Assembly (NCBI GenBank): GCA_012934845.2
Contig: WNNJ02000655.1
Location: 35,828 to 99,827, forward strand
Length of the DNA stretch: 64,000 nucleotides
Reading direction: 5' to 3'
Source of the DNA: Pomphorhynchus laevis
Lineage: Eukaryota > Acanthocephala > Palaeacanthocephala > Echinorhynchida > Pomphorhynchidae
The notes under the pieces are model-generated. The model did not search any database, was not told where the DNA came from, and worked only from the letters and a program-made list of their open reading frames with translations. Shown one piece after another: positions 1 to 64,000 of this stretch (position 1 is the stretch's first letter; every line of letters starts with the position of its first letter). The position numbers and the translations under genes were made by a program.

Positions 1-181
1 TTCACTAATTATTTTTCCCATTGATTTTTTACTAATTTGACTATTTCCTTCATACATGGTTTTATAAAAAAATTCTATTATCTTATAATTTTATTTTCCA
101 TATAATTTATTTCAGATAAATACTAGATAGCAATATTTAGTGTTTGCAGATACTGAATCATCCCCACGAGTATCATTATTT

Positions 182-232
182 GATCGATATTATTACATGG
201 TCGATCATTATTTGATCGACCATGAATATCGA
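182..232. repeat. Near-perfect hairpin built from GATCGAT repeats
   Basis: Two arms of about 22 bases (starting GATCGATATT and ending ATATCGATC, with CATGGTCGATC/GATCGACCATG inside) face each other around a short A/T loop. GATCATTATTTGATCGATAT recurs immediately outside. It looks like a small palindromic minisatellite; no gene is associated. Confidence 0.7.
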
Positions 233-1275
233 TCATTATTTGATCGATATTTCTATCAACTAGAAATATGTTTGTCTCTTTTTCTCTATGGATTTGCAAA
301 ATCCCAAACCAATAAACCTCGTTGGGCACCTTAATAAAGGTGCAAGTACTAAATCAATCCATTTCTTAGTTATTTCTTATGTGATCCAGTTATTTTAGTT
401 TCCAATTTTGTAAACCCATACACATATTTCATTTTGTTTTTTTTTCCTTTTGAAATAATAAGAGGAGGTAACTTTTTCCCATCAAAACGTATTACTAAAA
501 TACATTGACAGGCATAGATTCGTAACCTAAAGAAATTGAAGATTCGCCAACATGATCAACAATAATTTTTGAGAAAAAGAAACAAATTACTGTTGAAAAA
601 TTACAAAGTTTTGCCCCATAAAAACCGCAATTTCACGCATCTTTATCATATTACAGGGTTTATATTTTTCGTAATCGATACAATCAAGAAAGGATTCTCG
701 AATGCAAGTGGCAACTAACAATTTGATTGTCTTCATGCTTGAATAGAGTCGTCGTGTTTCGCTTGTAATATTTGAATCGCACTAGTACACTAGCCTTGGA
801 TTTTACTATTCGTTTAATAATAATTTCAAGATTGGAATAAAATATCGATAGTTTATAACTTTTTATCGTTTCTCTTAAAATATACGAAATGTGTTCTAAA
901 AGCTTCCGATATCACTTTAGGTGCCATCAATCCACGGTACTGCAAGCAATAAAATTTTCGTATATTTGTGAATTAAAATACATAAATTTGTGCTTAAATT
1001 CATTTCCACAGTTTTATCACAAATCGATAATTTACTGTTTCTTTTATTTTTGAAAATAACGAAATATTGAAAATGGAATACAGTTTTAAATAACAAAACT
1101 GTTTTAGCGACTACCATGTATTTAAAATTGTGTTTTTAATTTTAATTTTGTGTTTGATTAATTGTGTTTCAATTAATTAAAGAAATAAATAATCAGTAAA
1201 ATCATATTTGAACTAGAAAATCATAAGCTTTTAATAAATTCAAGAACAAAAGCTTATTTAAAAAGCTAGTTTTAG

Positions 1276-1321
1276 TTAGACTGTTTTATGTCCGTCTCGG
1301 TGAGAACTCGGCAAAATCCAA
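1276..1321 (+). other. Candidate further-upstream coding exon of M6PR
   Basis: A 46-nt open segment lies between a tttag acceptor and a gtaggt donor. It reads LDCFMSVSVRTRQNP and ends with one extra base, the phase needed to join the exon at 2114 (giving ...RQNPSSFLKLEYGNG). The predicted join sits plausibly where the family has a short variable loop before the W/F-x-x-L-x-Y strand. Length and splice sites fit, but the residues are not diagnostic, so this is a guess. Confidence 0.28.
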
Positions 1322-2113
1322 GTAGGTAATGTTTTTCCTTGAATTTAGCAAATTCTAATTTAGAAACCAATTAAAATCAAATTTTAAAACGATATCAATA
1401 TTTCAATATTGAAAAATCTATTTTTATATTGAATAATATGTATTCTATATTTCAATTTGATTTTCCTTTGTTCCTATAAATTAAAATCTAGTCTTCAAAA
1501 GCCTTTCATAAAGCTAGATTTGTATAAATCATTGACTCATAGCTTAATGAAAATTCCTAGTCTGATTTATATACCATTGTTGAATGCACGAAATGTGTTA
1601 ATTAACGGTTGTGAAAATTAGAAAATACCTAAACGTCTTATAATAACGGAAATAAAAAAATATCGATTATATTAAATTATTTGTATTGATTTTATTCTTT
1701 TGTAATTGAAGCTTTTGTAAAATAATTAAATTTTGATTATTTAAGATTTAGTATCAGCTAAATCTCAATAATGATCCAATATCAAAGTTAAGCTGTTAAC
1801 TTGTTACATGAACACTTAAAATTTACTTCAAATAAAGGTATAATCAGTTTTTGGTTCTTTTCTGATATTGTGGGAACCGTACATGATATTTATATTATTA
1901 AATTCACTTTTAGTTGATAAATTACTTACTGCTCAAGCAGAAAACGCGATCAATAACGGGACAACATAAATGACATCTTTATATTTATACATTTTCATGT
2001 AAACAGTAGGTGTTTAAAAATAATTTTCTTGTTGTTATCTTTGTTCACATTCGATTTTTAATTTTCAAAGCTTCTGTATTCTGCAATAATGAACAATATT
2101 GTTAACATTTCAG

Positions 2114-5100
2114 GTTCATTTCTTAAGCTTGAATATGGCAATGGTGACGCGTTTCTTGACATTTGTAAAAATGCGAGTGTAACCACCGACATCTTATTAG
2201 TCTGTGATAACAAGGTAGGTCTGATGTATATACTCTTTTAATAATAAAATTTTAATTTCTTGATTTTCAATGTGATATTATTTCAAATAATATCCGTAAC
2301 GGATAAAATTGACACAACGGAATGTTTTGAAAGTTATGAAAAGTGCATCTTGAATTAAATACGTGTATTATGCACTTAAACTATCTAATTTATTAGTATT
2401 TGGGTATAATAAGTCATTATAAGCACGAATAATTTGAAACTGCGAATAATTAATTGCATTTCATAAATTGATAAGACTTTAATTAATAAAACTCCATAAA
2501 TAATTTCCAAATTATTATTTTATTATTGTTAATTATTTCTCGTTTTAATTAATTATGATTTATTATAAATTAAAATAAAACACGTAATCGTAAAATATCC
2601 CTTAACGAGCAACATCTGAGTTAAAAATGTTAAACATCAATTTGGAGCTTCCAGGTGACTTGATGGAAGACCCCCGATCAATGAAATGCAGATCTCGATC
2701 ATCTAATGCATCGCGATATCATCCTTATAACGTTTTCTTGTTAATTATTTGTATGTATAAATACTAATAATTGCGGTATTTTGAAACTGTGTAATTAAGA
2801 TTAATACAATAAATATCTGGTGTTTAGTATTTGAGTATTTTAGTATCAATCTACAATACGCATCAAGATGAGAAGCTGCAATTTCAATTATTGTTTCTTG
2901 ATTTCTAGGAGTCTGTTGTGTTGCTATCAACCTCAAATTGTCGCTATTCATTTATTATCTATCATCCTCAAGTTTGCTCAGCAAAGAAGCTTAGTAGTGG
3001 ATCTGTACTAGTTATTGTGTGAGTAAATCATGAAATTATTAAATGTCATAATTATAAAATTAATTTTTAATTACAAATAAATTAATTATTTTTTAAATAA
3101 TTAAATTAGTTTTAATTAATTTCTAATTAATTATAAAATTAATTAATTTCTAATTAATTATAAAATTAATTAATTTCTAATTAATTATAAAATTAATTAA
3201 TTTTATAATTAATAATTATAAAATTAAATAATATGTGTAGTTAATGTATTATGAGTATTAACTATAAATTTCTTTAGTTTAAAGAATTCAAACTCTAATA
3301 TTTTGTAACTTATGTCTCTTTTGGCATTTCTTATTCAAGCTATATTCCATTTTTAACCAAACTAAAGATTTACCTCTTTGCAGTGAGAACTATGAATGCA
3401 GTTTACTATTTCGTATCTTAATAAAAATACATTCAACCCCAAATAGATAATCACACATGTATACAAATTTAATGTTTTATTTTATATTAATTTAATGATT
3501 AAATAAATTTTGACAACATTTTTATTTAAAATATAATTGTTTAAAATATTATATGGACATAAAAGTGAGTCGATTGTCAATTGATAATTGACTTGTTGTT
3601 AGACGAATTGGCACATGAAAGAACACATTGATTGAAGATGCCTATGTCGACATGCAATTGATCCACTATGTCATTATTTGAGTATACAAAGTGCTGACCA
3701 ATTCCTTGTCCTTTTACTGTAAATGGAGATTGGAATACAAACTTGGCAAAATTTTCGTGATATCGGTGTAACAATAGTCGCCATACAAGTAGACTTTTTT
3801 TACAAAAGCTCGGGTCTTCTTATTTGTTTGAACGTTGTTTGGAAGAGATCGAAATGTAGTCTGTATAATTTACTAGCTAGACCGTTTAGGTCAATTACAA
3901 ATTCGAAGTTGATGACATACAAAGTTAAACTCCATTTCACTAGATAAATGGTATAGAGTATTTGATTTGATAAAACATCCAGATCAAATGTGATTCGTAT
4001 TATATCACTCAAATATTGTTTACAATTATTAAATTTTCGACTATTGCAATAGTAATTTTCAAGTTGACTATTGACTATTTTAATATTCGAAAATTTGTGA
4101 AAAGTAATTTTTTATTTTATTCTTTCTCTCGATGTTTAAACGTCCTATACAATTTATTAGCCTATTAATAATTTAATATCAAAATACATATTTTATTATA
4201 TTTTACACAATAAAATGCTGTCAATAAATTAATATTTCAAATATTTTAATTGACTTTTCTAATAACATTTTCTTTAATTTATTACAAAACCAGAAATAAC
4301 TCAGAATTTTTAATATTTAATAATTTTAAATATTTTTTAATTTAATATTTTTTAATTTTTTGATAACTTTGTTGTACATTTATAGCTTTGTAGTTTTCGC
4401 TGCTACTTATTTAATTGGTGGAATACTATATCGTCGCTACGTCAACGGCGCGTATGGACCTAATCAGATACCACATTTACCTTTCTGGAAAAAACTTGGT
4501 CATCTAGCAGCGGTAAATGTTTAAGTTATATTGACTTGTTGATAGTAATTACCAAATAAATCTGTTCATGACAGTAATTAGAGTTAAAAAATTTCAAGTG
4601 TTAAAAGTTAAACGCTTAAAAGTTAATTTAAGTTATTGACGAGTACTTGAAAAATTCTAACGATTTCAAATGTTTTTTAAGTTATACAAAACTACTTGGT
4701 TTTCTCCAAAGTATAGAAAAAATATATTTTTCAATTTTATTAATGGTAAAGTTTTCCGGAAATTAAAACGAAATTAAGATTCGAAATAACCCAACCCATT
4801 CGGTATAACGAAACTTATTGAACAAATTGTTTCTTTTTCCTGATAATACTAGCAGGAACTAGCGAAGAATTAAAATAAATTCGTATTTGTTTAAATCAGA
4901 TATTTAAGTTCTTTCAATAATAAATTGTAAAAAATTAAATTAAAGTTTTTTTTTCAAGTTTTCAAGCTGAAAGTAAACCTTTCGCTTGTAAAAATCTTGA
5001 GATAGCTTTTTAAAACTTGTCTTTAAATTGCTAGTCTTTTATTTTTGTTTTATGTTTTCGTATCTATCGAGCTGATTATCAATTCGAATTTGACTCAGTT

Positions 5101-6878
5101 TAATTCGTGTCAGCAAATTAAACTGAGTTAAATTTAAATAGTTAAATTTAACTCAGTTTAATTTAATATAATTAAATTATTTATTTAATTATAATTAATT
5201 CTTTATTTTTAATTTAAATAGTTAAATTTAAGTGAATCTAAGTGAATTTTCGTGCATTTGCGTCATTAAACGTTTTGTGCGTTACTTGATCTTAGTTTAC
5301 TGAAAAGTTAAAAAAAAGCCATTTTATAAAACAAAAAATAGGAACACATGTTTCATTACACATCATCAGTGATGAAAAACGCAATTTAAAATTTGAATTT
5401 ATTAGAATTATAGTTTAATCTTGAAACTAATATTTATTTTATTTTATTACTCAATTAATCAGTATTAATTAATGCTGATTAAAATGGTAAATCTGCATTT
5501 TATTGCTCAACAGTTATAGTCTCCACAAGCATGTAATTGACAAAAGTTTCCAGCGCCTTTAATAAATGATAAATGTAAAATTCGTTTATTTTTAAAGTTT
5601 CTTTTATTTATCCGATAAATTATGATAAATATTTGCACTATTTGTCCAAATAACTAGACTGCAATTAAAAAATATGCTTGCTAACAACAGATCAACAAAA
5701 TAATGCATAAAATATGCAACAAGTACACTCGCCATTAGTATTTCCTTCAACATTTTTAACACCGGAAGAATGCTGCGCTCACATAAAATGTTAATTTTGA
5801 TCGACGATATTTCGAACGTTATTAAAATCTTTTGCAGGTTTTTGGAAACATTTATAAAACTACTTTGTGACGTTATTTACGGAGCCGCGACAATATAAAC
5901 TACAGATTATACGTTTAAATTTCATTAGTAATTTAATTATTGTGTTATGCTTTAAATGAACATATCATTCTTATCCACTACGCTGATATATCAGCTTAAT
6001 AAGATAATAACTTTGCGAGTAATATCGCATTCAATTAATATTATTTAACATTTAAAACAACGAATGATATCGACAATGATTGCTATCAACATTTTATTTC
6101 TAGAACTTTGTGCTTTTTGTACTGCAAAACATAAAGTAATTGTGACTTAATAAAATGTTGAAATCCGGATATAATTAAATGCATATAATTAATAAATGCA
6201 TTTTAACCATAAAATATAAATGAATTTTATATAAACTATAAACAAATGTATTAATATTTATAAATAAATTATATACTACCAATAAAATTTTTAAATCAAT
6301 TTTATTTTTATAAATAAATAATAAAAATAAAATTTCAAAATTTTATTTTTTATTTCGAAAAATATATTGAATAAATATAAAGTCTATGTATAAATATTCT
6401 TCTTTGAATAAATATAAAGTCTATATTTAAATGAATATTCTCTTTTTAACATGACAACTTTTAAATGAAAATTTCAACATTCCTATTTTACGAATAAATT
6501 ACAAAATTGACTAATGCAACTTTATTAACTATAAAATTACATTTTATATTTAAAATCTATATGGTATTAAAATCTATATGCAACATAAAAATTAATTTAC
6601 CAGTAGCTGGTTGATGAAAATGTTTGAGAACTTCTAAATTGAAAATATCGATGGTTTTGAAAATAATCGATTGTTTTGTTACGATCGATTTTTAATGAAC
6701 AAATGTTCTATTTGTGTGTAAATGCAGATAATTTACGCATGAATTAAAATTATATTTTTAAATTATAATATTTTTATGTTTTTAGGATGGCTGTGACTTT
6801 TGTTTTCGATGTGGATCACTGACGCAACCAGGATATACGTTTGATACGTCTCATGATGACTCGGTCATTCAGCCGTGA
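2114..6878 (+). CDS. M6PR: Cation-dependent mannose-6-phosphate receptor, 3' four exons (5' exons not found)
   Basis: Sorting receptor that carries mannose-6-phosphate-tagged hydrolases from the Golgi to endosomes. Four GT-AG exons join in frame: 2114-2214, 2909-3018, 4386-4512 and 6786-6878 (TGA stop). Exons 1 and 2 give the C-terminal half of the lectin domain (LEYGNGDAFLDICKNAS; then NCRYSFIIYHPQVC, the C-x-Y-x-F...C pair of the family). The end of exon 2 and exon 3 give the membrane segment (VLVIVFVVFAATYLIGGILY) and the start of the tail, GPNQIPHLPFWKKLG. Exon 4 begins DGCDFCFRCG and ends HDDSVIQP. The IPHL-FW and ADGCDF block is the conserved cytosolic tail of cation-dependent receptors, and the end resembles the acidic-dileucine sorting signal. 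The split at ADGCDF is clean (GCAGCG|gt, tttag|GAT). The signal peptide and first half of the lectin domain must lie upstream, in 1-2113 or outside the window. Orthology rests on remembered family sequence, not a search. Confidence 0.87.
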
Positions 6879-6945
6879 TGTTTTTGATAAATTTTTCTAG
6901 AATCGATTGTCGCGAAACTTTCAATTTTTGTGATTTTTCTCATTC

Positions 6946-6951
6946 AATAAA
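6946..6951 (+). terminator. Polyadenylation signal of M6PR
   Basis: AATAAA lies about 70 bases after the TGA stop of the M6PR gene, in a T-rich 3' UTR; position and spacing are normal for an animal gene. Confidence 0.6.
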
Positions 6952-8635
6952 ATGCGACATTTTGTCACGATATTTGCTTACATTTTGCTTGTTAATTTGA
7001 TTTCTGATTTGATATTTTGTTGTTAAAAAAGTAGAGAACATTATCTATTTTGTTTCGTTCAAAAATAGATAATATCCTAAATATTATTTTTATAATATTT
7101 AGGATATAACATGTTATATTATAATTGGTTCGAAATCCTTTCAGATTTCGAATAATTTCAAAGAAATTGGCTAATTTAAACCTCGAACTTCACGCATCAA
7201 ATATAGCAGATATTATTAGTTCTGTAAAGAATTTAAATGCAAAATAAATTTTCGAATGCATAATTTGGAAACGGGTTTGCCTGTACACTTCCCTTGAATG
7301 GAAAAAATTGTGGATGACAAATGTTTCGAATTTAAACTATTCATTAGATCACTACATAATCTTTAAAGCACTAAAAGTGCTTTAAACAGCCGATCTGATA
7401 AAGGATTTTCTCTAATAGTATTCATTATTTTTAAAACTCAAAACATGTTCAAACGATAACGGTATATGGTATAATGATAATTTATAAAATTTGAAAAAGA
7501 AGTATCTAATTTTGCAATTTGAAATGAATCCATTGTTACATTCTACAATTACATGTGATCCATCTGTGATTATTACATCTATCTTGTTTAAGAGCGTTTT
7601 AGTTTGCATAATTCTTAAAGACATGAAATATATATGACCTTGTTGTTCGCTCCTTCATTGTCGATAAAAATTCTTCTTTGATAGTAAAATCACTAAATAC
7701 AATTCTTATGCACACAGCTAGCCTCGCCGTGTTGCATATATCAACGAATTCATCCAATTGCAAAGGATAAAATTCATATAATTGTAAGTTGTTTTTAACT
7801 TAGATTTTAAATCATTTGAAAGTTGTTTGGATTCTTTTTGTCGTCTTTAGAAAGCTGAACATTTTGTAAACCTGAAATAATTTCATTTTTATATGAAAAT
7901 GTTTCAAACAGAAATCTGCTCTATTGGGAAATACGTGCTTAAATAATTCACTATCTAAAAATGGCTTGTTCTTCTGTGCCAACAAATATTATATTTTAAA
8001 TTAGCCAAGTGTTATTTTTTCGTATTTACAAAATTGGAAAAAATCTTGTTGTGCAATTCAGCCTTCTTTAAGTTGATTACCCTTTGCTCCTCTCAATTCT
8101 GAGTTAGGTGGATACTCAACGCCAAGATATGCGTGATTCATCTTATAGTGACGCTCGATGTTATGCCTTTTCATCACAAATATAATACCATGACGTGACA
8201 AAAACATGTATCTTTAGTTTTTATAAAACATAAATCATCTTCTTAATATAAAATTATCACGCATTTTTTATTCTGAAAGTTCAGAATAACAATACTGAAT
8301 TGTCATTCTAAACTGTTAATTCTGCCAGTTCAGAATTTATAAAATAAAATATAAAACGAACTATATAAAAAAAGACGAATTTGAATATATTTAACAACTT
8401 GTGTAATTTTATTAATAATTCATTCAACTTTTAATCCTAGAGAAGGCATAATATTATTTCAATCGCGGGCCCACGAAAACGACTCGTGGATCTCTGTGGC
8501 CACGGATACGGGATTAAGAATCTATTGTGTAAAGTATTTGTTAAGAATTTTCTAATTATCTAATAATTAAAATAACAAACAATTATTAAAGAAATATTGT
8601 AGGGTAATCGAAATTAATGCTGATATAAAACACTA
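6952..8635. other. Intergenic DNA, no gene recognised
   Basis: A+T-rich sequence between the M6PR polyadenylation signal and the first retroelement fragment. Only short chance ORFs are present. I found no conserved coding block and no clear splice-bounded exon. Confidence 0.5.
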
Positions 8636-9380
8636 TTTCAGTATTAATTCTACAAAAGAATTTTTAGAACAGACAAAAGGAATAAATTTTCAAAATATAC
8701 GTACGATTTTAGTACGTTTTATACAAATCTAGATTTTACAGATATTAGAGAAGCGTTAGAAAAATTAATTAATCTTATATTCGAAAAATATATACATACA
8801 TATGTTATGAAGCCTACATAGTCTATCAAACAAAAATTAAAGCATCAAGTAAATATAAATATATGGATTAGATTCAATCAACAAAAATCCTTAAATATTT
8901 TAAGGTCATCAGGAGGACTGCTATGATATCAGATTTCGTCTCCTATTCCTCGACATAACATATCAGCGGGGCCAAATACATGCTAATGACGCATTTCCTC
9001 TGATGAAATTTGATTATCTGATGTATCTTATTCTAGTACAAAGTATATTATTTATTATCTATATAAAATTTTAGCTTAAGAGTCTAAATTTATTTTTAAA
9101 AATATTGATTTTAATAATATAGGTTTTTAAATAACACCTGTATATTTAATTTATTTATTGAATATAATTAAAATAATTAATATATTGAATGTATAATTTA
9201 TTGCCTACTGTATGGATATAAGAAATTAATTAGAAATTTGAAATTGATTAAATGGATGAAATTTAAAAATAATTAGAAATTGATATTTTAAGGAATGAAT
9301 TATCAATTAGCAATAAAATTGCATTAAATGTTAGAACATGTGTTCCACATATACTATTCCTATAATGGGAAGAATAGTAA
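8636..9380. mobile_element. Chimeric retroelement fragment (head part plus inverted tail), copy 1
   Basis: 8645-8890 reads on the plus strand like the N-terminal side of the A+T-rich RT family: EQTKGINFQN, then a broken TNLD...ISEALxKLI region with stops. From about 8905 the sequence switches to the family's tail module in the opposite orientation (GTCATCAGGAGG... to the GGGGCC and ATGCTAATGACGCAT block). A further stretch to about 9380 is shared with 21120-21300. The whole 8.65-9.38 kb block recurs inverted at 21.12-21.79 kb. It is degenerate and encodes nothing intact. Confidence 0.75.
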
Positions 9381-9538
9381 TGATATAGCATTATAAGTTA
9401 ACAGAAAGCAAACATAATTCAAATATCCATTAGCTAATCGTTGTGCTTTTAAATGTACATTAAAACCACTTTCTGCAAAAAAGAACTTTAGCACAAAAAG
9501 AAAAAGCACACTTCAAGAAATTTTGTAAAACACTAAGA

Positions 9539-9854
9539 TCCCTCCAACTACTGGATGCAGAGGATGACTGGTAGACGGCAATCAATGAATGAATCATTGT
9601 GAATGATGTACTAGAAAATTTTTAGTAACATCCTCGAGTACTAAATCAGTACTACAGTTTCACCAAAAAGGATCACTAGCAAAAGCACTGGCAAATGCCA
9701 GCGCAGGTCTCTTTAATATCGACCAACTTTCATCATGAATTTAAGTAGAGTGAGACCATTCCGCGTGAATTTCATTCATCATGACGGCATTCATCATTCT
9801 TTCGCATCTGGCTTACATGTTTTACAAGAAATTCACGCGGAATGGTGTCACTCT
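9539..9854 (-). mobile_element. Short foldback element with terminal inverted repeats
   Basis: The right part, 9748-9854, is bounded by imperfect ~26-bp inverted repeats (GAGTGAGACCATTCCGCGTG at the left, its complement CACGCGGAATGGTGTCACTC at the right). The part at 9539-9665, read on the minus strand, matches the body of the elements at 22.06-22.35 and 50.74-50.98 kb (GTAGTACTGATTTAGTAC hairpin; CAGTCATCCTCTGCATCCAG). The inner TTCTTTCGCATCTGGCTT also recurs in both. The hammerhead-like core seen at 22.27 kb is missing here. No ORF; a non-autonomous element. Confidence 0.7.
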
Positions 9855-9904
9855 CCTTATGAATAATTGATAATATAATATAATTATTATAATAAATAGA
9901 TCTG

Positions 9905-10690
9905 TAATAGCCATAATGCATAACTTACAAAAATTAAACCATCAAGTAAATATAAATATATGGACAAAATTGAAATAATATAAGTGAACAAATTTAACTT
10001 ATAAATTACAAACAGATTTTGAAGAAAAACGATTTATATGCTAATGTCGAATTAGCATCATATTAAAGAAGCGTTAGTAAAATTAATTAATCTTATATTC
10101 AGAAAAATATATACATATATATGTTATAATAATTATAACGCCTATCTAACAAAATTAAACCATCAAGATAAAATTGAATTAATAGAATCCTTAAATATTT
10201 TGATAAATCAAAATTATTTAAAAGTAGGGGCATCTATATTTAGACAAGTAAAAGGTGTTTCAATTAGTGAACAAATTTATCCAGAAAGCCTTATTCTTAA
10301 CAAAACCAATATTAATGATAAAGAAGGTATATATCTAGATATGAACATTAAATTAACATTAACTAAAACTACTATTAATTTATATCGTAAAGATGACATA
10401 TTTAAATTTACAAGAAACATATTTTTGCATGAGCATTCATGCATACCATATAATATAAAATATAATACATTAAATAATGAAATTTTAAGAATTGCAACAA
10501 TATGTAATGATATTGGCTTTCTTCAAAATCATTTAAATAATTTAATAGATACATATTTTAAACTAGGTTACTATAAAAATACCATCAAACAGAAAATAGT
10601 AAAATATATAAATCAACACAATAATATTAAAAATAAATTTAAAATCATTAGCGGAAAATATTTATGGATGAATAATAATTAATATGCTTT
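9905..10690 (+). pseudogene. Penelope-type RT, C-terminal fragment of the A+T-rich retroelement
   Basis: An open frame at 10200-10682 encodes 160 residues of an RT C-terminal half. It has NQNYLKVGASIFRQVKGVS (where GVSMG of RT domain 3 should start), then jumps straight to ISEQIYPESLILNKTN, YLDMNIKL, LYRKDDIFKF, HEHSCIPYNIKYNTL and a basic C-terminus. The catalytic FRYIDD segment present at 42.36 kb is deleted between GVS and ISEQ, so it cannot polymerise. Upstream, 9905-10200 is a degenerate copy of the part preceding the fragment. The family assignment (Penelope-like) rests on the IFRQ-GVSMG and RYIDD motifs, with no GIY-YIG domain visible. Confidence 0.75.
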
Positions 10691-10699
10691 GTATTAGAA

Positions 10700-10912
10700 T
10701 ATATTACTAGATAAAAAATACTCGGAAAAATATATACATATATATGCTATAATATGAATAATTATAATAATTAGATTTGTAATAACCATAACGTCTAACT
10801 AACAAAAATTAAACCATCAAGTAAATATAAATATATGAATAAAATTGAATTAATAGAATCCTTAAATATTTTGATAAACCAAAATTATTTAAAAGTAGGG
10901 ACTTCTATATTT
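10700..10912 (+). pseudogene. Truncated copy of the same RT repeat
   Basis: This repeats the segment ending KIELIESLNILINQNYLKVGTSIF and then breaks at about 10912 into unrelated, slightly more G+C-rich sequence (10915-11110) that I cannot identify. It sits head-to-tail after the 9.9-10.7 kb copy. Confidence 0.65.
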
Positions 10913-11224
10913 CTCGGAAAAGAATATGCGTATTCTAGTGTGCTTGCATTGGAATTGCAAACTAATAAACTGTCTACCCCGTGAAGTTTGTGGAAAAGTA
11001 TTTTATCACTTGTTCTGGAGGCTTCGAGCGCAGTCTGTAAATTCATTAATCCACATTCGTAATTGTGATATGTAATAGATATGCTATATAATAGATATGA
11101 TATATAATAACAATTATATAACATATAATTGTTTTATACAATCTCTTTATACAAATTTAGATAAAAAATTATCTAAAAATTTATAAATAATTTATTTATC
11201 TTAAATTTATAAAAAATTTAAATT

Positions 11225-11900
11225 TAAAAAAATTTAGAACAGACAAAAGGAATAAATTTTCAAAATATAAATACATACGATTTTAGTACGCTTTATACAA
11301 ATCTAGATTTAGTAGATATTAAAGAAGCGTTAGTAAAATTAATTAATCTTTTATTCGGAAAAAGATATACATATATATGTTATAATAATTATAACGCCTA
11401 TTTAACAAAAATTAAACCATCAAATAAATATAAATATATGGATAAAATTGAATTAATAGAATCCTTAAATATTTTGATAAATCAAAATTATTTAAAAGTA
11501 TGGACATCTATATTTAGACAAATAAAAGGTGTTTTAATTAGTGAACAACTTTATCCAGAAAGCCTTATTCTTAACAAAACCAATATTAATGATAAAGAAA
11601 GTATACATCAATTAAAACTATTTTTTAATTTGCGTAAAGATGACATATTTAAATTTACAAAACCAATATTAATGATATAGAATGTGTATATCTAGATATG
11701 ATCATTAAATTAACTTTAACTAAAACTACTATCAATCTTTTATTCGGAAAAAGATATACATATATATGGTAATAACCATAACGCCTATCTAACAAAAATT
11801 AAACCATCAAGTAAATATAAATCTATGGATAAAATTGAATTAATATAAGTGAACAAATTTAGTGAATAAATTACAAACAGATTTCAAAGAAAAACGATTT
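11225..11900 (+). pseudogene. Another degenerate copy of the A+T-rich RT element
   Basis: It reads EQTKGINFQN, YTNLDLVDIKEALVKLI, ESLNILINQNYLKVWTSIFR, then SEQLYPESLILNKTN before breaking up. Like its neighbour at 9.9 kb it skips the FRYIDD block, so the deletion was probably present in a shared parent. The third head-to-tail fragment in 2.5 kb. Confidence 0.7.
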
Positions 11901-12044
11901 ATATCGAATTAGCATGTTATTCCAGTATTTAATTATTTGAATATTGCCACCACAATAGATCAAAATTGTTAATGTCGGCAGTAATTGTCGGTAGTAATTT
12001 TTACTAACTTGTCAATAGAACAAATCAGATCAGATTATTGAGTC

Positions 12045-12320
12045 TACAAGTCAATTGTTATGAATTGATCGATGTATCATAATAAGGATTAGATGTCATC
12101 TGATGGATATCTCGCTATATCAAATATATCTTATATCCTATTATATAAGATTTTATGAATTGACTGATAAATATCAGACGATGTATCAGAATAAGGAATA
12201 GAGGTCATCAGGAAGAACTGCTATTACAGTTTTATTACATTTTTATTGTAACCTAGTTTAAAATATGCATCTATTAAATTATTTAAATTATTTTGAAGAA
12301 AACCAAATAATAGATTAATA
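12045..12320 (-). mobile_element. Tail fragment of the A+T-rich retroelement
   Basis: Contains the family's terminal sequence (GGTCATCAGGAAGAACTGCT on the plus strand) followed by reverse-oriented RT remnants (TAACCTAGTTTAAAATATGCAT, matching the FKLGYYK region). No ORF survives. Confidence 0.6.
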
Positions 12321-12329
12321 GATCAAAAT

Positions 12330-13375
12330 TTTTAGAAAAATTAATGAAGTCAATTTATCAAGTTAGAATTGAAAATTGAAATTTAAAATGAAATTTACAT
12401 TTTGTGATTATAATGATTGCTGCAAATACGTTTAGAAAATGTCTTTTCAAAGCATTTTTAGAACAACTGTTTAGTCAATTGGACTTTTTTTTATCGAAAA
12501 AATCGCTAGTAATTTTAAATAGTCAATGATCTCTTTTAAGAATCATATAGTCAACTCTTATTTCATCAAGCATAATGCAAATAATAATTCAATTATTATT
12601 TAAAATAGAATCTGATAATCCACGTATATACTCACACGACAAAATTCTTATTTAACTAATGAAATTCATCTTTCAATTACTATGGAATGAATAATACGAA
12701 AATGAATGATAAGATTTGTAAATCCGTTCTGAATGGTGCAATTGGATTAGAACTTTTAAATCAACAAAATGGTATTTACGAAAATATCCAACTGTAATAC
12801 AGTTAGATCTTAAGTATCTTACTCGGTTGCTGTATCAACCTGATAAAATTATGGTAGTTCGATGAGAAAGTTGTTTACCAATCAAGCAAATGAATTCAAA
12901 CACACCCCGAATCCGATTAAAACAATTATTTTAACTAACAAAAAAGTACACGATGAATCTTAAACGGCATATTTTTATTGATTCTGAAATTGAATTAAAA
13001 ACTGTCAAATCTTTTTAAGTTTTTATTGTATTTTTGAAAAATCAAAATGGTGGTGTGGCTTGCTTAAAAATATTTATTTTTTTATATACATTATTTTTAA
13101 AAAATACATTTCATTTTTTTATTTTTAACAAATTTAATGTATTTTTAAATTTCTTCGACCTATTGCTGTGAAAAAAAATGTTGTATATTTATATTTTATA
13201 ATGAAATTTTATGTTTTAAGCTTTTATTAAACATAACAAATAGAACCTTAACATCATAACCGTCACATTTGATATATTTATATATCAGTATCATTAAGGG
13301 TACTACATAATACCATAAAGTGTACTATATAGTAACCTTTACGTAATAATATTTTTATATAAGTATAAATTGCAC
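12330..13375. other. No gene recognised
   Basis: A+T-rich spacer before the SINE. No repeats of the window's known families, no splice-bounded exon and no long ORF were seen. Confidence 0.45.
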
Positions 13376-13377
13376 AT

Positions 13378-13620
13378 CTAGCCTAGTGGGTGTAACGTTG
13401 GAAGCGCTATACAGACTTCTGAAGTTTAAATCCGATCTGCACCTTATGTACGTAGTAAACATCTAATTACGGCCGAAAGGTGAAATGTAGGTATGGATAA
13501 GCAGCTGATGATGCCCATCCAGGTTGATTAGTAGCGTTTTGTTGTATCAGGAATAGGCGTAATACCTGTTAGTACACTGTCGTGCCACAATCATAAGAAT
13601 TTCGGCTCACAGATGCAATC
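13378..13620 (+). mobile_element. tRNA-derived SINE
   Basis: A markedly more G+C-rich block in A+T-rich DNA. Its start carries a good polymerase III A box (TAGCCTAGTGGGTGTAACG) and, about 35 bases on, a diverged B box (GAAGTTTAAATCC), the layout of a tRNA head. A non-tRNA body follows (GGCCGAAAGGTGAAATG, GATGATGCCCATCC, CACTGTCGTGCCACAATCAT), then an A/T tail. No second copy is obvious in this window. The internal promoter boxes are the main evidence. Confidence 0.6.
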
Positions 13621-14614
13621 AAATTCAATTAATAAATATAATATGAAATATTATATTGAATATTAAAATAAATATAAATATTTAAATATGAAATTTATAA
13701 ATAAAATATTAAACATAAAATATTATATACATATAATATATATAAATTTATATAAATTTTCGTAATTTTTAACAGTGGAAGCTTTTAAAATGTCTATATT
13801 TTTTCTAGATTAAAATTTTATTTTGAATATATATGGAGTATGTTAATGACCCCAGAGATCGGAATACAAACACAATTCAATATAATTGCCTGAAGGTACG
13901 TAGTAAATGTGACGTTATAAGAAGGTAAGGTTCTATTTGTGACGTTATAAAAAGTTTAAAACACTTTACGTTTTTAATTTGCGATCCCTGGTTTGATAAG
14001 ACATGTTTTATCATTATAACTATGGATTTTCAAATCTGAATGTTCTATCATTTAGAGTAATGTTTTAGGTTTCAGCTATAGTGTCAAATTGTATCGAATA
14101 ACAATTTTTGTTGTGAATAAAGTACGAATTAAATAACTTCTACATGTATAGATGCAGTACAAGTCGAAAGAAACACTGCACGTCATTTGTGCAATAACTA
14201 CACACCTCACTGCACTATCTGCACACCGTCGGTGAGTAATTCGGAAATTACTACAATTCAAAAATTTACGATTTTTATGTAAGTTTGAAAGTTGTTTTAT
14301 TATTGAACGTTGTTAACAAATTTTTTATTTTTTTAATTTTTGAATACCAGCGGTGTATTTATGTATGCTGATGGGTCCTGATCAAACAGCGTTAAGAGGG
14401 ACGATTTAGAAAACGACGCTGACATTTAGAAAACGAACTGATTTTATTTGGTTTTGTTCTTTTCCTTGTTTTATTATCTATATGTTTGAAATTTGCTATT
14501 ATCTGTATGTTGTTTTTAGTAAAAGAATCTATTATTATTATTTCGAATGTGCCCATTGTGCATATAAAAATCATACTTATGTCCTTTCTTCGTATTTAGA
14601 AAGAATAGCAAAAG

Positions 14615-17600
14615 ATGCTGACTAGTAAAAGTACGTTTGCGTTTATGTTGGTCACGACGCATATAGGAGGTAATTCTAGATTTCTCAAATATATTTCTTA
14701 CTACTTACTATAAATTTGTACAATTAAGGGTTATTTTATGTAAACCTTATGTTCTAAAAACAAATAAATACTTTTATTTTGTCAAATTTTGTCAAAAAAT
14801 ATATAAAATATATATGCCAAGAAAATCTAAAATTATAGTGCGAGTAAATAATAATTAATTAAATAATTAAATTCGAAATAATCTGTGAAATGCAAGGATG
14901 TTATGTTGCTCTATACTTCAATCCTAAACATGTGTCTTCAAACTAGCGTACGAATATCGTCACGGACTAGTTGCAACACGATTTACGTAAATCATTGTAT
15001 ATTACTTGCAATCAACGGTTAATCTTACATGAAGTGTTTATTTTCTTCAAATTATTATTCATCTAATCCTTATTCTGATGTATCGTCTGTTATTTATTAG
15101 TCAATTCATAATAATGACGTTTATTTTAAATTTTAATTTTTTATTTTAACTTGATTTAAATTTAAAAAAATCTTATAACAATTACTAATTTTATTATTAA
15201 ATTATTAAATTTTGATTTAGCATTATTATGTTTTGCCTATTTTATAATTATATTCAATACGTAGACTCAGTTAGCTGATTTGATTCAATAGATTTTTTGT
15301 AGTAAAAATATCTAATTACAGGTTTATTGGCTTCATTTACATGTAAGGACTTTGATGGTAACAATCAAACCGTGAGTATAAGTTTAATTGCTGCTTACAA
15401 ACGATAATTGTCTTTTATTGTTTTGTTTATTACAGAATAAAGAACTAAAAATTATTTCAGCCTTTGACTATGTGCAGGCTTTATCGTAAATACTGTAGAA
15501 TAAAATATGAGAATCAAAAAATCGACTTTTATAAAAACAGCTGTTTGCGTTAAATGGGAAGCATTTAACATTTTCTTGTTAAATTATAAAAATAAATATT
15601 TAAATGGGAAACATTTGAACATTTATCGCAAAAAGTCGATATAAACTGAGCAGGAACATTTCAACTGAAGATATTAAAATTGGACTTTTAATTTAATTTA
15701 ATTAATATAATTATATTAATTATAATAATTAATTATTAATAATTAATAATTATTAATTATATTAATTTTAATTATATTAATTTAATTTAATATAATTTAA
15801 TTTTCTAATAAATATCCCAAATAATTTGTTAAGTGAAGAAATACAGTGGATTAAAGCGTTTAATTATGTTTTTGCACAAAAGTACTATGTTTAAGAATTA
15901 TTAATTAATAATTAAAAATATTACTAATATTAAATATTAATAATATTATAATTATTAATTAATATTTATTAATTAAATGTAAAGGAATAAATTCTAATTA
16001 TTAAGTAATAATTATAGTAATTTAAGTAATTTATTAAGTAATAACTAATTAATAAATATAATCACATAAATATATAGTTGGTATTCACATTTTAATAAAA
16101 TAAATATAAAGATCCTATAGTCAAAAATATATCTGAACCAATAACGATTACAATTTGTTTGTGAAAGTAGATTTATCATTATTCGAGTCTAGATTATAGA
16201 CGTAAATACTTTGCTTAGTAATGGCTTTGCGAAACGAATCTAACGCTCAGTAGGACATCAATTCCTTCTGATCACGTATGAGTAACATATTTTATTCAAA
16301 GTGAGAAAATTGTATCGATAGAAAAATATAAAATATAGAGAATAATATCAATAATATAATGATTTATTTATAATATATTTTTATATATTATATAAAGGCC
16401 AGTTTGTCAATATATCAAGTTATATTTAGATAATACAGTATTGCCGATTTAGAGAACACTTGTTTAAGGTATTTTATTTAAAATCGACTTTACGATTTTA
16501 TATACACATTTGTGTGGTTGTCTAGAATTGCGCTGAATATAGAAAATATCTGAACTTAGACAACATGAAAGAATTCCTAGATGTAAGTCAATTTATAGTG
16601 TTCACAAACCTCAAACTATTTAGTCAACATTATATATGCATTTAATAAACAATTTAATAACAAATTAAATACGATTTGGAAACAAACACTAATATCGAAG
16701 GTAAATAATGACCTTTACTATTTTGTGCAGTCCGCCAGTGACTTATTTGCAATTAAGAAGCTTCAGATCTTATGATTAATTTAATAACAACCGTAACAGA
16801 CAAAGCTTATTTTGACAAATATAATGTTCGCGTTTAAAATACAGATGCATGTTTTAAAACTAATTTTTATAATAACTGATTTGGATCCATTTATTAAATT
16901 TAGAATTTTGAAGCTAACAACAGCCTAATTTCCAAATTTTAGATTTTTGGACTATCAGCAGCTAGTGAAATATAGAAGTAAATTATGTTTTGTTGATAAT
17001 TATTCTAAATTTAAATTTCTGTTACACATATTTCTAACATCAAATATGTGAACTAATACCTTTTCCATTTAGAAATACTTTTTATTTTTTAAATACTGAT
17101 ATATTAAGAATGACGAAATTCCTTTTAATTAATCTTATACTAAGATTAATAAAAGTAAGGCTGATATTTAATAAACAATTTAATAACAAATTAAATACGA
17201 TTTGGAAACAAACACCAAGATCGAAGAGTATGACCAAGCTAGTTCGCTCTTTGTTCCGTCCGTCAGTGATTTATTTGTTATTGAACAGCTTCTGATTTTT
17301 GGCTACACATCTCAATTTTGAAACACAAAACAATTTGTAAATACATTTGAATTTTAGTTCGAATACTAAAATCTACAATAACCTTACCATCCATAGCCGA
17401 TTTCGAGCTAGATTTTCGTATTATGTTACCTTATTTAGAAGCTATATGAAATACTAGTCTGATTGAAGGAATTGGGAAGACTCAAACAGCATAAACTAAC
17501 TCTATGCTGTTTCGACTTTTGAGTCTCATCAGTAAGGGGCTGCTGCACAACTGGATTAAAGTGCAGCACCCTTAGACAGCTTAATGAGTCCTTCTAGTAC

Positions 17601-19060
17601 ACATCCATGTACTAGGAATTAAGACTGGTGAGAGTATTCATCACGAATAATTCACTCACCACGACCTAGTAAGTAGGATTTAAAAGCACTCTTATCGAGA
17701 ACATACACCAAGATCCTTCATTGCTGGTGGTAAATTCATTACTTTTATAAATGGATTACTTTCTCGCCTATTTCTATTCCGATAAAAGAAATCAGGAAGA
17801 CGATTGAAATATGAAATACATTTGGGCTTACTTTCTCAACTCTTCTATCTGCACGTAAAAGTGGTAAACAAATTTAGGTTTCTCCAAAGCGAATGGAGCG
17901 AATTTACAACGGACCTCGTTGCCATAATGTCCATGCAATTACTGCGCTTGTACGGGTAATGAATTTATAGAATTCTCAAGAATTATGATTCAGCATTTCA
18001 ATGGTTTCATCAATGAATTCACAGGTGAAAACATTGTGTCTTCCTAGCACAAACGCTAAGAAATGTGGGATATATTATGTACTCAGGATTAATAAGGATA
18101 GACAATACAAACAAATTTATTTAGTAATTAACTAATTTTATAATTTTGTCTGATATAGTCACCTCTGCTAATTTACACAATAATTAGCGATTGTGAAATG
18201 GCGTTTAGATCTCCGCAATATTTTAGTTCTTCGCAACTTTCAGTCATTTGAAACATTTTAATTATTTGCAATCTTTTAGTTCTCCGAACCCTTTTTGTGC
18301 TCGTCAACCATTTTGTTATCCACAACCTTTTTGTTTGCCAACATTTTAGTGCTCGTCAACCTTTTTAGTTCTCCGCAATCGTTTTTAATTTTCGGCAAAT
18401 TTTTTGTTCTCGCTAACCTTTTTAGTTCTCTTCAATCTCTTTAAGTTCTCTGCGACCTTCTTTAGTGCTCAGCAATTTTTTAGTTCTCCTCAACTTTTTT
18501 TAGTGCAATGCAACCTTGAAAAATAATGTGTCATTGTGTATTAAAATACATGACGTGAAATAGTAAAATGTCAAATGCATTAAATTTAACCTCACAATCT
18601 ATGTCCGGCTCACGTGACATCAGTGTACCAAGGCTCACCGTTTGCGGGGTACTGATATAATCAAATAATCTTTGTAATCCATGGAAATAATTTTCAAGAT
18701 TTATAAAAATGGTCTCGCCGTCTCATTTGTATGTTAAACAATTATGGTAATATTTTACCATGGTTCATATTTATGTTAAAGAAAATATAATTGATTTTGA
18801 GAATAACTGTCTGTTGTGATCCATTTTGAATTATTATTTATATAATCGCAAGTATTTGTATATATATTGCATAATATTATATTTACGAGCCAAGAATATA
18901 TTTATGAGCCAGGATTATATTTACTAGCCAGGAGATTTTTTAAGGCTGAAAAGATCTAAGAGATAAAAGTATAAAATTTATTTAACCTGAGGAAGACCCC
19001 TAGAGGGTTGAAATATAATATTAATATTAATATAATATTAATATATATTAATATTATATA

Positions 19061-19157
<97 letters not shown>

Positions 19158-22100
19158 TGATCCTTCTTCAGTGCTACCGTACAATTTACAAGATTTGCAA
19201 GTTTACAGAAACTATATATTTTAAAAAGCTGACGTGTGACCCTTCTTTCTCCGGAAGGGTCCAGAAGAGTTTTTATATATAAATCTTGTTGTATATTTTT
19301 AGTTTCGAGTCAAAGTAATTCAAGCATGTGGTCTAGTCTGTCATAAACGATTTGGGATGGTAATATCATTTCTTATTTTTCTGAAATTTATGCTATGATT
19401 TAAAATATAATCACATAATACGAATGAACAGATGCGAATTTAAATATTCAGATGCAGAATAAACGTGGACTACATTTTCAAAATAAAATCTGCGTTTGAC
19501 CACGCAACTCGGTGATTTTGTATGAAATATTTGTTACGAAGGATTTTTTTAACAGGGTGTAACAATTAGGATTAAATGAACAACTACTGCTTAGAAGCGA
19601 TCAAAGCTACTTAATTGGCAGGATTCATAAATGGTGAGGTAACTATTTCAGGAAAAGGAAAATATTGAAAAGGTGATATTTGCGGGTAATCAATATATTA
19701 GAAAAATTTACAATCTATTCAAGAATAGCCAACTTTTAGAATTGATTCCATTAGGTTCTTATGTCATTTTAATTTTGAGCAATCAGAACAGATTTTTATG
19801 TTTTACAATTTTATAAAACGAGTAATTTATAGTAATTTAAAATGACATAAAACAGCATAAACACACCTACACAGTTCATTGTGACAAGGACACGCCCCTT
19901 AGTACATAAGCTGGTGTACAACATACAACATACACAGTACATTCAATTTTAATAAGAGTATTTGTTTATACTATATTATTACACTCAGTTGATGCTCAAG
20001 TTCAAAATAATGATTTTATCTCATGCGAATAAAACCATACGTTGATTATACGTTGATAACAATTAATTTAAGAAAATGTAATTTTATTTTTAAGTTTTAT
20101 ATTTTACAAGGCATATTTTTGGAAATTGTGTCAAAGCCCTTGTCAATATCACAGACATTCAGAAAGTACCTATAGTTTTAACAAAATATTAAAAACAGAA
20201 TTGTTTCCTATTTAAACCATTTTAACAATCGATTAAACAATCGATTGTAAAAATATTTCTATCATGTCCGTATACAAATATTAAAAACAGATTTCAGTCT
20301 AAGTCACAATTTGTAAATTTTTAAGTAGCAGAATCATAAAATGCTAAATTATTAAAATCAGATCAGCTAACTGAGTCTACGTATTTTATATTATTTATAA
20401 ATTAAAAATAATGCTTAATAAAAATTAAATAATAAATAATTATAAATAAAAGCTAATTTTATGTATTGAATAATAAATAACAAACGATGTATAAGAAAAA
20501 GAATTAGAGGTCATCATGAGGAACTCTTATGCTATCAGGTTTCGATCCATATTGCTCAACCCAACATAGCAGCGGGGCCAAATGCATTCTAATGACTTAT
20601 TTAATTTGATGAAATTTGATTATTTAGTATCTTTTTTAATACAAAGTATATTTTTTATTATTCATAAAATGTTCCCGGTTAAGAATTTAAATTTATTTTT
20701 AATAATATTGTGTTGATTTATATATTTTACTATTTTCTATTTTAAATGATTTTGAAGAAAACCAATATCGTTACAAATTGTTGCAATTCTTAAAATTTCA
20801 TTATTTAATGTATTATATTATATGTTATGCATGAATGCTCATGCAAAAATATGTTTCTTGTAAATTTAAATATGTCGTCTTAACAATATAAAAAAGGAGT
20901 AGTTTTAATTGATATTTTCTTTTATACTAATAATATGAAATAATTTTTTATTGGTAATTAATGATTATTTAATAATAATCCAATTATTAATACCCAATGT
21001 CGACGTAATCAATATATCGAAACATATATAATATCTTAATATAATTTAGATTTATTTTTTAAACAGTTATGAACAAATTCATATTCTATAAAGCTTAAAA
21101 ATAAGTCAGCTTTAATTGGGATACTATTCTTCCCATTATAGCAATAGTATATGTGGAACACATGTTCTAACATTTAAAGCGATTTAATTGCTCATTGATA
21201 ATTCATTCCTTAAAATATCAATTTCTAATTATTTTTAAATTTCATTAATTTAATAAATCTCAAATTTCTAATTAATTTCTTATATCCATACAGTAGGCAA
21301 TATTATTAAAAATAAATTTAAAGACCTAAGCTAAAATTTTATATGGATAATAAACAATTTGCTATGTATTAGAATAAAATACATCAGATAATCAAATTTC
21401 ATCAGAGGAAATGCGTCATTAGCATGTATTTGGCCCCGCTGATATGTTATGTCGAGGAATAGGAGACGAAATCTGATATCATAGCAGTCCTCCTGATGAC
21501 CTTAAAATATTTAAGGATTCTATTGATTGAATCTTATCCATATATTTATATTTACTTGATGGTTTAATTTTTGTTAGATAGGCGTTATAATTATTATAAC
21601 ATATATATGTATATTTTCTTTCCGAATATAAGATTAATTAATTTTACTAACGCTTATTTAATATCTACTAAATCTAGATTTGTATAAAGCGTACTAAAAT
21701 CCTATGTATTTATATTTTGAAAATTTATTCCTTTTGTCTGTTCTAAATTTTTTTTTGTGTTCTAAAAATTATTTTGTAGAATTTTATCCATATATTTATA
21801 TTTATTTGATGGTTTAATTTTTGTTAGATATGCGCTATAGTTATTATAACATATATATGTATATTTTTCCGAATATAATATTAATTAATTTTTCTAACGC
21901 TTCTTTAATATCTGTAAAATCTAGATTTGTATAAAGCTTACTAAATCGTAAGTATATTTTAAAAATTCATTCCTTTTGTGTGTACTAAAAATTCTTTTGT
22001 AGAATTGTATACATATATTTATATAAATATGTATATATGCATATATATATTCATCTCAAAAGTGAGTGAGACCAATCCGCGTGAAATACATTGTTATCAT

Positions 22101-25100
22101 TGAAGCCAGACACGGAAGAATGGTTGCAAGTACCGTTTCGTCATCAGTGAAGCAGTAGTGCTGATTTAGCACTCAATGTGAAATTACCAGAAATCATTCT
22201 GGTACTTCATACACATGACTCATGTGCCGTCTGCCAGTCATCCTCTGCATCCAGTTGTGGGAGGTATCTGGCACTGATGAGTCATTGTGATGACGAAACG
22301 GTACTTGCTACCGTTCTTTCGTGCCTGGCTTCAATGATAACAATATATATATTTATGTATACATATATATTTATATTTAAATATCATATATATATTTATG
22401 ATACAACGTCTGTAATTTATTGGTCAATTCATAAAAATTACTTTTTTTTAATGTAAATATATTTTAAAATAAAATAGAATTTAAAATAATAATATAATAT
22501 AAGTAATATATTATATTCTATTTTAATATAAAATAGAATTTATAAATAGAAAATATAAAATACGTAGACCAGGTTTATATATTTCATACTTTTTCATATT
22601 ACAGTATTTCATTACTTTTATTGTAAATAAAAGTTTTACGACATTAATAAATAAAAAAGTATAAAAAATACTAAAATAATTGTTTTGATAATTTAACAAA
22701 TTATAAAAATAATTAATTAACTTTTTTAAAAATATTAAAAATCAAAAATTTGTTAAAAGTTATTAAAATAATTTTTTTCTAAAAAAAAACAGTTAGAAAT
22801 TATATTATTCAAATAAAGGTTATATCATTCGCTAAAGTTATATTATTCACATATATATAATTCAGATTACGTAACTTCTATATGACATTACAAGTTATTT
22901 TATTTTTTATATAAATTATCCATACTTCAAGTATTTTATTTATATAAACAGAAAGGTGTTTGTTTAAAAGTACTACTTGTTTTATTGAATTTTTATGTAA
23001 TTTTATAATTTTATGTAACTTTTATGCGATTTTTAATTTGATCAGATAAAATAAATTTAATTGCTTCTATTGATAATTTATTTGTTAATAATAAAGTGTT
23101 ATTATGACATATCTCATCTAAGGGGAACAATAATTCAATTTTATTTGATCAGATAAGGACTTCTATTAAAATATAATATAATATTTTATTTTAAGTTTTA
23201 TTCTATTTTAAAATATATTTATATTTTAAACGAAATTAGGGTTTCTTATATATCATATATAACAGATATGATATATTATATATGATATATATCTTATATA
23301 TTATATCTTATAAATTTGATGTTTCTTATTCTTTTATAGTTCCTTAAGTGCATCAGATCAAAAAGTATTTTAATTCTATAAGTATCCAATTAATAATCAA
23401 AACGTATACAATTTTACAGTAGAATTAATATTATATGCTGTGACTATCGAGGATGTTTAAAGTTTTATTCAATCTATCACTCCCACTTCTAGCACAAATA
23501 TTAAAAACACAGTATAAAATAATTATCTCCAATTAATTACTGAAGAATAAATAAGGAAGTACAAAGAATAAGCTACCCTTATTTATTTTGAAAGTGAATT
23601 TAAGTTATTTAGCGTTTATTTGCAATTTGATTCAGGTATTTTTTCTTTTTTAACTAATATATTTTCAGGTATTTTGGAACTACTTAAATATGACAATGAC
23701 GGACGATATAATATATTCACTATTAGGCGTAAGTATTGAAATCATTTAGGGTTTCGTCTTAAATTGTATAAATTGATTTATAGAAAGAAATTTAATGTAA
23801 ATTGAAATATAGCCTTTAGTTAGAATTTGTATAATAGTAGTTATTTTATATAATTAATAAAAAAATTAATATTAATTTATAATAATGTGAATAATTAATG
23901 TGATTAAAAACATAACATGCAGATAAATTAATCGAAAACAGCCAGTCGTTAAAAATTCATTCGCTTCTTTAACTTTGTTACGGCCTCAGGTCCAGCGGAA
24001 TCTGAGCCGTCCAGCCAATCTAACACGCCGCTCTCCTGCTAAACCACCCGGAGTTTTTCACCCTCCCCAAAGAGTCCAAAGAGGCATACTTTGCTCGGTA
24101 ATCTCGAGATTAGGAGCTTGATAAACCTATAGTCTTTGCTCTCAGGACGTCCTTTCGAAACTAAGACTAATCCGGAAATATCCCAAGTACCCAAGAGACG
24201 CACTTGGGTTTTCCCATTCAACGACAGATGATGATCCTGTTTCAGGCCTCCTAGCTTTCTTCAGGATACATTTGAGGGGCGCCATGAAAGACAACCACCT
24301 CGATTTGGAGGAGCTTAAATTAAGATTGAAGAGGTCAGCTGGTCTGTTAATCTTAAAAAGAAGCGGCTGATGTCTGAGACTACATATTTGCACCTGCGTC
24401 CAGAGAACTGGGATGTGGTATCATTAGCGTATACCTCAAGATGTTGAAATTCTTGAATAGTACAAGGGAGGCAGCAGGATATAAGATAGGAGAAAGTGGG
24501 GAGTCTTGGGGTACATCCGTAATTGAGTAGAAATGATGCACATCAGAGTTGTCTTCATAATATAATCGCTTGGTGTACAGCAGCATTTCCACCCTGTTAA
24601 GATTTCTCGCAAGCAACTCGAGAAATCTGAAAGAGGAGATAACGAATGGAATGAATTAAATATTATCTATGATATAATATAAATATATTATATATGTATG
24701 TACATATATTAAAAGGAAGCTTTAAATTTTAGATTGTTTAAGAGCTTTTGCTGTCAATCTTATTCCGCGATAACAAATTTAAATCATTTTCCTGTGTTTA
24801 ACCGTGTTCCTCTTTAATTATTACGTAATAAAATAACTGTTCGTTATTTTTTATTAAAATATATTTTGTTATTATAGTTGGCATCCAGAATTATGTTATT
24901 ATAGTTGACATCCACAATCTTAATATATAATTATATATAATACATTAATAGTATTGTTTGATAATAAAGATTTTAAACTTTTTTATCCAACACTAATAGG
25001 TACATATTATGAAATCTAGTTCTTTAGTTCTGTCTTGGAATCAATTTTCTAATTTACGAATATAAACTTGATTTGACTGAATTGCATAATTGTTGAAATT

Positions 25101-28100
25101 CTAGTTTTTTAAAGAAAAATTCAATAAACATTTTTATAAATGAATAGTAAATAGTATACGGTAGATATATTATAATATATAATAAGGTAGATATACTTTT
25201 TATTAGAATTTTTATCCAATAAGTGAACAAATTTATCCAGGTAACCTCATTCTTAATAAAACCAATATTGATGATAAAGAAGGTATACATCTTGATATGA
25301 ACATTAAATTAACAGCAATTTAAACTATTATTAATTTATATCGTAAAGATGGCATATTTAAATTTATAAGAAACCTATTTTTGCATGAGCATTCATGCAT
25401 ACCATATAATATAAAATATAATACATTAAATAATGAAATTTTAAGAATTGCAACAATTTGTAACGATATTGTCTTTCTTCAAAATCAATTAAATAATTTA
25501 ATAGATGCATATTTTAAACAAGGTTACAATAAAAATGTAATAAAACTGTAATAGCAGTTCCTCCTGATGACCAGGAGGAACTGATACCAGGAGGAACTGA
25601 TATCTCTTATTCTGATACATCGTCTGCTATTTATTAGTCAATTTATAAAAATTGATTTTTATTTTAAAACTTTAACTTTATATTATTTTCTTTATTTTAT
25701 GTAGAATAAAATACGTAGACTTAGTTAGCTAATCTGATTATGCTATTTTTGTCATTAATTTATTTCAAAAAAATATTCAGTCACTTCAAAAACCAATTTT
25801 ATTTTATAGGTCCTCAACGATATTTTTATACTTGATTACGTTCACGTATGTATTATTTGTTATTTACTTATATTTTCATTATCATTTTCAGTTACAGATT
25901 ATCTTTAACTGATTTAATTATAAACTAGACAATTAAATAAATTAAACAATTAAATTTATTAATAATTAATAAACTACTAATTTACGCATTTGTTATCTGG
26001 TTTATTTAATTTTAATAATTTACAAGTTCTACGTTGAGTCGGTAATTTTGTGATGACCAAATAGCAACGCATTGCCATTAATAATGGATATGCACTAAAA
26101 AATGCTTTTTTAAAAGCAAATGCAGTTTGCAATGATAAAATATTTGGGGATAATATATTTATATCGTTTATAAATTTAAAAATATCAAAATTAACTTTTA
26201 TAAAATTTAGTAATTCATTTTATGCTTTTATTTTTTAATTTCCCTGCAGTATCTTAAGAATAACGATCTCTTTACGTATAAATCTATAACAACAAGGTTG
26301 CAGAATCAATTAAATATTGCACATTAATTAAAAATATCAATAATTGTAATTACTGTTGATGCTACACCTAATATCAAATGTCAAAATCAGAGAATATATA
26401 TACATCTGTGATATATATACTCTGTATGATAATTGATTATATCCATAAAGACAGATCATTGCAAACGACGGGATATTAATGTACATACAAAATAAATTTA
26501 GTTCAAAGAACATTTAAATATAGTAATATCTACAAACACAAATGATAGAGCCTATGCCTGAGATATGTGTAAATAGATGTCGTATATTTTAATCTTCTTA
26601 CATTAACGTCGTTAGAAAATCGTTTAATAACAGTGCCAAGTGAGAGTTTAGTGGTTAAATGTTTAAATTCGGGTCTGAATTAAATTTATATTTTAAAAAA
26701 TTATATATTTTAAATAGAAATCGATTAATGAACAGATTAATAGTATACCACAAATATAATAGTATACTACACGTATATTATAGTATTAATGGTTTTAGGA
26801 TAATCATTATAGGTTATAAGGATAACTGAAATGTTTTAAAATTTCTGCTCTTATTCATCAACCAAACAGAGCAGCAAGGCAAAATGCACGCCAATGATGC
26901 ATGTCCTCTAATTGAGTTTTGCTTTCTTGGTCTTCATATAAAATGTCTGGTCTAATTTATTTTAATAGATTTAGCTTAGAGGTCAACCTATTTCTAGATA
27001 GCCGAATAAAATGAAAAACATGTGTTTAAACGTGAACGATCCGCGGCGTTATGAGTATCTGTATAAAGTATCTCAATAGTTAGAATAAAGGTGGAATAAA
27101 TATAATAGGTCATCAGGAATAACTTCTTCGTTATTATATTTCGGTCCTTATCCATAATGATTATCATACAAGCGGGGATAAATTTGGATCAAAATGTTTA
27201 CTTTATTTACAAAATATGATAAAATATATTATAGCATACCATATATTGTTAAATAATGAAATTAATTTTAAAAATTATGCATGAAATTAGTTAGATTAAA
27301 ATAATCTTTTTTAATTCGTTAAAGTTGGTTTTAATTAAATATGTCTACGACCGTTGATGTGATGCCTTAAAATTCAGTAACTTTGCAAATAACACTCCTT
27401 TATAAACAATGAAATGCATTTTTACCAACTCTAATGTGTTTTTGGAGCACTGAATTGGTTTTCAAATGCTTACTTGGGAGCATAAAAACCTTAAGTATAT
27501 TAGCTGTTGTTTTATTGTCAAAGTTGTTAGATAAAAATAAGTATTTGATTTAACGATATAAACAATTTTGGATATTATATGATCAGTTAACTTAGTCTAC
27601 TTATTTTGTAATATAAATAATTAAAAAATAAAATAGTACTGACTTAAGCCAGGAATATTTTAAAATACAATCAAATTATAAAATATTAAATTCATAACTA
27701 AAATATTAATTTATTATTAAATAAGTTATTATTTTCTCTTTATAATTTCTTAAACATTGGTTTCTATCAAAAGAATTTAACGTTATAAAAATAGATTCAT
27801 AATGACTTGCAAAAAGGAGATTTAGGCATTTGGTAAATGACAAAACTTTAAAATTTATGTTAAATTCAAGTACTCCGTTAAGGGCGCCACTAGTTTTTGA
27901 TAAAATGATTTAATTTATTAAATTATTTCGTTTGATAATTTATTTCCTTTTTCCGTTGTAGAGTGGTTTTTCATTTTTGAATATACGCCACGTATGTATC
28001 TTTTCAAATTGGTTTTTAAAGTTTTTTAAATTGTTTTTTAACTTCTAAGAAAAAGGTTTGATAAAAAGTTTGAAAAACGTTTTTTTTAATAAATTAGAAT

Positions 28101-31100
28101 TAATTGATTTGGATTAAAATGAAATAATTTACAAATAAAATTTGTTACTTTTGAAAATGTTAAAATGAAATAATTGCATCGATATTATTGAATTACGAAA
28201 TAAGAAGGAATTATCATTTGCCAATTATAATATCAACATCTTTCAAGTTAACCTAAATAAATATTTTCTGTCATTTTGAATAGATTTTCAAAACTTTGTT
28301 GCGCACGACGCTTCATTAAAATAATACCATATTAATACTATAGCGGTAGTGTTCGCTAAGTGTTAGTATTCTTAACATTTTACACTTCCTCAATTATCTC
28401 GTTTTCAATCTAAACAAAATTTATAAAAACCAAACATCAACATCTTACCTTTTACACTCATCGATTATCTCGTTTGTCAATTCAAAACAATTTATCATTA
28501 AAACATTGAAATTTTATATTTACATTTGATATTTAATTTGTATGTGAAATATTAGTCATATATCAGTCATTTTTATCTACCTTTCTTAATTCTAAAATTT
28601 TGTTTTTTGAGATTTCCATTTATCAACCTACTAATTTTGCATAGAAACAATATTTTATTCCAAATAATTATAATGAACATTATTAATTAATAATTATGTA
28701 TTTAAACTTTTTAATAAGTAATTATAAATTTATTTATAATTATTTATAATTATATATAATTATAGAAATAATTATTGTAACATAAAAATTATTATTTATA
28801 TAAATAATTATTTATAGTTTTAGGCTAGAATATGGATGATATAATTTAAAGTTAATTTAAAGAGATAGTCATGTACCACAGTATTGCGTTGATTATGCAA
28901 TTACAGAGATATATCATTATTTTGACATAGATAATGTATTTTATGTTAACATATTCTTATCATAACCTTTTTGCATGTCAATTTTCGATTTTATATAATA
29001 TGCAATCTTAACTATCTTTAGGTGAAATACATATAGTTTTTGATCATCTTTCACATTTTGTTTGCATTCAATTGGAAGAATGATGACGTGTAACATGCAC
29101 AGTTTAATCTTGAATATAAGTTAAAGATTGTCTAGATCAGTTCTCGTATTCGAATTTCAACTCCTATTAGGGCTCGAATGGTTCCTCCTAAAATATTATA
29201 CATTATTAATATTAATTACAAATATTAAATATTATTATATAATATTTAATAAATATTAAACATTATATATTAAAATATAAATATTAAATATTATTTAATA
29301 TTAAAATATTAAATACTATTTTACAAATATTAAATATTATATTATTTTTTTCAGATGTCAAATTACTCTATTCTTCGGTTTTTTTATTGTCAACGACGTC
29401 AGTGAATTTTAGTGATTTCTTGCACCATAATTATCTTTACAGCTACCTCCTAATTGATTGTCTCCCGCATCTGATCTTGTAATTATGTGATCCTGAATGG
29501 TGTGAATTTAGATAATGTCACCAGCATGTGGCTACACTGTCACTTGTACAATATACAGTATTCACATCTCGGCCTAACATGGCATTTCTTATAGCGGTGT
29601 ACTATATATTGTTGAGGCAAAATGGTTACATTCGATGTTAGTTTTGTTATATTTGTGTATCTATGAACGCTCTTTCGAAGAATATGTTATTCACGTGCAC
29701 GTTAAATTCACTAATTTGCTATCTTGTCAATGATAAACTGTAACTTGTTAATAGGGCTTCATCCCACGCTTTGATTAATACATACACCTGAGCATTTACT
29801 ACTAATGTCTGATTAAATAACATCACGGATAATTTATCCATAATGATTATTTTTTTACTGGATTTTTCCCAAAAATGACGCTATATTAAAGCGTCATTAT
29901 TGAGTAGAATAATGATGCATAATCAATGCTCTTACATTGAAGATAATTAAAATATTTTATCTTTATTTCTTTTCATTTCCAAAATAAACAACTATTTCAT
30001 CATTAGTGATTCATGAATTGTTCATTCCTTTCAATTTACTGATTTAACAATTATCCAAGACATCCCCTTTAAACGCAAGTACCAACTAGCGTTTAATAAG
30101 TTCATATACCAGCTATCCACAGAGACGCAGTCTCCTTACGTTCCACATATTTATCCTCTTTTCAATCAAAGCGCTTTGAATTAGGATTCTCTGACCCTTA
30201 AATTCTTTCCAGCTTTGATCACGAAGCGTCATACATTCGTTTGCGTCAATACTTTCTTCGTCGATCATATATGTGTTTTCCTTGTTGCTTTTGTGTAAAC
30301 AAGGAGACAAACTAACTTGTAATTTCAAACCAACTTGGTTTTCGACTAACCAAATGCTCAAAAATTAATGCCTTTAAAACTTGATGGGTATTCAGGATTA
30401 TTTGTATTCCGTAAGAGTTTTAATCATATTCAAACCCAATTATTCCATTCAAAATAGATTCTTTAAACTACGAAACTACCATAAATGTTCTTTTAGTAGT
30501 AAAATTAATTATACCGGTTGATAGCTTAATAATGTGCCGACAATGGATGATTATTCACTGTTGATTTATATTTAAATAAATAACACGGAGAGTAATAATA
30601 ACGAAAACATTAATGTTTTAATTAAATTATATTTTAAAATTATTATTTAAATATAATGTTGAAGATATCGCATTATATTCTCTTCATACAGAATTATAAA
30701 TACAAAAACGTTTATTAAAATAAATGTTTATCACTTACTTTGACATTTTCAATGTATTAAGAAAATATTATTAAATATTATTAAATATTTTCCACGCATA
30801 TTTTCCATACTTATATGTATAATTTCATATAAGTATTTTTATTAGACGATTGTATAATTATTCGGAATTTTAATAATATTATATTTAATAATATTAAATA
30901 TAATAATAAAAATTATAATTATTAATTTAATATTATATTAAATATAATATTAAATTAATAATATACATACAAAACTAACATAATTTTACCGGATATTAAT
31001 TATACCAGATAATAACTTGATAGCTTGATAATATAGCGGACAATAAATGATATTAAATCATAAATACAAACGTTTATCACTTAATTTAACATTTCCATGT

Positions 31101-34100
31101 ATTTGGAAAACATTTAGAAAATATTGTATTTCCATGTATATTTCTATGTATTTAGTATAAATCATTGGTTTACGACGTAAGTAAATTATCAATTTACTAA
31201 TTAATCCTATTTTTTTACTATTGATAAATTTTAATGCTTTATATCTTAATAAATATAAAATAAATAGTAAACAAATACTTGCTACTAAACCATCATCATT
31301 TTATACTAAATAATAAGCCTCTTACTTTGCATGAAGGTTTTCACAAATACATGATCGCCAACTCCAATTAATAGCCACATTTGGCGAAAAAATGTTTATC
31401 GTATGATCCGGCAACTTATTACCGTAATGTGTTCACTTAAAATTGAAAACAAATTATTTATCAGATATTTTGCCAGTGTTCACATTGAATTCGCTTATTT
31501 ATAACTCACCGAATTGACTGACGGATTTTACCAGTTTACGCTTGATGTTTACGTACGCGAGAAATATTTGTTAGCATTCGATCTTTGCTGATCACAGAGG
31601 TGATCGCTCGCTGGCTACTAATTTTTTCTGTTATGATTCTTTCTCGATGTTATTTCTTGCTGGTCTGCCACAATCTCAATACTATTATTTGGATAGGTTA
31701 CCGATATTTCAATTAATTGGCTTTTGTAAAATGAAATATGTTTTGTTCAATAGAGAAACAAGGCTCCGGAATTATTTTACTTGACATTCTCTAGAATGAC
31801 AGATCTCTAATATTATATTTTAATGTTCTGAAAAAAGTCGATTATTAACCATAAATTAAAATTGCGCTTACATGTTGGAGATTTGCACCAGTATTACTCT
31901 TTACGCCAAGATATTCCTACGCAAAGGAATGCTCTTATGAATTATGAAATCTGTAATCGAAAACTACTGGTAACGTTATATTATGTAATAAGAAAGACTT
32001 TCAATATAACTTTTTAATTAACACGAACAAGAGAGTATAAACCTGCATGCTTTTTTACAACCTTTGTATGGAAGCTTAGCCCGGAATGCACCTACCACAG
32101 ACGTCAAGCCCCCAATGGGGCGTTTTGACCTTAGTCTACTCACCACCACAGGGTGGTCTCATCAGTGTGGTCATGTAGCTACACAACGTCGACAGTACTT
32201 AATCCTCAATTAAGCTCTGAAAGGAATTCACTAAGCGCACGCTCTTCCACCGGTGACCAGCCTTACATCCGGTATGGTTTGCGTAAGCAGTGGTTTCACA
32301 GGACAGCACATGTGCTATCGTTCCTTTCTTCATTAGCTCACTAAGGATGCTGAACAAGCAACATGCTTGTATACAGCTGAAGCACAAATCAATAGCAAAA
32401 GCTCTCTAGCTACAAAGCACGGGCAAAACTCTAGTGCAGATGCAAATATTCATCACTCCACATTTGGTGGTTATATGAATTGAAAACTACTGGTGACGGA
32501 TATTTATAAGAAAGACTTTCAATACGACTTTTTAAATTAACACGATCAGGAAAGTATAAACCTGCATGCTTTTTACAACCTTCGTCGGGAAGCTTAACCC
32601 GTGATGCGGCTATTAGAGACGCATAGCCTCCAATGAAATCAGTAATATGATAAACCCAAATCTTATAATCAAATTGTTACAGCCGTTTTATTAATAGAAT
32701 ATGGCGAATATTAAATTATCAAAAGTGATAGACAATTTAGAATACGTTATGAAAATAGCACAATTAAGTTTTCCATAAAACTTAATTTTTCAAGATTGTA
32801 TACAAACTTTCATACAATCTAGTGGTATCTATCGCTATTTGAATAAACTTACTTTACAATTAAAATTGTGCATTTTAGCTGGCCCAATCAATTCCTAAAG
32901 AAGCGTTTAGTTTGCCCACTGTCACTCTTCACGAAGTAAGTTAGTTATGTTCTTGTTAAATGATTTTCAACCTTAAAAGTATTAAGAAATGTGGATCATT
33001 GTCAATTATTAATCGATGCTTTTATATGCGTCTCTGGTGTGGTTACTCTGTTTAGAAGGGCGCAGAACAAATACAGTTTTAGTTAAATTATTAAATAATT
33101 TATTTAAATTATTAAATTATTAATTAAATACCTTCAATCATCCTGCACTAAATTAATCATTTGCATGTATAGGAGATCTTATGTAGTTGTTTAATAACAA
33201 GTTGCGCTGATGAATTTTAGTAAAAACCTGATCCCATTTCATTGAAATGACTTGGATTTGTTAATTCTTCAATTTTACTTGTGAACCGACTTTCTACATC
33301 TTTACCTTTCTATATTTTTATTATTTAAAAATCGAAAGATATATTTTCTGTGCAATTTTCTCAATTCAACGGAATCAATGTAGTTGTGTTCTAAACTGAA
33401 TCGATATCATTGCACTATAATGGCTTTTGCTCATTAAATCTTTGGTTTTGCCGACGAACATGGGATTACATTTGTTGACGATCACGTCTAATAAATTATC
33501 TAGAATTATTTTTAGTACACAAGTCATCTATTGTAAGAATATAATACGAATGTATAGACTGTTCTTAGTGCATTAATTCGTTAAATAATTCCATATTTGG
33601 CAAGGTAAAGGATAGTATAAATTTTCGTTTACTTAGATTTGTATTAAAAATGTGCATTTCTTTTTAATTTATAATTTTGTAATTTTATAATTTTATAGTT
33701 TTGTAAATTATAGTTTTATAAATTGTAGTTTCATAAATGACCTAATTTCGCGGCTAATATATAATTTTTAATTCCTGATGATAACAAAAGCTGTTAAAAT
33801 GTTCTCAAACGTTTTAGAATAAAGTATGCTTTAAACTTCGATCTTGTCAATTTGTAAAAGTTTACATTGAATATTATCCACAAATCTGAGACTACCAAGT
33901 TAAATTCAATCCCACTAAGGTTAAAATCATTTTGCCAATCACATAATATTAACAATTATGATACAATTCACATTATATTCACAGCTGATATTCGGTATAT
34001 TAATGTATTAATGATTGCACACTATGCTGATAACTCTTGGTGTATCTTCAGCCGGACAATATTTAAAGATATGTCATGTTGGAAATATAAATTGTTGACC

Positions 34101-37100
34101 ACAAATGTTTAAATTCATACATATTGAATCAGTTAAAATTCAGTAATTGTAAAATCGTCAACAACCCCTTAGGACATGATGACTCTTATGTCAGAGTCAT
34201 CATGATACGTGCAGCTTTTACAAAAATAAACCTACTCATGTCGAAGAGTGCTTGAGATGGATAACTTATACTAGATCGTTTTATAATTTAATTCCAATCT
34301 ATTAGAATGAAAATTTACACTTCCAAACAGACTCAATGTTCACGTCTCAAATCTAATTAAACAGTGGATCCAAGATTCCTTCATGCTAAAATTTTTCAGA
34401 CAATTTCATAATACGTCCATGAGGATTACTTCACAGACGGTGTGATCAGGTTTCTGAGCTCTTTGCAATCGATTATTCGATAGCAAAGTTCTATCGGATA
34501 ATCGCTATTAGTTGTTCTGCAATGGGAAATCGAATTTACAAATGTCTCGACTTTCTCATTACAAAAAGAGTCACCAAAGTTAATCATCTTCGTAATACAC
34601 TACAGGTTACGACTCTAATGTAGCCAATTTACTAAGTATACAACTCAATACTAAATGTATTAAATTGCAATTTGTAATAAATTCTTAAATGTTTTTCATC
34701 AATTAGAAATTTATAAATGATATGTAGTTTTTAAATCATAAAATACGATTAAAATCACAATATAAATTATGTTTATTTAATTTAAAATAAATATATTTTG
34801 ATTGTATTTGTCTTCCTCTGCTACATAAGTTTACCTAATTTATTTCCGTTTAGAATTTATTCGAAAAAATAAAAAAATATATTTCCCCCTCTGATTCACA
34901 TGTAAGTTTCTGACTTTTTTATTTAGTCATTTTTAGACGTAAATGCTAGAACAAAATGTTATTATATTTTCATACATTTTAATATAATTCTACAATACAT
35001 CTTAATGTGCTCAGTAAAAAATGGAGCTGACGTTCTTTAAACACTATTTATAATTTACGAAATGCACAACTTTTCTGAAATTATAGATAAGCTGGTATGA
35101 ACTTAAATATAATTTAATTTAACTATAATCTATAATTTACTTTATTAAAAATTAATTTTTGTAAGAAACACCTATAATGCTTTGCCACTTCACAAAACAA
35201 AATATTTTGCAATGACTTAATGTCTTGTAAAATTTCATCAAGCCATTTGATGACTCAAAGATGACTCATTTAATGGAAGATATTTTAAACACATTTAGAA
35301 TCGATCAAAGATTTATCGATCATTAAAAGAATTTTCAACGACCATTATAAATTAATTTTTGTAGGAAACACCTATAATGCTTTGCCTTTTCGCAAAACAA
35401 AATATTTTGCAATGACTTAATGTCTTGTAAAATTTCATCAAGTCATTTGATGACTCAAAGATGACTCATTTAATGAAACATATTCTAAGCACATTTAGAA
35501 TCGATCAAAGATTTATCGATCATTTAAAAGAATTTTCAATGACCAGTATAAATTAAATTTTATAAGAAACACCTATAATGCCTTGCCATTTCGCAAAACA
35601 AAATATTTTGCAATGACTTGTAAAATTATTTTTTAATATCTTGTAATGTCTTATTACTTTGCAATGTCTTGTAAAATTACATCAAGCCATTTGAGGACTC
35701 GGAGATGACTCATTTTATGTCACATTTTCTAAGTGAATGGTCATTTTAAAGTGAATAAAGCGATACGGTAAATTTCTTTGATGAGGTCAGTTGTCGAAAA
35801 TTTGATTAAAATATAATGTTTGGCCAAATGTCTTCTTCTACTGTGATGTGCCTGAACTCAATTTCAGAAAAATAATAATATTTTTGATATTAATGTATTA
35901 TAAATTAATATTTTTTGAAAAGTAATTCTTCGATTATTATATTATTAAACATACTGTTGTTATATTTTAAGAATTCTAGTGAATGCGAAGAATATGTTGA
36001 AGATTTTGTTGAAGATGACATTAAATATCTGATGGTTTGCTATGATTTTTATTATTACAGATAATTTTATTATTTGATATGGCGGTTTGTTTTGCAATTA
36101 TTTTGTAATTAAATGATTTAAACTTTAAAAGCGAACTCTGAATAGAGAGAATTTAAAGAACTGTTAGATTTAGTTACATAATTTTCTATTAAAGTAATTT
36201 AAAGCTGTTAAATATCAATTAAAACCGAATAAATTCTATTAAATTCGATTTAAAGCTGTTCAATATTGATTTTAAATTTAATATTTTTAGGACATGAAAA
36301 CAGTTCTATTTTTCATAAATGCATATACCTTAATTTTATAAATTCAAAAATATATTATTTTACTTTTATTGCGTTTTCCTTTTTTAAATTATGTTATTTA
36401 AAGTATAAAATCAATATAAAAATCAAATTGTATTCAAATACAATCAAACATTTGATTTAAATCAATTTTTCAAATGCTGAAATCAATTTAAAAAATCAAC
36501 TTTGCAAAATACACAATGAGAAAAATGATTCATTCATTTTAATAAAAATTACAAAATTCATTCATGAACAACTGAATTCTTAAATAGTCTCATAATATTA
36601 ATGTCTTTAATGTCATTTTCTAAAGAAGAAAACAAAACACAAGAAGGGCATTTAAACTCAAGGTTATTTTGTTAATTATCTAAGTGCATTATATATTATC
36701 TAAAATATATAAAATCAATCGTTTCCATTAAATTAATTATTGAAGCTTTGCAAATGCAGTGCAAGATTATTAGCTTTCATAATTACACATAATATTACAT
36801 AATATATATAATTATACATATAATATATAATATAATTATACATACATTATACATAATTATAAATAAAATAATATATGCTCGTACATAATATATAAATCTA
36901 TTTTGACTAATATAGTCATTACCATTATACCTTCAGGTTATGTCACTACTTTGAAGAAATCATTCAAATTTATAGCAAAAATCAATGTTAAATAATCATA
37001 ACAATAATATGTTAGAAATTTAAAATTCAATAACCTATTAGCGGTTCATCGTTTTTGATAGTGTATAACTACTAATTTTGCTCTCAATATTTTATTTCAT

Positions 37101-40100
37101 TATTTTATCAATTTAATTAATTTCTCAGTGGAAATAATTTGAAAATAGCCGTCATTTAATATGAAATTTAGCAATAAGGGATGATACAGAATAGCTGGTA
37201 AATAATTTTAAATAACAGTGTCAGTTACCATCTTTCGTTTATCCTTCCTTTTGACCAGCTGGTGACGATCTGACGTTACAAGCATCTTCATGCTCGAGAT
37301 ATTTATTTTTCTTCATGCTTATCCCTATTAGAGGTCGCACGCCATACTGAATCTCTACCACATCACTCGATCCACTATTGTTTCCAAGCTACTTTTCGCT
37401 CGTTCTTTGGTTTCCTCACAGTGACCAAGCGGGATCTCAGCAAGTCGCTTCCGAAAACGCCCAAGCCGAGTTTGCTTTTTAGTTTTGATTCATTATGTTA
37501 AGAGTTTGGAGCGATATTTTCACAGTCAGATGTCATTCCTGACAGCAATCATCCCCTTTTTAAACCGGGCTAGGGAATGGCCTTGGCAGAAATTGCGCGA
37601 GATGCTAATTGAATTAACTTATCATTACTACATGTTACTGTATTAGAATGTAAATGTGAGACGTATTTTACTATGTATAATATCATACATAGACGTTTTA
37701 AATCTGCATCAATAATCCGCGAATTTTTGGGATTTGCTTAAGTGAAGGAAAGTAACACCCATTAATAGCGTGGTATACTGTAGGTTTATGAATACAGCAG
37801 CAATGTAGATACAAATTTGGTTGTCTTTAAATTTATTTTTGCCTATTCAAAATTAATCGGTAAATATTATTGTGAAGTACATAAGAAATATATTACAGTT
37901 TCCTAAACTGCTAATTCTTACGTTCAATTTCATTTCCCTTTAAATTCGTTTTTTAAAGCATTGGACATAGAGCGGATAAATTGCTTTATTGTGAAAAAGA
38001 ATTCGTTCTAGAAATTTAAATTTAATTTAATATTATTAAAATTTAATTAAATTCTAAAAAATTTTGTTTTAATTAAAAATCTTGCAATTGAGTTGTAATT
38101 ACATTAAGGTTTTAATGTTAATAGCTACATTTTTACAATGCATTTAGGAATATAGGAAATATTTTGTTGAGTATCTCAAGCTATATAAATTACCTCTGGA
38201 GAAGGTAAATTTATCTTAAGCATTTTTCAAATTTGTATTTTCTTTCGAATAAAAAATATTAAAATTTAAGTTAGTAATTGAATTTATTTAATTTTATTAA
38301 ATAATTTTTAAATTTTTATTTAGTTAAAAAGTAATTTTTTAATCATATAGCCTTTGTTACGATCAATTCATTTCATTATTCGTTCAAGAACGATGCAATC
38401 CACAACTGGAGATTGAAACAAAAACTATTAAATTTGTTTTGTGGTAAATCGTCAAAATTTATTTTTTTGAATTTCATGGATATTTCTTTCAGTTATTAAT
38501 ACATTTTGTTTAGTTTTTAAGCATTTAATGTCTCATTATAAATAACTAAAAATATTTTTAAGTATTTTTGTATTTAAAAATTTTTATATTATTATAAATT
38601 TTTTCAATCGTTATAATAATTAATATATTGTCAAAATATATTAAATATCTCCAGTATTGTACAAATACATATCATGTAAACGTTTATTAAATATTTGTTT
38701 AATAGGAATTTATCAATAATTTATTAATTAACTATTAATTAAATAATTATTATTTATTAATAATTTATCAATATATATTTGTTATATGTAAAATAAAAAT
38801 TCTAGTACTATATCGGAATAAGCAGAATTCATTATATATTAGTTTAATCTAAATGCATTCATTAAACATATCCACCAGTATGATCTCAGTCATCAGTAAA
38901 ATTTTAAAAAATTACCTATAAATATTTTTTAAACATTAATATTTAATATACAATATTTAATATTATGAAATTTTGGTAAATTATGAATAAATTAGCTACT
39001 TAAAACTTGTCAATAAAACATTCAAAAATATAGGGGATTAATGCAATGATAAGTTAAACGTTTAGCAATATAAAACGAAATTTAAACTTAAATGTATAAA
39101 ACTCAAACAATTTTATATAAAATGTAAATGCCTTTTAAATATATCCTCGAAATTTAAATACTTAAAATATTTTATATTAAATTTATATCTAGTTTTTTTA
39201 ATATCTACGCATTTAATATTTATCATTTATAGATTTTAATTGATATTTATTATTTCCGAACCGATTAAAATTTTTAATCGAATCAGAAAAATCAAATTAA
39301 TACATTTAGTTAACGTTCATTTTGAAAATTATTGTATATACAGGATATATGAAAAAACATCAGTGAGTTGACACAAAATTAAATTTACAATAGAATTCAT
39401 TTATAGTAAATGTATTTGGTAAATGTTTATAACAAATGTTTAATAGTTAACTAATAAACATAAATTTATTAGTTAATTTATTAATAAACCGTTTCTTATG
39501 TAAAGGCTAAGCTTTTCGATTCTTATATTCTACTATAATTTGCAATTAAGCAAATCGATAAAGTTGAAGAAACGCTGAATATTCCATTAATACGAGCAGA
39601 ATTGAATGTAAGCCTATTCACTTTTTACTACTTCTATTTGTTGTTTGACTTAGCGATCAATCTTCTTTTATCATTACAATGATAATGAATGTTGGTTTAG
39701 TTTTATTCTTTTTTGCATTAAGCTTCATGATTAGTTTTCATTCAAATATAAAAGATATATTAAACTTTAAATGAAACAAAATTAGTTCAATATTTCAACA
39801 TTGGACTTATAATTGAATTATAAAAGTAAATAGAATTTATTAAACTAAAAATAAAATTGATAATTTTACTGATACATGTATTTATTATACATTTTACTGA
39901 TAATTATTTTTCTTTACTTTTGTCATTTATTTTTTATTATAAACGGCGATGATCATAAATTCCTTATTTGTCTAAGTAAATAATTTAAATAATTTAATTC
40001 TTTTAATTAAATTGCAATCATTATTAAATTTATTAAAATTAGTTAAATTTTAAACTACATTGCTATATTTATTCGGAGTTCTATATCAGTTAAGAAATTG

Positions 40101-43100
40101 AAAATAACGAATTTTTAGTTTACGTTTTGATAAAATCACAAATGAGAGGAAATTGCGATAAGTTAGCCAATAAAACTATATTGTAAGCAATAAAATTATA
40201 CTAATAATCTTTCAAAATGAAATATATTTCATCGAATTAAACAATAAAAACATATTTTACAATGAACCTATGGCGAGCAATTAAATTGTTCACAAAAATA
40301 ACGTTTCCATGTAAACAATTTTAATTTTTAACAGTATTAGATGCAGTATTCGGCAAAATACGAAAATCTAAAAGTATTGACACTATTTAATCGGTTTACA
40401 TATAATTTTAATAAGCGATTTATGCTAGTAATCGAAAGAACTATTTATTCATAAACAATTTGTCAATTTATTAATAAAGTTATTTATTTACTGTAATCGC
40501 AAGAAATCATTTATAAATATTAGTAATTTATGATAATTACTAATATTTTATAGTCAATTATTAGTAATAAATTATTAAGCTATAAAATTAGTAAATAATA
40601 ATTAGTAATTTATAATGATATTTTTATAATATTAGTAATTATATTTATAAGTAAATTATTAGTAAATTATTTATAATTTCTATTTATTCACATCGTTTAT
40701 ATTAGACATTTTTGAAATACTGATACTTATGATTGAATAATTTCTGCTTAACAGCAACTCAACGAAAAATACCAGAGTTTCGAAATTTTATTAAAACGAT
40801 CTCTTCACATACTGACTAAGAAAGAATTGGATTCATTTGATATTGAATATACAAGTAAGAGTTTATCGGAATTTATGCTTATTTTCATCAATAATCGTCT
40901 TTATTTTACTCGGTCAAATTGATATCAGTTAAAGTTTCTGTTATCTAAATCGTCTGATTGATAAATCAGAAAAAGAAATTTTTAAACTCGAATTTTGATT
41001 TATCAAAATTCAATAATACACACTAAACCCATATCAATTGTCAATACAAAGAAAATATTTCCCTTCATTTAAAAAATTATTAAAGAACGAAGTAAAAAAT
41101 ATTTCTTTTTATTTAAAACAATACAAAATTGTGATAGCTTCTGCTATCATCAGGATTAAAAAACATAAAATTTATATTAATAAAACAATTTTATTGTTTT
41201 ATTTTTAATTTTATTACTATCAGGAGCTATCGAAATATTGTACTTTTAAATAAAGGGAAATTTCTTCGTTCCTTTAAAACTATCTTATCAAAATTCTGAT
41301 AAATCGGAATTAATAAAAATTTTAATTACATAACATTGACTTTATTAATCGAACCAGCTAACTGAGTCTACGTATTTAATATAATATTCAAATAAAAAAT
41401 AAACAAATAATGCATATCAACCACATCACTTGAGTTCTGCTACTCACTTTCTTCATTTACGATAGTTTCCTTATAACTGACACCCCGTAGCTGCCCCTTC
41501 GAGATTGTTGACTTCGAGAAGTTTCATCAATCAAATCTAGGATAACCTAGATTATGATGTACTAATCAAATCAGCTAACTAAGTCTACGTATTGTTATAT
41601 AATTATAAAATAAACAAAACATAATAATGCTAAATCAAAATTTAATAATTAAATAATAAAATAAATAATTGTTTTAAGATTTTTTATAATTTAAATCAAG
41701 TTAAAATAAAAAATAAAATTTAAAATAAACGTCATTTTTATGAATTGACTAATAAATAACAGACGTTGTATCAGAATAAGAATTAGAGGTCATCAGGAGG
41801 AACTGCTATGCTATCAGGTTTCGGCCCCTAACTCCTCTACCCAACATAGCAGCGGGGCCAAATACATGCTAATGATGTATTTCCTCTGAAATAACTATCT
41901 AGTATCTTATTCTAATGCAAAGTATATTATTTATTATCCATCCATAAAAATTTGCCACTTAAGAGTTTAAATTTATTCTTTATATTATTGTGTTGATTTA
42001 TATATTTTACTATTTTCTGTTTGATGTTATTTTTATAGTAACCTAGTTTAAAATATGTATCTATTAAATTATTCAAATGATTTTGAAGAAAGCCAATATC
42101 ATTACATATTGTTGCAATTCTTAAAATTTCATTATTTAATGTATTATATTTTATATTATATGGTATGCATGAATGCTCATGCAAAAATATGTTTCTTATA
42201 AATTTAAATATGTCATCTTTACGATATAAATTAATAGTAGTTTTAGTTAATGTTAATTTAATGTTCATATCTAGATATACACCTTCTTTATCATTAATAT
42301 TGGTTTTGTTAAGAATAAGGCTTTCTGGATAAATGTGCTCACTAATTGAATAAAAATTATTAGAATTAAATACACATATATCATCAATGTATCGAAACAT
42401 ATATTTCATATATTTATATAGTTTAGATTTAGTTTTTACACAGTTATGAACAAATTCATATTCTATAAAGCTTAAAAACAAGTCAGCTATAATTGGGCTA
42501 CTATTATATTTTATATTATATGGTATGCATAAATGCTTATCTTTTTCCGAATATAAAATTAATTAATTTTACTAACGCTTTTTACTAATGTATCTTTAAT
42601 ATCTTCTAAAAATAAATAAGCGTTACAAAGTTTTAGAAAATAAATAAGTTTTACCAAGTTTTTTGAAAATAAATAAGTTTTACAAGTTAACTGTAAATGA
42701 TTTTATAAATATTTTAATTATTATTAAAAATTGAAAAATATTAATTTAACAGACTACATTGGTCTGGTATCTTCTATGGATATCACAGCTTGCTTGCCTT
42801 TGAAAAATATATTCTGATATTTGTCATATATATTTTTGTCAAAAATATATTTGTCCATCTATACCCCTCTTACCACATTTACCTATTTCACTCCCGTTTA
42901 TCCCCTTCACACCCTATTTAACCATTTACCTTCTTTATTTAATTTATCCTCCTTAAATTCTGTTTACCCCCTCTTCCCCTAAATTTTATTTGCCCCCTTT
43001 ATTAAGGGAGTATACTAAAGGTTGTGTACTAAAGGTTGTAAAAAAAAGATAAATGTGAGTTAAAGTGGGTAAACGAGGAAAAAGTGGTGAGTATTTCAAA

Positions 43101-46100
43101 ATAAGAGAGAATCGAGTTATAGTTGGTTTACAATTTTGTATGTCTATAAATTATTGCTTACTTATCCTTCTGTTGACATCATTGTTTCAAAGTTTTATTA
43201 GCCTGATTCTTTGTATTCTCGGTTTATCCATTAAATAGAAATATTACCCGTTTTGATGTGACACGTTTAATATCTTTTCAAGATCCATATTAAAGTTTAA
43301 CACTGAAACTTTTCCATCCGCACATTTCTGCTTTCATCTGTTTACTGCTCAATTTCAATCATCGCGATTGCTATAAACTCTCCATATTAATTTTTAAAAC
43401 GATCAAATCCCGATATTTTAATGTCTTGCTCGTCCAATCAATCTCTACTGGCAAAATTCATTAATGTTGAACTTATTATCTCACAAAAATACATAAATAT
43501 CAGTGAATAATACATTTCACTGTTCACAATTTGAATACCGTAAACATTACTCAACTCTCAAAGCAGTAAACCTCTGAAATTTTAAAATAGAAATTCGTAA
43601 TTTGTTAATTAATATTTTGTAAAATTGAGATAATTAAATAATTGAGATAATTTATTGTCTAAGAGATGCAGCTTTATCTGTTATCTTATGAACTTGTACA
43701 AAGACAGTCTTGTTTCCGTTAAAACTGTTTGTGTATGTTTTATTCACTTATTGATATAGTATCGTTACCCATCATGTATACTTAAAACACGCATGAAATA
43801 TACGTATTTGCAGACACAATAATAATTCGCAAAATAGATAAAGACGTTTATTAATTAATTTGCAAGTAATTAATTATAATTAATTTTGTCTGTCTTTCGC
43901 AGATTCATATTTTATCTACAACGATCGAAATTACATTACACCGATCAATTCCGACAGTGAATGTCAACTTCCATTTACTCTAAATTGTAAGCATTGTGTT
44001 CATTGTGATAATCGTAATTGTTTTATTGGTTTTATATTTTTAAACTAAATGTGTTTATCACTGAAACTGGGCAACTAATTTACTTAAATAAATTAAATTC
44101 GAATAATTTATTATATTTTATATATGAATTTATGTAAAATACTTTCTAACATCATCGATACTAAAAATATTTAATAATTTATCACGACATGTGCTTAATC
44201 TGACAGAAATTATACGGAAAGGAAATAGGCTCGTAATGAGTTAGAGTCTAAAATGTAAAATCAGTGTTAATCATTGTTGCAATAAAATACAAAAGAATAC
44301 AAATTGAATTGTATGAAGGTAGTTACTGATTAAGATATAGAGCAGTCAATACAGGATTTGGTAAACCGAATTTTTTTACAATTTCGGTTTAGATGATTGC
44401 CAATTAATATTTAATTGATATTATTTATTGTCATTTTATTATTTTTAACTAATTTGCATGCAAAAAAATCATATTTATAAAGACACGTAGCATATTTTCA
44501 TCTAAAGTACTGAAATTCTTCCAGATAAAAATAATTATTATTAAATTTTATTAAAAAATTATAAATGTATACCTTTTTGTGTAAAATCACAAAGTTAAAA
44601 GAGCTAATGTTCAAAATATATTGTAATATTAAAATATACTTAAAATATAATAAAATAATGTAATATATGAAATATTTTTAAGTACATGCTTTTTATCAGT
44701 TTTTATTGATTTGTGGAACAACTACTTAAGTTGTTGAAAAATTCGAATTAGAATATTATATATGGTTATATATGTCTTTACTAAAACACTTGTAATAAAA
44801 CATTTATGACTGTCATCGAAAATATACTTTTATTTTTTTACACGTTTTTTTAATTTTTGTATATTTTATATTTAATAAATTTTTAGATATATTTTACACC
44901 TCTTTGTTTAAAATATTTATTTGTTTATTATTAAGATGACGATAAAATATTCAATAGTTACGGTGAAAAAACTGCAATCGCAGTGACTTTATTTATCTCT
45001 ATGACACTTATCGCGATTCATTTACTTTTGATGACATATGCATACGTGAGTTACATTTAAGGCTTTTGGAAAATATGATTTTAATGCAAGATTATAATAT
45101 CGGTTGTTCAAATTCTCAAGACAGTGTGTTTTATATTGTTCAATTGTCGTAATATAAAATATGGCTTTATATTTGGATTTAGCCTTTGATATTTTGTTCT
45201 GGTCAAGTATCGAGCGAACGTTCATATACGTCATTGTATTTAATCACTTAGCTTGATAGTAAAGTCCAAGATCAGCCAGTGATGAAATTTACTCCTACAA
45301 AAACGCCAGCAAAATACAGTGAATAATAAAAGCAACTGAACGTTAGTTACTTAGCCTTGCAGTTTTATCGGCGTGTGCAATCACTATACGATCGTGAAGA
45401 ACGTCATATTTTTAGATAAGACGTTAAATATACCTTATCAATAGATTCGCTATAAATATAACGTATATTTTATTAGTATATAATATAATATAATTATAAT
45501 ATTATATACTAATGATAATTATTATTAAATATTAATAATATCAATAAATGATACTTTTTAGAAAGTTTATGCTATTTATAAATTGTTACATTTTATTTAA
45601 AATATTTATCATTTTTGATTAAAGCGCATATATAGATGCCCTTATTAAAAATTGACGTTTTCGGGTTGATACTTCTCGGTTAGATGCTTGAATTAAATTC
45701 ATAACTGAATGTACCATTCTCAAATAATCACTGGTTATACCTTTCTACAATAAAATAAAATAGAATAACAAAATAAAATAGAATATTTATTAGAAATAAT
45801 AGAATAAAACGAACCAAATAATAATAAACAGAACCAATTATTTAAATCATGTTAGTGGATTATCAAACATTATAACATTTAATAATATTTTGTTGATTTA
45901 TAATTCTTCATTATAAGAAAAAATGTATTAGACAAAATTCTAAACAAAATTTAATTTATTAAATAACAGACAATGCATCATAATAAGGATTAGAGGTCAT
46001 CAGGAAGAACTGCTATGTTATCATGTTTCGGCCCCTATTAATCGACCCAGCATAGCAGTGGGCCCAAATACGCGCTAATGACGTATTTCCTCTGATGAAA

Positions 46101-47621
46101 TCTGATAATCTAGTGTACCGTATTCGAATACAAAACATATTGTTTATTATCCATAAAAAATTTCGGTTAGCAGTTTAAATAAATTTTTAATAATATTTTA
46201 TTGTTTATCTTTTATTTTGATAAATTATAAAAAATATTAGACTTGTTTGAAATAATTATAATAATCATTATAAATAATTATAAAATAGTGTAAGTTTTGA
46301 ATTAATTAAAAACTAATAAAATTGTGTAATGATATCCTCCAAGATATATTTTGACGAAACATTTTAAAAGTGTTATAATCCTCATAATATAGGGGAAATG
46401 AAATAGAATTTATATTATTCTTAGCAAAATAAAATACATAAGAATAAGTGCCGATTAAACATTAAACGAAGAGTCCCAGCTATTTTTATGTAAAATCTTT
46501 ATATCTAGCATTGTCAATTTTTATAAATAATATCTAATAAATAGGCAAACCTGTGGTTAAATGTTTTTATCTTTAACATAACAATTAAAATAACTAAAAT
46601 TATTTAATTCATATTGCTATATTTTTATATTAATATTTATATATTTATTTTAAAATAATATATTTGTTTTATATAATGATACCTATGTTATAAATCACAA
46701 AAATCTTTATTTAAGATTTAATTTCTGTTATCATAATCAAATTAAATTAGGTTCAAATTATGTTTGTATTTTATTATTACAATTTTTATGAACTGATCAA
46801 TGTGCAAATTTAATGAATATTACAACCTTGAGCTTAGGATTAATGTAAAGATAACTGATTTTAAAAAATTCAAAATTTTTAAATCTTTAATTTAATTAAG
46901 ATTTATATTTTGGCAATTTTTAAAATAAAAATTGTCTTAATCTTAAAATAAGAATTGTATAACTCAGTTCTTGTATAAAAAGATTAATATTATGATGTTT
47001 TTGAATATATATATATCGGATATCATAATGAGGAACTGCTATGTTATCATGTTTCAATCCCTATTCCTTAACCCATCATAGCAGCGCCGCCAAATACATG
47101 CTAATAAGAAACGTCAAACAAGGAAGCAAGCCAAGTTCTTTGTTTCCTAAAAAACGTTATCGTATTATTAACCGTAATTACTATATTATATATAGTATTT
47201 ATATTATATTATCGATGCCATAGATGTTTACTCAGCGATAAAAGCCACGTTTGCGGAATGTGATAAATTCTACATAATTGTAGAATTTTACTTATTTTTT
47301 AATTATTATACATTTTCTAGTAAAAATCAAATAAAAATCAAATTTAAAATTACAAAATATCTATATGACATTTATATTTACTGTTTCATTAGCGATTGTA
47401 GCGATTAAAGAAATATAATTAATGAATTTGATACCGTCAAATCACAAGCAAACATTCATGACGTTTTAGCTTTTTGGTGTTTTTACAACATTTTTTGAAT
47501 ATTTTAGAGTCAACGTGATTATATAAAGAAAACGTTTGGTAGTGATAATGTATCAAGTCAAGTTTCAACACCTTCAACGAATGATATTAGTTTAGAATCG
47601 TTAAGTTCTTCTGTCAGTTGA
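14615..47621 (+). CDS. Micro-exon gene encoding an unrecognised type I membrane protein
   Basis: At least 14 GT-AG exons: 14615-14669 (ATG), 15322-15371, 15436-15485 (3' end uncertain), 16526-16582, 19303-19359, 23669-23728, 32879-32935, 34854-34901, 35972-36034, 38148-38204, 39551-39607, 40755-40854, 43903-43986, 44936-45045, 47508-47621 (TGA). Seven of the middle exons are 57, 60 or 63 nt and all from 16526 to 39607 start and end in phase 0, so each adds a whole block of 16-21 residues. Exons 1-2 give a signal peptide (FAFMLVTTHIGGLLASFTC) and an NQT glycosylation site. The ectodomain blocks are short amphipathic segments such as NCAEYRKYLNLDNMKEFLD and EYRKYFVEYLKLYKLPLEK. The 44936 exon carries one membrane helix (AIAVTLFISMTLIAIHLLLM), and the last exon a Ser-rich tail. 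The design recalls flatworm micro-exon genes; the protein itself is unknown to me. Confidence 0.72.
15055..15300 (+). mobile_element. Terminal fragment of the A+T-rich retroelement
   Basis: Starts with the family's CTAATCCTTATTCTGATGTATCG terminal region and ends with ATACGTAGACTCAGTTAGCTGATTTG, the repeated outer end also seen at 20.36, 25.71, 27.58, 41.35 and 41.58 kb. It lies in the first long intron of the micro-exon gene. Confidence 0.6.
17470..17660 (-). ncRNA. Hammerhead-type ribozyme element (intronic)
   Basis: On the minus strand: CTGATGA at 17532-17526, a perfect 4-bp stem II with CAAA loop (GACT...AGTC), GAAA at 17513-17510, a perfect 7-bp stem III (CAGCATA/TATGCTG), then U-U at 17486-17485 and a 4-bp stem I including one G-U pair. 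The implied cleavage triplet is GUU, weaker than GUC. Upstream on the same strand are hairpins (GTGCTGCAC.../GTGCAGCAG and CTAGTACA.../TGTACTAG) resembling those of the 22-kb and 50-kb elements. All conserved core positions are present; activity is inferred. Confidence 0.6.
18190..18525. repeat. Degenerate ~20-26-bp minisatellite
   Basis: Many imperfect units built on TTTTAGTTCTCCGCAACC, with variants such as TTTTAGTGCTCGTCAACC and TTTTAGTTCTTCGCAACT. It lies in an intron of the micro-exon gene. No coding potential is evident. Confidence 0.75.
19060..19154. repeat. (AT)n microsatellite
   Basis: About 90 bases of almost uninterrupted TA dinucleotide, preceded by ATTAATAT stretches. It can form cruciform or slipped structures; its exact length is likely polymorphic. 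Confidence 0.95.
19652..19672 (+). other. Candidate 21-nt micro-exon of the membrane-protein gene
   Basis: Between ctatttcag and gtgata, 21 bases read EKENIEK in phase 0-0, like the neighbouring exon at 19303. Short enough to arise by chance; the donor is only fair. Confidence 0.3.
20340..21110 (-). pseudogene. Reverse-oriented A+T-rich retroelement copy
   Basis: From the outer end AGCTAACTGAGTCTACGTATTT (20.36 kb), through the tail module (GAGGTCATCATGAGGAACTC, CATAGCAGCGGGGCC), into minus-strand RT remnants matching IVKYINQHNN, HEHSCI and a YIDD-like region near 21.0 kb. Multiple stops and deletions. It sits inside an intron of the micro-exon gene and abuts the inverted block starting at 21.12 kb. 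Confidence 0.7.
21120..21790. mobile_element. Chimeric retroelement fragment, inverted twin of the 8.65-9.38 kb block
   Basis: Shares the same unusual fusion of RT head, inverted tail and side sequence with 8.65-9.38 kb, in opposite orientation (for example GAACACATGTTCTAACATTTAAA and AATGCGTCATTAGCATGTAT). Because the fusion itself is shared, the two are copies of one rearranged parent rather than independent truncations. Confidence 0.72.
21785..22020 (-). mobile_element. Second short copy of the RT head region
   Basis: A tandem repeat of the preceding segment: TCCATATATTTATATTTATTTGATGG, the TNLD/ISEAL region on the minus strand, and CATTCCTTTTGTGTGTAC (EQTKG equivalent). Degenerate. Confidence 0.6.
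22063..22345 (+). mobile_element. Foldback element carrying a hammerhead-like core
   Basis: Opens with GAGTGAGACCAATCCGCGTG, the terminal repeat of the 9.75-kb element. Arms 22090-22146 and 22288-22344 are inverted repeats of ~57 bases. The plus strand holds CTGATGA (22274-22280), a perfect stem II (GTCAT TGTG ATGAC), GAAA (22295-22298) and a perfect stem III (CGGTA/TACCG) followed by UU. Stem I is not flush: GGCA and TGCC are separated from the cleavage site by CTTTCG. The left arm carries a reverse copy in which stem II is lost. Hairpins AGTGCT/AGCACT and ACCAGAA/TTCTGGT lie between. Confidence 0.6.
23985..24640 (-). pseudogene. Non-LTR retrotransposon remnant
   Basis: A G+C-richer insertion in an intron. 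The minus strand encodes LARNLNRVEMLLYTKRL... and TDVPQDSPLSPILYPAASLV, a damaged form of the GVPQGSPLSPxLF block of non-LTR RTs, with frame breaks. The plus-strand edge GGTCCAGCGGAATCTGAGCC...AACACGCCGC recurs at 63.52-63.57 kb, marking an element end. Clade cannot be told. Confidence 0.65.
25205..25735 (+). pseudogene. RT C-terminal fragment of the A+T-rich retroelement
   Basis: Reads SEQIYPGNLILNKTN, IHLDMNIKLTAI then a stop, INLYRKDGIFKFIRN, HEHSCIPYNIKYNTL and FKQGYNKNVIKL, then jumps to the tail (CTCCTGATGACCAGGAGG, with a short duplication) and the outer end ATACGTAGACTTAGTTAGCT. 5'-truncated and stop-containing. Confidence 0.75.
25810..25845 (+). other. Candidate 36-nt micro-exon of the membrane-protein gene
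   Basis: A ttttatag acceptor and a gtatgt donor bound 36 bases reading VLNDIFILDYVH in phase 0-0. It fits the frame between the exons at 23669 and 32879. Confidence 0.4.
26250..26296 (+). other. Possible exon YLKNNDLFTYKSITT, phase inconsistent
   Basis: A strong pyrimidine-rich acceptor (ttccctgcag) precedes an open stretch starting YLKNNDLFTYKSITT, similar in flavour to the other modules. The nearest GT donor (gttgca) would leave two extra bases, which does not fit the next phase-0 exon. It may be an alternative exon or chance. Confidence 0.2.
27962..27991 (+). other. Candidate 30-nt micro-exon of the membrane-protein gene
   Basis: A long pyrimidine tract and ttgtag acceptor, then 30 bases reading SGFSFLNIRH in phase 0-0, then gtatgt. 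Good splice signals for such a short segment. Confidence 0.42.
30113..30361 (-). other. Open reading frame of unknown origin in an intron
   Basis: Minus-strand frame of 82 codons (NKENTYMIDEESIDANECM, WKEFKGQRILIQSALIEKRI) with ordinary-looking amino-acid composition and higher G+C than its surroundings. I recognise no domain. It is not bounded by convincing splice sites. It may be an exon of a nested antisense gene or an old transposon fragment. Confidence 0.2.
31156..31176 (+). other. Candidate 21-nt micro-exon of the membrane-protein gene
   Basis: Bases reading YKSLVYD lie between tatttag and a consensus gtaagt donor, in phase 0-0. The donor is as good as those of the firm exons. Confidence 0.42.
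31940..32640 (-). repeat. Dimeric ~525-bp repeat containing a hammerhead ribozyme motif
   Basis: Two partial units head-to-tail: 31945-32100 (ACTACTGGTAACG, AAGAAAGACTTTCAATA, TATAAACCTGCATGCTTTTT, GGAAGCTTAGCCCG) recurs at 32472-32640 with substitutions. The segment between (32100-32460) completes the first unit and the second is cut off. The ribozyme motif sits at the downstream edge of each shared block, and only the first is recognisable. The layout resembles head-to-tail retrozyme-like dimers. It lies in an intron of the micro-exon gene. Confidence 0.65.
32094..32171 (-). ncRNA. Hammerhead-type ribozyme motif with one core substitution
   Basis: Minus strand: stem I is 6 bp (ACCACA, 32171-32166, with TGTGGT, 32099-32094); CTGATGA is 32165-32159; stem II is GACC (32158-32155) with GGTC (32130-32127) enclosing a further CCACC/GGTGG hairpin; then AAAA (32126-32123) where GAAA is expected; then a short stem III (CG.../CGT) with an internal CCCC/GGGG hairpin; then GUC ending at 32100. 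The cleavage site would be 32100/32099. The single G-to-A change at the G12 position should strongly reduce catalysis. Confidence 0.65.
35150..35720. repeat. Three ~200-bp tandem units
   Basis: Units start near 35150, 35349 and 35551 with AATTAATTTTTGTAAGAAAC, each followed by ACCTATAATGCTTTGCC and TTTTGCAATGACTTAATGTC. The third is diverged. They lie in the intron between the exons at 34854 and 35972. Confidence 0.85.
36035..38147. other. Intron with a G+C-richer unidentified block
   Basis: Mostly A+T-rich intron. 37240-37580 is distinctly G+C-richer (GGTCGCACGCCATACTGAATCTC, CCACATCACTCGATCC). A related CCACATCACTTGAGTTCTGC stretch lies at 41.42 kb, so it is probably an old SINE-like or transposon remnant. 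No coding block recognised. Confidence 0.4.
41340..42660 (-). mobile_element. Best-preserved copy of the A+T-rich Penelope-type retroelement
   Basis: Reading on the minus strand from about 42.6 kb: broken RT head, then an open frame (42481-41927) with SSPIIADLFLSF (just upstream, partly before its first Met), FRYIDDICVFNSNNF (intact catalytic YIDD), ISEHIYPESLILNKTN, YLDMNIKL, HEHSCIPYNIKYNTL and a stop after FLWMDNK. The tail module follows (to about 41.76 kb), then the outer end TACGTAGACTTAGTTAGCTG at 41.58 kb; a second outer end is at 41.35 kb. The head is damaged, so it is unlikely to be autonomous. Confidence 0.78.
42855..43105. repeat. Pyrimidine-rich tract switching to purine-rich
   Basis: 42855-43010 is a degenerate run of TTTACCCCCTT/TTATCCCC-like words almost free of G. 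From about 43010 the same strand turns purine-rich (AAAGGTTGTGTACTAAAGG, AAGTGGGTAAACGAGG). Simple-sequence origin; no ORF. Confidence 0.6.
45640..46620. repeat. Dispersed repeat plus retroelement tail
   Basis: 45650-45760 (GACGTTTTCGGGTTGATACTT... CACTGGTTATACCTTTCTAC) recurs inverted at 57.98-58.09 kb; 45835-45890 recurs at 57.73 and 58.36 kb; 46490-46610 (CTAGCATTGTCAATTTTTATAAA...GGCAAACCTG) recurs at 58.44-58.53 kb. A solitary tail of the A+T-rich retroelement (45965-46170, GGTCATCAGGAAGAACTGCT) is inserted in it. Unclassified repeat; no protein seen. Confidence 0.6.
47020..47110 (+). mobile_element. Solitary tail module of the A+T-rich retroelement
   Basis: AATGAGGAACTGCTATGTTATC...CATCATAGCAGCGCCGCCAAATACATGC matches the tail module. 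It lies in the last intron of the micro-exon gene. No RT sequence is attached. Confidence 0.6.
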
Positions 47622-48860
47622 AGAATAACCATTCCAAAAATGGTTATATGATTGCAGATATATTTATTAAATACAAGTTACCGAAATCAAAAATTTGTTA
47701 TTTTGATTTAATTAATTGTATATGAAATAAGCCGTAAATTAACTTTGAAATTTTAGCAAATCGAAGTAAGGCTAAACGAAAGTAAACTTTCAAAAATATG
47801 AGTTTTTTAAATAAAAAATTAAAAAACAGATGTATAATCAGTTTTTGGTTTTAAACAAAAACAGATTATAATCTCGAAAACCGATCATAAAAATCATGGA
47901 GATATGAATGAGGAAATTCGTGCGATTGAAATTTGAAATATGATCGTGGAAAAAAAACAATCAAAAAGAACAATCTCTTATGTTACAACGCCATCGCACA
48001 TTTACATTTTCCAATTTTCGATCAGAGTTAAATGGTTTATTTAACTCTGACCAAGAGTTAAAAAACGAACTCTTGGTCAGAGTTGTTTTTTTTCTCTGAC
48101 CAAGCAAAAACGAACTGAACCTGGTATAATGGCTAAAATCAAATTTATTTAAAAAATGAAAATACCACATCAACTCGCCGCTAATGCAAAAAAGAGATTC
48201 TAACCACTATTTGAGCGGTGCATCAACTCGCCGCGGCGAGTTGACGCGCAGCCCATTATTCCTTCTATTCAAAGTGGATATGCATGTATCACGATTTTAA
48301 TCAACAAAATTGTCGTCAATTTAAGTCAGACGATATGAATTGTAATTAAAAATACTGATTTTGATTCATTTATTTAATTTTGGATAAGGATCACAAAATA
48401 CAAATTGATTTTATCGATACCTGAACTTTTTTAAATTCTTTCGAGCAAATTGTGCTATGTTTTGCTGATGATTCAAATAACAACAAGCTATATATAAATA
48501 CATCAATATGTATTTGTTGATCCTTTTTCGAAATTTCAAATAAAATTGCGGACAAAAATTTCTCTCCACAATTTCAAACAAAAATTGTACACAGCAATTA
48601 ATTATGTAGATTCCATCATGCATGCGGAAGCTTTCTCGATTACTTTAGTATTTTCTGATGATAAAAAATTCGGGCAAATTTCAGTACTCGTAAGTCTATG
48701 GAATTCTCGAAAAATCTGATTGGAAAAATTTAATTAAATCTCTAAATGCTAAGCGAAATCAATTTTGACGTGGTTCTTTTACAATTAATGCTTACCAATT
48801 ATCATAAGTTAAACCGACATTTATAATTGTAAATATATCAAGTGATAATTAAATGTAATG
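47622..48860. other. 3' flank of the micro-exon gene, with short inverted repeats
   Basis: Between the convergent micro-exon and trehalase genes. An AATAAA near 47811 could end the first transcript. 48043-48059 and 48068-48084 are perfect 17-bp inverted repeats (AACTCTGACCAAGAGTT and complement), with a third partial copy at 48094. 48223-48244 is a perfect 22-bp G+C-rich palindrome whose left half is TCAACTCGCCG; that half also occurs alone at 48169. Confidence 0.7.
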
Positions 48861-48861
48861 A

Positions 48862-48867
48862 TTTATT
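48862..48867 (-). terminator. Polyadenylation signal of trehalase
   Basis: AATAAA on the minus strand about 110 bases beyond the trehalase TAA stop; suitable position for the 3' end of that transcript. Confidence 0.5.
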
Positions 48868-48975
48868 TGTAAATCATTACATTTTTAATAATAAATTATT
48901 AAATCATTAATGACATCACTTTTCTCAAAACAACATAATTATGATGGACATTTCACTAAGCAATTCACGGACGAC

Positions 48976-50628
48976 TTAGTTTTGTGTAGATAGGTACTGC
49001 CCATACTTTGTAATATATTTTAGAGCTACCCCATTAGACCAACCAAATCCGACTTGTACATCATATTCGCCTCCTTCACCAGGATATCCTAGCCGAACAG
49101 CACTATACTTTTCGTACATATTTTTGCTACTACCACTGCTGTACGTATAGTAGTTATTGAATATCCATCTCTGCATTAGATCTAAAGCCATATGTTTACC
49201 CTGATCTTCCTGGTTAAATAGTGCTTCTATCATTATTTCTTGTAGTGGTGACCAGGCATTTGGGAAATCCCACTGCTGTTTTGTATACGTATTAGATGTG
49301 GCAAATCCACCTTCAAAGTCCATGTATCCCGAAAGATTTAGTTGTTTTATCATTTGAAATACATCTTCCTTGCTTCGGCTATGACAATTGGCCCACAATG
49401 GAAAGAAATTTGACATGTACATTTTATAGTGCTTCGCGTTCTCTTCAATATCGAAGTCAAACCATGACATTGATACGGGGTCGTAGAGTATTTCATCAAT
49501 TGCCTGAGCTAGTCGCTCTACTTCACTTTTGTAAAAATTTGCCTTTTCTGTGCTGTTAAAGCTGCCATGAAACTCTTGTAAAGTTCTGGCAACTTTACAC
49601 AGTATGCTATTTAAGCAAACAGGAATAATTTTTGTCGTACGAATACTATATAATTTATCAGTATGAGGCCCACTGTACGCTAACCACCTTGATGAAAAAT
49701 CCCATCCACTTTCGGCAGCTGATGAAATATCAATAAGCACTTGGCCCTTACTTCTGTACGCCCTGATAACGGCTTCTTCGGATGTTTTATAGTCTTCCCA
49801 AAATGACTCAGGTCTTTCATAAGCCATTTTTGTTCGATATTGGAACATATGATGATTTCTCACTCTTATCTGGCGGTGTGCTAACCAGAAGTTATATTCC
49901 TTATCAAGTGTTGCTAGTGAATCTTTGATAAAATCATTATCACTAGTGTGCAATAGATATTCGTTCATCATTAACGTAAGGAACGGAGGTTGTGATCGTT
50001 TAGTATAGTAAACTCTGCCACCATTAGGTACGAATCCGTATGTCTCCACATTTGATAGCATATTTTGAATCATATTTTTGACAGTGCGATTCATATTACA
50101 CGCGAGTAATCCTTGAATTGTCCAATAGCTATCCCAGTAGTAAATCTCTCGGAATCTTCCACCAGGAACAACACTTTCATGAGGCATCTGCAAAAATGTA
50201 CTGCGTTGGCCTTTATCACTACTATTAGCAGCTCGACGAGTAAGATTTTTCCATATGCCGTTAAGGTCAAGAGCGAATCTTCGGAGATTCGCATCCTTGA
50301 TTTTATCTCCAAATGGATCGGGTATCCAATCATCAGGTATAACTTCAGCGAGTTCGTTACCAGGTGGATCAAAATACTTGAAAATAATTTCTCTTACTTT
50401 TGTTGCGTTGTCTAACGCACCTTCGGCAAACAATTCATTATCAAACGCTTCCTTAAAATTCGCAAAATCATCTTTCATTACCAAGTCAACGATTGTTTTT
50501 GAGTCTGTAAATGCTTTACTTTGACCCAATGACAGCAAATAATTGGGATCACAGAAAAAGTCATATTCACATGGTTTATCATAATACGCAAACGCAAGTG
50601 CGACTAATAGAGAAAGGAAAAATAGATT
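48976..50628 (-). CDS. Trehalase (GH37), last exon encoding nearly the whole enzyme
   Basis: Hydrolyses trehalose to two glucoses. The exon encodes 550 residues, ending TAA. It starts at an ttgtatttag acceptor, reading NLFFLSLLVALAFAYYD, the hydrophobic core of a signal peptide with no Met in frame, and a TAG lies in frame just upstream. The initiating ATG must therefore be in a separate upstream exon (higher coordinates) that I could not find. Both family signatures are perfect: PGGRFREIYYWDSYW (about residues 155-169) and QQWDFPNAWSP. The catalytic acid lies in ESGWDFSSRW and the catalytic base in GEGGEYDVQVGFGWSNG. The protein ends at KYGQYLSTQN without a membrane or GPI-type hydrophobic tail, so it should be soluble and secreted. 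Length agrees with animal trehalases. A degenerate foldback element lies about 120 bases upstream, in the intron. Confidence 0.96.
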   Translation of the reverse strand, partial: NLFFLSLLVALAFAYYDKPCEYDFFCDPNYLLSLGQSKAFTDSKTIVDLVMKDDFANFKEAFDNELFAEGALDNATKVREIIFKYFDPPGNELAEVIPDDWIPDPFGDKIKDANLRRFALDLNGIWKNLTRRAANSSDKGQRSTFLQMPHESVVPGGRFREIYYWDSYWTIQGLLACNMNRTVKNMIQNMLSNVETYGFVPNGGRVYYTKRSQPPFLTLMMNEYLLHTSDNDFIKDSLATLDKEYNFWLAHRQIRVRNHHMFQYRTKMAYERPESFWEDYKTSEEAVIRAYRSKGQVLIDISSAAESGWDFSSRWLAYSGPHTDKLYSIRTTKIIPVCLNSILCKVARTLQEFHGSFNSTEKANFYKSEVERLAQAIDEILYDPVSMSWFDFDIEENAKHYKMYMSNFFPLWANCHSRSKEDVFQMIKQLNLSGYMDFEGGFATSNTYTKQQWDFPNAWSPLQEIMIEALFNQEDQGKHMALDLMQRWIFNNYYTYSSGSSKNMYEKYSAVRLGYPGEGGEYDVQVGFGWSNGVALKYITKYGQYLSTQN

Positions 50629-50741
50629 CTAAATACAAAAGATGTTATTAATAAAATAAAATTTTATTTGAAATTGAAATTTTATATAAAATTGTGATCA
50701 AATTTTATTTGATCACACAAATTGAACTCAATTACTGCTAA

Positions 50742-50985
50742 TTCATTGGTGAAGCCGTAGTGCTGGTTTAGCACTCTATAATGTTACTAGTGGCTTTCTA
50801 GTACATCATACACATGATTCGTTTATTGCCGTCCTCTAGTCCTCATCTGCATCCAGCAGTGGGAGAGATCTGGCACTGATGTATCATTGTGATTACGAAA
50901 CGGTATCTAATACTGTTATCGTTTTCTTTCGCGTCGGGCTTAAATGACTGTTAACATAATTCATGCGGAATGGTATCGTTTGGAG
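50742..50985 (+). mobile_element. Foldback-family copy with degenerate hammerhead-like core
   Basis: Matches the 22-kb element: AGTGCTGGTTTAGCACT hairpin, CTAGTACATCATACACATG, CATCTGCATCCAGCAGTGGG, then CTGATGT (50876-50882), a damaged stem II (ATCAT TGTG ATTAC), GAAA (50897-50900), TTTCTTTCG, and the terminal repeat AATTCATGCGGAATGG. The core A-to-T change and the stem II mismatches suggest it is dead. Confidence 0.6.
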
Positions 50986-50989
50986 AAAT

Positions 50990-53560
50990 TCATTAAAATA
51001 TAAAAATGATTTCACATGCTACCTTTAAACATCTATCACATGACATCACTAATTCATGTAGTTTTTGAATATGTAATGCTAATATTCGCCTTTAGACATT
51101 GTAATTGAATTGCTTAATCTACAATAGGGTGTTTATTCAAATTATTAATATTTTACTGTCACAGATGACGTGATTCATACGGATTAAGCTTAATATCTTA
51201 CTAGATGAGATAGCGATATATCATCTGCTTATATATCTTTAATAGCGATAAAGAACATCCAATAATTGAATATTTTTTTTAATTAATTATCGAACCTTTT
51301 GACATAGGTTTAATCGATTCCTGATTTGTCAATACTACGAAATTCAGAAGTATCCAACGCTACTTCTAAGATACGATGAAGGCAAGTGTGAATAATGAGC
51401 TATCTTCACAAAACTGAATTTAGTGATATTACATAATGCCAAAGTATACATGATCTTTGATAAATTCAAAGGCGGGATGACTTTTTAATAGATTAATAAA
51501 TAAAATAGTGTTTGTTTAGTTAGCTTAGTAACAAATATCACAATATATTTTTGTGCTTGGGAGATGAATTAAAAAGCATCATTTATGTTAAGTTAGATAC
51601 TACTTGTTGCATATACAGAAATTAAATTTTTGACAATATCTGAAATTGCGGAAAGTATATAACATAACAAAAAATTAAAGTTATATTTATAAATTCGTCT
51701 ACATATATAGCTGCAAAATAAAGATTTTAATAAAAACAAAAATCGATAAAAATCAATAATTCATCAATTAAATTTTATTTAGATTTGTTTGATATTTAAA
51801 AACGTAATGTTTCTTAAAAAGTTAAAAACCATTTTACAGAAACCTTTTATCCAGTAAGATAAATTGAGATTATTTGAAACCTTGAAAATTTATTGAAATT
51901 TACGCTTTAATAAATTAATCTGTAATTTGATTTCAAGTGCTTTAAATATGGGAAGGTTAAATAAACTGTCCCTATAAAATATCCATGATAGATAAGATAA
52001 ATACAGTGTTTAACAAACAATTTGAAAGCAATTTAGACGCAAGCGATCCAAATTGATCCGATTAGCAGTCGGTAAAATATCATAAATTTGTAGTTGGCAT
52101 AATTCGTTTCAATGTTACAGGAATATTCAGATAATTTAAATTGTATAATTAATTTGGATAATTTCATTTTAATTGTAATTATTAAAATACAAAATAAATT
52201 AATGTTATGCAACATTCAATCAATACCAACTTAATCTAAATTACCATTGCGAAAATTTAATTTTTGCTAAAGCATGTTGTTTAGATGTAGCATGTAAATG
52301 ATAAAAATACATACCAATAATGGCGCTATCGTTGTTGCTTCACTAATTTTTAAATACCAGCAAAATTTCAATTTTGCATTTGCTATTTATGAACAAATAA
52401 GTTTGTTAATTAATAATTAAATGATTAGGCTGATACCTATTGCCAAATTAATCTCTTCGTCAAGCGGCCCAGGCAACGTATGTTCGATATTCGTCGAGCA
52501 ACGGCTAATTAATTGGCCGACTTGCATCAGCCGTAGGGATAGTCTTTTCATAGACTATCTCAGATCCCTCCGATGACTCCAACGGCCGATTAGACAATGG
52601 ATTATAATATTATAGATTATAATATTTATAATATTAAATTATAACATTATAAATCATACTTAAAGCATACTTATTTATGTATAAATCATACAGTCAAAGT
52701 AATCATGTTTGAAATTAATATTTTTATATTCTATACAGTAGCTTACTGAAATTTTATATGAAAATACTATGTTCTTTCATTTCATATAAATGAACAAGGA
52801 CTCAAATGATTTAAACTTAAAAAGCTCAATACTCGATGATTATACTAATCTGTTAGAATATTAAAACCGTGTTCGTAAGAATCTGCACGTCATCTGATGG
52901 ATTCAAACGGGTTTTGTCAAATTTGTGGAATTTGAAAAATTCCGCAAATTTGACAAATAAATTTAATAATAATTAAACAAAATATAATATTCAATAATAA
53001 TCCGAATAGTTTAATAATTTAATATTTGATTTATAGATCAAATGATTAAATAATAAGGTAGTTGCCTAGGGAAGGAACTACCTAGGTAACATTTGACAAT
53101 GAAAGTTTTATGTCAATTTTTGACAATGAAATTTCTACATTTTAATTATTTCGATATTTATATTATGTTGCTTGTTTTGTATCAATTTTATCAATATAAA
53201 TCAATTTGGCCTTTAGTATATTGTTATTATTTTATGCTTAAGAAAATTCAGTGTAAGAACATAGAGAGTTCCACAAAGAATATTTCTCAAATTTTCTTTG
53301 TTAAAATTTGACAAGCAAATTTTACCTAAAAGCAATTTATAAACAGAGACAGAGATATAAAAGTACTGTTCGAATAAACAGATAAAACTTTAATTAGAAA
53401 ACATTAACAATAATTATATGATGCTGGAAATGAAAATGAATTTTTATTGAAACGTCTTTAAAAATGCTATCGAGTGAGTAAAATTTAATATCACAAACGA
53501 TGTTGTATAGCATGAAATCGAATAAAATAAATGTTTTATTATTAAACTAAAATAGTGCTT
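50990..53560. other. Non-coding stretch upstream of trehalase
   Basis: A+T-rich; should contain the first trehalase exon and promoter, not located. 52450-52600 is a G+C-richer block with a strong hairpin (GGGATAGTC/GACTATCTC, extended by AGATCCC) and GGCCGA repeats, probably a repeat remnant. No other exon or ORF supported. Confidence 0.45.
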
Positions 53561-54960
53561 ATGACATTAACATGATGAGACGAAAATCAAAACGACACAC
53601 ATTGTTGTCTTCTTTGATGAATGAGATGTTTTTGTCGTCTTTAGGTCTTGGGTATGAATTAGAATAGAGGCTAGCATAGAAACAAAAGAGTTCTGCTAGC
53701 CCCTGATTCCACAAGCTGACATCAACGCCTTCCTTTAAGATAAAGCCACTTAAAAATGTAGGTAATCGCTAAGGTCGTCTTCAAAACGACACACATTGTT
53801 GTCTTTTTTAATGGATAAGATGTTTTTGTCGTTTTTAGGTCTTGGGTATGAATTAGAATAGAGGCTAGCATAGAAACAAAAGAGTTCTGCTAGCCCCCGT
53901 GTTCTACAAGCTGACATCAAGGCTCTCTTGGAGATAAATCCACTTAAAAATTAAGGTAATCGCTAAGGTGGTCATATTCAAAACGACACACATTGTTATC
54001 TTCTTTGATGAATTAGATGTTTTTGTCGTCTTTAGGTCTTGGGTATGAATTAGAATAGAGGCTAGCATAGAAACAAAAGATTCAGTTAGCCCCTGCTTCC
54101 ACAAGCTGACATCAACGCATTCCTTTGAGATAAAGCCACTTAAAAATCTAGGTAATCGCTAAGGTCGTCTTCAAAACGACACACATTGTTGTCTTTTTTA
54201 ATGGATAAGGTGTTTTTGTCGTTTTTAGGTCTTGGGTATGAGTTAGAATAGAGACTAGCATAGAACTAAAAGATTCAGCTAGCCCCTGGTTCCACAAGCT
54301 GCCATCATCGCTTTCTTTGAGATAAAGCCACTTAAAAATTTAGGTAATCGCTAGGAAGGTCATCTTCAAAACGACACACATTGTTGTTTTTCTTGATGGA
54401 TTAGATGTTTTTGTCATCTTTAGGTCTTGGGTATGAATTAGAATAGAGGCTAGCATAGAAACAAAAGATTCAGCTAGCCCCTGCTTTGACAAGCTGACAT
54501 CGACACCTTTTTTGATATAAAGCCACTTAAAAATCTAGGTAATCGCTAGGAAGGTCATCTTCAAAACGACACACATTGTTGTTTTTCTTGATGGATTAGA
54601 TGTTTTTGTCATCTTTAGGTCTTGGGTATGAATTAGAATAGAGGCTAGCATAGAAACAAAAGATTCAGCTAGCCCCTGCTTTGACAAGCTGACATCGACG
54701 CCTTTCTTTGATATAAAGCCACTTAAAAATCTAGGTAATCTCTGAGAAGGTCATCTTCAAAACGACACACATTGTTGTCTTTTTTGATGGATCAGATGTT
54801 TTTTGTCGTCTTTAGGTCTTGGGTATGAATTAGAATAGAGGCTAGCATAGAACTAAAAGATTCAGCTATCCCCTGGTTCCACAAGCTGACATCAACGCCT
54901 TCTTTTGAGATAAAGTCAATGAAAAATCTAGGTAATTGCTAAGAAGGTTATCTTCTTAAA
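53560..54960. repeat. Seven-unit ~195-bp satellite
   Basis: Units begin with AACGACACACATTGTTGT near 53591, 53785, 53982, 54175, 54370, 54565 and 54761. Each holds GTCTTTAGGTCTTGGGTATG, GAATTAGAATAGAGG, then a conserved hairpin (GGCTAGCATAG and CTGCTAGCCCCTG) and CACAAGCTGACATC. Units are close to each other in sequence, so the array is young or homogenised. No ribozyme core was found in it. Confidence 0.92.
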
Positions 54961-55972
54961 AGAGTAAAGGGTTTGCCAGAATACCGGCAAATGCAGACGC
55001 TGTCATTCTTTTTAATTTTTTTGCAGGTGCATTATTAAAGGACAGCACCTGTATTTTGTAAAGATTTTAAAGGTTGGATAGGAACAACAAGTTTTTTAAT
55101 CCTATAAATACATTGTTGATTTTAGAGACAACATTCTTGAACCTCCTTCCTGAGAACATAGCTATTGTAACATCAGCATAAGCCAAAGGATGATGATCGC
55201 GTAAAATAGGTTTATAAAAATTATGGAAGCGGACAGGTACAGAATTGGAAAGCGCGGGGTACTTTGTGAAACTCTGTATTAAAGTAAATAGAAACAGCGT
55301 TTTTACAAGCATTGGCTAAACATTCAATACATATTTTTATATTGTTTTATTCCTTAATTACAAAAAACACTTACGGCTTTACTCATATTCGTTAAATGAT
55401 AGTTTCTAACCGACTATTGAAATTACAGCAGTGTATTGCTACGCAGTTTTAATGTTCACGCCATTAAAAAAGTTATATTCTACAGCTATAATTTTTTTAC
55501 GATTTATGAGTTTAATTGCGTCAACGAAAAATGGCAACATTGCTACAAAGGTCACTTCATCTTTCCTTGTATGAAAATGTCATGACGATACCTTAACTAA
55601 AATATATAACGTAAAACTAGTCATAAAATTTTTCACAAAATATTTTAAGTGTCAGATTATGAAAAAATGATATTTTAGAATGATAAAATCTTGAATCACT
55701 TTTGAATCCATTTTTGAATCTATTGAATCCGTTTAGTAAATGTATATTTTTTCTAGATGGTAATACATGTGGTATATGTAGTTTAGCTATATAATGATCA
55801 ATTGTATTCTTAATTCATGAATAAAAATTTTATCTTTTTTATTGCGAACCATCAGGAGAATACAAAAAGAACTTTATTTATTTGATATTTCGACTGTACT
55901 TAGCAGTCCTTTTCAATCTAAAAATAGAAGAAAAATATTACACAAAAGAAAATTCAATTAAAAATAATGTAA

Positions 55973-57127
55973 CTAAGTTATAGCCTCATCGGCAATAGCT
56001 GATTTCATTTTGGCAACCTTATCACGATGTTTAGCAAGTTTATAGCTTACATCTTTTTCTACGTCTTGTGGAGGGAATTTTAAGGACCAGTTAGATTTAT
56101 TCCCTTCCATTGTAGGAAAGATGGAAATGCACAATGATTCCAAAACGAGCCTACGTCCTAACTGTTTTTCTTTATGTAGAATATCTATGCTTTCGAAATC
56201 AATGTTATGGCCGGTCTCAATAACATGATTGAATATTGCTGAAGATGTATCACTTTTCTTCAGGTTGTACTTATGTTGGTACGTTCTCTTTTTTAAACCT
56301 TGTTTAGTTTGTCCAACATAGGTCTTCTCACAATCTGAACACGGAATGATATAAATTACACATTGTGATGCTGCAACTGGTTTCCTTGTGAAAACTCCAC
56401 TAAGTCTCGCACCAGTTTAGTAGTACACTTTTATATTGTTCTTAAACTTTGAAGTTAACTTCGACAATCGTCTCTTTAAAGTATTATTGATGAACGTTGA
56501 TTTAAGGTGTTTCATATCTAGCTGTGCAGTCGACGTTCTAGGCAACCGGCTTGCCCTTATCGCAATTGTAAAAGACCGTTTTATCGCCCATTCCGGATAT
56601 TGACATTCCCTTAATATGAGATTTATTCTCCTATACTCTCTGTGTTTGTATTCTCTGTTACTGCATACCGTCAGGGCTCTTCTGAACAAAGAGCTGGCCG
56701 CTGAAATTTTGTATCCTTCCGGGATATATGTGGTCCAAGGAGTAAGCGTATGTGGGATATTCGGTTTTCTAAAAACGTCTGTTAAAATGATGTTATTACG
56801 TCTTAACACTTTAACATCTAGGAAATTTATTACATTTTCCATGTCTTCACAATTAACTTTCCACTGAATTGCCTCGCCATGTTTATTAAGTATTTCCTCT
56901 AGACCTATTATTTTTGGGTCTGTATCAAACACTGCGAAAACATCGTGGACATACCTATACCAATGCTTCAAGCTTTGCACCCTATTGTATATATTACATT
57001 CCCATTTTGTTATATAGAGATCAGCAAGTGGAGGACCTAATGGAGAACCCATAGCCACACCATCGATTTGTGTGTAAATATTGTTATAGAAATAGAAAGC
57101 AGATTTGCATGTACACCATTCTATCAA
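55973..57127 (-). pseudogene. Penelope-like RT plus GIY-YIG endonuclease, inactivated
   Basis: One reading frame runs from beyond 57127 (LIEWCTCKSAFYFYNN...) to the TAG at 55975-55973, broken only by a TAA at 56419-56417. RT domain 3 is QIDGVAMGSPLGPPLADLY. The catalytic box reads WYRYVHDVFAVF, with His in place of the first Asp of YVDD. INFLDVKVLRR and VFRKPNIPHTLTPW follow as in Penelope RTs. After the stop, IYIIPCSDCEKTYVGQT is the Penelope-type GIY-YIG core with its CxxC insertion, with KKRTYQHKYNLKK and HKEKQLGRRLVLES carrying the usual Arg and Glu. The N-terminal RT part is missing. The lost Asp and the stop make it non-functional. Confidence 0.92.
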
Positions 57128-57226
57128 ATTAACCCAATCTTTACGTTGTAGTTTCGGCTCATTACACTTGTCGCTAAGTAATCTTTACGTTGTAGTTTTG
57201 TTGTCGTTTTTTGTTGTCGGAACGTA

Positions 57227-57533
57227 CCAACATAAGTACAACCTGAAGAAAAGTGATACATCTTCAGCAATATTCAATCATGTTATTAAGACCAGCCATA
57301 ACATTGATTTCGAAAGCATAGATATTCTACATATAGAAAAACAGTTAAGACGTAGGCTCGTTTTGAAATCATTGTACATTTCCATCTTTCCTACAATGGA
57401 AGGGAATAAATCTAAGTGGTCCTTAAAATTCCCTCCACAAGACGTACAAAAAGATGTAAACTATAAACTTGCTAAACATCGTGATAAGGTTGCCAAAATG
57501 AAATCAGCTATTGCCGATGGGGCTATAACTTAG
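57227..57533 (+). pseudogene. Inverted partial copy of the GIY-YIG domain
   Basis: Reads TYQHKYNLKKSDTSSAIFNH, then the same C-terminal region as the main copy (IFPTMEGNKS, KFPPQDVQKDV, AKHRDKVAKMKSAIADGAIT), with scattered substitutions. The frame upstream of TYQHK is unrelated junction sequence, and the GIY-YIG core itself is lost. Confidence 0.88.
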
Positions 57534-57669
57534 TTACATTATTTTTAATTGAATTTTCTTTTGTGTAATATTTTTCTTCTATTTTTAGATTGAAAAGGAC
57601 TGCTAAGTACAGTCGAAATATCAAATAAATAAAGTTCTTTTTGTATTCTCCGGGATGGTTCGCAATAAA

Positions 57670-59020
57670 AAAGTTACTTTTGACCCGAAAGCAATTCTCA
57701 ACGATATAAAAATTTTATATTTTATACTATCAAAAATAACCAATTATTTAAATCATATTAGTTGATTATCAAACATTACAACGATAACATTTCGAAGAAT
57801 CCCAAACATATGGTTAATACACTGAATTATGCATCTGAAAGTACCACTATAACGAATAAATTGAATGTGTTCATTAAGATGTTATTAAATAATCCAATCT
57901 GTCGTAAGGTGGCATTAGTGATGAATTTATTTCAGTAAATATAAAGCGAAATAATTCGATGATGTGAAATCAATATTCTAATTATTGTAGAAAGGTATAA
58001 CCAGTGATGATTCGGGAATTGTACATTCAGCTATCAATTTAATTCACACATCTAACTGAGTAGTTGCAACCCGAAAACGAAATTTTGTTAATTGATTCCT
58101 CTAAAGAATACTCACAAATGCTACCTTTAAAATGTTCATATTTTATTTTATACTATCAATAATAGTAATTTTAATTTTAAAAATAATAATATTTTTTGCT
58201 GTATACTAGATGGTAATATATAATTACTGCGACGAAACCGTTTTCTTATAATTCTCAAACGAGCAAAATTGAAGATTTATATGGAAATATGCAATGAGAG
58301 CATAATGTGACGATACATTGTTTAAATAACGTTTTAGGTTTTCAGAGGCAAATTACAAAAATATGTTGGTTTAAATCATATTCGTGGATTATTAAACATT
58401 ATAACGATGATATTTCGAAGATACCCAGATTTATGAAAGTTTTATTTCTAGCATTGCCAATTTTAATAAATAATACGTAATAAATAGGCAAACTTAAGAT
58501 TAAATGTTTTTATCTTTAACATATTAAAGAATTAATTGATAATAAATATTTTACAAATAAGATTGTCGTCATAAATAAGAATTATTCAAAGCAATTCCTT
58601 TGAAACTTCCTTTTGCAACTGAAAGTGCCATTATAACGAATAAACTTTTACAATTAATCGATATAATCAAACTAGTCATCTATAGTTTGTTTCATAATTT
58701 TAAGTTAATATACCTGTGCAGCAATTTATCTGATATGCTACAACGTCAGCGAATTCTCGGAGATGCCTTTTAAATATATGTGATCATCTTGTGATCATAT
58801 ATTGACATAGATGATAATCTATTGATATATATTTATTATATTAATTTTTTAATTATTAACTATCATTAATTTTATAATTTTTAATTATTTATTTATATTT
58901 TTAAAAAATACAAAAAACAATTAATTATTATATTATAAATTATTTATTTATTATTTATTGATTTATTAATTATTGATTTATTAATTATTTATTGATTTAT
59001 TGATCTATTAATTAATTATT
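57670..59020. repeat. Dispersed-repeat copies, otherwise A+T-rich
   Basis: Holds copies of the 45.6-46.6 kb repeat: ACCAATTATTTAAATCATATTAG at 57.73 kb, a related copy at 58.36 kb, an inverted part at 57.98-58.09 kb, and CTAGCATTGCCAATTTTAATAAA at 58.45 kb. 58.83-59.02 kb is simple ATTTATTAATT sequence. No gene seen. Confidence 0.55.
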
Positions 59021-59026
59021 GATCAT

Positions 59027-60640
59027 CGGAGATGCCTTTATAACAAGGCAGCCGAAACGACTGATGATAGCTCACCCAACTGATGAGTGCTGCCTGCTAT
59101 TATCGTCTAGGAGTGATAATGAAGTCAGCTATGCTAGTAATCGAACTCCTGTTTTTGGCAAAATTCTTGTTTATATATAATGATGTTGCTTGATAGACTG
59201 GACTTTTATTCACGACTTTCAGTCACAATGTCACTTCTAGACAACGTCACTTCAACACATTTTATATTAACGCAGTATTTCGTAAGAAATCCTGGACCGT
59301 TGTTTACTCAGCACATCCGTGCACTACTATTATACATGCCGTCTCCATTAAGGATCGAACGAGTGCAACGACAATTCAGCAACAACCTCTGCCTAGTGTT
59401 TAAGGATGGTCCGCACAGCAATTCGATCTGGTAAAGAGCGTAAGCCTCAGTCAATTAAGCAAAGTGTCGGAAACGCCTTTATTCACAATGTCACACAGGC
59501 AACTGAAACGACCAGTGTTACCTAATTCTACTGATCAGTGTTGCCGGTACTCATCATTTCGATGTTGAAGTGCTCGTCTAGAAGTGACATGGTGATTGAA
59601 AGTCGTGAATCGAAGTCCAGTCTAGTTTTTAAGGATGGTCCGCACCCAATTCGATTTAATAAAGAGCGTAAGCCTCAGCCAATTAAGCAGTGTTGAAAAC
59701 GCCTTCATTCAAAATGTCACACAGGCAACCGAAACGGCCAGTGAGTACTTCATTCTACTGATGAGTGTTGCCGGGTACTCATTGGTCGTCTAGAAGTGAC
59801 ATGGTGACTGAAAGTCTTAAATCGAAGTCCAGTCTATCAAGCAACACCATTTAGTATAAATGCCGTATTTCGTAAGAAATCCTGGACCGTTGTTTACTCA
59901 GAACATCCGTGCACTACTATTGTACATGCCGTATCCGTTAAGGATCGAACGAGTACAACGACAATTCAGCAACAACCTCTGCCTAGTGTTTAAAGATGGT
60001 CCGCACAGCAATTCGATCTGGTTAAGAGCGTAAGCCTCAGACAATTAAGCAAAGTGTCGGAAACGCCTTTATTCACAATGTCACACAGGCAACCGAAACG
60101 ACCAGTGTGTACCTCATTCTACTGATGAGTGTTGCCGGGTACTCATCATTTCGATGCTGAAGTGGTCGTCTAGAAGTGACATGGTGACTGGAAGTCTTAA
60201 ATCGAAGTCCAGTCTATCAAGCAACACCATTTAGTATAAATGCCGTATTTCGTAAGAAATCCTGGACCGTTGTATACTCAGCACATCCGTGCACTACTAT
60301 TATACCTGCCGTATCCATTTAGGATCCAACGAGTGCAGCGACAATTCAGCAACAACCTCTGCCTAGTGTTTAAGGATGGTCCGCACAGCAATTCGATCTG
60401 GTTAAGAGCGTAAGCCTCAGACAATTAAGCAAAGTGTCGGGAACGCCTTCATTCACAATGTCACACAGTCAACCGAAACGACCAGTGAGTACTTCATTCT
60501 ACTGATGAGTATTGCCGGGTACTCATTCGTCGTCAAGAAGTGCCATGGTGACTGAAAGTCGTAAATCAAAGTCCAGTCTCACAAACAACACGATTTTATT
60601 TTAGGTGCTGTATTTTGTAAGAAATCCTGTACCGTTGTTT
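59027..60640 (+). repeat. Tandem array with hammerhead core strands in permuted order
   Basis: Four to five units of variable length (about 230-440 bp) sharing AACGCCTTTATTCACAATGTCA, ATGGTCCGCACAGCAATTCG and GAAATCCTGGACCGTTG. Each holds, in order: GGCAACC-GAAA, CTGATGA-GTGTTGCC, then GGTCGTC-TAGAAGTGA (unit c: 59724-59734, 59758-59772, 59784-59799). These are the three strands of a hammerhead core with matching stems, but not in the usual linear order. Short frames in the units are repeat sequence, not genes. Confidence 0.75.
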
Positions 60641-60666
60641 ACTCAGCTGTGTGACGACACACTTTA

Positions 60667-60714
60667 GCAACGACATGCGCGTTTCGCTCTAACCTAGCTC
60701 ATCAACACAGTGAT
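60667..60714 (-). ncRNA. Degenerate hammerhead (first unit)
   Basis: Same place in the first 460-bp unit. The core reads TTGATGA instead of CTGATGA, and the cleavage triplet has become GCC/GCA-like (CGCGCATG), with stem I disrupted. Stem II (GCTA/GAGC) and GAAA remain. Expected inactive. Confidence 0.65.
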
Positions 60715-61129
60715 TACAATGATCATATATAGGCACCTTAACACACGCTTAAACAGTGTTTAAAGCTCGAAAATCAGAACTACCCTTAATCTGATTCATC
60801 AGAAGGAATTTAGCATAAGCTCTGTACATGGCAGTGCGTATTGCAGTTTAACCATGCATCAGGCACTAAACTCCTTTTAATAGAAATGCTGTTTTACAGG
60901 GACACTTTAAAGTGTACAAATATATAAAATATAATTTGTTGTTACACCTGCCCTGGGACACTCAATGGTGTACTCATAAATAAATCACTATGTTTTCCTC
61001 ACGAGGAGGCATAAACACCAGGCAGCATTGTATATATCCTCATCAGATTAAGAAATAGAACCGAATTATTCTCGCAATATTCAAAGGCGCTACGTATGCC
61101 CAGTCATCCTATGTGTGACGACAATCTTA

Positions 61130-61178
61130 AACAACGGTAGACGCGTTTCGCTCTAACGGAACTCATCAGTACCGTGAC
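61130..61178 (-). ncRNA. Intact type I hammerhead ribozyme
   Basis: Minus strand: stem I ACGGTA (61175-61170) pairs with TACCGT (61139-61134); CTGATGA at 61169-61163; stem II GTTC/GAGC (61162-61159 with 61153-61150) with loop CGTTA; GAAA at 61149-61146; minimal stem III from ACGCGT, closed by the A-U pair, then C. The cleavage triplet is GUC and the site is 61140/61139. Every invariant core base is present. The very short stem III is normal for metazoan tandem hammerheads, which often act as dimers. Confidence 0.85.
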
Positions 61179-61590
61179 TTTAATGATCATTCATAGGCCC
61201 CTTAACACACGCTTAAACAGTGTTCAAAGCTAGAAATACAGAACTATTCTTAATCTGAATCATCAGAAAGAATTAAGCATGAGCTCTGTGCATGGCAGTG
61301 CGTATTGCAGTTTAACCATGCATCAGGCACTAATTTTTTTAAATAGAAATGCTGTTTTACAGCGACACTTTCAAGTGTACAAATATATAAAATATAATTT
61401 GTTGTTACACCTGCCCTGGGACACTCAATGGTGTACTCATAAATAAATCAGTTTTCCTCAAGAGGAGGCATAAACACCAGGCAGCATTCTATATATCTTC
61501 ATCAGACCAAGAAATAGAACCTAATTATTCTCGCAATATTCAAAGTCGCTACGTACGCCCAGTCATCTTATGTGTGACGACAAACTTCAA

Positions 61591-61637
61591 CAACGGTATA
61601 CGCGTTTCCCTTTAACGGAGCTCATCAGTACCGTGAC
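61591..61637 (-). ncRNA. Hammerhead with damaged stem II (third unit)
   Basis: CTGATGA, GAAA, a GUA cleavage triplet and the 6-bp stem I (ACGGTA/TACCGT) are kept. Stem II reads GCTCC...AAAGG, losing the closing G-C pair seen in the second unit. Possibly weakly active. Confidence 0.65.
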
Positions 61638-62289
61638 TTTAATAATCTTCCATAGGCACCTTAACATACGCTCAAACAGTGTTAAAGCTCGAAAAACTGA
61701 ACTACACTTAATCTGAATCATCAGAGGGAATTTAGCATAAGCTCTGTACATGCAGTGCGTATTGCAGTTTAACCATGCATCAGACACAAAATTCCTTTGA
61801 ATAGAAATGTTGTTTAACAGGGACACTTTAAAGTGTACAAATATATAAAATATAATTTGATATTTTAAATTATATTTTTTCATATAATTTTTCAAATTAT
61901 ATTTTATATATTTGTATGTTTGAAAGTGTCCCTTTAAAACAGCATGTCCATGACCGCGGTCCTGGATTCAGCCATATATTCAATTGAATAATTAACGGGC
62001 TATACGTGCAATGAGAGAATAAAGACGTTTCATCACTTAGAAACTTAATCTAAAATCACAAAGAATACAATTACAATAACGAAGTTTATGTTAATCAATG
62101 TTGTTGAATTAATAACAGAGGATCTTTAAAGTCACCGTTAGTGCAACTTCCCAATCACAATTTCCTCTCTAGTGAGATGAGAGAAAATTGTACAGCCGTC
62201 AACAATCTAGTACTTCGTTCGGTAGATCTCATTACGTTCCTTGGAATGACGTATGCATTTATCCGTTATATTGTATGACCGCAAATACA

Positions 62290-63000
62290 ACTATGTGAAG
62301 TTTCAAGCGTCAGATTTATTGGTTGACTGAACTTTGATTCACGACTTTCAGGGACCATGTCACTTCTATACGACCAATCTGATCGAAATGATGGAGTAAG
62401 TAAAAGATAGAAAAAGTTATTGTTATCATGCTTCGGTTTATCGCGTTTCGGTTGCCTGTATGACAGTAAAAGAAGGCATTTCTGACACGTTGCTTAAACG
62501 TTCGATTCGGTTGCTTGTGTGACAGTAAAAGTAGGCATTTTCAACACGTTGCTTAAACGTCTGAGGTTTCGCTCTCGAACCAGAACATTTGATATGCAGA
62601 CCATCTTTATCTACTCATCAGAGGTTGTTGCTGACTGTTCGTTTCACTCGTTGGATCCAAAAGTGGATTCGGTATATAGAAGATAAGTCTGCTGTACGGA
62701 ATAAAACAACGGCAAGGATTCAGAATGGAATTTGTAATGTATTCAATGTAGTTGCCTATTGAAACTGGCTTTGATCAATGAACCGCATGGTCCATGTCAC
62801 TTCTAGACGACCACTTAAGCATCAAAATGATGGAGTACTCGGCAACACTCATCAGTAGAATGAAGTGCCCACTGGTCGTTTCGGTTGCTTATGTGAAAGT
62901 AAAAGATGGCATTTACGACACATTGCTTAAACGTCTGAGGTTTCGCTCTCGAACCAGAACATTTGATATGCAGACCATCTTTATCGACTCAGCAGAGGTT
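62290..63000 (-). repeat. Inverted copies of the 59-60.6 kb unit
   Basis: Reverse-oriented partial units: ATGTCACTTCTAGACGACCAC, GGCAACACTCATCAGTAGAA and TGGTCGTTTCGGTTGC (62786-62895), and a diverged pair at 62340-62640. The block GAGGTTTCGCTCTCGAACCAG...CAGAGGTTGTT occurs twice (62561 and 62937). The core strands are again B-A-C when read on the minus strand. Confidence 0.75.
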
Positions 63001-63330
63001 GTTAGAAGGCTTAGGAACAAATGCGTACCTGAAGTTGATCTTAATGACATGCATGTTCGATCGTGCAAAAATAATAGCATAAGTGCTATAATACAGTTCG
63101 CATTACTAAGGCTCGCGTGCCCGAATGGTGTATATGTGTGCATTGCGAACTCTATTTACGGTGTCAAACCTCGACATGCACTTCTTATTTACATCTTTGT
63201 AAGCACATGTCAAAACCATAAGGTCGTGTTGTCGAAAGACAAAGAAGCACTCGATGATGAAGCAAATTCACTCTTCATTACCATTGCGAAAGACTTAAGA
63301 AACGTGACTATTTTGTTGATGTATAACTAA
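62794..63330 (+). CDS. Hypothetical ORF, repeat-derived start and unique C-terminal part
   Basis: 178 codons from ATG. Residues 1 to about 70 (MSLLDDHLSIKMMEYSATL...) lie in the inverted satellite unit and are probably not a true N-terminus. From about 63003 the sequence is unique and coding-like: LRNKCVPEVDLNDMHVRSC, IIQFALLRLACPNGVYVCIA, VLSKDKEALDDEANSLFITI. It ends in TAA, with AATAAA 52 bases later (63382-63387), so it may be a genuine 3' terminal exon whose real acceptor is near CTCAGCAG (62989-62996). Several cysteines; one weakly hydrophobic run (ALLIYIFVSTC). I recognise no domain. It could also be a transposon remnant. Confidence 0.35.
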   Translation: MSLLDDHLSIKMMEYSATLISRMKCPLVVSVAYVKVKDGIYDTLLKRLRFRSRTRTFDMQTIFIDSAEVVRRLRNKCVPEVDLNDMHVRSCKNNSISAIIQFALLRLACPNGVYVCIANSIYGVKPRHALLIYIFVSTCQNHKVVLSKDKEALDDEANSLFITIAKDLRNVTILLMYN

Positions 63331-63514
63331 TGTTAAATATTCGCAAAATATTTTTTGTACCCAACATTAAGTTTTCATAATAATAAAGATTTTGTTAAAT
63401 AAAATAATACAACTGATAGATAAGAAAATCGTCAAGACAAAAAGATAGTCGGATAAACATATTCAAAACAGTCACAGATGTTCGGATTTGATAGTCTTCT
63501 GTCCAGTCTTCTAT

Positions 63515-63580
63515 GATCTCAGGTCCAGGGGGATCTGAGCGCCAAACCGATCCAACACGCCGCCCTCCCACTGAATAATT
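63515..63580 (-). mobile_element. Edge of the non-LTR element also seen at 24 kb
   Basis: GGTCCAGGGGGATCTGAGCG...CCAACACGCCGCCCTCC matches the edge at 23985-24035. No RT sequence is attached. Confidence 0.6.
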
Positions 63581-63841
63581 AAGTTTTCACCGAACGTAGT
63601 ATTTTCTCTATCCTGATACTTGTAGATGCGGGTGATATGGTTTCAAAAACTTAGTACTTACGCCTCAGGTGTTACATGATACCAAACATTTGATCTACCC
63701 ATCATCATACAAATGACGATGGGTAGATTGCTAAGTGTTAAGTGTTATTGCTAAGTTATTTAAAACAACGTAGTAATGCTGCTTGTGGGTCTCGAAACAG
63801 GTGTAACATTTTATTATTCTATTTTAGGTAAATGTGATCCG

Positions 63842-63915
63842 TGAATCCATGTAAACCAACAATTATAAATCCATGTAAACCAACAATTATAAATCCATGT
63901 AAACCAACTATTATA
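63842..63915. repeat. Three ~25-bp tandem units
   Basis: AATCCATGTAAACCAACAAT repeated three times, the last with one change. The remaining sequence to the window end is A+T-rich, with no gene recognised. Confidence 0.85.
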
Positions 63916-64000
63916 TTGAATTCAGTGGATGATGTATGTGACATCTATTTAAAGTACTATTATATTGAATTAAACTATATTATATTGTATTTATTATATT

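Follow-up and report, generated by a model that had tools for sequence, protein, structure and literature searches.

Acanthocephalans are thorny-headed, gutless parasitic worms, and Pomphorhynchus laevis lives in the guts of fish. How are we to understand that, in the genome of this animal, 1,095 coding nucleotides are spread over 18 exons, most of them tiny and of the same phase, and interrupted by 31,912 nt (about 31.9 kb) of introns? Does this layout allow a single gene to produce several forms of its protein, or is it a relic of history, all exons being always joined? A preliminary description of the stretch of 64,000 nucleotides analysed here (the window, the numbering of which is used throughout) had placed a single gene between positions 14615 and 47621, and proposed that it was a flatworm micro-exon gene, or else a convergent one.

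The reality of the gene had to be established from the raw sequence. Thirteen candidate exons were picked by eye, using the hints of that description and before any database look-up, and once joined they yield an open product of 296 amino acids. Compared with 5.8 billion proteins, this product found one match at E ≤ 10 (713 candidates), GJ496_006249, a hypothetical protein of 354 residues from P. laevis, with 81% identity and 97% query coverage, which is the annotated product of window positions 14645-47621 on the plus strand. All 354 residues are reproduced exactly by a model of 18 exons in which every intron is GT-AG. Twelve exons of our chain are identical in that model, while exon 1 of the chain starts 30 nt further upstream than the annotated one; the mismatch is accounted for by this start codon and by five exons that we had left out (exons 3, 4, 8, 9 and 13). 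We dropped a candidate exon at 15435, as well as the reading of 23669 in phase 1, since GJ496_006249 uses neither. Under strict thresholds, a generic scan for splice sites listed nine candidates on the plus strand, five of them real exons (exon 8 included), and six on the minus strand. The annotated start, at 14645, is the next in-frame ATG after that at 14615, ten codons downstream of it. If translation begins at 14615, three codons after an in-frame TAG (14606), the product gains ten N-terminal residues and reaches 364 amino acids, with what seems, to the eye, a better-looking signal peptide.

The locus is thus one gene of an acanthocephalan, with the span originally proposed, and its structure as modelled is close to certain: an exon chain that matches an annotated product exactly is unlikely to have come about by chance. 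According to the genome paper, transcripts were assembled de novo, mapped with GMAP and translated with TransDecoder (PMC7310846), AUGUSTUS being mentioned, in the parts consulted, within BUSCO. The model likely rests on transcripts, since it includes exons of 21 and 30 nt as well as a weak gtttgc donor.

The chain opens with exon 1 (14615..14669, 55 nt, phase 0 to 1), which carries the start codon and the first part of the putative signal peptide and ends at a GT donor, and goes on with exon 2 (15322..15371, 50 nt, phase 1 to 0), where the signal peptide would end and the first cysteine is found. Twelve consecutive exons of phase 0-0 follow, of 21-63 nt each and 582 coding nt in all: exon 3 (16430..16468, 39 nt), exon 4 (16526..16582, 57 nt), which is preceded by an intron of 57 nt, exon 5 (19303..19359, 57 nt), with a Cys-x3-Cys arrangement, exon 6 (23669..23728, 60 nt), three micro-exons in the strict sense, namely exons 7 (25810..25845, 36 nt), 8 (27962..27991, 30 nt) and 9 (31156..31176, 21 nt), then exon 10 (32879..32935, 57 nt), exon 11 (34854..34901, 48 nt), exon 12 (35972..36034, 63 nt), which has the gtttgc donor, exon 13 (38148..38204, 57 nt) and exon 14 (39551..39607, 57 nt), the last of the run. 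The gene ends with larger pieces: exon 15 (40755..40854, 100 nt, phase 0 to 1), exon 16 (43903..43986, 84 nt, phase 1-1), exon 17 (44936..45045, 110 nt, phase 1 to 0), encoding the predicted membrane helix, and exon 18 (47508..47621, 114 nt including the stop codon), encoding a Ser/Thr-rich tail of 37 residues, probably cytosolic. The five exons of exactly 57 nt that had been announced are indeed those beginning at 16526, 19303, 32879, 38148 and 39551.

Read in order, the intron phases are 1, thirteen times 0, 1, 1 and 0, so that phase 0 makes up 14 of the 17. Thirteen of the 16 internal exons start in phase 0 and three in phase 1; thirteen are symmetric, the twelve 0-0 exons in a row and exon 16. 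The idea that each exon is of phase 0-0 therefore holds for exons 3-14 and fails for exons 1, 2 and 15-17, and the companion idea that exons are open in the matching frame only is true of 11 of the 18, the remaining seven being open in two phases. A run of at least 13 phase-0 introns among 17 has a probability of 3.7e-4 if phase 0 has a frequency of 0.5, and 3.4e-3 if it has a frequency of 0.6, for one gene and uncorrected for gene number. As P. laevis is credited with 12,073 genes (PMC12690905, seen in part), such a run would not, by itself, set this gene apart from all others. What stands out is the run combined with tiny exons.

Is this smallness a general habit of the genome? Its assembly comprises 249 Mb, and the published draft is given, in the parts consulted, as about 260 Mb, of which repeats make up some 63% (PMC7310846). 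Chaperonin genes matched on 14 contigs, three of them in single open frames (574-589 aa) and the others split, with pieces down to 34 residues. Five split genes from these 14 contigs were used to place introns: among 22 tried, 14 were placed, seven failed and one was skipped, and 12 of the 14 scored above 3, with splice matrices trained on the 17 introns of the present gene. These 12 well-scored introns fall 6/3/3 over phases 0/1/2. The eight internal exons that lie between placed introns measure 346, 287, 152, 189, 169, 138, 343 and 148 nt (those of 346 and 169 nt depend on a low-scored intron), and two of the eight are divisible by three. Sugar transporters are encoded in open frames of 491-592 aa on eight of the nine contigs with matches (nine of 24 candidates scored); two contig pairs have identical or near-identical sugar-transporter scores, which suggests that the assembly contains haplotypes left uncollapsed, or else recent duplicates. 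Of the 18 matches to proteasome subunits, the shortest spans 42 residues and four are almost full-length within one frame. The adjoining gene, a trehalase on the minus strand, has an exon of 550 aa (window 48976-50628, Pfam PF01204, E 1.3e-140); as the head of this exon lacks a start codon and its frame opens at an acceptor-like site, a further exon upstream must carry the start. A general smallness of exons was thus not seen in the chaperonin, sugar-transporter and proteasome genes, within a search that favours long matches, where too-short exons drop out and may, for the chaperonins, be concealed by gaps in the matches. Same-phase exons of 21-63 nt look unusual in this genome as judged by these conserved controls, which are an unfair sample for fast-evolving genes.

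Long introns, by comparison, are in themselves ordinary here, as P. laevis was found, in the parts of the study consulted, to have the least compact genes, by way of intronic span, in a comparison of 100 conserved genes (PMC8351084). Those of the present gene have a median of 1,918 nt and range from 57 to 4,309 nt. Retention of the shortest, the 57-nt intron that separates exons 3 and 4, would truncate the protein, as the reading frame continues through this intron to a stop codon at its very end. The introns carry dispersed repeats: of the 33,007 bases that the gene covers, at least 5,653 have a counterpart elsewhere in the window or in the other loci used for comparison, a minimum as these loci were few, and none of these bases is exonic. 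A repeat of about 225 bp in intron 1 (window 15062-15286) has at least 39 other copies in the genome, at 91-94% identity. By eye, window positions 10056-10682, 20346-22028, 25207-25697 and 41554-42562 look like dispersed copies of one retroelement-like repeat family, partly inside the introns of the gene; three frames of this family gave no Pfam match above the cut-off. Mobile elements are also visible around the gene. On the minus strand, window 55973-57184 holds a frame that matches a reverse transcriptase below threshold (PF00078, E 0.017), followed by a GIY-YIG endonuclease frame (PF01541, E 3e-6), a layout which we take to be that of a Penelope-like element, and a plus-strand frame at window 57096-57533 resembles the GIY-YIG frame by eye. 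Left of the window, in contig bases 1-35828, frames of 488, 459 and 822 aa look by eye like LINE reverse transcriptases, and one of 310 aa like a Tc1/mariner transposase.

What would such a gene encode? The product is, with good probability, a type I membrane protein of 364 amino acids, signal peptide and topology being derived from hydropathy only. The features read at first sight in the chain are all recovered: a probable signal peptide at its head (N-terminal hydropathy 1.56, judged together with the sequence), one predicted membrane helix at about residues 304-327 of 364 (the highest 19-residue hydropathy means, 2.42, belong to windows starting at 304 and 305), and a Ser-rich tail, with 15 Ser/Thr among the last 37 residues. 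Seven cysteines (26, 40, 50, 76, 80, 175 and 283) and three N-glycosylation sequons (33, 93 and 171) all precede the membrane helix. The protein would enter the secretory pathway and have its signal peptide cleaved, leaving some 280 residues outside the cell or within a secretory compartment and a short Ser/Thr-rich tail in the cytosol; exons 3-14 would supply 194 residues of the outer part, and up to three sequons could be glycosylated. A single-sequence AlphaFold2 model was uninformative (mean pLDDT 34).

The absence of a described family, as first stated, agrees with every library consulted: the best Pfam E value is 0.11, below the cut-off, the PDB gave no match at E ≤ 10 and NCBIfam, a library for prokaryotes, gave none. 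Searched against the same 5.8 billion proteins, the joined product retrieved only GJ496_006249 itself at E ≤ 10 among 1,269 candidates, weak evidence for an absence of relatives since this search requires shared five-residue words and similar length. In the whole genome, 11 matches at E ≤ 10 (16 candidates, all scored) fall without exception inside the span of the gene, hence without any paralog, in a search that could miss diverged paralogs with tiny exons; no internal repeat was found within the protein and no exon duplicate on the contig. As far as this search reaches, the gene would be single copy, and we infer that its product evolves fast, is restricted to its lineage and belongs to the cell surface or the secretory pathway.

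It is from this combination that we may attempt to understand the layout. Removal of any one of exons 3-14, or of exon 16, is frame neutral, and removal of exon 2, 15 or 17 alone shifts the frame; the early claim that almost any block could be dropped in frame is correct for the former and wrong for the latter. Exons 15-17 can leave together, as a block of 294 nt in frame, and their joint loss would be predicted to delete the membrane helix and release a soluble form. With an outer part built largely of twelve phase-0 blocks, skipping any of these would change the length of the ectodomain in frame, while signal peptide, membrane helix and tail would stay constant, in a mode of action like that of the flatworm micro-exon genes and arrived at independently. 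A lineage-restricted type I protein with in-frame ectodomain variants, convergent to those genes, is the best explanation that we can offer for the whole, with a probability of roughly 0.42. Its components must be graded separately. The production of isoforms through cassette skipping is a tentative proposal, somewhat short of even odds, and a role at the host interface is conceivable and a little more speculative. The broadest version, according to which acanthocephalans independently evolved a micro-exon system that makes combinatorial surface-protein isoforms from a single gene with twelve phase-0 blocks at the fish-gut interface, is rather unlikely.

Against skipping stands the simplest of facts: one product is on record (two member sequences under a single name, from the sources ncbi and nr), and it contains all 18 exons. 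It may therefore be that we are dealing with an orphan membrane protein that is constitutively spliced, its short same-phase exons being historical and all 18 always joined, an account that we also hold to fall somewhat below an even chance. The pattern might go back to a wave of phase-0 intron gains that broke up an older coding exon, or to chance, given how many genes there are; with thousands of them, a run of 13 phase-0 introns should turn up occasionally (for the number, PMC12690905, seen in part). The introns tell the same story. Candidate cassette exons of 15-130 nt and phase 0-0 in introns 2-14 show no excess over the minus strand, with 57 on the plus strand vs 67 on the minus strand at scores of at least 4, 33 vs 45 at 6 or more and 10 vs 23 at 8 or more. 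Weak splice sites are found at exons 4, 5, 12 and 13, and equally at exons 2, 15 and 16; as exons 2 and 15 are not skippable alone, this weakness gives no support to skipping, and the skippable exons are not special in this respect. What constitutive splicing explains poorly is that 582 coding nt are shared among twelve exons, each of 21-63 nt, which is far from anything in the control genes, and that a symmetric run of twelve exons is the expected trace of selection for harmless skipping, though no proof of it.

Two further accounts bear on the identity of the gene rather than on its splicing. The protein might be orthologous to a type I membrane protein already known from animals and, through fast acanthocephalan evolution, have diverged too strongly to be recognised: transcripts and proteins of P. 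laevis are reported, in the parts consulted, to be more derived than those of rotifers (PMC7310846), no paralog was found, and seven cysteines and three sequons before the membrane helix would suit an ordinary ectodomain. The libraries argue the other way, from a Pfam E value no better than 0.11 to a PDB without match at E ≤ 10 and a protein database returning only the query (in a word-based search, hence weak evidence), and we consider this origin improbable. The annotation might also have merged exons of two or more genes; the genome paper names GMAP and TransDecoder, and the GenBank gene build is described nowhere in its parts consulted. Yet a chain drawn from the raw sequence converged on the same frame-consistent model and matches a single annotated protein, not exons of different genes, and a protein with one predicted signal peptide at one end, a membrane helix and a tail at the other is coherent, which leaves such an artefact a very slim chance.

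If the convergent reading with ectodomain variants is retained, its interest extends beyond the locus, although it is limited by being that of a single gene. Genes with many tiny exons of the same phase are known in schistosomes and in sap-feeding insects, in both cases for secreted proteins thought to face the host, and the presence of such a gene in a gutless parasitic worm as well, as a further case unrelated to these, would point to a repeatable gene form for variable host-facing proteins. The gene is, at the least, a concrete locus for asking whether acanthocephalans vary their surface proteins by splicing. No description of micro-exon genes in Acanthocephala came out of our literature search, from the scope of which subscription journals mostly fall out; a co-mention of 'microexon' and acanthocephala was found in work on histone demethylase evolution.

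Among known systems, genes with many small exons of the same phase are said to be rare in most genomes, in the parts consulted of a study of the bicycle genes of aphids, phylloxerans and scale insects, which encode divergent secreted proteins and average about 17 exons, the internal ones being small, numerous and of one phase (PMC9168663). The present gene shares with them its many small internal exons, mostly of one phase. It differs in that this phase is mostly 0, whereas bicycle internal exons start in phase 2, in having no Cys-Tyr-Cys (the positions of the seven cysteines rule out any C-x-C), in its predicted membrane helix and in the lack of a detected paralog. An aphid bicycle gene is rejected by species, exon phase and motif, and no link of descent to this group was found.

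The flatworm micro-exon genes (MEGs) are the closer parallel. Their plan is given, in the parts of the sources consulted here and below, as a signal peptide, symmetric short exons and long introns, with a membrane anchor reported in three genes and up to seven skip variants sequenced (PMC4015677). One paper sees them as apparently restricted to platyhelminths (PMC4350168), while a review has them known in other organisms, the unusual point being their share of the coding sequence in Schistosoma mansoni (PMC4015677). The species, Pomphorhynchus laevis, belongs to Acanthocephala, outside Platyhelminthes, and this rules out a flatworm gene; of the two options first proposed, the convergent one stands. 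Besides the phylum, several features set the gene apart. Its exons are larger: the strict size of 6-36 nt (PMC4699917, PMC3961193) is not that of the gene as a whole (3 of 18 exons at 36 nt or less), and the loose size of 3-81 nt (PMC10526429) accommodates 14 of 18, holding 687 of the 1,095 coding nt. MEGs form families, whereas no paralog was seen here in the whole-genome search at E ≤ 10, and no sequence relative appeared in the word-based search (E ≤ 10), the MEGs being compared by description only. SmVAL6, a venom-allergen-like gene of S. mansoni, has small symmetric exons as here, used alternatively in its case (PMC4015677, PMC4350168), and carries a recognised family domain beside its micro-exon part, whereas Pfam recognised none in our protein. 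The likenesses are those of architecture and way of life: many short symmetric exons divisible by three (13 of the 16 internal ones), introns that are long in both (0.1 to 5 kb in S. mansoni, PMC10526429, and 57-4,309 nt in the present gene), a signal peptide, here predicted by hydropathy, on a product that is secreted or, as in a few MEGs, membrane-anchored, and a parasite of vertebrates. With no link of descent to the MEGs found, we read the gene as a convergent, micro-exon-gene-like orphan.
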